Assembly (NCBI RefSeq): GCF_021347895.1
Contig: NC_067132.1
Span: 124,001-188,000, forward strand
DNA length: 64,000 nt
Reading direction: 5' to 3'
From: Acanthochromis polyacanthus
Lineage: Eukaryota; Chordata; Actinopteri; Pomacentridae
Shown one piece after another: positions 1 to 64,000 of this stretch. Numbering within the stretch: position 1 is the stretch's first letter; each line of letters starts with the position of its first letter. Made by a program: the position numbers and the translations under genes. The notes below the pieces were generated by a model that ran no database searches, was not told where the DNA came from, and was given only the letters and a program-made list of their open reading frames with translations.

Positions 1-3000
1 TTTCAGGTTATTCAGATGTTGAAATTTGTGTGTCAACATTATGTTCTCGTTACTTCAGCCTTCATGATTTCATGCTTTCATGATGTTTCTGCTCTTATAT
101 TGCTGGTCCTGAGCTTTTTTGCGCAGTTTGGTGAAATATGCTGTACATGCAATTTCTTCAAACCAGAACACCTTAAACATCATTTGCCTTCATATAGATC
201 ACATTTCAGGTCATTCTGAAGAAGAAATTTGTGTGTCAACATTTTGTTCACGTTCATGATTTTTTCAAATGCTGCTCCAGAGTTTAAATGCACTGTTTGG
301 TCAAATATACTGTTCATGCAAATTTCTTCTAACCAGAACATCTTAAACATCACTTACCTTACTATAGATCACATTTCAGGTCATTCTGAAGAAGAAATTT
401 GTGTGTCAACATTATGTTCACGTTGCTGCAGCTTTCATGATTTTTCTGCTCTTATAATGCTGGTCCTGATCTTTTTTGCGCAGTTTGGTGAAATATCCTG
501 TCCATGCAATTTCTTGTAACCAGAACACCTTAAACATCATTTGCCTTCATATAGATCACATTTCAGGTTATTCAGATGTTGAAATTTGTGTGTCAACATT
601 ATGTTCTCGTTACTTCAGCCTTCATGATTTTTCTGCTCTTAAAATGCTGGTCCTGAGCTGTATTACACAGTTTTTTCAAATATCCTGTCCATGCTATTGC
701 TTCAAACCAGAGCATCTTAAACATCTTTTGCCTCCATAGAGCTAATATTTCAAGTCATTCCGAAGAAGGAATGTCTGTGTCAACATCATGTTTACGTTAA
801 TGCAGCATTCATGATGTTTTCAAATGCTGCTCCAGAGTTTAAATGCACAGTGTGGTCAAATATGCTGTACATTCAATTTCTTCTAACCAGAACGTCTTAA
901 ACATCATTTGCCTTCATATAGATCACATTTCAGGTCATTCTGAAGAAGAAATTTGTGTGTCAACATTATGTTCTCGTTGCTGCAGCTTTCATGATGTTTC
1001 TGCTCTTATAATGCTGGTCCTGAGCTATTTTGCGCAGTTTGGTGAAATATGCTGTACATGCAATTTCTTCAAACCAGAACACCTTAAACATCATTTACCT
1101 TCATATAGATCGCATTTCATGTCATTCTGAAGAAGAAATTTAAATGTCAACATGAATTTCACGTTAATCCAGGCAGCCTCCATGATTTTTCTGATCTTAA
1201 ATGCTGGTCCTGAGCTGTAATACACAGTTTTTACAAATATCCTGTCCATGCAATTCCTTCACACCAGAACACCTTGAACATCATTTGCCTTCATATAGAT
1301 CACATTTCAGGTCATTCTGAAGAAGAAATTTGTGTGTCAACATGATGTTCACGTTGCTGCAGCTGTCATGATTTTTCTGCTCTTATAATGCTGGTCCTGA
1401 TCTTTTTTGCGCAGTTTGGTGAAATATCTTGTCCATGCAATTCCTTCTAACCAGAACACCTTAAACATCATTTGCCTTCATATAGATCACATTTCAGGTT
1501 ATTCAGATGTTGAAATTTGTGTGTCAACATCATGTTCTCGTTACTTCAGCCTTCATGATTTTTCTGCTCTTAAAATACTGGTCCTGAGCTGTATTACACA
1601 GTTTTTTCAAATATCCTGTCCGTGCTATTGCTTCAAACCACAGCATCTTAAACATCTTTTGCCTCCATCGAGCTAATATTTCAAGTCATTCCGAAGAAGG
1701 AATGTCTGTGTCAACATCATGTTTACGTTAATGCAGCATTCATGATGTTTTCAAATGCTGCTCCAGAGTTTAAATGCACAGTGTGGTCAAATATGCTGTA
1801 CATGCAATTTCTTCTAACCAGAACATCTTAAACATCATTTTCCGTCATATAGATCACATTTCAGGTCATTCTGAAGAAGAAATTTGTGTGTCAACATTAT
1901 GTTCACGTTGCTGCAGCTTTCATGATTTTTCTGCTCTTAAATGCTGGTCCTGAGCCTTAATACACAGTTTTTCAAATATCCTGTCCATGCAATTCCTTCA
2001 AACCAGAACACCTTGAACATCATTTGCCTTCATATAGATCACATTTCAGGTTATTCAGATGTTGAAATTTGTGTGTCAACATTATGTTCTCGTTACTTCA
2101 GCCTTCATGATTTTTCTGCTCTTAAAATGCTGGTCCTGAGCTGTATTACACAGTTTTTTCAAATATCCTGTCCATGCAATTCCTTCAAACCAGATCACCT
2201 TGAACATCATTTGCCTTCATATAGATCACATTTCAGGTCATTCTGAAGAAGAAATTTGTGTGTCAACAGTATGTTCACGTTGCTGCAGCTTTCATGATTT
2301 GTCTGCTCTTATAATGCTGGTCCTGATCTTTTTTGCGCAGTTTGGTGAAATATGCTGTACATGCAATTTCTTCAAAACAGAACACCTTGAACATCATTTG
2401 CCTTCAATATCGATCGCATTTCATGTCATTCTGAAGAAGAAATTTAAATGTCAACATGAATTTCACGTTAATACAGCCAGCCTTCATGATTTTTCTGCGC
2501 TTAAAATGCTGGTCCTGAGCTGTAATGCACTGTTTCGTCAAATATGCTGTCCATGCAATTCCTTCCAACCAGAACATCTTAAACATCATTTACCTTAATA
2601 TTGATCACATTTCAAGTCATTCTGAATATGAAATTTGTGTGTCAACATTTTGTTCACGTTAATGCAGCATTCATGATTTTTTTCAAATGCTGCTCCAGAG
2701 TTTAAATGCACTGTTTGGTCAAATATACTGTTCATGCAAATTTCTTCTAACCAGAACATCTTAAACATCACTTACCTTAATATAGATCACATTTCAGGTC
2801 ATTCTGAAGAAGAAATTTGTGTGTCAACATTATGTTCACGTTGCTGCAGCTTTCATGATTTTTCTGCTCTTATAATGCTGGTCCTGATCTTTTTTGCGCA
2901 GTTTGGTGAAATATCCTGTCCATGCAATTTCTTGTAACCAGAACACCTTAAACATCATTTGCCTTCTTATAGCCTTCATTTCAAGTCATTCTGAAGAAGA

Positions 3001-6000
3001 AATTTAAATGTCAACATGAATTTCACGTTAATACAGGCAGCCTTCATGATTTTTCTGCTCTTAAATGCTGGTCCTGAGCCTTAATACACAGTTTTTCAAA
3101 TATCCTGTCCATGCAATTCCTTCAAACCAGAACCCCTTGAACATCATTTGCCTTCATATAGATCACATTTCAGGTCATTCTGAAGAAGAAATTTGTGTGT
3201 CAACATTATGTTCACGTTGCTGCAGCTTTCATGATTTGTCTGCTCTTATAATGCTGGTCCTGATCTTTTTTGCGCAGTTTGGTGAAATATGCTGTACATG
3301 CAATTTCTTCAAACCAGAACACCTTGAACATCATTTGCCTTCAATATCGATCGCATTTCATGTCATTCTGAAGAAGAAATTTAAATGTCAACATGAATTT
3401 CACGTTAATACAGCCAGCCTTCATGATTTTTCTGCGCTTAAAATGCTGGTCCTGAGCTGTAATGCACTGTTTCGTCAAATATGCTGTCCATGCAATTCCT
3501 TCCAACCAGAACATCGTAAACATCATTTACCTTAATATTGATCACATTTCAAGTCATTCTGAATATGAAATTTGTGTGTCAACATTTTGTTCACGTTAAT
3601 GCAGCATTCATGATTTTTTCAAATGCTGCTCCAGAGTTTAAATGCACTGTTAGGTCAAATATGCTGTACATGCAATTTCTTCAAACCAGAACACCTTAAA
3701 CATCATTTGCCTTCATATAGCCTTCATTTCAAGTCATTCTGAAGAAGAAATTTAAATGTCAACATGAATTTCACGTTAATACAGGCAGCCTTCATGATTT
3801 TTCTGCTCTTAAATGCTGGTCCTGAGCTGTAATGCACAGTCTGGTCAAATATGCTGTCCATGCAATTCCAGAATACCTTCAACATCATCTGCCTTCATAT
3901 AAATCACATTTCAAGTCATTCTGTGGAAGAAATTTGTGTGTCAACAGTATGTTCACATTAATGCAACCTTCATAATTTTTCTGCGCTTCAAATACTGGTC
4001 CTGAGCTGTAAAATGCACGATTTGATCAAAGACGCTGTACATGCAAGTCCTTCTACCCAGAACATCTTAAACATCATTTGCCTTCATATAGATCACATGT
4101 CAAGTCATTCTGTATATGCAATTTGTGTGTCAACATTATGTTCTCGTTGCTGCAGCTTTCATGATGTTTCTGCTCTTATAATGCTGGTCCTGAGCTATTT
4201 TGCGCAGTTTGGTGAAATATGCTGTACATGCAATTTCTTCAAACCAGAACACCTTAAACATCATTTACCTTCATATAGATCGCATTTCATGTCATTCTGA
4301 AGAAGAAATTTAAATGTCAACATGAATTTCACGTTAATACAGGCAGCCTCCATGATTTTTCTGCTCTTAAATGCTGGTCCTGAGCTGTAATACACAGTTT
4401 TTACAAATATCCTGTCCATGCAATTCCTTCAAACCAGAACACCTTGAACATCATTTGCCTTCATATAGATCACATTTCAGGTCATTCTGAAGAAGAAATT
4501 TGTGTGTCAACATTATGTTCACGTTGCTGCAGCTTTCATGATTTGTCTGCTCTTATAATGCTGGTCCTGATCTTTTTTGCGCAGTTTGGTGAAATATGCT
4601 GTACATGCAATTTCTTCAAAACAGAACACCTTGAACATCATTTGCCTTCAATATCGATCGCATTTCATGTCATTCTGAAGAAGAAATTTAAATGTCAACA
4701 TGAATTTCACGTTAATACAGCCAGCCTTCATGATTTTTCTGCGCTTAAAATGCTGGTCCTGAGCTGTAATGCACTGTTTCGTCAAATATGCTGTCCATGC
4801 AATTCCTTCCAACCAGAACATCTTAAACATCATTTACCTTAATATTGATCACATTTCAAGTCATTCTGAATATGAAATTTGTGTGTCAACATTTTGTTCA
4901 CGTTAATGCAGCATTCATGATTTTTTTCAAATGCTGCTCCACAGTTTAAATGCACTGTTTGGTCAAATATACTGTTCATGCAAATTTCTTCTAACCAGAA
5001 CATCTTAAACATCACTTACCTTAATATAGATCACATTTCAGGTCATTCTGAAGAAGAAATTTGTGTGTCAACATTATGTTCACGTTGCTGCAGCTTTCAT
5101 GATTTTTCTGCTCTTATAATGCTGGTCCTGATCTTTTTTGCGCAGTTTGGTGAAATATCCTGTCCATGCAATTTCTTGTAACCAGAACACCTTAAACATC
5201 ATTTGCCTTCATATAGATCACATTTCAGGTTATTCAGATGTTGAAATTTGTGTGTCAACATTATGTTCACGTTGCTGCAGCTTTCATGATTTTTCTGCTC
5301 TTATAATGCTGGTCCTGAGCTTTTTTGCGCAGTTTGGTGAAATATGCTGTACATGCAATTTCTTCAAACCAGAACACCTTAAACATCATTTGCCTTCTTA
5401 TAGCCTTCATTTCAAGTCATTCTGAAGAAGAAATTTAAATGTCAACATGAATTTCACGTTAATGCAGGCAGCCTTCATGATTTTTCTGCTCTTAAATGCT
5501 GGTCCTGAGCCTTAATACACAGTTTTTTCAAATATCCTGTCCATGCAATTCCTTCAAACCAGAACCCCTTGAACATCATTTGCCTTCATATAGATCACAT
5601 TTCAGGTCATTCTGAAGAAGAAATTTGTGTGTCAACATTATGTTCACGTTGCTGCAGCTTTCATGATTTGTCTGCTCTTATAATGCTGGTCCTGATCTTT
5701 TTTGCGCAGTTTGGTGAAATATGCTGTACATGCAATTTCTTCAAACCAGAACACCTTGAACATCATTTGCCTTCAATATCGATCGCATTTCATGTCATTC
5801 TGAAGAAGAAATTTAAATGTCAACATGAATTTCACCTTAATACAGCCAGCCTTCATGATTTTTCTGCGCTTAAAATGCTGGTCCTGAGCTGTAATGCACT
5901 GTTTCGTCAAATATGCTGTCCATGCAATTCCTTCCAACCAGAACATCGTAAACATCATTTACCTTAATATTGATCACATTTCAAGTCATTCTGAATATGA

Positions 6001-9000
6001 AATTTGTGTGTCAACATTTTGTTCACGTTAATGCAGCATTCATGATTTTTTCAAATGCTGCTCCAGAGTTTAAATGCACTGTTTGGTCAAATATGCTGTC
6101 CATGCAATTCCTTCCAACCAGAACATCGTAAACATCATTTACCTTAATATTGATCACATTTCAAGTCATTCTGAATATGAAATTTGTGTGTCAACATTAT
6201 GTTCACGTTGCTGCAGCTTTCATGATTTTTCTGCTCTTATAATGCTGGTCCTGATCTTTTTTGCGCAGTTTGGTGAAATATCCTGTCCATGCAATTTCTT
6301 GTAACCAGAACATCTTAAACATCATTTGCCTTCATATAGATCACATGTCAAGTCATTCTGTATATGCAATTTGTGTGTCAACATTATGTTCTCGTTGCTG
6401 CAGCTTTCATGATGTTTCTGCTCTTATAATGCTGGTCCTGAGCTATTTTGCGCAGTTTGGTGAAATATGCTGTACATGCAATTTCTTCAAACCAGAACAC
6501 CTTAAACATCATTTACCTTCATATAGATCGCATTTCATGTCATTCTGAAGAAGAAATTTAAATGTCAACATGAATTTCACGTTAATACAGGCAGCCTCCA
6601 TGATTTTTCTGCTCTTAAATGCTGGTCCTGAGCTGTAATACACAGTTTTTACAAATATCCTGTCCATGCAATTCCTTCAAACCAGAACACCTTGAACATC
6701 ATTTGCCTTCATATAGATCACATTTCAGGTCATTCTGAAGAAGAAATTTGTGTGTCAACATGATGTTCACGTTGCTGCAGCTTTCATGATTTTTCTGCTC
6801 TTATAATGCTGGTCCTGATCTTTTTTGCGCAGTTTGGTGAAATATCTTGTCCATGCAATTCCTTCTAACCAGAACACCTTGAACATCATTTGCTTTCAAT
6901 ATCAATCGCATTTCATGTCATTCTGAAGAAGAAATATAAATGTCAACATGAATTTCACGTTAATACAGCCAGCCTTCATGATTTTTCTGCGCTTAAAATG
7001 CTGGTCCTGAGCTGTAATGCACTGTTTCGTCAAATATGCTGTCTATGCAATTCCTTCCAACCAGAACATCTTAAACATCATTTACCTTAATATTGATCAC
7101 ATTTCAAGTCATTCTGAATATGAAATTTGTGTGTCAACATTTTGTTCACGTTAATGCAGCATTCATGATTTTTTCAAATGCTGCTCCAGAGTTTAAATGC
7201 ACTGTTTGGTCAAATATACTGTTCATGCAAATTTCTTCTAACCAGAACATCTTAAACATCACTTACCTTAATATAGATCACATTTCAGGTCATTCTGAAG
7301 AAGAAATTTGTGTGTCAACATTATGTTCACGTTGCTGCAGTTTTCATGATTTTTCTGCTCTTATAATGCTGGTCCTGATCTTTTTTGCGCAGTTTGGTGA
7401 AATATCCTGTCCATGCAATTTCTTGTAACCAGAACACCTTAAACATCATTTGCCTTCATATAGATCACATTTCAGGTTATTCAGATGTTGAAATTTGTGT
7501 GTCAACATTATGTTCTCGTTACTTCAGCCTTCATGATTTGTCTGCTCTTAAAATGCTGGTCCTGATCTTTTTTGCGCAGTTTGGTGAAATATGCTGTACA
7601 TGCAATTTCTTCAAACCAGAACACCTTAAACATCATTTGCCGTCATATAGCCTTCATTTCATGTCATTCTGAAGAAGAAATTTAAATGTCATCATGACTT
7701 TCACGTTAATACAGCCAGCCTTCATGATTTTTCTGGGCTTAAAATGCTGTTCCTGAGCTGTAATGCACTGTTTCGTCAAATATGCTGTCCATGCAATTCC
7801 TTCTAACCAGAACATCTTAAACATCATTTACCTTAATATTGATCACATTTCAAGTCATTCTGAATATGAAATTTGTGTGTCAACATTTTGTTCACATTAA
7901 TGCAGCATTCATGATGTTTTCAAATGCTGCTCCAGAGTTAAAATGCACACTGTGGTCAAATATGCTGTACATTCAATTTCTTCTAACCAGAACACCTTCA
8001 ACATCATTTGCCTTCATATAGATCACATTTCAGGTTATTCAGATGTTGAAATTTGTGTGTCAACATTATGTTCTCGTTACTTCAGCCTTCATGATTTTTC
8101 TGCTCTTAAAATGCTGGTTCTGAGCTGTAATACACAGTTTTTTAAAATATCCTTTCCATGCAATTTCTTGTAACCAGAACACCTTAAACATCATTTGCCG
8201 TCATATAGATCGCATTTCATGTCATTCTGAAGAAGAAATTTAAATGTCATCATGACTTTCACGTTAATACAGCCAGCCTTCATGATTTTTCTGCGCTTAA
8301 AATGCTGTTCCTGAGCTGTAATGCACTGTTTCGTCAAATATGCTGTCCATGCAATTCCTTCTAACCAGAACATCTTAAACATCATTTACCTTAATATTGA
8401 TCACATTTCAAGTCATTCTGAATATGAAATTTGTGTGTCAACATTTTGTTCACGTTAATGCAGGATTCATGATTTTTTCAAATGCTGCTCCAGAGTTTAA
8501 ATGCACTGTTTGGTCAAATATACTGTTCATGCAAATTTCTTCTAACCAGAACATCTTAAACATCATTTGACTTCATATAGATCACATTTCAGGTCATTCT
8601 GAAGAAGAAATTTGTGTGTCAACATTATGTTCACGTTACTTCAGCCTTCATGATTTTTCTGCTCTTAAAATGCTGGTTCTGAGCTGTAATACACAGTTTT
8701 TTAAAATATCCTTTCCATGCAATTTCTTGTAACCAGAACACCTTAAACATCATTTGCCTTCATATAGATCACATTTCAGGTTATTCAGATGTTGAAATTT
8801 GTGTGTCAACATTATGTTCTCGTTACTTCAGCCTTCATGATTTTTCTGCTCTTAAAATGCTGGTCCTGAGCTGTATTACACAGTTTTTTCAAATATCCTG
8901 TCCATGCTATTGCTTCAAACCAGAGCATCTTAAACATCTTTTGCCTCCATAGAGCTAATATTTCAAGTCATTCCGAAGAAGGAATGTCTGTGTCAACATC

Positions 9001-12000
9001 ATGTTTACGTTAATGCAGCATTCATGATGTTTTCAAATGCTGCTCCAGAGTTTAAATGCACAGTTTGGTCAAATATGCTGTACATGCAATTTCGTCAAAC
9101 CAGAACACCTTAAAAATCATTTGCCTTCATATAGCCTTCATTTCATGTCATTCTGAAGAAGAAATTTGTGTGTCAACATTTTGTTCACGTTACTTCAGCC
9201 TTCATGATTTTTCTGCTCTTAAAATGCTGGTTCTGAGCTGTGATACACAGTTTTTTAAAATATCCTTTCCATGCAATTTCTTGTAACCAGAACACCTTAA
9301 ACATCATTTGCCTTCATATAGATCACATTTCAGGTTATTCAGATGTTGAAATTTGTGTGTCAACATTATGTTCTCGTTACTTCAGCCTTCATGATTTTTC
9401 TGCCCTTAAAATGCTGGTCCTGAGCTGTATTACACAGTTTTTTCAAATATCCTGTCCATGCTATTGCTTCAAACCAGAGCATCTTAAACATCTTTTGCCT
9501 CCATAGAGCTAATATTTCAAGTCATTCCGAAGAAGGAATGTCTGTGTCAACATCATGTTTACGTTAATGCAGCATTCATGATGTTTTCAAATGCTGCTCC
9601 AGAGTTTAAATGCACAGTGTGGTCAAATATGCTGTACATTCAATTTCTTCCAACCAGAACGTCTTGAACATCATTTGTCTTCATATAGATCACATTTCAG
9701 GTCATTCTGAAGAAGAAATTTGTGTGTCAACATTATGTTCACGTTGCTGCAGCTTTCATGATGTTTCTGCTCTTATATTGCTGGTCCTGAGCTTTTTTGC
9801 GCAGTTTGGTGAAATATGCTGTACATGCAATTTCTTCAAACCAGAACACCTTAAACATCATTTGCCGTCATATAGATCGCATTTCATGTCGTTCTGAAGA
9901 AGAAATTTAAATGTCAACATGAATTTCACGTTAATACAGCCAGCCTTCATGATTTTTCTGCGCTTAAAATGCTGGTCCTGAGCTGTAATGCACAGTCTGG
10001 TCAAATATGCTGTCCATGCAATTCCAGAATACCTTCAACATCATCTGCCTTCATATAAATCACATTTCAAGTCATTCTGTGGAAGAAATTTGTGTGTCAA
10101 CAGTATGTTCACATTAATGCAACCTTCATAATTTTTCTGCGCTTCAAATACTGGTCCTGAGCTGTAAAATGCACGATTTGATCAAAGACGCTGTACATGC
10201 AAGTCCTTCTACCCAGAACATCTTAAACATCATTTGCCTTCATATAGATCACATGTCAAGTCATTCTGTATATGCAATTTGTGTGTCAACATTATGTTCA
10301 CGTTAATGCAGCATTCATGATTTTTTCAAATGCTGCTCCAGAGTTTAAATGCACAGTTTGGTCAAATATGCTGTACATGCAATTTCTTCAAACCAGAACA
10401 CCTTAAACATCATTTGCCTTCATATAGCCTTCATTTCATGTCATTCTGAAGAAGAAATTTAAATGTCAACATGAATTTCACGTTAATACAGCCAGCCTTC
10501 ATGATTTTTCTGCTCTTAAATGCTGGTCCTGAGCTGTAATACACAGTTTTTTCAAATATCCTGTCCATGCAATTCCTTCAAACCAGAACACCTTGAACAT
10601 CATTTGCCTTCATATAGATCACATTTCAGGTCATTCTGAAGAAGAAATTTGTGTGTCAACATTATGTTCACGTTGCTGCAGCTTTCATGATTTGTCTGCT
10701 CTTATAATGCTCGTCCTGATCTTTTTTGCGCAGTTTGGTGAAATATGCTGTACATGCAATTTCTTCAAACCAGAACACCTTAAACATCATTTGCCGTCAT
10801 ATAGATCGCATTTCATTTCATTCTGAAGAAGAAATTTAAATGTCATCATGACTTTCACGTTAATACAGCCAACCTTCATGATTTTTCTGCGCTTAAAATG
10901 CTGTTCCTGAGCTGTAATGCACTGTTTCGTCAAATATGCTGTCCATGCAATTCCTTCTAACCAGAACATCTTAAACATCATTTACCTTAATATTGATCAC
11001 ATTTCAAGTCATTCTGAATATGAAATTTGTGTGTCAACATTTTGTTCACGTTAATGCAGCATTCATGATTTTTTCAAATGCTGCTCCAGAGTTTAAATGC
11101 ACTGTTTGGTCAAATATACTGTTCATGCAAATTTCTTCTAACCAGAACGTCTTAAACATCATTTAACTTCATATAGATCACATTTCAGGTCATTCTGAAG
11201 AAGAAATTTGTGTGTCAACATTATGTTCACGTTACTTCAGCCTTCATGATTTTTCTGCTCTTAAAATGCTGGTTCTGAGCTGTAATACACAGTTTTTTCA
11301 AATATCCTTTCCATGCAATTTCTTGTAACCAGAACACCTTAAACATCATTTGCCTTCATATAGATCACATTTCAGGTTATTCAGATGTTGAAATTTGTGT
11401 GTCAACATTATGTTCTCGTTACTTCAGCCTTCATGATTTTTCTGCTCTTAAAATGCTGGTCCTGAGCTGTATTACACAGTTTTTTCAAATATCCTGTCCA
11501 TGCTATTGCTTCAAACCAGAGCATCTTAAGCATCTTTTGCCTCCATAGAGCTAATATTTCAAGTCATTCCGAAGAAGGAATGTCTGTGTCAACATCATGT
11601 TTACGTTAATGCAGCATTCATGATGTTTTCAAATGCTGCTCCAGAGTTTAAATGCACAGTGTGGTCAAATATGCTGTACATTCAATTTCTTCTAACCAGA
11701 ACGTCTTAAACATCATTTGCCTTCATATAGATCACATTTCAGGTCATTCTGAAGAAGAAATTTGTGTGTCAACATTATGTTCTCGTTGCTGCAGCTTTCA
11801 TGATGTTTCTGCTCTTATAATGCTGGTCCTGAGCTATTTTGCGCAGTTTGGTGAAATATGCTGTACATGCAATTTCTTCACACCAGAACACCTTAAACAT
11901 CATTTACCTTCATATAGATCGCATTTCATGTCATTCTGAAGAAGAAATTTAAATGTCAACATGAATTTCACGTTAATACAGCCAGCCTTCATGATTTTTC

Positions 12001-15000
12001 TGCGCTTAAAATGCTGGTCCTGAGCTGTAGTGCACAGTCTGGTCAAATATGCTGTCCATGCAATTCCAGAATACCTTCAACATCATCTGCCTTCATATAA
12101 ATCACATTTCAAGTCATTCTGTGGAAGAAATTTGTGTGTCAACAGTATGTTCACATTAATGCAGCCTTCATAATTTTTCTGCGCTTCAAATACTGGTCCT
12201 GAGCTGTAAAATGCACGATTTGATCAAAGACGCTGTACATGCAATTCCTTCTAACCAGAACATCTTAAACATCATTTGCCTTCATATAGATCACATGTCA
12301 AGTCATTCTGAATATGCAATTTGTGTGTCAACATTATGTTCACGTTAATGCAGCATTCATGATTTTTTCAAATGCTGCTCCAGAGTTTAAATGCACAGTT
12401 TGGTCAAATATGCTGTACATGCAATTTCGTCAAACCAGAACACCTTAAAAATGATTTGCCTTCATATAGCCTTCATTTCATGTCATTCTGAAGAAGAAAT
12501 TTAAATGTCAACATGAATTTCACGTTAATACAGGCAGCCTTCATGATTTTTCTGCTCTTAAATGCTGGTTCTGAGCTGTAATACACAGTTTTTTAAAATA
12601 TCCTTTCCATGCAATTTCTTGTAACCAGAACACCTTAAACATCATTTGCCTTCATATAGGTCACATTTCAGGTTATTCAGATGTTGAAATTTGTGTGTCA
12701 ACATTATGTTCTCGTTACTTCAGCCTTCATGATTTTTCTGCTCTTAAAATGCTGGTCCTGAGCTGTATTACACAGTTTTTTCAAATATCCTGTCCATGCT
12801 ATTGCTTCAAACCAGAGCATCTTAAACATCTTTTGCCTCCATAGAGCTAATATTTCAAGTCATTCCGAAGAAGGAATGTCTGTGTCAACATCATGTTTAC
12901 GTTAATGCAGCATTCATGATGTTTTCAAATGCTGCTCCAGAGTTTAAATGCACAGTGTGGTCAAATATGCTGTACATTCAATTTCTTCCAACCAGAACGT
13001 CTTAAACATCATTTGCCTTCATATAGATCACATTTCAGGTCATTCTGAAGAAGAAATTTGTGTGTCAACATTATGTTCACGTTACTTCAGCCTTCATGAT
13101 TTTTCTGCTCTTAAAATGCTGGTTCTGAGCTGTAATACACAGTTTTTTAAAATATCCTTTCCATGCAATTTCTTGTAACCAGAACACCTTAAACATCATT
13201 TGCCTTCATATAGATCACATTTCAGGTTATTCAGATGTTGAAATTTGTGTGTCAACATTATGTTCACGTTGCTGCAGCTTTCATGATGTTTCTGCTCTTA
13301 TAATGCTGGTCCTGAGCTATTTTGCGCAGTTTGGTGAAATATGCTGTACATGCAATTTCTTCACACCAGAACACCTTAAACATCATTTACCTTCATATAG
13401 ATCGCATTTCATGTCATTCTGAAGAAGAAATTTAAATGTCAACATGAATTTCACGTTAATACAGCCAGCCTTCATGATTTTTCTGCGCTTAAAATGCTGG
13501 TCCTGAGCTGTAGTGCACAGTCTGGTCAAATATGCTGTCCATGCAATTCCAGAATACCTTCAACATCATCTGCCTTCATATAAATCACATTTCAAGTCAT
13601 TCTGTGGAAGAAATTTGTGTGTCAACAGTATGTTCACATTAATGCAACCTTCATAATTTTTCTGCGCTTCAAATACTGGTCCTGAGCTGTAAAATGCACG
13701 ATTTGATCAAAGACGCTGTACATGCAAGTCCTTCTAACCAGAACATCTTAAACATCATTTGCCTTCATATAGATCACATGTCAAGTCATTCTGAAGATGC
13801 AATTTGTGTGTCAACATTATGTTCACGGTAATGCAGCATTCATGATTTTTTCAAATGCTGCTCCAGAGTTTAAATGCACAGTTTGGTCAAATATGCTGTA
13901 CATGCAATTTCGTCAAACCAGAACACCTTAAAAATCATTTGCCTTCATATAGCCTTCATTTCATGTCATTCTGAAGAAGAAATTTAAATGTCAACATGAA
14001 TTTCACGTTAATACAGCCAGCCTTCATGATTTTTCTGCTCTTAAATGCTGGTCCTGAGCTGTAATACACAGTTTTTTCAAATATCCTGTCCATGCAATTC
14101 CTTCAAACCAGAACACCTTGAACATCATTTGCCTTCATGTAGATCACATTTCAGGTCATTCTGAAGAAGAAATTTGTGTGTCAACATTATGTTCACGTTG
14201 CTGCAGCTTTCATGATTTGTCTGCTCTTATAATGCTGGTCCTGATCTTTTTTGCGCAGTTTGGTGAAATATGCTGTACATGCAATTTCTTCAAACCAGAA
14301 CACCTTGAACATCATTTGCCTTCAATATCGATCGCATTTCATGTCATTCTGAAGAAGAAATTTAAATGTCAACATGAATTTCACGTTAATACAGCCAGCC
14401 TTCATGATTTTTCTGCGCTTAAAATGCTGGTCCTGAGCTGTAATGCACTGTTTGGTCAAATATGCTCTCCATGCAATTCCTTCCAACCAGAACATCTTAA
14501 CCATCATTTACCTTAATATACATCACATTTCAAGTCATTCTGAATATGAAATTTGTGTGTCAACAGTATGTTCACATAACTTCAGCCTTCATGATTTTTC
14601 TGCGCTTAAAATGCTGGTCCTGGCTGTATTACACAGTTTTTTCAAATATCCTGTCCATGCTATTGCTTCAAACCAGAGCATCTTAAACATGTTTTGCCTC
14701 CATAGAGCTAATATTTCAAGTCATTCCGAAGAAGGAATGTCTGTGTCAACATCATGTTTACGTTAATGCAGCATTCATGATGTTTTCAAATGCTGCTCCA
14801 GAGTTTAAATGCACAGTTTGGTCAGATATGCTGTACATGCAATTTCTTCTAACCAGAACATCTTAAACATCATTTGCCTTCATATAGATCACATTTCATG
14901 TCATTCTGAAGAAGAAATTTAAATGTCAACATGAATTTCACGTTAATACAGCCAGCCTTCATAATTTTTCTGCGCTTAAAATGTTGTTCCTGAGCTGTAA

Positions 15001-17149
15001 TGCACTGTTTCGTCAAATATGCTGTCCATGCAATTTCTTCTAACCAGAACATCTTAAACATCACTTACCTTAATATAGATCACATTTCAGGTCATTCTGA
15101 AGAAGAAATTTGTGTGTCAACATTATGTTCACGTTGCTGCAGCTTTCATGATTTTTCTGCTCTTATAATGCTGGTCCTGATCTTTTTTGCGCAGTTTGGT
15201 GAAATATCCTGTCCATGCAATTTCTTGTAACCAGAACACCTTAAACATCATTTGCCTTCATATAGATCACATATCAGGTCATTCTGAAGAAGAAATTTGT
15301 GTGTCAACATTATGTTCACGTTGCTGCAGCTTTCATGATTTGTCTGCTCTTAAAATGCTGGTCCTGAGATCTATTACACAGTTTTTTCAAATATCCTGTC
15401 CATGCTATTGCTTCAAACCAGAGCATCTTAAACATCTTTTGCCTCCATAGAGCTAATATTTCAAGTCATTCCGAAGACGGAATGTCTGTGTCAACATCAT
15501 GTTAACGTTAATGCAGCATTCATGATGTTTTCAAATGCTGCTCCAGAGTTTAAATGCACAGTGTGGTCAAATATGCTGTACATGCAATTTCTTCTAACCA
15601 GAACGTCTTAAACATCATTTGCCTTCATATAGCCTTCATTTCAAGTCATTCTGAAGAAGAAATTTAAATGTCAACATGAATTTCACGTTAATACAGGCAG
15701 CCTTCATGATTTTTCTGCTCTTAAATGCTGGTCCTGAGCTGTAATACACAGTTTTTTCAAATATCCTGTCCATGCAATTCCTTCAAACCAGAACACCTTG
15801 AACATCATTTGCCGTCATATAGATCACATTTCAGGTCATTCTGAAGAAGAAATTTGTGTGTCAACATTATGTTCACGTTGCTGCAGCTTTCATGATTTGT
15901 CTGCTCTTATAATGCTGGTCCTGAGCTTTTTTGCGCAGTTTGGTGAAATATGCTGTACATGCAATTTCTTCAAACCAGAACACCTTAAACATCATTTGCC
16001 GTCATATAGATCGCATTTCATGTCGTTCTGAAGAAGAAATTTAAATGTCAACATGAATTTCACGTTAATACAGCCAGCCTTCATGATTTTTCTGCGCTTA
16101 AAATGCTGGTCCTGAGCTGTAATGCACAGTCTGGTCAAATATGCTGTCCATGCAATTCCAGAATACCTTCAACCATCATCTGCCTTCATATAAATCACAT
16201 TTCAAGTCATTCTGTGGAAGAAATTTGTGTGTCAACAGTATGTTCACATTAATGCAACCTTCATAATTTTTCTGCGCTTCAAATACTGGTCCTGAGCTGT
16301 AAAATGCACGATTTGATCAAAGACGCTGTACATGCAAGTCCTTCTAACCAGAACATCTTAAACATCATTTGTCTTCATATAGATCACATGTCAAGTCATT
16401 CTGAATATGCAATTTGTGTGTCAACATTATGTTCACGTTAATGCAGCATTCATGATTTTTTCAAATGCTGCTCCAGAGTTTAAATGCACAGTTTGGTCAA
16501 ATATGCTGTACATGCAATTTCGTCAAACCAGAACACCTTAAAAATCATTTGCCTTCATATAGCCTTCATTTCATGTCATTCTGAAGAAGAAATTTAAATG
16601 TCAACATGAATTTCACGTTAATACAGCCAGCCTTCATGATTTTTCTGCTCTTAAATGCTGGTCCTGAGCTGTAATACACAGTTTTTTCAAATATCCTGTC
16701 CATGCAATTCCTTCAAACCAGAACACCTTGAACATCATTTGCCTTCATGTAGATCACATTTCAGGTCATTCTGAAGAAGAAATTTGTGTGTCAACATTAT
16801 GTTCACGTTGCTGCAGCTTTCATGATTTGTCTGCTCTTATAATGCTGGTCCTGATCTTTTTTGCGCAGTTTGGTGAAATATGCTGTACATGCAATTTCTT
16901 CAAACCAGAACACCTTGAACATCATTTGCCTTCAATATCGATCGCATTTCATGTCATTCTGAAGAAGAAATTTAAATGTCAACATGAATTTCACGTTAAT
17001 ACAGCCAGCCTTCATGATTTTTCTGCGCTTAAAATGCTGGTCCTGAGCTGTAATGCACTGTTTGGTCAAATATGCTCTCCATGCAATTCCTTCCAACCAG
17101 AACATCTTAACCATCATTTACCTTAATATTGATCACATTTCAAGTCATT
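1..17149. repeat. AT-rich satellite array, ~187-bp monomer (left block)
   Basis: The whole stretch consists of diverged tandem copies of one unit. A clean unit, counted from one ctgcagctttcatg to the next, is 187 bp, and the landmark tatagatcacattt recurs at 187-bp steps with occasional shortened units (170 bp between 193 and 363). At least five monomer flavours can be told apart: ctgcagctttcatg with gcgcagtttggtg; acttcagccttcatg with attacacagttttttc; taatgcagcattcatg with gctgctccagagtt (the shortened type); taatacagccagccttc; and taatgcaaccttcataa with the gatcaaagacgctg segment. Multimers repeat irregularly: one conserved block ends at 2598, 3535, 4842 and 5967, giving spacings of 937, 1307 and 1125 bp, close to 5, 7 and 6 monomers. 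Another pair of blocks ending at 14516 and 17126 is 2610 bp apart, about 14 monomers. Open frames of 60-156 codons recur in it because the repeat has few stops; they change frame from monomer to monomer and resemble no known protein. Confidence 0.95.
14527..14539 (+). other. Empty target site (pre-insertion paralogue) of the retrotransposon
   Basis: The satellite around this point has the same left flank as the five retrotransposon copies (including the variants gctctccatgcaattcc and aaccatcatttacc). It then continues without interruption into the same right flank (ctgaatatgaaatttg, tcaacagtatgttcac, ataacttcagcc, and the shortened ctggtcctggctgtatt). The 13-bp word atttcaagtcatt occurs once here but on both sides of every inserted copy. 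This is therefore a monomer pair related by duplication to the target before insertion. It fixes the element boundaries and the target duplication to the base, apart from the usual ambiguity with the ATGG tail. Confidence 0.9.
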
Positions 17150-20100
17150 TCAGAAGACCTTGATGAGAACAATAAAAGGCAAAGCCGCTACCTCGCCCGG
17201 GATAGGGAAACCGGGGCCTTCCCCTGGAGCCAGACCTGGGGGGGGAGCTCGTACAGGAGCGTTTGGTGGCCGAGCCTTGGGGTCCCGTGGGGCTCGGTCG
17301 GGCAAAGCCCGAAAAAGTAACACGGGGCCACCGCCCAGTGGACCCACCACCTACAGGGCAGGAAGTCGGGGTCGGGTGCTATGCCCACCGGGCAGTAGGC
17401 AGGAGCGGGCGCCTGGGCGTGCCGCCCCCTGGTGGCGTAGACTAGCTCTGGGGACGTGGAACGTCACCTCACTGGCGGGGAAGGAACCTGAGCTGGTGCG
17501 GGAGGTGGAGCGATACCGGCTAGATATAGTTGGGCTCGCCTCCACGGACAGCAAGGGTTCTGGAACCAGAATCCTGGAGAGGGGTTGGACTCTCTCCTAC
17601 TCCGGAGTTGCCCAGGGAGAGAGGCGCCGGGCGGGTGTGGGGATACTCACAAGCCCCCGGCTGAGCGCCGCTTTGTTGGAGTTCTCCCCGGAGAACGAGA
17701 GGGTCGCCTCTCTGCGACTTCGTGTTGCAGGGGGGAAAACTCTGACTGTTGTCTGTGCTTATGCGCCGAACAGCAGTTCAGAGTATTCGGCCTTCTTGGA
17801 GTCTCTGGGTGGGGTCCTGGAAGGGGTACCGCCCGGGGATTCCATAGTTCTCCTGGGAGACTTCAACGCTCACGTGGGCAACGATGGAGAAACCTGGAGG
17901 GGGGTGATTGGGAGGAACGGCCTGCCCGATCTGAACCCGAGTGGTGTTTTTTTACTGGACTTCTGTGCTAGTCATGGTTTGGCCGTAACAAACACCATGT
18001 TCGAGCATAAGGTTGCTCATAAGTGTACTTGGTACCAGAGCACCTTAGGCCAAAGGTCGATGATCGACTTTATAGTCATATCGTCAGACCTGCGGCCGTA
18101 TGTCTTGGACACTCGGGTGAAGAGAGGTGCAGAGCTGTCAACTGATCACCACCTGGTGGTGAGTTGGATCCGATGGCGGGGAAGACTGCCGGACAGACCT
18201 GGTAAACCCAAACGTGTAGTGCGGGTGAACTGGGAACGTCTGGCGGAGGACCCTGTCCGTAGGGTTTTCAACTCCCACCTCCGGAAGAGTTTCTCCTGCA
18301 TCCCGGGGGAGGTTGGGGACATGGATTCTGAGTGGTCCATGTTCAAAGCCTCCATTGCAGAAGCAGCTGTTAGGAGCTGTGGTCTGAAGGTCACTGGTGC
18401 CTGTCGTGGCGGCAATCCAAGGACCCGCTGGTGGACACCAGCGGTGAGGGAGGCCGTCAGGCTGAAAAAGGAGACTTATCAAGCCTGGTTGGCTCGGGGG
18501 TCTCCTGAAGCAGCTGACAGGTACCGGCTGGCCAAAAGGGCGGCAGCTGCGGCAGTGGTGGAAGCTAAAACTCGGGTGTGGGAGGAGTTCGGGGAGGCCA
18601 TGGAGAAGGACTTTCGATCGACCTCGGGGAAGTTCTGGCAAACCATTCGACGCCTCAGGAAGGGGAAGCAAGGCTTCGCCCAGGCTGTGTATGGTCGGGG
18701 TGGAGAACTGTTGACCCGTACTGGGGATATCGTCGGGCGGTGGAAAGAGCACTTCGAGGAACTCCTTAACCCGGTAAACACGTCCTCTATGGAGGAGGCA
18801 GAGCCTGAAGACTCGGGAGTATCTGCGTCCATATCCGTGGCAGAGGTCGCCGAAGTAGTTAAAAAGCTCCTCGGTGGCAAGGCGCCAGGTGTGGACGAGA
18901 TTCGCCCTGAGATGCTGAAGGCTCTGGACATTGTTGGACTGTCTTGGTTGACACGTCTATGCAATGTCGCGTGGGCATCGGGTACAGTACCTGGGGAGTG
19001 GCAGACCGGGGTGGTGGTCCCTATTTTTAAAAAGGGGGATCGGAGAGTGTGTGCCAACTATCGCGGTATCACACTTCTCAGCCTCCCCGGGAAAGTTTAC
19101 TCTAGGGTGCTGGAAGGGAGGATCCGACCGATAGTCGAACCTCGGATTCAGGAGGAGCAATGCGGATTCCGTCCCGGTCGTGGAACAGCAGACCAGCTCT
19201 TTACCCTTGCGGAGCTGCTGAGGGGGTCATGGGAGTATGACCTGCCAGTCTACATGTGCTTTGTAGATCTGGAGAAGGCCTACGACCGTGTCCCCCGAGG
19301 GGCTTTGTGGGGGGCACTGCGGGAGTATGGGGTCCAAGGCTCGTTGTTACGGGCCGTTCGGTCCCTGTACAACCAAAGTGAGAGCTGTGTCCGCATACTC
19401 GGCATTAAGTCAGACATGTTTCCGGTGGGTGTTGGACTCCGCCAGGGCTGCCCCTTGTCTCCAATCCTGTTTGTGGTTTTCATGGACAGGATTTCAAGGC
19501 GCAGTCGTGGTGGGGAGGGTTTTCGGTTTGGGAGCCTCAGGATCGCTTCGCTGCTTTTTGCAGATGATGTGGTTTTGTTGGCATCCTCAGACCGTGACCT
19601 CCGGCACGCACTGGAGCGGTTTGCAGCCGAGTGTGAAGCGGCAGGGATGCGGATCAGCACCTCCAAGTCCGAGGCCATGGTTCTCTGCCGGAAACCGGTG
19701 GAGTGTTTCCTCCGGGTTGGGGGGGAGTTGCTTCCCCAAGCGAAGGAGTTTAAGTATCTCGGGATCTTGTTCACGAGTGATGGGAAAATGGAGCGGGAGA
19801 TGGACAGGCGGATTGGTGCGGCGTCAGCAGTAATGCGGGCGTTGTACCGAACCGTCGTGGTGAAGAGGGAGCTGAGCCGTAAGGCGAAACTCTCGATTTA
19901 CCAGTCCATCTACGTTCCAACCCTCACCTATGGTCATGAGCTTTGGGTAGTGACCGAAAGAACAAGATCGCGGATACAAGCGGCCGAAATGAGCTTCCTC
20001 CGTAGGGTGGCTGGGCTCAGCCTTAGAGATAGGGTGAGGAGCTCAGACATCCGGAGGGAGCTCAGAGTAGAGCCGCTGCTCCTTCGCATCGAAAGGAGCC

Positions 20101-20371
20101 AGTTGAGGTGGTTTGGCCACCTGATTCGGATGCCTCCGGGGAGACTTCCTCTGGAGGTTTTCCGAGCACGTCCGTCTGAGAGGAGACCCCGGGGCAGACC
20201 CAGAACTCGCTGGAGAGATTATATATCTCGTCTGGCCTGGGAACGCCTCGGGATCCCCCAGGAAGAGCTGGAAAGTGTCGCTGGGGGGAGGGACGTTTGA
20301 AACGACCTGCTTCGCCTGCTGGCCCCGTGACCCGGCCCCGGATAAGCGGAGGAAAATGGATGGATGGATGG
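17150..20371 (+). mobile_element. Rex3-like (RTE clade) non-LTR retrotransposon, copy 1, full length
   Basis: This is a 3,222-bp GC-rich element that stands out sharply from the AT-rich satellite. It begins tcagaagaccttgatgag directly after a 13-bp target duplication (17,137-17,149) and ends in an (ATGG)n tail followed by the second copy of the duplication (20,372-20,384). The single ORF encodes an apurinic-type endonuclease followed by reverse transcriptase, and the 3' UTR is only about 70 bp; this compact layout is usual for the RTE clade. The RT region around 19,000-19,020 matches, from memory, the conserved stretch used for Rex3 PCR primers in fish, and a GATG-type tail is also a Rex3 trait. 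It is the leftmost of five copies at an identical site and the only one with an unbroken ORF. Confidence 0.93.
17163..20300 (+). CDS. Endonuclease/reverse transcriptase polyprotein of Rex3-like retrotransposon (intact)
   Basis: The predicted protein has 1,045 residues and would make the target nick and prime cDNA synthesis on the nicked DNA. The only early in-frame ATG is at 17,163 (a TTG lies one codon upstream); its context is weak, and residues 1 to about 95, rich in G, P, R and A, may be translated leader rather than a folded domain. Endonuclease: TWN near 98-100, GDFNAHVG with D233 and N235, MIDF at 300-303, and STDHH with D328 and H329. Reverse transcriptase: [28 protein letters not shown] with catalytic D702, [10 protein letters not shown], and FADD with D801 and D802. 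The C-terminal part includes [10 protein letters not shown] and an arginine-rich [11 protein letters not shown] segment. Copy 1 differs from all the others in the endonuclease (STDS instead of STHS, D129) and at ILERGW versus ILEKGW. Function is inferred from intact motifs; activity is untested. Confidence 0.9.
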
Positions 20372-23300
20372 ATTTCAAGTCATTCTGAATATGAAATTTG
20401 TGTGTCAACAGTATGTTCACATAACTTCAGCCTTCATGATTTGTCTGCTCTTAAAATGCTGGTCCTGGCTGTATTACACAGTTTTTTCAAATATCCTGTC
20501 CATGCTATTGCTTCAAACCAGAGCATCTTAAACATCTTTTGCCTCCATAGAGCTAATATTTCAAGTCATTCCGAAGAAGGAATGTCTGTGTCAACATCAT
20601 GTTTACGTTAATGCAGCATTCATGATGTTTTCAAATGCTGCTCCAGAGTTTAAATGCACAGTGTGGTCAAATATGCTGTACATGCAATTTCTTCTAACCA
20701 GAACATCTTAAACATCATTTGCCTTCATATAGATCACATTTCAGGTCATTCTGAAGAAGAAATTTGTGTGTCAACATTATGTTCACGTTGCTGCAGCTTT
20801 CGTGATTTTTCTGCTCTTATAATGCTGGTCCTGAGCTTTTTTGCGCAGTTTGGTCAAATATGCTGTACATGCAATTTCTTCAAACCAGAACACCTGAAAC
20901 ATCATTTGCTTTCAAATAGATCGCATTTCATGTCGTTCTGAAGAAGAAATTTAAATGTCAACATGAATTTCACGTTAATACAGCCAGCCTTCATGATTTT
21001 TCTGCGCTTAAAATGCTGGTCCTGAGCTGTAATGCACAGTCTGGTCAAATATGCTGTCCATGCAATTCCAGAATACCTTCAACATCATCTGCCTTCATAT
21101 AAATCACATTTCAAGTCATTCTGTGGAAGAAATTTGTGTGTCAACAGTATGTTCACATTAATGCAACCTTCATAATTTTTCTGCGCTTCAAATACTGGTC
21201 ATGAGCTGTAAAATGCACGATTTGATCAAAGACGCTGTACATGCAATTCCTTCTAACCAGAACATCTTAAACATCATTTGCCTTCATATAGATCACATGT
21301 CAAGTCATTCTGAAAATGCAATTTGTGTGTCAACATTTTGTTCACGTTAATGCAGCATTCATGATTTTTTCAAATGCTGCTCCAGAGTTTAAATGCACAG
21401 TTTGGTCAAATATGCTGTACATGCAATTTCTTCAAACCAGAACACCTTAAACATCATTTGCCTTCATATAGCCTTCATTTCAGGTCATTCTGAAGAAGAA
21501 ATTTAAATGTCAACATGAATTTCACGTCAATACAGGCAGCCTTCATGATTTATCTGCTCTTAAATGCTGGTCCTGAGCTGTAATACACAGTTTTTTCAAA
21601 TATCCTGTCCATGCAATTCCTTCAAACCAGAACACCTTGAACATCATTTGCCTTCATATAGATCACATTTCAGGTCATTCTGAAGAAGAAATTTGTGTGT
21701 CAACATTATGTTCACGTTGCTGCAGCTTTCGTGATTTTTCTGCTCTTATAATGCTGGTCCTGATCTTTTTTGCGCAGTTTGGTGAAATATGCTGTACATG
21801 CAATTTCTTCTAACCAGAACACCTTAAACATCATTTGCCTTCATATAGATCGCATTTCATGTCATTCTGAAGAAGAAATTTAAATGTCAACATGAATTTC
21901 ACGTTAATACAGCCAGCCTTCATGATTTTTCTGCGCTTAAAATGCTGGTCCTGAGCTGTAATGCACAGTCTGGTCAAATATGCTGTCCATGCAATTCCTT
22001 CTAACCAGAGCATCTTAAACATCATTTACCTTAATATAGATCACATTTCAAGTCATTCTGAATATGAATTTGTGTGTCAACATTTTGTTCACGTTAATGC
22101 AGCATTCTTGTTTTTTTCAAATTCTGCTCCAGAGTTTAAATGCACAGTTTGGTCAAATATGCTGTACATGCAATTTCTTCAAACCAGAACACCTTAAACA
22201 TCATTTGCCTTCATATAGATCGCATTTCATGTCATTCTGAAGAAGAAATTTAAATGTCAACATGAATTTCACGTTAATACAGGCAGCCTTCATGATTTTT
22301 CTGCTCTTAAATGCTGGTCCTGAGCTGTAATACACAGTTTTTTCAAATATCCTGTCCATGCAATTCCTTCAAACCAGAACACCTTGAACATCATTTGCCT
22401 TCATATAGATCACATATCAGGTCATTCTGAAGAAGAAATTTGTGTGTCAACATTATGTTCACGTTGCTGCAGCTTTCATGATTTGTCTGCTCTTAAAATG
22501 CTGGTCCTGAGATCTATTACACAGTTTTTTCAAATATCCTGTCCATGCTATTGCTTCAAACCAGAGCATCTTAAACATCTTTTGCCTCCATAGAGCTAAT
22601 ATTTCAAGTCATTCCGAAGAAGGAATGTCTGTGTCAACATCATGTTTACGTTAATGCAGCATTCATGATGTTTTCAAATGCTGCTCCAGAGTTTAATGTA
22701 CAGTGTGGTCAAATATGCTGTACATGCAATTTCTTCTAACCAGAACATCTTAAACATCATGTGCCTTCATATGGATCGCATTTCATGTCATTCTGAAGAA
22801 GAAATTTAAATGTCAACATGAATTTCACGTTAATACAGCCAGCCTTCATGATTTTTCTGCTCTTAAAATGCTGGTCCTGAGCTGTAATGCACTGTTTGGT
22901 CAAATATGCTCTCCATGCAATTCCTTCTAACCAGAACATCTTAAACATCATTTACCTTAATATTGATCACATTTCAGGTTATTCAGATGTTGAAATTTGT
23001 GTGTCAACATTATGTTCACGTTACTTCAGCCTTCATGATTTTCCTGCTCTTAAAATGCTGGTTCTGAGCTGTAATACACAGTTTTTTCAAATATCCATTC
23101 CATGCAATTTCTTGTAACCAGAACACCTTAAACATCATTTGCCTTCATATAGATCACATTTCAGGTTATTCAGATGTTGAAATTTGTGTGTCAACATTAT
23201 GTTCTCGTTACTTCAGCCTTCATGATTTTTCTGCTCTTAAAATACTGGTCCTGAGCTGTATTACACAGTTTTTTCAAATATCCTGTCCATGCTATTGCTT

Positions 23301-24106
23301 CAAACCAGAGCATCTTAAACATCTTTTGCCTCCATCGAGCAAATATTTCAAGTCATTCCGAAGAAGGAATGTCTGTGTCAACATCATGTTTACGTTAATG
23401 CAGCATTCATGATGTTTTCAAATGCTGCTCCAGAGTTTAAATGCACAGTGTGGTCAAATATGCTGTACATGCAATTTCTTCTAACCAGAACATCTTAAAC
23501 ATCATTTGCCTTCATATAGATCACATTTCAGGTCATTCTGAAGAAGAAATTTGTGTGTCAACATGAATTTCACGTTAATACAGGCAGCCTTCATGATTTT
23601 TCTGCTCTTAAATGCTGGTCCTGAGCTGTAATACACAGTTTTTTCAAATATCCTGTCCATGCAATTCCTTCAAACCAGAACACCTTGAACATCATTTGCC
23701 TTCATATAGATCACATTTCAGGTCATTCTGAAGAAGAAATTTGTGTGTCAACATTATGTTCACGTTGCTGCAGCTTTCATGATTTGTCTGCTCTTATAAT
23801 GCTGGTCCTGATCTTTTTTGCGCAGTTTGGTGAAATATGCTGTACATGCAATTTCTTCAAACCAGAACACCTTGAACATCATTTGCCTTCAATATTGATC
23901 GCATTTCATGTCATTCTGAAGAAGAAATTTAAATGTCAACATGAATTTCACGTTAATACAGCCAGCCTTCATGATTTTTCTGCGCTTAAAATGCTGGTCC
24001 TGAGCTGTAATGCACTGTTTGGTCAAATATGCTCTCCATGCAATTCCTTCCAACCAGAACATCTTAACCATCATTTACCTTAATATTGATCACATTTCAA
24101 GTCATT
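20372..24106. repeat. Satellite spacer between retrotransposon copies 1 and 2 (3,735 bp)
   Basis: This is the same ~187-bp satellite. It starts with the right-hand target duplication and the diagnostic ataacttcagcc/ctggctgtatt monomers and ends with the gctctcc/aaccatc left-flank monomer of the next copy. The monomer order matches the spacer between copies 3 and 4 (3,745 bp) almost throughout, including the gatcaaagacgctg monomer and the tcaatacaggcagcc variant at about 21,527. No gene is seen. Confidence 0.93.
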
Positions 24107-27100
24107 TCAGAAGACCTTGATGAGAACAATAAAAGGCAAAGCCGCTACCTCTCCCGGGATAGGGAAACCGGGGCCTTCCCCTGGAGCCAGACCTGGGCGG
24201 GGAGCTCGTACAGGAGCGTTTGGTGGCCGAGCCTTGGGGTCCCGTGGGGCTCGGTCGGGCAAAGCCCGAAAAAGTAACACGGGGCCACCGCCCAGTGGAC
24301 CCACCACCTACAGGGCAGGAAGTCGGGGTCGGGTGCTATGCCCACCGGGCAGTAGGCAGGAGCGGGCGCCTGGGCGTGCCGCCCCCTGGTGGCGTAGACT
24401 AGCTCTGGGGACGTGGAACGTCACCTCACTGGCGGGGAAGGAACCTGAGCTGGTGCGGGAGGTGGAGCGATACCGGCTAGATATAGTTGGGCTCGCCTCC
24501 ACGCACAGCAAGGGTTCTGGAACCAGAATCCTGGAGAAGGGTTGGACTCTCTCCTACTCCGGAGTTGCCCAGGGAGAGAGGCGCCGGGCGGGTGTGGGGA
24601 TACTCACAAGCCCCCGGCTGAGCGCCGCTTTGTTGGAGTTCTCCCCGGAGAACGAGAGGGTCGCCTCTCTGCGACTTCGTGTTGCAGGGGGAAAACTCTG
24701 ACTGTTGTCTGTGCTTATGCGCCGAACAGCAGTTCAGAGTATTCGGCCTTCTTGGAGTCTCTGGGTGGGGTCCTGGAAGGGGTACCGCCCGGGGATTCCA
24801 TAGTTCTCCTGGGAGACTTCAACGCTCACGTGGGCAACGATGGAGAAACCTGGAGGGGGGTGATTGGGAGGAACGGCCTGCCCGATCTGAACCCGAGTGG
24901 TGTTTTTTTACTGGACTTCTGTGCTAGTCATGGTTTGGCCGTAACAACACCATGTTCGAGCATAAGGTTGCTCATAAGTGTACTTGGTACCAGAGCACCT
25001 TAGGCCAAAGGTCGATGATCGACTTTATAGTCATATCGTCAGACCTGCGGCCGTATGTCTTGGACACTCGGGTGAAGAGAGGTGCAGAGCTGTCAACTGA
25101 TCACCACCTGGTGGTGAGTTGGATCCGATGGCGGGGAAGACTGCCGGACAGACCTGGTAAACCCAAACGTGTAGTGCGGGTGAACTGGGAACGTCTGGCG
25201 GAGGACCCTGTCCGTAGGGTTTTCAACTCCCACCTCCGGAAGAGTTTCTCCTGCATCCCGGGGGAGGTTGGGGACATGGATTCTGAGTGGTCCATGTTCA
25301 AAGCCTCCATTGCAGAAGCAGCTGTTAGGAGCTGTGGTCTGAAGGTCACTGGTGCCTGTCGTGGCGGCAATCCAAGGACCCGCTGGTGGACACCAGCGGT
25401 GAGGGAGGCCGTCAGGCTGAAAAAGGAGACTTATCAAGCCTGGTTGGCTCGGGGGTCTCCTGAAGCAGCTGACAGGTACCGGCTGGCCAAAAGGGCGGCA
25501 GCTGCGGCAGTGGTGGAAGCTAAAACTCGGGTGTGGGAGGAGTTCGGGGAGGCCATGGAGAAGGACTTTCGATCGACCTCGGGGAAGTTCTGGCAAACCA
25601 TTCGACGCCTCAGGAAGGGGAAGCAAGGCTTCGCCCAGGCTGTGTATGGTCGGGGTGGAGAACTGTTGACCCGTACTGGGGATATCGTCGGGCGGTGGAA
25701 AGAGCACTTCGAGGAACTCCTTAACCCGGTAAACACGTCCTCTATGGAGGAGGCAGAGCCTGAAGACTCGGGAGTATCTGCGTCCATATCCGTGGCAGAG
25801 GTCGCCGAAGTAGTTAAAAAGCTCCTCGGTGGCAAGGCGCCAGGTGTGGACGAGATTCGCCCTGAGATGCTGAAGGCTCTGGACATTGTTGGACTGTCTT
25901 GGTTGACACGTCTATGCAATGTCGCGTGGGCATCGGGTACAGTACCTGGGGAGTGGCAGACCGGGGTGGTGGTCCCTATTTTTAAAAAGGGGGATCGGAG
26001 AGTGTGTGCCAACTATCGCGGTATCACACTTCTCAGCCTCCCCGGGAAAGTTTACTCTAGGGTGCTGGAAGGGAGGATCCGACCGATAGTCGAACCTCGG
26101 ATTCAGGAGGAGCAATGCGGATTCCGTCCCGGTCGTGGAACAGCAGACCAGCTCTTTACCCTTGCGGAGCTGCTGAGGGGGTCATGGGAGTATGACCTGC
26201 CAGTCTACATGTGCTTTGTAGATCTGGAGAAGGCCTACGACCGTGTCCCCCGAGGGGCTTTGTGGGGGGCACTGCGGGAGTATGGGGTCCAAGGCTCGTT
26301 GTTACGGGCCGTTCGGTCCCTGTACAACCAAAGTGAGAGCTGTGTCCGCATACTCGGCATTAAGTCAGACATGTTTCCGGTGGGTGTTGGACTCCGCCAG
26401 GGCTGCCCCTTGTCTCCAATCCTGTTTGTGGTTTTCATGGACAGGATTTCAAGGCGCAGTCGTGGTGGGGAGGGTTTTCGGTTTGGGAGCCTCAGGATCG
26501 CTTCGCTGCTTTTTGCAGATGATGTGGTTTTGTTGGCATCCTCAGACCGTGACCTCCGGCACGCACTGGAGCGGTTTGCAGCCGAGTGTGAAGCGGCAGG
26601 GATGCGGATCAGCACCTCCAAGTCCGAGGCCATGGTTCTCTGCCGGAAACCGGTGGAGTGTTTCCTCCGGGTTGGGGGGGAGTTGCTTCCCCAAGCGAAG
26701 GAGTTTAAGTATCTCGGGATCTTGTTCACGAGTGATGGGAAAATGGAGCGGGAGATGGACAGGCGGATTGGTGCGGCGTCAGCAGTAATGCGGGCGTTGT
26801 ACCGAACCGTCGTGGTGAAGAGGGAGCTGAGCCGTAAGGCGAAACTCTCGATTTACCAGTCCATCTACGTTCCAACCCTCACCTATGGTCATGAGCTTTG
26901 GGTAGTGACCGAAAGAACAAGATCGCGGATACAAGCGGCCGAAATGAGCTTCCTCCGTAGGGTGGCTGGGCTCAGCCTTAGAGATAGGGTGAGGAGCTCA
27001 GACATCCGGAGGGAGCTCAGAGTAGAGCCGCTGCTCCTTCGCATCGAAAGGAGCCAGTTGAGGTGGTTTGGCCACCTGATTCGGATGCCTCCGGGGAGAC

Positions 27101-27326
27101 TTCCTCTGGAGGTTTTCCGAGCACGTCCGTCTGGGAGGAGACCCCGGGGCAGACCCAGAACTCGCTGGAGAGATTATATATCTCGTCTGGCCTGGGAACG
27201 CCTCGGGATCCCCCAGGAAGAGCTGGAAAGTGTCGCTGGGGGGAGGGACGTTTGAAACGACCTGCTTCGCCTGCTGGCCCCGTGACCCGGCCCCGGATAA
27301 GCGGAGGAAAATGGATGGATGGATGG
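24107..27326 (+). mobile_element. Rex3-like retrotransposon, copy 2, full length
   Basis: This 3,220-bp copy has the same start, (ATGG)n tail and 13-bp flanking duplication (24,094-24,106 and 27,327-27,339) as copy 1. It shares with copies 3-5, against copy 1, the changes STHS, ILEKGW, PSGRRP and ctctcccggg near the 5' end. It lacks the extra T found in copies 3-5. The same insertion site shows that it was duplicated with the satellite rather than retrotransposed independently. Confidence 0.93.
24120..27255 (+). pseudogene. Retrotransposon EN/RT polyprotein, copy 2, two 1-bp frameshifts
   Basis: Aligned by eye to copy 1, the reading frame is lost twice in the endonuclease half. One G is missing from the run after gttgca at about 24,686-24,691 (five G instead of six), and one A is missing at about 24,946 (gtaacaacacc instead of gtaacaaacacc). 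From 24,952 to the stop at 27,255 the frame is open again and contains the end of the endonuclease (MIDF, STDHH) and the complete reverse transcriptase with FVDLEKAYD and FADD. A product starting at 24,952 would lack the first half of the endonuclease. The G-run lesion could be a sequencing error; the A-run lesion less obviously so. Confidence 0.87.
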
Positions 27327-29391
27327 ATTTCAAGTCATTCTGAATATGAAATTTGTGTGTCAACAGTATGTTCACATAACTTCAGCCTTCATGATTTGTC
27401 TGCTCTTAAAATGCTGGTCCTGGCTGTATTACACAGTTTTTTCAAATATCCTGTCCATGCTATTGCTTCAAACCAGAGCATCTTAAACATCTTTTGCCTC
27501 CATAGAGCTAATATTTCAAGTCATTCCGAAGAAGGAATGTCTGTGTCAACATCATGTTTACGTTAATGCAGCATTCATGATGTTTTCAAATGCTGCTCCA
27601 GAGTTTAAATGCACAGTGTGGTCAAATATGCTGTACATGCAATTTCTTCTAACCAGAACATCTTAAACATCATTTGCCTTCATATAGATCACATTTCAGG
27701 TCATTCTGAAGAAGAAATTTGTGTGTCAACATTATGTTCACGTTGCTGCAGCTTTCGTGATTTTTCTGCTCTTATAATGCTGGTCCTGAGCTTTTTTGCG
27801 CAGTTTGGTCAAATATGCTGTACATGCAATTTCTTCAAACCAGAACACCTGAAACATCATTTGCTTTCAAATAGATCGCATTTCATGTCGTTCTGAAGAA
27901 GAAATTTAAATGTCAACATGAATTTCACGTTAATACAGCCAGCCTTCATGATTTTTCTGCGCTTAAAATGCTGGTCCTGAGCTGTAATGCACAGTCTGGT
28001 CAAATATGCTGTCCATGCAATTCCAGAATACCTTCAACATCATCTGCCTTCATATAAATCACATTTCAAGTCATTCTGTGGAAGAAATTTGTGTGTCAAC
28101 AGTATGTTCACATTAATGCAACCTTCATAATTTTTCTGCGCTTCAAATACTGGTCATGAGCTGTAAAATGCACGATTTGATCAAAGACGCTGTACATGCA
28201 ATTCCTTCTAACCAGAACATCTTAAACATCATTTGCCTTCATATAGATCACATGTCAAGTCATTCTGAAAATGCAATTTGTGTGTCAACATTTTGTTCAC
28301 GTTAATGCAGCATTCATGATTTTTTCAAATGCTGCTCCAGAGTTTAAATGCACAGTTTGGTCAAATATGCTGTACATGCAATTTCTTCAAACCAGAACAC
28401 CTTAAACATCATTTGCCTTCATATAGCCTTCATTTCAGGTCATTCTGAAGAAGAAATTTAAATGTCAACATGAATTTCACGTCAATACAGGCAGCCTTCA
28501 TGATTTATCTGCTCTTAAATGCTGGTCCTGAGCTGTAATACACAGTTTTTTCAAATATCCTGTCCATGCAATTCCTTCAAACCAGAACACCTTGAACATC
28601 ATTTGCCTTCATATAGATCACATTTCAGGTCATTCTGAAGAAGAAATTTGTGTGTCAACATTATGTTCACGTTGCTGCAGCTTTCGTGATTTTTCTGCTC
28701 TTATAATGCTGGTCCTGAGCTTTTTTGCGCAGTTTGGTGAAATATGCTGTACATGCAATTTCTTCGAACCAGAACATCTTAAACATCATTTGCCTTCATA
28801 TAGATCACATTTCAGGTCATTCTGAAGAAGAAATTTGTGTGTCAACATGAATTTCACGTTAATACAGGCAGCCTTCATGATTTTTCTGCTCTTAAATGCT
28901 GGTCCTGAGCTGTAATACACAGTTTTTTCAAATATCCTGTCCATGCAATTCCTTCAAACCAGAACACCTTGAACATCATTTGCCTTCATATAGATCACAT
29001 TTCAGGTCATTCTGAAGAAGAAATTTGTGTGTCAACATTATGTTCACGTTGCTGCAGCTTTCATGATTTGTCTGCTCTTATAATGCTGGTCCTGATCTTT
29101 TTTGCGCAGTTTGGTGAAATATGCTGTACATGCAATTTCTTCAAACCAGAACACCTTGAACATCATTTGCCTTCAATATCGATCGCATTTCATGTCATTC
29201 TGAAGAAGAAATTTAAATGTCAACATGAATTTCACGTTAATACAGCCAGCCTTCATGATTTTTCTGGCGCTTAAAATGCTGGTCCTGAGCTGTAATGCAC
29301 TGTTTGGTCAAATATGCTCTCCATGCAATTCCTTCCAACCAGAACATCTTAACCATCATTTACCTTAATATTGATCACATTTCAAGTCATT
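27327..29391. repeat. Satellite spacer between retrotransposon copies 2 and 3 (2,065 bp, shortened)
   Basis: Its monomer order follows the other spacers at both ends but is about 1,675 bp shorter than the copy 1-2 and copy 3-4 spacers. That is close to nine 187-bp monomers, as expected from unequal exchange within the satellite. A private extra G (tttctggcgctt) lies near 29,263. No gene is seen. Confidence 0.92.
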
Positions 29392-32300
29392 TCAGAAGAC
29401 CTTGATGAGAACAATAAAAGGCAAAGCCGCTACCTCTCCCGGGATAGGGAAACCGGGGCCTTCCCCTGGAGCCAGACCTGGGGGGGGAGCTCGTACAGGA
29501 GCGTTTGGTGGCCGAGCCTTGGGGTCCCGTGGGGCTCGGTCGGGCAAAGCCCGAAAAAGTAACACGGGGCCACCGCCCAGTGGACCCACCACCTACAGGG
29601 CAGGAAGTCGGGGTCGGGTGCTATGCCCACCGGGCAGTAGGCAGGAGCGGGCGCCTGGGCGTGCCGCCCCCTGGTGGCGTAGACTAGCTCTGGGGACGTG
29701 GAACGTCACCTCACTGGCGGGGAAGGAACCTGAGCTGGTGCGGGAGGTGGAGCGATACCGGCTAGATATAGTTGGGCTCGCCTCCACGCACAGCAAGGGT
29801 TCTGGAACCAGAATCCTGGAGAAGGGTTGGACTCTCTCCTACTCCGGAGTTGCCCAGGGAGAGAGGCGCCGGGCGGGTGTGGGGATACTCACAAGCCCCC
29901 GGCTGAGCGCCGCTTTGTTGGAGTTCTCCCCGGAGAACGAGAGGGTCGCCTCTCTGCGACTTCGTGTTGCAGGGGGGAAAACTCTGACTGTTGTCTGTGC
30001 TTATGCGCCGAACAGCAGTTCAGAGTATTCGGCCTTCTTGGAGTCTCTGGGTGGGGTCCTGGAAGGGGTACCGCCCGGGGATTCCATAGTTCTCCTGGGA
30101 GACTTCAACGCTCACGTGGGCAACGATGGAGAAACCTGGAGGGGGGTGATTGGGAGGAACGGCCTGCCCGATCTGAACCCGAGTGGTGTTTTTTTTACTG
30201 GACTTCTGTGCTAGTCATGGTTTGGCCGTAACAAACACCATGTTCGAGCATAAGGTTGCTCATAAGTGTACTTGGTACCAGAGCACCTTAGGCCAAAGGT
30301 CGATGATCGACTTTATAGTCATATCGTCAGACCTGCGGCCGTATGTCTTGGACACTCGGGTGAAGAGAGGTGCAGAGCTGTCAACTGATCACCACCTGGT
30401 GGTGAGTTGGATCCGATGGCGGGGAAGACTGCCGGACAGACCTGGTAAACCCAAACGTGTAGTGCGGGTGAACTGGGAACGTCTGGCGGAGGACCCTGTC
30501 CGTAGGGTTTTCAACTCCCACCTCCGGAAGAGTTTCTCCTGCATCCCGGGGGAGGTTGGGGACATGGATTCTGAGTGGTCCATGTTCAAAGCCTCCATTG
30601 CAGAAGCAGCTGTTAGGAGCTGTGGTCTGAAGGTCACTGGTGCCTGTCGTGGCGGCAATCCAAGGACCCGCTGGTGGACACCAGCGGTGAGGGAGGCCGT
30701 CAGGCTGAAAAAGGAGACTTATCAAGCCTGGTTGGCTCGGGGGTCTCCTGAAGCAGCTGACAGGTACCGGCTGGCCAAAAGGGCGGCAGCTGCGGCAGTG
30801 GTGGAAGCTAAAACTCGGGTGTGGGAGGAGTTCGGGGAGGCCATGGAGAAGGACTTTCGATCGACCTCGGGGAAGTTCTGGCAAACCATTCGACGCCTCA
30901 GGAAGGGGAAGCAAGGCTTCGCCCAGGCTGTGTATGGTCGGGGTGGAGAACTGTTGACCCGTACTGGGGATATCGTCGGGCGGTGGAAAGAGCACTTCGA
31001 GGAACTCCTTAACCCGGTAAACACGTCCTCTATGGAGGAGGCAGAGCCTGAAGACTCGGGAGTATCTGCGTCCATATCCGTGGCAGAGGTCGCCGAAGTA
31101 GTTAAAAAGCTCCTCGGTGGCAAGGCGCCAGGTGTGGACGAGATTCGCCCTGAGATGCTGAAGGCTCTGGACATTGTTGGACTGTCTTGGTTGACACGTC
31201 TATGCAATGTCGCGTGGGCATCGGGTACAGTACCTGGGGAGTGGCAGACCGGGGTGGTGGTCCCTATTTTTAAAAAGGGGGATCGGAGAGTGTGTGCCAA
31301 CTATCGCGGTATCACACTTCTCAGCCTCCCCGGGAAAGTTTACTCTAGGGTGCTGGAAGGGAGGATCCGACCGATAGTCGAACCTCGGATTCAGGAGGAG
31401 CAATGCGGATTCCGTCCCGGTCGTGGAACAGCAGACCAGCTCTTTACCCTTGCGGAGCTGCTGAGGGGGTCATGGGAGTATGACCTGCCAGTCTACATGT
31501 GCTTTGTAGATCTGGAGACGGCCTACGACCGTGTCCCCCGAGGGGCTTTGTGGGGGGCACTGCGGGAGTATGGGGTCCAAGGCTCGTTGTTACGGGCCGT
31601 TCGGTCCCTGTACAACCAAAGTGAGAGCTGTGTCCGCATACTCGGCATTAAGTCAGACATGTTTCCGGTGGGTGTTGGACTCCGCCAGGGCTGCCCCTTG
31701 TCTCCAATCCTGTTTGTGGTTTTCATGGACAGGATTTCAAGGCGCAGTCGTGGTGGGGAGGGTTTTCGGTTTGGGAGCCTCAGGATCGCTTCGCTGCTTT
31801 TTGCAGATGATGTGGTTTTGTTGGCATCCTCAGACCGTGACCTCCGGCACGCACTGGAGCGGTTTGCAGCCGAGTGTGAAGCGGCAGGGATGCGGATCAG
31901 CACCTCCAAGTCCGAGGCCATGGTTCTCTGCCGGAAACCGGTGGAGTGTTTCCTCCGGGTTGGGGGGGAGTTGCTTCCCCAAGCGAAGGAGTTTAAGTAT
32001 CTCGGGATCTTGTTCACGAGTGATGGGAAAATGGAGCGGGAGATGGACAGGCGGATTGGTGCGGCGTCAGCAGTAATGCGGGCGTTGTACCGAACCGTCG
32101 TGGTGAAGAGGGAGCTGAGCCGTAAGGCGAAACTCTCGATTTACCAGTCCATCTACGTTCCAACCCTCACCTATGGTCATGAGCTTTGGGTAGTGACCGA
32201 AAGAACAAGATCGCGGATACAAGCGGCCGAAATGAGCTTCCTCCGTAGGGTGGCTGGGCTCAGCCTTAGAGATAGGGTGAGGAGCTCAGACATCCGGAGG

Positions 32301-32614
32301 GAGCTCAGAGTAGAGCCGCTGCTCCTTCGCATCGAAAGGAGCCAGTTGAGGTGGTTTGGCCACCTGATTCGGATGCCTCCGGGGAGACTTCCTCTGGAGG
32401 TTTTCCGAGCACGTCCGTCTGGGAGGAGACCCCGGGGCAGACCCAGAACTCACTGGAGAGATTATATATCTCGTCTGGCCTGGGAACGCCTCGGGATCCC
32501 CCAGGAAGAGCTGGAAAGTGTCGCTGGGGGGAGGGACGTTTGAAACGACCTGCTTCGCCTGCTGGCCCCGTGACCCGGCCCCGGATAAGCGGAGGAAAAT
32601 GGATGGATGGATGG
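29392..32614 (+). mobile_element. Rex3-like retrotransposon, copy 3, full length
   Basis: This 3,223-bp copy is flanked by atttcaagtcatt at 29,379-29,391 and 32,615-32,627 and carries the same 5' end and ATGG tail. It has the eight-T run (30,189-30,196) shared with copies 4 and 5, where copies 1 and 2 have seven T. Confidence 0.93.
29405..32543 (+). pseudogene. Retrotransposon EN/RT polyprotein, copy 3, one frameshift
   Basis: An extra T in the run at 30,189-30,196 breaks the frame after about 265 codons, within the endonuclease. The 5' frame ends at 30,214, and a second frame, open from 30,183 to 32,543, carries the rest of the endonuclease and the whole reverse transcriptase. Private substitutions are FVDLETAYD (lysine to threonine, next to the first catalytic aspartate) and RTHWRDY in place of RTRWRDY. 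The catalytic aspartates themselves and FADD are kept. Because the lesion is in a homopolymer, either ribosomal slippage or a base-calling error could hide an intact protein, but the same T8 in three copies argues that it is real and inherited. Confidence 0.87.
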
Positions 32615-35600
32615 ATTTCAAGTCATTCTGAATATGAAATTTGTGTGTCAACAGTATGTTCACATAACTTCAGCCTTCATGATTTGTCTGCTCTTAAAAT
32701 GCTGGTCCTGGCTGTATTACACAGTTTTTTCAAATATCCTGTCCATGCTATTGCTTCAAACCAGAGCATCTTAAACATCTTTTGCCTCCATAGAGCTAAT
32801 ATTTCAAGTCATTCCGAAGAAGGAATGTCTGTGTCAACATCATGTTTACGTTAATGCAGCATTCATGATGTTTTCAAATGCTGCTCCAGAGTTTAAATGC
32901 ACAGTGTGGTCAAATATGCTGTACATGCAATTTCTTCTAACCAGAACATCTTAAACATCATTTGCCTTCATATAGATCACATTTCAGGTCATTCTGAAGA
33001 AGAAATTTGTGTGTCAACATTATGTTCACGTTGCTGCAGCTTTCGTGATTTTTCTGCTCTTATAATGCTGGTCCTGAGCTTTTTTGCGCAGTTTGGTCAA
33101 ATATGCTGTACATGCAATTTCTTCAAACCAGAACACCTGAAACATCATTTGCTTTCAAATAGATCGCATTTCATGTCGTTCTGAAGAAGAAATTTAAATG
33201 TCAACATGAATTTCACGTTAATACAGCCAGCCTTCATGATTTTTCTGCGCTTAAAATGCTGGTCCTGAGCTGTAATGCACAGTCTGGTCAAATATGCTGT
33301 CCATGCAATTCCAGAATACCTTCAACATCATCTGCCTTCATATAAATCACATTTCAAGTCATTCTGTGGAAGAAATTTGTGTGTCAACAGTATGTTCACA
33401 TTAATGCAACCTTCATAATTTTTCTGCGCTTCAAATACTGGTCATGAGCTGTAAAATGCACGATTTGATCAAAGACGCTGTACATGCAATTCCTTCTAAC
33501 CAGAACATCTTAAACATCATTTGCCTTCATATAGATCACATGTCAAGTCATTCTGAAAATGCAATTTGTGTGTCAACATTTTGTTCACGTTAATGCAGCA
33601 TTCATGATTTTTTCAAATGCTGCTCCAGAGTTTAAATGCACAGTTTGGTCAAATATGCTGTACATGCAATTTCTTCAAACCAGAACACCTTAAACATCAT
33701 TTGCCTTCATATAGCCTTCATTTCAGGTCATTCTGAAGAAGAAATTTAAATGTCAACATGAATTTCACGTCAATACAGGCAGCCTTCATGATTTATCTGC
33801 TCTTAAATGCTGGTCCTGAGCTGTAATACACAGTTTTTTCAAATATCCTGTCCATGCAATTCCTTCAAACCAGAACACCTTGAACATCATTTGCCTTCAT
33901 ATAGATCACATTTCAGGTCATTCTGAAGAAGAAATTTGTGTGTCAACATTATGTTCACGTTGCTGCAGCTTTCGTGATTTTTCTGCTCTTATAATGCTGG
34001 TCCTGAGCTTTTTTGCGCAGTTTGGTGAAATATGCTGTACATGCAATTTCTTCTAACCAGAACACCTTAAACATCATTTGCCTTCATATAGATCGCATTT
34101 CATGTCATTCTGAAGAAGAAATTTAAATGTCAACATGAATTTCATGTTAATACAGCCAGCCTTCATGATTTTTCTGCGCTTAAAATGCTGGTCCTGAGCT
34201 GTAATGCACAGTCTGGTCAAATATGCTGTCCATGCAATTCCTTCTAACCAGAGCATCTTAAACATCATTTACCTTAATATAGATCACATTTCAAGTCATT
34301 CTGAATATGAAATTTGTGTGTCAACATTTTGTTCACGTTAATGCAGCTTTCATGATTTGTCTGCTCTTATAATGCTGGTCCTGAGCTTTTTTACGCAGTT
34401 TGGTGAAATATGCTGTACATGCAATTTCTTCAAACCAGAACACCTTAAACATCATTTGCCGTCATATAGATCGCATTTCATGTCGTTCTGAAGAAGAAAT
34501 TTAAATGTCAACATGACTTTCACGTTAATACAGCCAGCCTTCATGATTTTTCTGCGCTTAAAATGCTCTTCCTGAGCTGTAATGCACTAATTCGTCAAAT
34601 ATGCTGTCCATGCAAATTTCTTCTAACCAGAACATCTTAAACATCACTTACCTTAATATAGATCACATTTCAGGTCATTCTGAAGAAGAAATTTGTGTGT
34701 CAACATTATGTTCACGTTGCTGCAGCTTTCATGATTTGTCTGCTCTTAAAATGCTGGTCCTGAGATCTATTACACAGTTTTTTCAAATATCCTGTCCATG
34801 CTATTGCTTCAAACCAGAGCATCTTAAACATCTTTTGCCTCCATAGAGCTAATATTTCAAGTCATTCCGAAGAAGGAATGTCTGTGTCAACATCATGTTT
34901 ACGTTAATGCAGCATTCATGATGTTTTCAAATGCTGCTCCAGAGTTTAATGCACAGTGTGGTCAAATATGCTGTACATGCAATTTCTTCTAACCAGAACA
35001 TCTTAAACATCATGTGCCTTCATATGGATCGCATTTCATGTCATTCTGAAGAAGAAATTTAAATGTCAACATGAATTTCACGTTAATACAGCCAGCCTTC
35101 ATGATTTTTCTGCTCTTAAAATGCTGGTCCTGAGCTGTAATGCACTGTTTGGTCAAATATGCTCTCCATGCAATTCCTTCTAACCAGAACATCTTAAACA
35201 TCATTTACCTTAATATTGATCACATTTCAGGTTATTCAGATGTTGAAATTTGTGTGTCAACATTATGTTCACGTTACTTCAGCCTTCATGATTTTCCTGC
35301 TCTTAAAATGCTGGTTCTGAGCTGTAATACACAGTTTTTTCAAATATCCATTCCATGCAATTTCTTGTAACCAGAACACCTTAAACATCATTTGCCTTCA
35401 TATAGATCACATTTCAGGTTATTCAGATGTTGAAATTTGTGTGTCAACATTATGTTCTCGTTACTTCAGCCTTCATGATTTTTCTGCTCTTAAAATACTG
35501 GTCCTGAGCTGTATTACACAGTTTTTTCAAATATCCTGTCCATGCTATTGCTTCAAACCAGAGCATCTTAAACATCTTTTGCCTCCATCGAGCAAATATT

Positions 35601-36359
35601 TCAAGTCATTCCGAAGAAGGAATGTCTGTGTCAACATCATGTTTACGTTAATGCAGCATTCATGATGTTTTCAAATGCTGCTCCAGAGTTTAAATGCACA
35701 GTGTGGTCAAATATGCTGTACATGCAATTTCTTCTAACCAGAACATCTTAAACATCATTTGCCTTCATATAGATCACATTTCAGGTCATTCTGAAGAAGA
35801 AATTTGTGTGTCAACATGAATTTCACGTTAATATAGGCAGCCTTCATGATTTTTCTGCTCTTAAATGCTGGTCCTGAGCTGTAATACACAGTTTTTTCAA
35901 ATATCCTGTCCATGCAATTCCTTCAAACCAGAACACCTTGAACATCATTTGCCTTCATATAGATCACATTTCAGGTCATTCTGAAGAAGAAATTTGTGTG
36001 TCAACATTATGTTCACGTTGCTGCAGCTTTCATGATTTGTCTGCTCTTATAATGCTGGTCCTGATCTTTTTTGCGCAGTTTGGTGAAATATGCTGTACAT
36101 GCAATTTCTTCAAACCAGAACACCTTGAACATCATTTGCCTTCAATATCGATCGCATTTCATGTCATTCTGAAGAAGAAATTTAAATGTCAACATGAATT
36201 TCACGTTAATACAGCCAGCCTTCATGATTTTTCTGCGCTTAAAATGCTGGTCCTGAGCTGTAATGCACTGTTTGGTCAAATATGCTCTCCATGCAATTCC
36301 TTCCAACCAGAACATCTTAACCATCATTTACCTTAATATTGATCACATTTCAAGTCATT
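32615..36359. repeat. Satellite spacer between retrotransposon copies 3 and 4 (3,745 bp)
   Basis: This satellite runs closely parallel to the copy 1-2 spacer. A variant ttcatgttaatacag appears at about 34,140 and recurs after copy 4, and the variant atataggcagcc appears at about 35,831, just upstream of copy 4, and recurs at about 42,979 upstream of copy 5. No gene is seen. Confidence 0.93.
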
Positions 36360-39300
36360 TCAGAAGACCTTGATGAGAACAATAAAAGGCAAAGCCGCTA
36401 CCTCTCCCGGGATAGGGAAACCGGGGCCTTCCCCTGGAGCCAGACCTGGGGGGGGAGCTCGTACAGGAGCGTTTGGTGGCCGAGCCTTGGGGTCCCGTGG
36501 GGCTCGGTCGGGCAAAGCCCGAAAAAGTAACACGGGGCCACCGCCCAGTGGACCCACCACCTACAGGGCAGGAAGTCGGGGTCGGGTGCTATGCCCACCG
36601 GGCAGTAGGCAGGAGCGGGCGCCTGGGCGTGCCGCCCCCTGGTGGCGTAGACTAGCTCTGGGGACGTGGAACGTCACCTCACTGGCGGGGAAGGAACCTG
36701 AGCTGGTGCGGGAGGTGGAGCGATACCGGCTAGATATAGTTGGGCTCGCCTCCACGCACAGCAAGGGTTCTGGAACCAGAATCCTGGAGAAGGGTTGGAC
36801 TCTCTCCTACTCCGGAGTTGCCCAGGGAGAGAGGCGCCGGGCGGGTGTGGGGATACTCACAAGCCCCCGGCTGAGCGCCGCTTTGTTGGAGTTCTCCCCG
36901 GAGAACGAGAGGGTCGCCTCTCTGCGACTTCGTGTTGCAGGGGGGAAAACTCTGACTGTTGTCTGTGCTTATGCGCCGAACAGCAGTTCAGAGTATTCGG
37001 CCTTCTTGGAGTCTCTGGGTGGGGTCCTGGAAGGGGTACCGCCCGGGGATTCCATAGTTCTCCTGGGAGACTTCAACGCTCACGTGGGCAACGATGGAGA
37101 AACCTGGAGGGGGGTGATTGGGAGGAACGGCCTGCCCGATCTGAACCCGAGTGGTGTTTTTTTTACTGGACTTCTGTGCTAGTCATGGTTTGGCCGTAAC
37201 AAACACCATGTTCGAGCATAAGGTTGCTCATAAGTGTACTTGGTACCAGAGCACCTTAGGCCAAAGGTCGATGATCGACTTTATAGTCATATCGTCAGAC
37301 CTGCGGCCGTATGTCTTGGACACTCGGGTGAAGAGAGGTGCAGAGCTGTCAACTGATCACCACCTGGTGGTGAGTTGTATCCGATGGCGGGGAAGACTGC
37401 CGGACAGACCTGGTAAACCCAAACGTGTAGTGCGGGTGAACTGGGAACGTCTGGCGGAGGACCCTGTCCGTAGGGTTTTCAACTCCCACCTCCGGAAGAG
37501 TTTCTCCTGCATCCCGGGGGAGGTTGGGGACATGGATTCTGAGTGGTCCATGTTCAAAGCCTCCATTGCAGAAGCAGCTGTTAGGAGCTGTGGTCTGAAG
37601 GTCACTGGTGCCTGTCGTGGCGGCAATCCAAGGACCCGCTGGTGGACACCAGCGGTGAGGGAGGCCGTCAGGCTGAAAAAGGAGACTTATCAAGCCTGGT
37701 TGGCTCGGGGGTCTCCTGAAGCAGCTGACAGGTACCGGCTGGCCAAAAGGGCGGCAGCTGCGGCAGTGGTGGAAGCTAAAACTCGGGTGTGGGAGGAGTT
37801 CGGGGAGGCCATGGAGAAGGACTTTCGATCGACCTCGGGGAAGTTCTGGCAAACCATTCGACGCCTCAGGAAGGGGAAGCAAGGCTTCGCCCAGGCTGTG
37901 TATGGTCGGGGTGGAGAACTGTTGACCCGTACTGGGGATATCGTCGGGCGGTGGAAAGAGCACTTCGAGGAACTCCTTAACCCGGTAAACACGTCCTCTA
38001 TGGAGGAGGCAGAGCCTGAAGACTCGGGAGTATCTGCGTCCATATCCGTGGCAGAGGTCGCCGAAGTAGTTAAAAAGCTCCTCGGTGGCAAGGCGCCAGG
38101 TGTGGACGAGATTCGCCCTGAGATGCTGAAGGCTCTGGACATTGTTGGACTGTCTTGGTTGACACGTCTATGCAATGTCGCGTGGGCATCGGGTACAGTA
38201 CCTGGGGAGTGGCAGACCGGGGTGGTGGTCCCTATTTTTAAAAAGGGGGATCGGAGAGTGTGTGCCAACTATCGCGGTATCACACTTCTCAGCCTCCCCG
38301 GGAAAGTTTACTCTAGGGTGCTGGAAGGGAGGATCCGACCGATAGTCGAACCTCGGATTCAGGAGGAGCAATGCGGATTCCGTCCCGGTCGTGGAACAGC
38401 AGACCAGCTCTTTACCCTTGCGGAGCTGCTGAGGGGGTCATGGGAGTATGACCTGCCAGTCTACATGTGCTTTGTAGATCTGGAGAAGGCCTACGACCGT
38501 GTCCCCCGAGGGGCTTTGTGGGGGGCACTGCGGGAGTATGGGGTCCAAGGCTCGTTGTTACGGGCCGTTCGGTCCCTGTACAACCAAAGTGAGAGCTGTG
38601 TCCGCATACTCGGCATTAAGTCAGACATGTTTCCGGTGGGTGTTGGACTCCGCCAGGGCTGCCCCTTGTCTCCAATCCTGTTTGTGGTTTTCATGGACAG
38701 GATTTCAAGGCGCAGTCGTGGTGGGGAGGGTTTTCGGTTTGGGAGCCTCAGGATCGCTTCGCTGCTTTTTGCAGATGATGTGGTTTTGTTGGCATCCTCA
38801 GACCGTGACCTCCGGCACGCACTGGAGCGGTTTGCAGCCGAGTGTGAAGCGGCAGGGATGCGGATCAGCACCTCCAAGTCCGAGGCCATGGTTCTCTGCC
38901 GGAAACCGGTGGAGTGTTTCCTCCGGGTTGGGGGGGAGTTGCTTCCCCAAGCGAAGGAGTTTAAGTATCTCGGGATCTTGTTCACGAGTGATGGGAAAAT
39001 GGAGCGGGAGATGGACAGGCGGATTGGTGCGGCGTCAGCAGTAATGCGGGCGTTGTACCGAACCGTCGTGGTGAAGAGGGAGCTGAGCCGTAAGGCGAAA
39101 CTCTCGATTTACCAGTCCATCTACGTTCCAACCCTCACCTATGGTCATGAGCTTTGGGTAGTGACCGAAAGAACAAGATCGCGGATACAAGCGGCCGAAA
39201 TGAGCTTCCTCCGTAGGGTGGCTGGGCTCAGCCTTAGAGATAGGGTGAGGAGCTCAGACATCCGGAGGGAGCTCAGAGTAGAGCCGCTGCTCCTTCGCAT

Positions 39301-39582
39301 CGAAAGGAGCCAGTTGAGGTGGTTTGGCCACCTGATTCGGATGCCTCCGGGGAGACTTCCTCTGGAGGTTTTCCGAGCACGTCCGTCTGGGAGGAGACCC
39401 CGGGGCAGACCCAGAACTCGCTGGAGAGATTATATATCTCGTCTGGCCTGGGAACGCCTCGGGATCCCCCAGGAAGAGCTGGAAAGTGTCGCTGGGGGGA
39501 GGGACGTTTGAAACGACCTGCTTCGCCTGCTGGCCCCGTGACCCGGCCCCGGATAAGCGGAGGAAAATGGATGGATGGATGG
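36360..39582 (+). mobile_element. Rex3-like retrotransposon, copy 4, full length
   Basis: This 3,223-bp copy has its target duplication at 36,347-36,359 and 39,583-39,595 and the same termini as the other copies. It shares the T8 run with copies 3 and 5, and its flanking satellite shares additional variants with copy 5 (atataggcagcc upstream and a mosaic monomer near 39,870 downstream). This makes 4 and 5 the most recently separated pair. Confidence 0.93.
36373..39511 (+). pseudogene. Retrotransposon EN/RT polyprotein, copy 4, one frameshift
   Basis: It carries the same extra T as copy 3 (run 37,157-37,164), so the 5' frame stops at 37,182 and a second frame runs 37,151-39,511. It has a private tryptophan-to-cysteine change just after the STDHHLVV motif of the endonuclease (VVSCIRW instead of VVSWIRW). 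Reverse transcriptase motifs [19 protein letters not shown] and FADD are unchanged. Confidence 0.87.
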
Positions 39583-42500
39583 ATTTCAAGTCATTCTGAA
39601 TATGAAATTTGTGTGTCAACAGTATGTTCACATAACTTCAGCCTTCATGATTTGTCTGCTCTTAAAATGCTGGTCCTGGCTGTATTACACAGTTTTTTCA
39701 AATATCCTGTCCATGCTATTGCTTCAAACCAGAGCATCTTAAACATCTTTTGCCTCCATAGAGCTAATATTTCAAGTCATTCCGAAGAAGGAATGTCTGT
39801 GTCAACATCATGTTTACGTTAATGCAGCATTCATGATGTTTTCAAATGCTGCTCCAGAGTTTAAATGCACAGTCTGGTCAAATATGCTGTACATGCAATT
39901 CCAGAATACCTTCAACATCATCTGCCTTCATATAAATCACATTTCAAGTCATTCTGTGGAAGAAATTTGTGTGTCAACAGTATGTTCACATTAATGCAAC
40001 CTTCATAATTTTTCTGCGCTTCAAATACTGGTCTTGAGCTGTAAAATGCACGATTTGATCAAAGACGCTGTACATGCAATTCCTTCTAACCAGAACATCT
40101 TCAACATCATTTGCCTTCATATAGATCACATGTCAAGTCATTCTGAATATGCAATTTGTGTGTCAACATTATGTTCACGTTAATGCAGCATTCATGATTT
40201 TTTCAAATGCTGCTCCAGAGTTTAAATGCACAGTGTGGTCAAATATGCTGTACATGCAATTTCTTCTAACCAGAACATCTTAAACATCATTTGCCTTCAT
40301 ATAGATCACATTTCAGGTCATTCTGAAGAAGAAATTTGTGTGTCAACATTATGTTCACGTTGCTGCAGCTTTCGTGATTTTTCTGCTCTTATAATGCTGG
40401 TCCTGAGCTTTTTTGCGCAGTTTGGTGAAATATGCTGTACATGCAATTTCTTCTAACCAGAACACCTTAAACATCATTTGCCTTCATATAGATCGCATTT
40501 CATGTCATTCTGAAGAAGAAATTTAAATGTCAACATGAATTTCATGTTAATACAGCCAGCCTTCATGATTTTTCTGCGCTTAAAATGCTGGTCCTGAGCT
40601 GTAATGCACAGTCTGGTCAAATATGCTGTCCATGCAATTCCTTCTAACCAGAGCATCTTAAACATCATTTACCTTAATATAGATCACATTTCAAGTCATT
40701 CTGAATATGAAATTTGTGTGTCAACATTTTGTTCACGTTAATGCAGCTTTCATGATTTGTCTGCTCTTATAATGCTGGTCCTGAGCTTTTTTACGCAGTT
40801 TGGTGAAATATGCTGTACATGCAATTTCTTCAAACCAGAACACCTTAAACATCATTTGCCGTCATATAGATCGCATTTCATGTCGTTCTGAAGAAGAAAT
40901 TTAAATGTCAACATGACTTTCACGTTAATACAGCCAGCCTTCATGATTTTTCTGCGCTTAAAATGCTCTTCCTGAGCTGTAATGCACTAATTCGTCAAAT
41001 ATGCTGTCCATGCAAATTTCTTCTAACCAGAACATCTTAAACATCACTTACCTTAATATAGATCACATTTCAGGTCATTCTGAAGAAGAAATTTGTGTGT
41101 CAACATTATGTTCACGTTGCTGCAGCTTTCATGATTTTTCTGCTCTTATAATGCTGGTCCTGAGCTTTTTTGCGCAGTTTGGTGAAATATCCTGTCCATG
41201 CAATTTCTTCAAACCAGAACACCTTAAACATCATTTGCCTTCATATAGATCGCATTTCATGTCATTCTGAAGAAGAAATTTAAATGTCAACATGAATTTC
41301 ATGTTAATACAGCCAGCCTTCATGATTTTTCTGCGCTTAAAATGCTGGTCCTGAGCTGTAATGCACAGTCTGGTCAAATATGCTGTCCATGCAATTCCTT
41401 CTAACCAGAGCATCTTAAACATCATTTACCTTAATATAGATCACATTTCAAGTCATTCTGAATATGAAATTTGTGTGTCAACATTTTGTTCACGTTAATG
41501 CAGCATTCTTGATTTTTTCAAATTCTGCTCCAGAGTTTAAATGCACAGTTTGGTCAAATATGCTGTACATGCAATTTCTTCAAACCAGAACACCTTAAAC
41601 ATCATTTGCCTTCATATAGATCGCATTTCATGTCATTCTGAAGAAGAAATTTAAATGTCAACATGAATTTCACGTTAATACAGGCAGCCTTCATGATTTT
41701 TCTGCTCTTAAATGCTGGTCCTGAGCTGTAATACACAGTTTTTTCAAATATCCTGTCCATGCAATTCCTTCAAACCAGAACACCTTGAACATCATTTGCC
41801 TTCATATAGATCACATATCAGGTCATTCTGAAGAAGAAATTTGTGTGTCAACATTATGTTCACGTTGCTGCAGCTTTCATGATTTGTCTGCTCTTAAAAT
41901 GCTGGTCCTGAGATCTATTACACAGTTTTTTCAAATATCCTGTCCATGCTATTGCTTCAAACCAGAGCATCTTAAACATCTTTTGCCTCCATAGAGCTAA
42001 TATTTCAAGTCATTCCGAAGAAGGAATGTCTGTGTCAACATCATGTTTACGTTAATGCAGCATTCATGATGTTTTCAAATGCTGCTCCAGAGTTTAATGC
42101 ACAGTGTGGTCAAATATGCTGTACATGCAATTTCTTCTAACCAGAACATCTTAAACATCATGTGCCTTCATATGGATCGCATTTCATGTCATTCTGAAGA
42201 AGAAATTTAAATGTCAACATGAATTTCACGTTAATACAGCCAGCCTTCATGATTTTTCTGCTCTTAAAATGCTGGTCCTGAGCTGTAATGCACTGTTTGG
42301 TCAAATATGCTCTCCATGCAATTCCTTCTAACCAGAACATCTTAAACATCATTTACCTTAATATTGATCACATTTCAGGTTATTCAGATGTTGAAATTTG
42401 TGTGTCAACATTATGTTCACGTTACTTCAGCCTTCATGATTTTCCTGCTCTTAAAATGCTGGTTCTGAGCTGTAATACACAGTTTTTTCAAATATCCATT

Positions 42501-43507
42501 CCATGCAATTTCTTGTAACCAGAACACCTTAAACATCATTTGCCTTCATATAGATCACATTTCAGGTTATTCAGATGTTGAAATTTGTGTGTCAACATTA
42601 TGTTCTCGTTACTTCAGCCTTCATGATTTTTCTGCTCTTAAAATACTGGTCCTGAGCTGTATTACACAGTTTTTTCAAATATCCTGTCCATGCTATTGCT
42701 TCAAACCAGAGCATCTTAAACATCTTTTGCCTCCATCGAGCAAATATTTCAAGTCATTCCGAAGAAGGAATGTCTGTGTCAACATCATGTTTACGTTAAT
42801 GCAGCATTCATGATGTTTTCAAATGCTGCTCCAGAGTTTAAATGCACAGTGTGGTCAAATATGCTGTACATGCAATTTCTTCTAACCAGAACATCTTAAA
42901 CATCATTTGCCTTCATATAGATCACATTTCAGGTCATTCTGAAGAAGAAATTTGTGTGTCAACATGAATTTCACGTTAATATAGGCAGCCTTCATGATTT
43001 TTCTGCTCTTAAATGCTGGTCCTGAGCTGTAATACACAGTTTTTTCAAATATCCTGTCCATGCAATTCCTTCAAACCAGAACACCTTGAACATCATTTGC
43101 CTTCATATAGATCACATTTCAGGTCATTCTGAAGAAGAAATTTGTGTGTCAACATTATGTTCACGTTGCTGCAGCTTTCATGATTTGTCTGCTCTTATAA
43201 TGCTGGTCCTGATCTTTTTTGCGCAGTTTGGTGAAATATGCTGTACATGCAATTTCTTCAAACCAGAACACCTTGAACATCATTTGCCTTCAATATCGAT
43301 CGCATTTCATGTCATTCTGAAGAAGAAATTTAAATGTCAACATGAATTTCACGTTAATACAGCCAGCCTTCATGATTTTTCTGCGCTTAAAATGCTGGTC
43401 CTGAGCTGTAATGCACTGTTTGGTCAAATATGCTCTCCATGCAATTCCTTCCAACCAGAACATCTTAACCATCATTTACCTTAATATTGATCACATTTCA
43501 AGTCATT
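39583..43507. repeat. Satellite spacer between retrotransposon copies 4 and 5 (3,925 bp, rearranged)
   Basis: The downstream flank differs from copies 1-3. At about 39,870-39,905 a monomer that begins like the type after copy 1 switches to the gcaattccagaatacc type, removing about two monomers (ccagaatacc lies 319 bp after copy 4 but 696 bp after copy 1). Elsewhere monomers are gained: blocks around 40,474-40,668 and 41,231-41,425 are duplicates 757 bp apart. No gene is seen. Confidence 0.92.
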
Positions 43508-46500
43508 TCAGAAGACCTTGATGAGAACAATAAAAGGCAAAGCCGCTACCTCTCCCGGGATAGGGAAACCGGGGCCTTCCCCTGGAGCCAGACCTGGGGG
43601 GGAGCTCGTACAGGAGCGTTTGGTGGCCGAGCCTTGGGGTCCCGTGGGGCTCGGTCGGGCAAAGCCCGAAAAAGTAACACGGGGCCACCGCCCAGTGGAC
43701 CCACCACCTACAGGGCAGGAAGTCGGGGTCGGGTGCTATGCCCACCGGGCAGTAGGCAGGAGCGGGCGCCTGGGCGTGCCGCCCCCTGGTGGCGTAGACT
43801 AGCTCTGGGGACGTGGAACGTCACCTCACTGGCGGGGAAGGAACCTGAGCTGGTGCGGGAGGTGGAGCGATACCGGCTAGATATAGTTGGGCTCGCCTCC
43901 ACGCACAGCAAGGGTTCTGGAACCAGAATCCTGGAGAAGGGTTGGACTCTCTCCTACTCCGGAGTTGCCCAGGGAGAGAGGCGCCGGGCGGGTGTGGGGA
44001 TACTCACAAGCCCCCGGCTGAGCGCCGCTTTGTTGGAGTTCTCCCCGGAGAACGAGAGGGTCGCCTCTCTGCGACTTCGTGTTGCAGGGGGGAAAACTCT
44101 GACTGTTGTCTGTGCTTATGCGCCGAACAGCAGTTCAGAGTATTCGGCCTTCTTGGAGTCTCTGGGTGGGGTCCTGGAAGGGGTACCGCCCGGGGATTCC
44201 ATAGTTCTCCTGGGAGACTTCAACGCTCACGTGGGCAACGATGGAGAAACCTGGAGGGGGGTGATTGGGAGGAACGGCCTGCCCGATCTGAACCCGAGTG
44301 GTGTTTTTTTTACTGGACTTCTGTGCTAGTCATGGTTTGGCCGTAACAAACACCATGTTCGAGCATAAGGTTGCTCATAAGTGTACTTGGTACCAGAGCA
44401 CCTTAGGCCAAAGGTCGATGATCGACTTTATAGTCATATCGTCAGACCTGCGGCCGTATGTCTTGGACACTCGGGTGAAGAGAGGTGCAGAGCTGTCAAC
44501 TGATCACCACCTGGTGGTGAGTTGGATCCGATGGCGGGGAAGACTGCCGGACAGACCTGGTAAACCCAAACGTGTAGTGCGGGTGAACTGGGAACGTCTG
44601 GCGGAGGACCCTGTCCGTAGGGTTTTCAACTCCCACCTCCGGAAGAGTTTCTCCTGCATCCCGGGGGAGGTTGGGGACATGGATTCTGAGTGGTCCATGT
44701 TCAAAGCCTCCATTGCAGAAGCAGCTGTTAGGAGCTGTGGTCTGAAGGTCACTGGTGCCTGTCGTGGCGGCAATCCAAGGACCCGCTGGTGGACACCAGC
44801 GGTGAGGGAGGCCGTCAGGCTGAAAAAGGAGACTTATCAAGCCTGGTTGGCTCGGGGGTCTCCTGAAGCAGCTGACAGGTACCGGCTGGCCAAAAGGGCG
44901 GCAGCTGCGGCAGTGGTGGAAGCTAAAACTCGGGTGTGGGAGGAGTTCGGGGAGGCCATGGAGAAGGACTTTCGATCGACCTCGGGGAAGTTCTGGCAAA
45001 CCATTCGACGCCTCAGGAAGGGGAAGCAAGGCTTCGCCCAGGCTGTGTATGGTCGGGGTGGAGAACTGTTGACCCGTACTGGGGATATCGTCGGGCGGTG
45101 GAAAGAGCACTTCGAGGAACTCCTTAACCCGGTAAACACGTCCTCTATGGAGGAGGCAGAGCCTGAAGACTCGGGAGTATCTGCGTCCATATCCGTGGCA
45201 GAGGTCGCCGAAGTAGTTAAAAGCTCCTCGGTGGCAAGGCGCCAGGTGTGGACGAGATTCGCCCTGAGATGCTGAAGGCTCTGGACATTGTTGGACTGTC
45301 TTGGTTGACACGTCTATGCAATGTCGCGTGGGCATCGGGTACAGTACCTGGGGAGTGGCAGACCGGGGTGGTGGTCCCTATTTTTAAAAAGGGGGATCGG
45401 AGAGTGTGTGCCAACTATCGCGGTATCACACTTCTCAGCCTCCCCGGGAAAGTTTACTCTAGGGTGCTGGAAGGGAGGATCCGACCGATAGTCGAACCTC
45501 GGATTCAGGAGGAGCAATGCGGATTCCGTCCCGGTCGTGGAACAGCAGACCAGCTCTTTACCCTTGCGGAGCTGCTGAGGGGGTCATGGGAGTATGACCT
45601 GCCAGTCTACATGTGCTTTGTAGATCTGGAGAAGGCCTACGACCGTGTCCCCCGAGGGGCTTTGTGGGGGGCACTGCGGGAGTATGGGGTCCAAGGCTCG
45701 TTGTTACGGGCCGTTCGGTCCCTGTACAACCAAAGTGAGAGCTGTGTCCGCATACTCGGCATTAAGTCAGACATGTTTCCGGTGGGTGTTGGACTCCGCC
45801 AGGGCTGCCCCTTGTCTCCAATCCTGTTTGTGGTTTTCATGGACAGGATTTCAAGGCGCAGTCGTGGTGGGGAGGGTTTTCGGTTTGGGAGCCTCAGGAT
45901 CGCTTCGCTGCTTTTTGCAGATGATGTGGTTTTGTTGGCATCCTCAGACCGTGACCTCCGGCACGCACTGGAGCGGTTTGCAGCCGAGTGTGAAGCGGCA
46001 GGGATGCGGATCAGCACCTCCAAGTCCGAGGCCATGGTTCTCTGCCGGAAACCGGTGGAGTGTTTCCTCCGGGTTGGGGGGGAGTTGCTTCCCCAAGCGA
46101 AGGAGTTTAAGTATCTCGGGATCTTGTTCACGAGTGATGGGAAAATGGAGCGGGAGATGGACAGGCGGATTGGTGCGGCGTCAGCAGTAATGCGGGCGTT
46201 GTACCGAACCGTCGTGGTGAAGAGGGAGCTGAGCCGTAAGGCGAAACTCTCGATTTACCAGTCCATCTACGTTCCAACCCTCACCTATGGTCATGAGCTT
46301 TGGGTAGTGACCGAAAGAACAAGATCGCGGATACAAGCGGCCGAAATGAGCTTCCTCCGTAGGGTGGCTGGGCTCAGCCTTAGAGATAGGGTGAGGAGCT
46401 CAGACATCCGGAGGGAGCTCAGAGTAGAGCCGCTGCTCCTTCGCATCGAAAGGAGCCAGTTGAGGTGGTTTGGCCACCTGATTCGGATGCCTCCGGGGAG

Positions 46501-46728
46501 ACTTCCTCTGGAGGTTTTCCGAGCACGTCCGTCTGGGAGGAGACCCCGGGGCAGACCCAGAACTCGCTGGAGAGATTATATATCTCGTCTGGCCTGGGAA
46601 CGCCTCGGGATCCCCCAGGAAGAGCTGGAAAGTGTCGCTGGGGGGAGGGACGTTTGAAACGACCTGCTTCGCCTGCTGGCCCCGTGACCCGGCCCCGGAT
46701 AAGCGGAGGAAAATGGATGGATGGATGG
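43508..46728 (+). mobile_element. Rex3-like retrotransposon, copy 5, full length
   Basis: This 3,221-bp copy has its target duplication at 43,495-43,507 and 46,729-46,741. It shares T8 with copies 3 and 4 and has two further private 1-bp losses. The downstream satellite repeats the mosaic junction seen after copy 4. Confidence 0.93.
43521..46657 (+). pseudogene. Retrotransposon EN/RT polyprotein, copy 5, three 1-bp frameshifts
   Basis: This is the most damaged copy. There is one G fewer in the run at 43,596-43,602 (seven instead of eight), the shared extra T at 44,304-44,311, and one A fewer at 45,219-45,222 (four instead of five), just before the [13 protein letters not shown] segment of the reverse transcriptase. 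The last change cuts the reverse transcriptase from the upstream part; the frame from 45,248 to 46,657 still holds all RT catalytic motifs. All three lesions are in homopolymers. Confidence 0.87.
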
Positions 46729-49700
46729 ATTTCAAGTCATTCTGAATATGAAATTTGTGTGTCAACAGTATGTTCACATAACTTCAGCCTTCATGATTTG
46801 TCTGCTCTTAAAATGCTGGTCCTGGCTGTATTACACAGTTTTTTCAAATATCCTGTCCATGCTATTGCTTCAAACCAGAGCATCTTAAACATCTTTTGCC
46901 TCCATAGAGCTAATATTTCAAGTCATTCCGAAGAAGGAATGTCTGTGTCAACATCATGTTTACGTTAATGCAGCATTCATGATGTTTTCAAATGCTGCTC
47001 CAGAGTTTAAATGCACAGTCTGGTCAAATATGCTGTACATGCAATTCCAGAATACCTTCAACATCATCTGCCTTCATATAAATCACATTTCAAGTCATTC
47101 TGTGGAAGAAATTTGTGTGTCAACAGTATGTTCACATTAATGCAACCTTCATAATTTTTCTGCGCTTCAAATACTGGTCTTGAGCTGTAAAATGCACGAT
47201 TTGATCAAAGACGCTGTACATGCAATTCCTTCTAACCAGAACATCTTCAACATCATTTGCCTTCATATAGATCACATGTCAAGTCATTCTGAATATGCAA
47301 TTTGTGTGTCAACATTATGTTCACGTTAATGCAGCATTCATGATTTTTTCAAATGCTGCTCCAGAGTTTAAATGCACAGTGTGGTCAAATATGCTGTACA
47401 TGCAATTTCTTCTAACCAGAACATCTTAAACATCATTTGCCTTCATATAGATCACATTTCAGGTCATTCTGAAGAAGAAATTTGTGTGTCAACATTATGT
47501 TCACGTTGCTGCAGCTTTCGTGATTTTTCTGCTCTTATAATGCTGGTCCTGAGCTTTTTTGCGCAGTTTGGTGAAATATGCTGTACATGCAATTTCTTCT
47601 AACCAGAACACCTTAAACATCATTTGCCTTCATATAGATCGCATTTCATGTCATCCTGAAGAAGAAATTTAAATGTCAACATGAATTTCACGTTAATACA
47701 GCCAGCCTTCATGATTTTTCTGCGCTTCAAATGCTGGTCCTGAGCTGTAATGCACAGTCTGGTCAAATATGCTGTCCATGCAATTCCTTCTAACCAGAGC
47801 ATCTTAAACATCATTTACCTTAATATAGATCACATTTCAAGTCATTCTGAATATGAAATTTGTGTGTCAACATTTTGTTCACGTTAATGCAGCATTCTTG
47901 ATTTTTTCAAATGCTGCTCCAGAGTTTAAATGCACAGTTTGGTCAAATATGCTGTACATGCAATTTCTTCAAACCAGAACACCTTAAACATCATTTGCCT
48001 TCATATAGATCGCATTTCATGTCATTCTGAAGAAGAAATTTAAATGTCAACATGAATTTCACGTTAATACAGGCAGCCTTCAGGATTTTTCTGCTCTTAA
48101 ATGCTGGTCCTGAGCTGTAATACACAGTTTTTTCAAATATCCTGTCCATGCAATTCCTTCAAACCAGAACACCTTGAACATCATTTGCCTTCATATAGAT
48201 CACATATCAGGTCATTCTGAAGAAGAAGTTTGTGTGTCAACATTATGTTCACGTTGCTGCAGCTTTCATGATTTGTCTGCTCTTAAAATGCTGGTCCTGA
48301 GATCTATTACACAGTTTTTTCAAATATCCTGTCCATGCTATTGCTTCAAACCAGAGCATCTTAAACATCTTTTGCCTCCATAGAGCTAATATTTCAAGTC
48401 ATTCCGAAGAAGGAATGTCTGTGTCAACATCATGTTTACGTTAATGCAGCATTCATGATGTTTTCAAATGCTGCTCCAGAGTTTAATGCACAGTGTGGTC
48501 AAATATGCTGTACATGCAATTTCTTCTAACCAGAACATCTTAAACATCATGTGCCTTCATATGGATCGCATTTCATGTCATTCTGAAGAAGAAATTTAAA
48601 TGTCAACATGAATTTCACGTTAATACAGGCAGCCTTCATGATTTTTCTGCTCTTAAAATGCTGGTCCTGAGCTGTAATGCACTGTTTGGTCAAATATGCT
48701 GTACATGCAATTTCTTCAAACCAGAACACCTTAAACATCATTTGCCTTCATATAGCCTTCATTTCATGTCATTCTGAAGAAGAAATTTAAATGTCAACAT
48801 GAATTTCACGTTAATACAGGCAGCCTTCATGATTTTTCTGCTCTTAAATGCTGGTCCTGAGCTGTAATACACAGTTTTTTCAAATATCCTGTCCATGCAA
48901 TTCCTTCAAACCAGAACACCTTGAACATCATTTGCCTTCATATAGATCACATTTCAGGTCATTCTGAAGAAGAAATTTGTGTGTCAACATTATGTTCACG
49001 TTGCTGCAGCTTTCATGATTTGTCTGCTCTTATAATGCTGGTCCTGAGCTTTTTTACGCAGTTTGGTGAAATATGCTGTACATGCAATTTCTTCAAACCA
49101 GAACACCTTAAACATCATTTGCCGTCATATAGATCGCATTTCATGTCGTTCTGAAGAAGAAATTTAAATGTCAACATGACTTTCACGTTAATACAGCCAG
49201 CCTTCATGATTTTTCTGCGCTTAAAATGCTCTTCCTGAGCTGTAATGCACTAATTCGTCAAATATGCTGTCCATGCAAATTTCTTCTAACCAGAACATCT
49301 TAAACATCACTTACCTTAATATAGATCACATTTCAGGTCATTCTGAAGAAGAAATTTGTGTGTCAACATTATGTTCACGTTGCTGCAGCTTTCATGATTT
49401 TTCTGCTCTTATAATGCTGGTCCTGAGCTTTTTTGCGCAGTTTGGTGAAATATCCTGTCCATGCAATTTCTTCAAACCAGAACACCTTAAACATCATTTG
49501 CCTTCATATAGATCGCATTTCATGTCGTTCTGAAGAAGAAATTTAAATGTCAACATGAATTTCACGTTAATACAGCCAGCCTTCATGATTTTTCTGCGCT
49601 TAAAATGCTGGTCCTGAGCTGTAATGCACAGTCTGGTCAAATATGCTGTCAATGCAATTCCAGAATACCTTCAACATCATCTGCCTTCATATACATCACA

Positions 49701-52188
49701 TTTCAAGTCATTCTGTGGAAGAAATTTGTGTGTCAACATTATGTTCACGTTAATGCAGCATTCATGATTTTTTCAAATGCTGCTCCAGAGTTTAAATGCA
49801 CAGTTTGGTCAAATATGCTGTACATGCAATTTCTTCAAACCAGAACACCTTAAACATCATTTGCCTTCATATAGATCGCATTTCATGTCATTCTGAAGAA
49901 GAAATTTAAATGTCAACATGAATTTCACGTTAATACAGCCAGCCTTCATGATTTTTCTGCGCTTAAAATGCTGGTCCTGAGCTGTAATGCACAGTCTGGT
50001 CAAATATGCTGTCCATGCAATTCCAGATTACCTTCAACATCATCTGCCTTCATATAAATCACATTTCAAGTCATTCTGTGGAAGAAATTTGTGTGTCAAC
50101 AGTATGTTCACATTAATGCAACCTTCATAATTTTTCTGCGCTTCAAATACTGGTCCTGAGCTGTAAAATGCACGATTTAATAAAAGACGCTGTACATGCA
50201 ATTCCTTCTAACCAGAACATCTTAAACATCATTTACCTTAATATTGATCACATTTCAAGTCATTCTGAATATGAAATTTGTGTGTCAACATTTTGTTCAC
50301 GTTAATGCAGCATTCATGATTTTTTTCAAATGCTGCTCCAGAGTTTAAATGCACTGTTTGGTCAAATATACTGTTCATGCAAATTTCTTCTAACCAGAAC
50401 ATCTTAAACATCACTTACCTTAATATAGATCACATTTCATATCGTTCTGAAGAAGAAATTTAAATGTCAACATGAATTTCACGTTAATACAGCCAGCCTT
50501 CATGATTTTTCTGCTCTTAAATGCTGGTCCTGAGCTGTAATACACAGTTTTTTCAAATATCCTGTCCATGCAATTCCTTCAAACCAGAACACCTTGAACA
50601 TCATTTGCCTTCATGTAGATCACATTTCAGGTCATTCTGAAGAAGAAATTTGTGTGTCAACATTATGTTCACGTTGCTGCAGCTTTCATGATTTGTCTGC
50701 TCTTATAATGCTGGTCCTGATCTTTTTTGCGCAGTTTGGTGAAATATGCTGTACATGCAATTTCTTCAAACCAGAACACCTTGAACATCATTTGCCTTCA
50801 ATATCGATCGCATTTCATGTCATTCTGAAGAAGAAATTTAAATGTCAACATGAATTTCACGTTAATACAGCCAGCCTTCATTATTTTTCTGCGCTTAAAA
50901 TGCTGGTCCTGAGCTGTAATGCACAGTCTGGTCAACTATGCTGTCCATGCAATTCAACATCATCTGTCTTCATATAAATCACATTTCAAGTCATTCTGTG
51001 GAAGAAATTTGTGTGTCAAAAGTATGTTCACATGAATGCAACCTTCATAATTTTTCTGCGCTTCAAATACTGGTCCTGAGCTGTAATGCACGATTTGATG
51101 AAAGACGCTGTACATGCAATTCCTTCTAACCAGAACATCTTCAACATCATTTGCCTTCATATAGATCACATGTCAAGTCATTCTGAATATGCAATTTGTG
51201 TGTCAACATTTTGTTCACGTTACTTCAGCCTTCATGATTTTTCTGCTCTTAAAATGCTGGTCCTGAGCTGTATTACACAGTTTTTTCAAATATCCTGTAC
51301 ATGCAATTTCTTCTAACCAGAGCATCTTAAACATCTTTTGCCTCCATAGAGCTAATATTTCAAGTCATTCCGAAGAAGGAATGACTTGTCAACATCATGT
51401 TTACGTTAATGCAGCATTCATGATGTTTTCAAATGCTGCTCCAGAGTTTAAATGCACAGTGTGGTCAGATATGCTGTACATGCAATTTCTTCAAACCAGA
51501 ACACCTTAAACATCATTTGCCTTCATATAGATCGCATTTCATGTCATTCTGAAGAAGAAATTTAAATGTCAACATGAATTTCACATTAATACAGCCAGCC
51601 TTCATGATTTTTCTGCGCTTAAAATGCTGGTCCTGAGCTGTAATGCACAGTCTGGTCAACTATGCTGTCTATGCAATTCCAGAATACCTTCAACATCATC
51701 TGCCTTCATATAAATCACATTTCAAGTCATTCTGTGGAAGAAATTTGTGTGTCAAAAGTATGTTCACATTAATGCAACCTTCATAATTTTTCTGCGCTTC
51801 AAATACTGGTCCTGAGCTGTAATGCACGATTTGATCAAAGACGCTGTACATGCAATTCCTTCTAACCAGAACATCTTCAACATCATTTGCCTTCATATAG
51901 ATCACATGTCAAGTCATTCTGAATATGCAATTTGTGTGTCAACATTATGTTCACGTTAATGCAGCATTCATGATTTTTTCAAATGCTGCTCCAGAGTTTA
52001 AATGCACTGTTTGGTCAAATATACTGTTCATGCAAATTTCTTCTAACCAGAACATCTTAAACATCACTTGCCTTAATATTGATCACATTTCAGGTTATTC
52101 AGATGTTGAAATTTGTGTGTCAACATCATGTTCTCGTTACTTCAGCCTTCATGATTTTTCTGCTCTTAAAATGCTGGTCCTGAGCTGT
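46729..52188. repeat. Satellite array right of the retrotransposon block
   Basis: This ~187-bp satellite first follows the copy 4 downstream order (including the mosaic monomer near 47,020-47,055), then continues without further retrotransposon copies. From about 50,900 the monomers include a variant with tggtcaactatgctgtc and a gatcaaagacgctg type, in places with internal losses (for example the join at 50,950-50,957). No gene is seen; open frames follow the monomers and are not protein-like. Confidence 0.93.
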
Positions 52189-52560
52189 TGTTCGCCAGTC
52201 TAGCCTTTTTTAACCCTTGCCTCAGGTTAAAGTTGGTCCAGCTCTCCGTTTAAAGGGTTAGATTCTATCTGCCTATTAGTATTTCACCTAACAGGTTTCA
52301 GCAGAATAAATTAAGCTGGAATCGAGAGACACTCGCCCAGGTTCTAACTGCCTTGCATCCGAATGTCTCACCCCTCTTATCTGATAAATGCTATCCCACC
52401 AAGCAGCCTTTCTAAGTAGTAGAATTGATCTATCATTCACATTCGTTATCGGTCAGCTTCTCTCTAAGGACTTGCCTGCACTTGGTGCTATTCCTGGGTT
52501 CGTTTTAGAGGTTTGGAAAGAACTAACCTCAGGGGTAATGTTTAAACACTCTCACTTTGG
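52189..52560. other. 372-bp unrelated segment interrupting the satellite
   Basis: Satellite sequence breaks off in the middle of a monomer (after cctgagctgt) and resumes with accttaaacatcatttgcc. Between the two lies DNA with no similarity to the satellite or to the retrotransposon. The part of the monomer that should bridge the two sides, roughly 60 bp, is missing, and no target duplication is visible, so this is a replacement or insertion with deletion rather than a clean transposition. It has no long ORF and occurs once in the window. I do not recognise it. Confidence 0.75.
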
Positions 52561-54356
52561 ACCTTAAACATCATTTGCCTTCATATAGATCGCATTTCAT
52601 GTCATTCTGAAGAAGAAATTTAAATGTCAACATGAATTTCACGTTAATACAGCCAGCCTTCATGATTTTTCTGCGCTTAAAATGCTGGTCCTGAGCTGTA
52701 ATGCACAGTCTGGTCAAATATGCTGTCCATGCTGTCCAGAATACCTTCAACATCATCTGCCTTCTTATAAATCACATTTCAAGTCATTCTGTGGAAGAAA
52801 TTTGTGTGTCAACATCATGTTTACATTAATGCAGCCTTCATGATTTTTCTGCGCTTAAAATGCTAGTCCTGAGCTGTAATGCACTGTTTGGTCAAATATG
52901 CTCTCAATGCAATTCCTTCTAACCAAAACATCTTAAACATCATTTGCCTTCATATAGATCACATGTCAAGTCATTCTGAATATGCAATTTGTGTGTCAAC
53001 ATTTTGTTCACGTTAATTCAGAATTCATGAATTTTTTTCAAATTCTGCTCCAGAGTTTAAATGCACTGTTTGGTCAAATATACTGTTCATACAAATTTCT
53101 TCTAACCAGGACATCTTCAACATCATTTGCCTTCATATAGATCACATTTCAGGTTATTCAGATGTTGAAGTTTGTGTGTCAACATTATGTTCTCATTACT
53201 TCAGCCTTCATGATTTTTCTGCGCTGAAAATGCTGGTCCTGAGCTGTAATGCACTGTTTGGTCAAATATGCTCTCCATGCAATTCCTTCTAATCAGAACA
53301 TCTTAAACATCATTTACCTTAATATTGATCACATTTCAAGTCATTCTGAATATGAAATTTTTGTGTCAACATTTTGTTCACGTTAATTCAGCATTCATGA
53401 TTTTTTCAAATGCTGCTCCAGAGTTTAAATGCACTGTTTGGTCAAATATACTGTTCATGCAAATTTCTTCTAACCAGAACATCTTAAACATCACTTGCCT
53501 TAATATTGATCACATTTCAGGTCATTCTGAAGAAGAAATTTGTGTGTCAACATTATGTTCACGTTACTTCAGCCTTCATGATTTTTCTGCTCTTAAAATG
53601 CTGGTTCTGAGCTGTAATACACAGTTTTTTCAAATATCCTGTCCATGCAATTTCTTGTAACCAGAACACCTTAAACATCATTTGCCTTCATATAGATCAC
53701 ATTTCAGGTTATTCAGATGTTGAAACTTGTGTGTCAACATTATGTTCTCGTTACTTCAGCCTTCATGATTTTTCTGATCTTAAAATGCTGGTCCTGAGCT
53801 GTATTACACAGTTTTTTCAAATATCCTGTCCATGCAATTTCTTCTAACCAGAGCATCTTAAACATCTTTTGCCTCCATAGAGCTAATATTTCAAGTCATT
53901 CCGAAGAAGGAATGCTGCTCCAGAGTTTAAATGCACTGTTTGGTCAAATATACTGTTCATGCAAATTTCTTCTAACCAGAACATCTTAAACATCATTTGC
54001 CTTCATATAGATCACATTTCAGGTCATTCTGAAGAAGAAATTTGTGTGTCAACATTATGTTCACGTTGCTGCAGCTTTCATGATTTTTCTGCTCTTATAA
54101 TGCTGGTCCTGAGCTTTTTTGCGCAGTTTGGTGAAATATGCTGTACATGCAATTTCTTCAAACCAGAACACCTTAAACATCATTTGCCTTCATATAGATC
54201 ACATGTCAAGTCATTCTGAATATGCAATTTGTGTGTCAACATTACGTTCACGTTAATGATGCATTCATGATTTTTTCAAATGCTGCTCCAGAGTTTAAAT
54301 GCACAGTTTGGTCAAATATGCTGTACATGCAATTTCTTCAAACCAGAACACCTTAA
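52561..54356. repeat. Satellite array, right terminal block
   Basis: This is the continuation of the ~187-bp satellite, more diverged than the interior (for example gtccatgctgtccagaatacc at about 52,730, tgttcatacaaatt at about 53,090, and a truncated monomer near 53,914). It ends inside a monomer after aaaccagaacaccttaa; the next bases, ggaccctcc, are unique sequence. Greater divergence at the edge than in the middle is usual for satellite arrays. Confidence 0.92.
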
Positions 54357-54868
54357 GGACCCTCCAGAAGCAACCATTTGCGTTACAAATGTTCTCTGAT
54401 ATATTCAAAGATCTGCAAAACTGTTCAAAAATAGCTTGTAGTCATGCTTATGTAGATCTGCTCTTTTTGAATAGTGAGAGTGATAAGTGACACAGATGCT
54501 TCCCGAGTCTAAATGGGTTAAGTTTAGTTATCGTTTAATCATTTTTTATGTGGTATTTATGTGTTTTTGTGTTGTTCATTCAATTCTGTGGAAGAAGTTG
54601 TTTCTCAGGGACATAAGAAAGGAAGAATAAGCATACAATATGAAAGCGCTCAATTGACTCATGTCATGTAGACATTCCAATCTCAATTAATATTAGCCCT
54701 TATGATTTTCACCCATCTTTGTATCATGTCTCATTATTTCACTTTAACAATTATTGAGAGAGAGTTGTCAATCTAAATGAGTGCAAGTATTTTTCCATTT
54801 CCATTTCCATTACAATTTTTCCATTCTGTGCTGTGTAACCTTATGTTTGAATTTGTATCTGTTTTAAG
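54357..54868. other. Unique AT-rich sequence between satellite and CCDC106-like exon
   Basis: About 510 bp without repeats that match the array and without a convincing exon. It contains a short run of ttccatttccatttccatt around 54,794-54,812 and ends with a pyrimidine-containing stretch and an AG at 54,867-54,868 that can serve as a splice acceptor for the next exon. No coiled-coil coding exon was found here on either strand. Confidence 0.6.
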
Positions 54869-56187
54869 AGCTCTTAAAAAAAGATAACATGGCATCCACC
54901 TCCACCCTAGTCACAACATCTCCCTCTGTCCGGGAGATGTTGTCTTCACTTTCCTCTTCCGACAGCTCAAAGGAATCCTCCTCTGAGAGTAACTCTGACT
55001 CCTCATTCGACATATCCTCATCAGAGGATAAGAAGAGGAAGAAGAAGAAGGGGAGAGGGAAAAACAGTGCGAAGAAGTCAGAAAAAAAAGGCCTCAAGAC
55101 ACTTCGGAGAGGTACAAAAAAATAAATTACTGGTAAATAAACTAAGCACAAAAAGTAGGGAAAGATGACTTCGGTCTGTTATATCTTGCCTTTCATAATA
55201 CCATTTGCATTGTGTTTTATATCATATTTATCGTTGATTAGTCACCTTTACAACAAGGTACAGCTTGTAAGCATCAGGCATTCGTGGACTGAGCAGCACA
55301 GCTAAACGTGTGAGTAGCGCCCTGCCCCAAATTTGCCCAAGTGGCCTGCAATACTGTTCTGCTGGCATTCACTCTTGTTTTAGGTTTCCCTGACACAGGT
55401 TTTCTTTTCTTTACTGCTACAAAGGTGACTACCAACAGAACAGTATTACAGGCCTGCCAGGCCATTTTAACAATTTATGGGGAAGCGCTACCCACATGAT
55501 TGGCTGTGTTGGTCTTTCCAGAAATGCCCTACAAGCTGTACCTCATTGTAAAGGTTACTAATCAATGATAGAAATGATATCAAACACTCTACCTATATAT
55601 CACAATACCTATTGGCATTATTAAAAGGGGGATATGGTGGAATGAATTTTGGCAAAAGGCAAAAAAATGCTACCCACACATTTGGCTGTGCTGCTCATTC
55701 CATGAATGACATGCAAACAAACCTTGTTGTACCTTGTTGTAAAGGTGACAATAAAAAGATACACAACACAATACCTATTGGTATTATTAAAGGGGAGGTA
55801 CAGTATAAAAGACTGAAGTTAAGTTTCTTTTTTTGTTCATAATGAAAGCAGCTTATATTCTGTGTGTGCATGTTTGTGAGGATAAAACTAATTACATTAT
55901 CTGTTCTAAATGTAGCCCAAAATCCTGACCAGGTGGTGGCCCGGTACAAAAAGATCCTTAAGATTTTCAATAAAGCAGCGACCATGTCTGCAGCATTTAA
56001 GCGGGTCGGTGTGGACCGCAACACGGTCGTGGCCAATGCTCCAGTCGCAGAGCTTTTCATTTCTGCGCTGGGCAAATACAAGGATCTGGTTCAGAAGCAC
56101 AATGTTCGCACATTGAAACTCTCTGATTTTAAGGTAGAGTGTGAAACTGCAATTGAGGTAGACAAAGGTGTAAGGCAGAGTCTGTAA
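54869..56187 (+). CDS. CCDC106-like protein, two 3' exons (5' part not found)
   Basis: Exon A (54,869-55,111, 243 bp) follows an AG acceptor and ends at a GT donor (gagag|gtacaa). It encodes ELLKKDNMAS, a serine/acidic stretch and a lysine-rich basic stretch (KKRKKKKGRGK). Exon B (55,916-56,187) follows tgtag and encodes QNPDQVVARYKK, then MSAAFKRVGVDRNTVVANAP, ending at a TAA. Both intron phases are 1, and joining gives R-R-A-QNPDQ in frame. The order, serine-rich then basic then a conserved C-terminal domain with the GVDRNT core, is that of the CCDC106-like proteins common in fish; mammalian CCDC106 is a nuclear p53-interacting protein. An ATG at 54,889 in good context would give 164 residues, lacking the N-terminal coiled coil. 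The gene may be 5'-truncated, may start at this ATG, or may have further exons beyond the satellite. Confidence 0.75.
55218..55580. repeat. Foldback (long inverted repeat) element in the CCDC106-like intron
   Basis: The left arm (about 55,218-55,375; landmarks gttgattagtcaccttta, ggtacagcttgta, gcaatactgttctg) is an imperfect reverse complement of the right arm (about 55,422-55,580; landmarks cagaacagtattac, acaagctgtacc, taaaggttactaatcaa). The arms are about 160 bp, with a loop of about 45 bp. The structure suggests a non-autonomous DNA element of foldback/MITE type; no transposase is present and the family is not recognised. Confidence 0.8.
55601..55805. repeat. Partial third copy of the foldback arm, bounded by a direct repeat
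   Basis: The words gctacccacacatttggctg and ccttgttgtaaaggtgac correspond to the right arm of the neighbouring foldback element (gctacccacatgattggctg, cattgtaaaggttac). The block lies between two copies of cacaatacctattgg.attatta at 55,601 and 55,767, 166 bp apart. It is probably a related, rearranged insertion. Confidence 0.6.
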
Positions 56188-56540
56188 GGCTTCTGGAAAG
56201 CTGCTGCCCATCCATAAAAAGTGAGCTTTGGTGTTGTAGGAAGGTTTTTCACAGATACTCTGCAATAGTTTAGTTTACTTCTTAAACACATGAGGCCATG
56301 TTATTGTCTACTCAGACTTTGGAAATGAATCAGAGAATTATTTTGTAAAGATTTTATAAAATGTTTATTTTTATTTGGCACTGTTTCACTTCATACAGCC
56401 ATGTTTACATTTTGTATTGTAAGAACGCATTTTTTTAACGTTCATACAAGAATGTAAATGTTTATTTTGTTATTTTGATTTACATCTATACTACTGAAGT
56501 TTTTTCATGCCATGTACGAAGTATTATTTTAATAAGATGC
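56188..56540 (+). other. Region downstream of the CCDC106-like stop codon
   Basis: This AT-rich sequence is presumably the 3' UTR plus intergenic DNA. No canonical AATAAA signal with a clear downstream element was identified, and no ORF of interest is present. Confidence 0.4.
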
Positions 56541-57575
56541 AATAATCTGTCAGCCGTTGTTCCAATGAATATTATTTGCTATATTACTGCTTCTTTCGCA
56601 TTTATTAATGCTTTATAAGGGATAAATAATCCTCACTTTAGATGGGCTCACGGAAAATACTTAACTAATGAGTAGTAGGTAACTTAATCACTAACTATGA
56701 AAAACTGTTTATAAAACATGTATAAGCGCACCCACTAACTATGAACATAAATGGTTTGTATATGGTCGTTAATTGACTTTCTAAATTATATTCTTAACAT
56801 TAATGACTCATAAATAACTGGTTTTTAATTGATCTAGCATTTATTTATAAATGGGGAATCTATTGTTTACAAAGTATGAACATGCAATCATTAAGCACAT
56901 CGATTAGGTTTTTGATGGACAACAAACGACCCACAAACCGTGTTTACTAATGCTGAGTAATTTATTATTAATGCTATACAAATCATGAATTCATGATGAA
57001 TTAAGTATTTACTAATGCTGAAGAAATCGCCAATAGTATATATTTCAAACATTTATAACTGTTTACTAATGGTTAGTAATGTATGAATAATGCTTTACTG
57101 GCAATCCATTAATGATGAATTAAGTATTCTCCTTATACTTTACTACTGCTTAATAGGGTGTATTTTAAACGTTTATAACTATGTTTTCTAATGTTAGTAA
57201 TGTAAATGGTTGTATTTATATAGCGCTTTTATCCAAAGCGCTTTACATGATATGTCACATTTACCCACACACACATTCACACACTGATGGCAGAAGCTGC
57301 CATGCAAGGCGCTAACAACGACCCACCAGGAGCAATTAGGGGTTAGGTGTCTTGCTCAGGGACACCTCGACATGAGCACGATGGGCCAAGGATCGAACCG
57401 GCAACCTTCCAGTTACAAGACGGCCACTCTACCCACTGAGCCATGCCGCCGTAACGTATGAATAATGCCCGGCGCAGCAATAATGAATAATGCTTTACAA
57501 ATAATGAGTTCATGATGACTAAAGTATTTACTAATGCTTAGTTAATGCTTTATATTGTACAGTTATTATAAAGTG
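56541..57575. repeat. AT-rich, internally repetitive DNA (degenerate tandem motif)
   Basis: Variants of catgatgaattaagtattta, ctaatgctgagtaat and gaataatgctttac recur at 56,940-57,020, 57,060-57,130 and 57,460-57,560, with intervals of very roughly 60-120 bp. The end reads ttattataaagtgctaccc, a kind of terminus I associate with non-autonomous fish DNA transposons; the family is not certain. A SINE is inserted in the middle. No coding potential was seen. Confidence 0.55.
57203..57450 (-). mobile_element. tRNA-derived SINE (minus strand)
   Basis: Read on the minus strand, the head begins GGCGGCATGGCTCAGTGGG and contains a pol III A box (TGGCTCAGTGGG) and, about 35 bp further, a B box (GGTTCGATCC). 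The layout fits a tRNA-like promoter. The body follows, and the 3' part ends with AAAGCGC/GCGCTATATAAATAC-type sequence. The surrounding AT-rich repeat reads taatgta before and taacgta after, a possible imperfect short target duplication. This is a dispersed fish repeat type that I recognise but cannot name with certainty. Confidence 0.75.
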
Positions 57576-58996
57576 CTACCCTATGTTTTTACACAGCATA
57601 ACACAGGCATTAACACCAATAAAAAGTGACTCGACCAAACTGTCTTTTTCGGATTTGTGGAGACACAGATGGCCTTCTAATTTTTTAAATTTTCCCGTGT
57701 TTTTATCGATACCAAAATCTTGCGCATTAATGATTTTTACGTCAGAACACACGCTATTAAGTTTCTTTAAATTATATGTCTGCACGTACTCCCTTCTAGA
57801 AAAAATGTGCAGCACATCGGAGTCTTCACCCGTTTCGCGACGCTTCAATATATCTGTATCATTTTGAAGCATGGGTGCCCCTCTTGAACACACTCTTAAC
57901 CGATTTAAAAGCTCTGCAAAAACGCTATCTTGTTGCTGAATGATCTTTTTTAATTCTGCTATTTTGAACAAATCTCTAAAAAAATTAATGCCCAGAGTTT
58001 CTTTTAACAAAACCTCACCTTTAACCGGAGGCAACTGATAAAAATCTCCTACCGCAATCACGCAAACGTTTCCAAATAAAACCGAATTAGGTGTCTGTTT
58101 AATCTGAGTTAATCTACCCTCAATATGCATAAACACCTTTTGGTCAACTATTGATATTTCATCAATGATTACAATTTGAATGTCCATGTATTTTGCGCAC
58201 AGCGTATTAAGCTTCTCCTCTCTAAGGGGTTTATAGTGTTTTGGGGGATTTGCAGGAATGCTAAATGTAGTATAATAGTAGCCGCCTGTAAATTGTACGC
58301 TGCTATCCCCGTTGGAGCCGTTAATAAAACGCTAATATTATCGGGATCGTGACAAATAGGGGCCAACAAACACGACACCTCGTACTGAATGGCCCGAACA
58401 AGGTGGCTTTTACCGGTGCCTGCTCCTCCTGTAATAAATACGTGAAATGGCTCAGGATTATTACCAGCTGCCTTTTCTATGCACCATTGCCGTATTTTGT
58501 AAAAAAAAAAATGGACAGCTGTTCCTCATTGAGGCTTCTCACAAGTGAGAGACCCTCAGCTTGACTCATCACATTTCTTGTCTCAAAATGACCAATTTCC
58601 TTGTGTCTCACAGCCAAATCAGGGATGTGTTCTTGATCATGCTCAGAGTGGACCTCCTGCAACATCTCACTAAACTCCCCTTTCGACTCCAACCTTTCAA
58701 CTTCCACCTCTGGGCAGAGGTTTCAATGCCTCTTCTAAAATGTCCTCAGAACCCATTTTCTCTTGCATCTCGTCCAAATTCTCCTCCTCTATTTCAAAAC
58801 GACGCCTATTCCCATCAACGATCGATTTTACCGAATGAACAGACCTATTACTAAATCGCACCTCCCCGTGTTCATAAAATTGTTGGTATGTTTCAAATTG
58901 ACCTGGCTTAAGATCGTTTTCATTGCGATACGGTAAAAATAATTGTAGGATGCAATTCAAGATTTTTTGTTTCTGAGAACCACGCATATTTAACAA
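57576..58996 (-). pseudogene. Helitron RepHel, C-terminal half with PIF1-type helicase (frameshifted, truncated)
   Basis: On the minus strand a degenerate linker (58,996 to about 58,500) leads into a PIF1/RecD-like helicase that would unwind DNA during rolling-circle transposition. Visible motifs are Walker A GGAGTGKSH (58,403-58,429), TAPTGIAAYNL after it, Walker B IVIIDEIS near 58,160, and GDFYQLPPV near 58,050. The frame changes at an 11-base T/A homopolymer (about 58,500-58,511), again between 58,250 and 58,180 where two frames overlap, and between 58,697 and 58,707. The helicase stops at LFIGVNACVMLCKNIG, far short of the family C-terminus, and the sequence passes straight into AT-rich repeat. 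No Helitron 3' hairpin was located. This is a dead copy. Confidence 0.85.
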
Positions 58997-59042
58997 TCAC
59001 TGGCTGTGTTCGCTCTCTTTTTGCTATCGAGCCTAATGAATT

Positions 59043-60341
59043 TTATAACTGAATTGACTTTTTACACTTTTCTGTTTGACTAAGAACGCGGTACTCTGAT
59101 ACAAAACTAGCGATGCACATATCATTAAATGTGCCGTCAATAGGCCTACTCTGATAACGCTCTGTAATGTTAGTCATCCAAATATTGTCTAATGACTCGT
59201 TCTGTATTTGACCGATAGGTTTGCTCAATCTAACTAGGTTATCGCCTGTCGGAATAAATTCTACTTTCCGTGAAAACTCTTTTAAGTGCATGTTTGTGAC
59301 GCGATAAACAGCTTCCTGTGCAGAGACATCACGATTATGTAAATAAATGCTCCCTAGCTTTTTCAATGCCTCTTTTGCACTAACATTACCTTTGGAAGCT
59401 TCTTTTTGAGCATTACCGAAGAGCAAACCCATCTCCTTCTCTGCCTTGGATATGTATGAAATAATGTAAACTATACATGCCCACGCATCGACAACAAATT
59501 GAATATCCATATTCCAAGCATCCAACAATTTCGGATTGTAATTATTAACCCAAACTTCTTTAATACCCTACTTTAGAACTAAATGTGTGTGTGACCGCCT
59601 AACGCCTTATAAGCCAGTTCAAAAGTGCTCTGATCTAATCCAAGACCTTTAAACAATGACTGCACACTATCAATAGGTAAATCTTCATCTAAGATAGCTG
59701 TTTTAAGTGCAGTCATGATCGCGAGAGCTTTTTCTTTTGGCATTATCGAATTTAAACCTTCATCTGTTTGTTTAATAAACGTACGCATGGACGGAGGTCG
59801 TGGGAAATTAAAGCGACACGTCTTTTTGCCTTTTTTGCACGTTTTGGAGTGACGTTTGGAATGTTGCTGCACTGAAGTAACTTTTTCTAATAAATTTGGG
59901 TCAGAGGGTAGCTTGCAGGAAACGTATTTATCAACAAATTCAACTACCTCTTCATCTTTGTTTATGCCAATCTTCGGAGCGTTTTTTTATCCAAAACAAA
60001 CAGTGTACATGTGGCGACCCGCGCTGCTGAAATTCTATGCAATAAAAATAATCAATTATTTCGCCAATTGGATGAGCAGGAGATTTAAGGACTTTGTTTA
60101 GGAATTGCTGCCAACGCGCGTCAAACATTCGAGCCGCAGTTACAGGATTACGACGTAATAGATCACATCTCTCTGCCCAATTTAGATCTTCTTCTCTCCT
60201 GGTACTGCCTTCTATTTTTAATAATGCCTTCAGGAGATTTGGCCAACGGAGATCTGCTGAACTAAAGGAACAGAACCATGTTGGAATACCCAACTGGCGC
60301 ACCATTGCAATTAAGTCTTTTAAAGCGGATTGTGTGGGGAA
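59043..60341 (-). pseudogene. Helitron RepHel, Rep (HUH nuclease) portion (frameshifted, 5'-truncated)
   Basis: The minus-strand reading begins in the middle of the Helitron N-terminal region (ALKDLIAMVRQLGIPTWF, SADLRWPNLL). It reaches the metal-binding HUH motif as GSPHVHCLFW (histidines at about 60,011-60,003) and, after two frame changes, the two-tyrosine motif [14 protein letters not shown] (codons near 59,468 and 59,456). One break is in a run of seven T at about 59,983-59,990: in another frame APKIGINKDEEVV continues the protein. A second break lies between 59,579 and 59,545, before [14 protein letters not shown]. Upstream of about 60,341 the similarity ends abruptly. The zinc-finger-like N-terminus and the 5' TC end are missing, so the element cannot move by itself. 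Confidence 0.87.
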
Positions 60342-61604
60342 TATTCATTCTACCCATCTATTAAACTATCATGCTTTAATTACTCTTTTAGTTATTACTT
60401 ATATAATCATTATTAATCTTCATTTAATCATATCATGTAATCAATCATATATCAGTGTGTTTGCAACTTGTATCAATCCTATAATCAAATATACTAGAGT
60501 GCTTATGAATGCATGTTTGAGCTTTAGCTTGTAACCTGATAAAAGAGGTGTTGATCTAAGCAAAATGTTTAAGTTTCAACTTCTAACCTAAAGGAAAATG
60601 TTGACCTAAGGTAAATACTTCATGCTCTATTTAGCAAAAGGCCTGCGGTTTCATCTGACCTTTAAGAAGAGCGCTGAGGGGAAAATTACTCGCATACCAT
60701 CCTCGCCTCATTTTGACAAGTTGACACAAAAATAAGACACAGGCTGACGGTTCTGACAGAAAAAAAAGGTACAACACCCGTTAAACCGGATGGAGCACCT
60801 TGAAGGACAGGAGGTCTGTGGGTTCAGAGATGTGCTGAGTGTCACGCAGGCACTGGGGACGGAAAAGGGGCAGAAAGGTTTAAGTAAAGGTCAGTTGCTT
60901 AAACAGGAATAAAAGTTAAAGTATTATACCGTAAACAATATTGGGAATTAAGATTAAAATATAATGTTCATGAGAAAAATACTTAAAAGGAAATGAAATC
61001 AGCAATGTCTTAAATTAACAATAAAATGGGGATAAGCAGAGGAATCTTATACTATTTAATGAGGATCCTAAATTAAATCAGATTAAGGAATAGAATCATT
61101 CTGATCTGCCGTATATGTGTAATTAAATCATTGAAATTGTTATTAAAGTATACATTGACTAAAACTGAATCAGTAAAATGTTTAATTCTGCACAAAATGG
61201 AACAGAGACTTCTGATCATAGAGAGGAGAGCTCTAAGTCTGTGCAAAAGTCACAGGGAGCTGACACGCACACACACATACAGAGACACTCATCACAGGAG
61301 GAAGACGGCTCGGACTGGACGAAGACTGAAGACATCCGGAAGGCCTTCCGCAATGTGGACCAATCAGAAGACAACATCTTCTTTGTTAAAAACCCATGTA
61401 ACAGCTTTAGGATTCATTCTCTCTTGTGAAAACCGCTGCATGCAGAAAGAATATTGTCTTAGCCTAGTAAATCTGCTGTCAGCGTTTGAGCAAGATAGGA
61501 TCTGCATGCATGCATTTTCTGTACTATCCAATGAGTTTTTACTAAATATTCTTAATTGAATATTTTTGACTCTGAGTCTTCCTTGCTTCGTGTGGGGTTC
61601 CTCA
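60342..61604. other. Unrecognised AT-rich sequence
   Basis: About 1.26 kb between the truncated Helitron and the IS630-like remnant. It includes a short CA-rich stretch near 61,262-61,285. Two overlapping open frames (61,131-61,559 and 61,178-61,429) have no protein-like composition or recognised motif and are probably chance. Nothing else could be supported. Confidence 0.5.
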
Positions 61605-62021
61605 TTAACAGTACCAAAGAATCCGATCTAACAAAATTGGAGGCACGGACGGATTCAGGAAGGGGCTGTAGGGTGGAAGGAAAACCTTGAAGAAGTGCTG
61701 GTTGTTAGTGAACCACTCACGAATCAGGACAGCATGGTGAAACCTCACATTGTCCCAAACTATGACATATATAGGACGCACTTCTTGCTGATTCTGCTGC
61801 TCATGTTCAGTCATAACATTCTTTAGACCACCTAGAAATGCCAGGAGATGTTCAGCGTTGTATGGTCCCAGATTTGCATGACGGTGGAGAACCCCCCAGT
61901 TACTTATGGCTGCACAAAGGGTGACATTGCCACCACGCTGTCCAGGGACTTCCACAATGGCACGTTGACCAATTATGTTCCTGCCTCTCTGTATGTTTCC
62001 ATCCATTGTCCATGGAAGCAC
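61605..62021 (-). pseudogene. IS630/Tc1-mariner-type transposase, central fragment
   Basis: The minus-strand frame contains the DDE-transposase core GRNIIGQRAIVEVPG, GGNVTLCAAISNWG, then IVWDNVRFHH with the second catalytic aspartate (codon about 61,754), and FLPPYSPFLNP. Recognisable similarity covers roughly 61,650-61,990. After FLNP the family normally continues with a glutamate or aspartate that completes the catalytic triad; here the frame turns into unrelated sequence, so the third acidic residue is lost. The first aspartate and the HTH N-terminus are also absent upstream. Proteins of this type are scattered through fish genomes as transposons; this is a dead internal fragment. Confidence 0.8.
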
Positions 62022-63378
62022 ATGTGCTACCTGTGCACTCTGAACTGGCTTTTATCCTTCCCACTTGGTCTGATCACATCATTAGAGACCTGTGTGTTCA
62101 ATTTTGAGTTGTTGTGTGTAAAAGATGACAGCTGTGTTGGAGTTGTGTTCACATTTTGCTGCCAGTGATTACAATTTTGCAAAAATGTTGTGAAATGTGT
62201 TTAGTGACTGAGAATGTGTCTAAGGTTTTGCAAAAAAGACCAGATGAGTTTTGCAAATTGAGCATAGGACCTGAACAGTGTTTAAGTTTTCGCCAAAAGA
62301 GTGTTTGATTCGAAAAATGAGTTTAGGCCACTGAGAATTTGGTTCAGAGAATGGGGTTTAGTGTTTTAGCAATTGTGAAAAACTGTAAGTTGAGTTGAGG
62401 CCATTTACAGGATGTGTGGAGCTGCATTCTGCCATTAGAGGCTGCTGTTGCACTGTGCAGCAACTTGCTGGAGCTATCAGCGGCGTGGGAGGTCCCTGTC
62501 AATGCTCATCTCGCCTTCCTTTCTACAGAAATGCAAGTTAATGAAAGTAGAGAGAGATATTATGTTGAGCATTACATTTAATTGGACTTCTTTAAATAAC
62601 ATTGGAACATTTGCGTTCCACTGACAGCATGTGTGTGTTTGTGTGAATGGCTGTGTTCACATGCCTACTGAGCGCACAATGTACTAAGCCCACGTGCTTT
62701 CTTGTGTGAGATTACCTGTGTGTCACCGCTTGTCATCTCATACACATATAGGTATGCAAGATCATTGTGTCTGACTGTGTTACTTACTTGTGGACACACT
62801 ATTGTTAAAGCAGCAAAAGTTAGAAAGGATAAGAGCACAAACATGCACAATTCTAGTGTTGTGTGAACACAGGCAGCAGAGGCTTTAAAGTTAATGTTGA
62901 CTGAATTTCACCATTAATGTCTGGAACTGTGATCTGCTGTCCATCTTTTAAAAATATTTAACCAATTATTTAAATAGCATATGACTAGTCTTTTAGAAGT
63001 ATTTTTCAAAGGCCTTTTTTACACTGTGGGTTTCCTGAAAGAAAAGAAAAACAATCTTCTAAAATTCAATTACTAGCATTTTCATCATGGAGTTTTATTT
63101 CATTAAATCATGACTAATCTAGTTCACAAATACACAACTTTGCCTACTATTTCTTGAACACAAGAATAGGTACCACTGATACTAAATCTGTACCAAGCAG
63201 CCATCAGAGAATCGGAAAAACCAGCAGCACCAGACCTGCACCACCAGACTGTTAAATAGTTTTTACCCCTGTGCCATAAAGTAGCTGAACCGGTGCAATA
63301 AATCCCAGTACAATAACTCTTGAACCTGTACATTTAGCACGGACAATACATTTTTGGGTTGGTTTGGGTAATATTATT

Positions 63379-63381
<3 letters not shown>
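62022..63381. other. Unrecognised sequence between transposon remnants
   Basis: The first 350 bp, with recurring ttttgcaaa and gtgtttag words (62,170-62,380), is probably non-coding sequence of the neighbouring IS630-like element; this is inference. Around 63,200-63,290 the plus strand reads caccagactgttaaatag and ccataaagtagctgaac, which vaguely resembles the degenerate 3' end of a fish LINE. The rest shows nothing supportable. Confidence 0.4.

Positions 63382-63411
<30 letters not shown>
63382..63411. repeat. (TA)n microsatellite
   Basis: About 29-30 bp of uninterrupted alternating A and T lie directly before the Tc1-like terminus. Tc1 elements insert at TA, so the microsatellite may have been the target. 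Confidence 0.95.
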
Positions 63412-63413
<2 letters not shown>

Positions 63414-63414
63414 A

Positions 63415-64000
63415 CAGTGCCTTGCGAAAGTATTTGGCCCCCTTGAACTTTTCAACCTTTCGCCACATTTCAGGCTTCAAACATAAAGATATAAAATTTT
63501 AATTTTTTGTCAAGAATCAACAACAATTGGGACACAATCGTGAAGTGGAATGAAATTTATTGGATATTTTATACTTTTTTAAAAAATAAAAACCTGAAAA
63601 GTGGGGCGTGCAATATTATTCGGCCCCTTTACTTTCAGTGCAGCAAACTCACTCCAGAAGTTCAGTGAGGATCTCTGAATGATCCAATGTTGTCCTAAAT
63701 GACTGATGATGATAAATAGAATCCACCTGTGTGTAATCAAGTCTCCGTATAAATGCACCTGCTCTGTGATAGTCTCAGGGTTCTGTTTAAAGTGCAGAGA
63801 GCATCATGAAGACCAAGGAACACACCAGGCAGGTCCGAGATACTGTTGTGGAGAAGCTTAAAGCCGGATTTGGATACAAAAAGATTTCCCAAGCTTTAAA
63901 CATCTCAAGGAGCACTGTGCAAGCAATCATATTGAAATGGAAGGAGTATCAGACCACTGCAAATCTACCAAGACCCGGCCGTCCCTCTAAACTTTCACCT
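63415..64000 (+). mobile_element. Tc1-like DNA transposon, left part, continuing past the window
   Basis: It starts with the terminal word cagtgccttgcgaaagtatt of a fish Tc1-like family. A related word occurs inside (atttggccccc at about 63,431 and caatattattcggcccc at 63,611), resembling the outer and inner direct repeats of IR/DR-type Tc1 elements. About 390 bp after the start a transposase frame begins. The right half is beyond the window, so completeness cannot be judged. Confidence 0.87.
63806..64000 (+). CDS. Tc1-like transposase, N-terminal 65 codons (partial)
   Basis: The frame opens with ATG (MKTKEHTRQVRDTV) and remains open to the last base. It reads VEKLKAGFGYKKISQAL, then NISRSTVQAIILKWK, a helix-turn-helix of the paired-like type that binds the terminal repeats, and ends in LPRPGRPSKLSP, the GRPR-like linker typical of Tc1 transposases. 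The family length is about 340 residues, so only the DNA-binding domain is seen here; the catalytic DDE domain would follow. No stop or frameshift occurs in the visible part. Confidence 0.88.
   Translation, partial: MKTKEHTRQVRDTVVEKLKAGFGYKKISQALNISRSTVQAIILKWKEYQTTANLPRPGRPSKLSP

Follow-up and report, generated by a model that had tools for sequence, protein, structure and literature searches.

Five near-identical copies of one LINE lie in a single satellite array of Acanthochromis polyacanthus, within the 64,000-nucleotide stretch of DNA analysed here (the window). One insertion followed by recombinational amplification very probably accounts for all five, and fits the data better than repeated insertion. 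The original prediction took the same site and the same duplication to exclude independent insertion. That argument is insufficient, because a target-specific LINE would give both too. What favours a single insertion is a different set of features: equivalent targets that stand empty; flanking monomers in shared order and nearly identical; a chimeric junction monomer, s; and changes that nest in array order. The same features support the earlier claim that satellite recombination multiplied the LINE together with 2.1–3.9 kb of monomers.

The LINE and its five copies

Judged from its sequence, the element is a fish-type non-LTR retrotransposon (LINE) with an apurinic-type endonuclease and a single frame. 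Copy 1 (positions 17150..20371; this and all other features are on the forward strand) is full length, ends in an (ATGG)n tail, and has an uninterrupted frame (17163-20300) of 1045 codons counted from the first ATG. Endonuclease and reverse transcriptase domains share this frame (PF03372, PF14529, and PF00078, all above cut-off), and the element has the target duplication and 3′ repeat tail of a LINE. Among the matches listed, the closest protein homologues score 84–87%, and fish-labelled ones up to 82% (Cyclopterus lumpus, over 71% of the query). The names of the homologues conflict: LINE-1, R2DM, jockey, and craniofacial development protein 2. We take the element to be like the teleost RTE/Rex3 elements, a putative clade assignment; the likeness lies in the one endonuclease and reverse transcriptase frame and the short 3′ repeat tail. 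Viral contigs gave two pattern matches to the LINE protein, neither coding for a relative, and a 29-base satellite pattern matched 0 stretches in viral, bacterial, and archaeal contig collections; given what these collections hold, absence from them says little. Scanning the window against Rfam (gathering threshold) and for tRNA genes gave no match.

BLASTN within the window, with copy 1 as query, finds four more full-length copies: copy 2 at 24107..27326, copy 3 at 29392..32614, copy 4 at 36360..39582, and copy 5 at 43508..46728. They are 99.78–99.81% identical to copy 1, and the five share one orientation and measure 3,220–3,223 bp. The search reveals no partial copy in the window, and no further LINE in the 17 kb left of copy 1 or from copy 5 rightward to the window end. 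Start-to-start distances are 6957, 5285, 6968, and 7148 bp, exactly as predicted.

The 5′ junction, ATTTCAAGTCATT/TCAGAAGACC, is present in all five copies, and each repeats exactly the 3′ junction seen in copy 1 (the tail, then ATTTCAAGTCATT); insertion point and target duplication are one and the same throughout. BLASTN and the junction matches thus bear out the prediction of five full-length, same-strand copies at the same base with the same 13-bp duplication. The duplication (17137..17149 upstream of copy 1; 46729..46741 downstream of copy 5) is 12 or 13 bp long, because its first A may belong to the (ATGG)n tail.

A satellite with shared monomer order

The host array is built of ~187-bp monomers (Tandem Repeats Finder). 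Segmentation yielded 204 segments, whose letter labels denote 3% clusters. Upstream lies a LINE-free array (1..17149): 92 segments, which end at 17136, and then the first target duplication. Between the LINEs lie the satellite parts of units 1 to 4 (D1–D4): D1, 20372..24106, jEnfRgTeopTlqLrDEsKL plus the duplication box; D2, 27327..29391, jEnfRgTesKL, nine monomers shorter than D1; D3, 32615..36359, jEnfRgTeotulqLrDEsKL; and D4, 39583..43507, jvRweotueopTlqLrDEsKL. Their lengths, boxes counted in, are 3735, 2065, 3745, and 3925 bp. The satellite right of copy 5 (D5, 46742..54356) starts jvRwe as unit 4 does, continues with opTlq, then diverges, and is LINE-free. Every unit is distinct in length or in monomer structure. 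All five copies lie in one monomer context, KL/jE; the copies differ in neither duplication nor context, and such differences would have spoken against a common origin.

The longest common runs of monomer types are 13 (D1/D4), 9 (D1/D3 and D3/D4), and 8 (D1/D2 and D2/D3), with shorter runs of 6 (D1/D5 and D4/D5), 3 (D2/D4), and 2 (D2/D5 and D3/D5). By comparison, shuffling the labels of two 20-letter strings 1000 times gave none above 3; the longest repeated run within the upstream array itself is 6, and no unit shares more than 5 with that array. Over five unit pairs, 77 monomer pairs could be aligned, and 65 of them differ by 0–1 base. Between D1 and D3 this holds for 18 of 20, the remaining two being a block exchange, and between D4 and the first 24 monomers of D5 for 10 of 15. 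Flanking monomers were thus duplicated together with the LINE, as their shared order and near-identity indicate, the flanks of the last unit being more diverged than the LINEs.

The predicted composite higher-order repeat of about 7 kb stands as a repeated unit. It does not stand as an established satellite family: with five LINEs and four complete units, all bounded within the window, it is a local expansion. Nor does position 14113, where the predicted range began, have any special meaning that we could find; amplification spans about 17137 to 46741 and, to the right of that, the shared satellite.

Empty targets

The box ATTTCAAGTCATT is a common monomer start, with 172 matches at one mismatch or fewer against 0.36 expected in shuffles. 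Being shared so widely, the 13-bp box is uninformative alone, and the wider context is what informs. A 38-bp target is identical around all five insertions. In the window it is also found without a LINE: 11 sites match exactly, 4 are one mismatch away, and 2 are two away. None of the 11 exact sites has the KL/jE context.

An uninterrupted counterpart of the junction in that context does exist at 14527..14539, as the original prediction said, although it is paralogous and not the exact pre-insertion allele: against D1–D3, its left monomer has 2 mismatches, and its first two right monomers 3 and 2.

Chimeric monomers

The third monomer upstream of copy 1 (16568..16757) is of type T and identical to the T at the empty site (13958). 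Only copy 1 has T in this place; upstream of copies 2–5 stands s (23525..23714 in unit 1; further s at 28809, 35778, and 42926). The first 31–40 bp of s match the monomers that follow D-E, and the remainder matches T, the parental type for its right part. In D1, the first 40 bp of s are identical to 5 of 6 monomers after E in the upstream array and differ from T at four positions (7, 29, 30, and 31); past position 40, s and T differ at 2 of 150. Monomer s looks like a fossil in-register crossover, a duplication junction that every derived copy has and the founder lacks.

Chimeric deletion junctions occur within units. In unit 4, v (39769) is an in-register E/f chimera, with 14 differences from a single parent and 1 in a two-part fit, and w (40130) an in-register g/E-like chimera, with 8 and 0; both types also occur in the last unit. 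Where unit 2 has lost nine monomers, monomer e (28622..28808) is probably an e/E chimera, the small gain in fit being from 3 differences to 1. Monomers n and k were also considered as chimeras, a reading dropped since their two-part fits leave 3 differences.

Nested changes and divergence

Changes shared among LINEs and flanks nest in array order, as 1,(2,(3,(4,5))). At LINE position 432, copies 2–5 have A; 54 of 60 homologues have R at this codon, like copy 1, and 5 of 60 have K, so the polarity is not absolute. An extra T at 797 is common to copies 3, 4, and 5, and v and w to units 4 and 5. The T and the other LINE indels fall in single-base runs and could be sequencing errors. The modules otu (unit 3), opT (units 1 and 5), and both together (unit 4) do not nest, so the ladder is blurred by recombination.

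Divergence was compared by same-label monomers, a measure with a downward bias, since each label covers a 3% cluster. Flanks and LINEs agree closely in D1/D3 (0.18% and 0.19%) and D3/D4 (0.11% and 0.09%), and in 5 of 10 unit pairs overall there is no difference. In the other 5, flanks are more diverged than LINEs (D1/D4, p=0.05; all four D5 pairs, p≤0.01), so plain whole-unit duplication requires added conversion or edge effects. Whole-flank BLAST gave 96.6–98.7% for three pairs, the other seven falling below the 96%/300-bp filter. This first suggested flanks (1–3% substitutions in the three pairs) older than the LINEs (~0.2%), favouring repeated insertion. That reading was rejected: aligned monomer by monomer, much of the apparent age is exchanged or missing blocks, though the last unit is still more diverged.

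A model, and its alternatives

In the model we favour, a single LINE would have inserted between monomers L and j, creating the 12–13 bp duplication. In a subsequent in-register unequal exchange, T, the third monomer 5′ of the LINE, would have paired with the monomer after D-E, the 18th 3′ of the LINE in unit 1. This would have duplicated the LINE and ~3.7 kb of satellite in tandem, the join being marked by the chimeric s. Further rounds of exchange could then build five copies as a ladder, leaving the leftmost, copy 1, founder-like, and later exchanges within the satellite parts may have shortened or rearranged single units. We infer unequal crossing-over, not rolling-circle reinsertion or break-induced copying, and likewise the sequence in which the steps took place; how exactly the amplification proceeded is less certain than the single origin.

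R2 is a LINE specific for a ribosomal DNA target, and an R2-like element specific for this satellite might have inserted five times into an existing higher-order repeat. Such specificity would yield the identical base, duplication, and 38-bp target at all five sites, and flanks older than their LINEs, as the five more diverged pairs would have it. It leaves the empty 38-bp targets, exact and near-exact, to be explained, as well as the equal divergence in the other five pairs, the T kept at copy 1, and the s common to the other four. Targeting irrespective of wider context is not the pattern in this window, where every insertion has one context; random choice of 5 of the 6 KL/jE sites among 22 has a probability of 0.0002, a value computed after the fact that treats duplicated sites as independent. 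We regard five independent insertions as extremely unlikely.

The remaining alternatives are partly compatible with a single insertion. Excision of a circle, rolling-circle copying, and reinsertion would likewise yield head-to-tail, near-identical units sharing s; stepwise exchange explains the array-order nesting and the in-register internal deletions more simply, so this route is unlikely, although an initial circle would be compatible with the data. Unjoined haplotypes or doubly placed reads might have inflated the copy number, as the near-identity of units 1 and 3 over 18 of 20 monomers and the LINE indels at single-base runs would allow. Yet each unit has a structure or length of its own, one or more substitutions separate the LINEs in 9 of 10 pairs (all but copies 2 and 5), and LINE-free satellite extends beyond both edges, which makes even a partial artefact very unlikely.

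Known systems and significance

Mobile elements inserted within amplified satellite units are known from bovine 1.711 satellites, with their inserted sequences, and human DYZ2, with Alu; ATHILA is a further precedent. Bovine 1.711 and DYZ2 are long-established satellites of very many copies, whereas the present block is bounded and holds five. Human alpha-satellite arrays, including D2Z1 of chromosome 2, contain duplicated L1HS insertions (PMC12350169). The likeness is a LINE within a satellite array, duplicated; the differences are the fish host, another LINE family, a 3.2-kb body with one frame, and the location of all five copies within one 30-kb stretch, which makes the junction monomer directly readable. 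For human centromeres this process is on record already; the fish case is unusually clear in pattern. The sparid EcoRI centromeric satellite is 187 bp (PMC12731029) and shares its monomer length with this array.

Satellite recombination might be a second, transposition-independent means of LINE multiplication, with the array being a local nursery for LINEs that could act as sources; the idea is distinctly doubtful. If true, copies of a near-intact source LINE continue to arise from the array, within repeat-rich DNA. The LINE insertion is a unique tag amid repetitive DNA. With the tag in five units and a chimeric junction that can be read, the order and register of satellite exchange can be reconstructed without a pedigree. 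The locus thus offers a clean natural test that sets rolling-circle models and unequal crossing-over against each other; in populations it can serve as a marker of satellite expansion.

LINE Copies and Insertion Site

An array of ~187-bp monomers begins at the left end of the window and continues to ~54,356. Five plus-strand LINE copies interrupt it: copy 1 (17150-20371), copy 2 (24107-27326), copy 3 (29392-32614), copy 4 (36360-39582), and copy 5 (43508-46728). A BLASTN search with copy 1 against the window found copies 2-5 to be full length, at 99.78-99.81% identity to copy 1, and found no partial LINE copies. Each copy ends in an (ATGG)n tail, and ATTTCAAGTCATT lies on both sides of every copy (5/5). 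In 2-kb windows across 17150-46728, G+C content is ~57% in the LINE copies versus ~36% in the satellite, so that composition alternates sharply along the amplified block. Separately, ~370 bp of non-satellite sequence (52190-52560, within a 507-bp segment) breaks the array.

The original prediction argued for one insertion, amplified by satellite recombination, from a shared site and an identical 13-bp target duplication. The duplication carries no such argument alone because most monomers begin with this 13-bp box (172 matches at one mismatch or fewer). Therefore a longer, 38-bp target was built by joining the 25 bp to the left of the insertion point and the 13 bp to its right; it is identical for all five copies. 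Uninterrupted targets on the plus strand of the array number 11 exact, four with one mismatch, two with two, and one with three; nine of the 11 exact ones are upstream and two are right of copy 5. With letters denoting monomer types and the bar the LINE, all five insertions occupy the context KL|jE, as do none of the 11 exact empty targets. The uninterrupted monomer pair predicted at 14,527 is indeed a sixth, empty KL|jE site (14527), with two mismatches in its 38-bp target. Were 22 sites equally good (five filled and 17 empty, the latter at two mismatches or fewer), five insertions among six KL|jE sites would have a probability of 0.0002. This figure is rough, as it was picked post hoc and treats sites that are copies as independent.

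Monomer Order and Divergence in the Flanks

Cutting monomers at the box and grouping them at 3% gave 204 segments in 64 groups. The satellite upstream of copy 1 ends ...efRgTKL|. The parts to the right of copies 1-5 (D1-D5, respectively) read jEnfRgTeopTlqLrDEsKL|, jEnfRgTesKL|, jEnfRgTeotulqLrDEsKL|, jvRweotueopTlqLrDEsKL|, and, for the last unit, jvRweopTlqx.... The longest common runs of monomer types are 13 (D1/D4), 9 (D1/D3 and D3/D4), 8 (D1/D2 and D2/D3), 6 (D1/D5 and D4/D5), 3 (D2/D4), and 2 (D2/D5 and D3/D5). As controls, runs repeated inside the LINE-free upstream array reach 6 at most; a unit and that array share at most 5; and label shuffles (n=1000, two strings of 20) share at most 3. 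D1, D2, and D3 are identical to one another over their first seven monomers. Of the 20 monomers aligned between D1 and D3, 18 show at most one base difference, and the other two represent a block exchange; for D1/D3, D1/D2, D2/D3, D3/D4, and D1/D4 together the count is 65 of 77. When D4 is compared with the first 24 of the 40 D5 monomers, 10/15 differ by 0-1 base.

Substitutions were counted in same-label monomers, which by construction biases toward low flank divergence, and compared with those in the LINE; D5 was represented by its first ten monomers only. Five pairs show no flank/LINE difference (p 0.44 or more): D1/D3 (flank 6/3353, LINE 6/3222), D3/D4 (3/2812, 3/3223), D1/D2 (5/2051, 5/3220), D2/D3 (4/2051, 3/3220), and D2/D4 (1/935, 2/3220). 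Flanks are more diverged than the LINE in the other 5/10: D1/D4 (12/2802, 5/3222; p 0.05) and all four pairs with D5 (each p 0.01 or less), namely D1/D5 (10/1488, 4/3220), D2/D5 (6/565, 0/3218, with three monomers paired only), D3/D5 (7/1119, 2/3221), and D4/D5 (6/1841, 1/3221). The excess in the D5 pairs therefore indicates a more complex history for the last unit, whose monomers, at the edge of the array, probably took part in exchange or conversion with others.

Chimeric Monomers and Inferred Order of Events

Copy 1 is preceded by g-T-K-L, and copies 2-5 by strings ending s-K-L. Compared with the T upstream of copy 1, the s monomers of D1 and D2 differ at positions 7, 29, 30, 31, 60, and 182; those of D3 and D4 differ additionally at 57. 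Six monomers of the upstream array come after E; over its first 40 bases the D1 s is identical to five of them, the exception being k at 14893. D-E directly precedes s in D1, D3, and D4. With a post-E start, a T-like remainder, and D-E before it, s reads as an in-register join of a post-D-E monomer and T; from the sequence comparison, the break reads as lying between positions 31 and 41. In the proposed mechanism, T (third monomer before the LINE) would pair with the post-D-E monomer, which in unit 1 is number 18 after the LINE; exchange between them would duplicate everything between. As this exchange predicts, the founder, copy 1, keeps T at its left edge; the T of the empty site (13958) has the same sequence.

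Two-part fits took the best pair from all other normal-length monomers. Monomer v is an E/f chimera (14 differences for a single parent versus 1 for two parts) and w a g/E-like chimera (8 versus 0); they mark where units 4 and 5 have lost monomers. In unit 2, which is nine monomers short, e can be fitted as an e/E chimera broken at 118-155 (3 differences for the best single monomer versus 1). This gain is small, and with so wide a choice of pairs a small gain can be chance. The chimera breaks fall inside monomers and in register, and so match the residue expected from homologous unequal exchange.

Copy 1 differs from copies 2-5 at LINE positions 46, 398, 432, and 3030. The last three were polarized with 60 homologues, taken as the first 60 of the 120 listed protein matches to have a length of 900-1110 residues. 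Copy 1 has the unusual residue at 398 (homologues H in 55/60) and 3030 (G in 54/60), and at 432 copies 2-5 have K, the rarer residue (5/60, versus R in 54/60). An extra T at position 797 is common to copies 3-5, and v and w are common to units 4-5. Together these features give the nesting 1,(2,(3,(4,5))), the same order in which the copies lie on the DNA. Two features speak against a clean ladder: the opT and otu modules do not nest, and position 797 falls in a T run.

The LINE Protein and Neighboring Elements

The open frame of copy 1 encodes endonuclease and reverse-transcriptase domains; the closest solved structures by sequence are LINE-1 ORF2p, then R2. A protein search scored 7993 candidates and returned 631 matches; among the best 120 of these 631, which were listed, every named organism is a fish, apart from one entry labelled Vibrio parahaemolyticus; many entries name no organism. 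Frames in copies 2-5 are interrupted by one-base indels, each in a run of at least three identical bases, which may be real or may be consensus errors. Four private one-base deletions among the copies (LINE positions 92, 581, 841, and 1712) all lie in single-base runs, that at 841 of only three A; they point to possible consensus errors in the assembly.

Right of the array, separate short minus-strand frames (57576-60305) encode a Helitron_like_N domain and part of a PIF1-like helicase; they are probably the remains of a decayed Helitron. A short minus-strand frame at 61605-62021 encodes a DDE_3 transposase domain, which we take to be of the Tc1/mariner type. A cluster of imperfect 34-58-nt repeats at 55212-55800, some inverted and some direct, is possibly a non-autonomous DNA transposon.

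Precedents

Precedents include the bovine 1.711 satellites, human DYZ2, and Arabidopsis ATHILA. A review of satellite/transposon relations mentions both that transposons insert into satellite arrays and that satellites can originate from transposons (PMC12628747). At 187 bp, the sparid EcoRI centromeric repeat (PMC12731029) resembles the window satellite in length, the one feature compared. The process is a known one, of which the LINE/satellite block is a real and well-preserved case.
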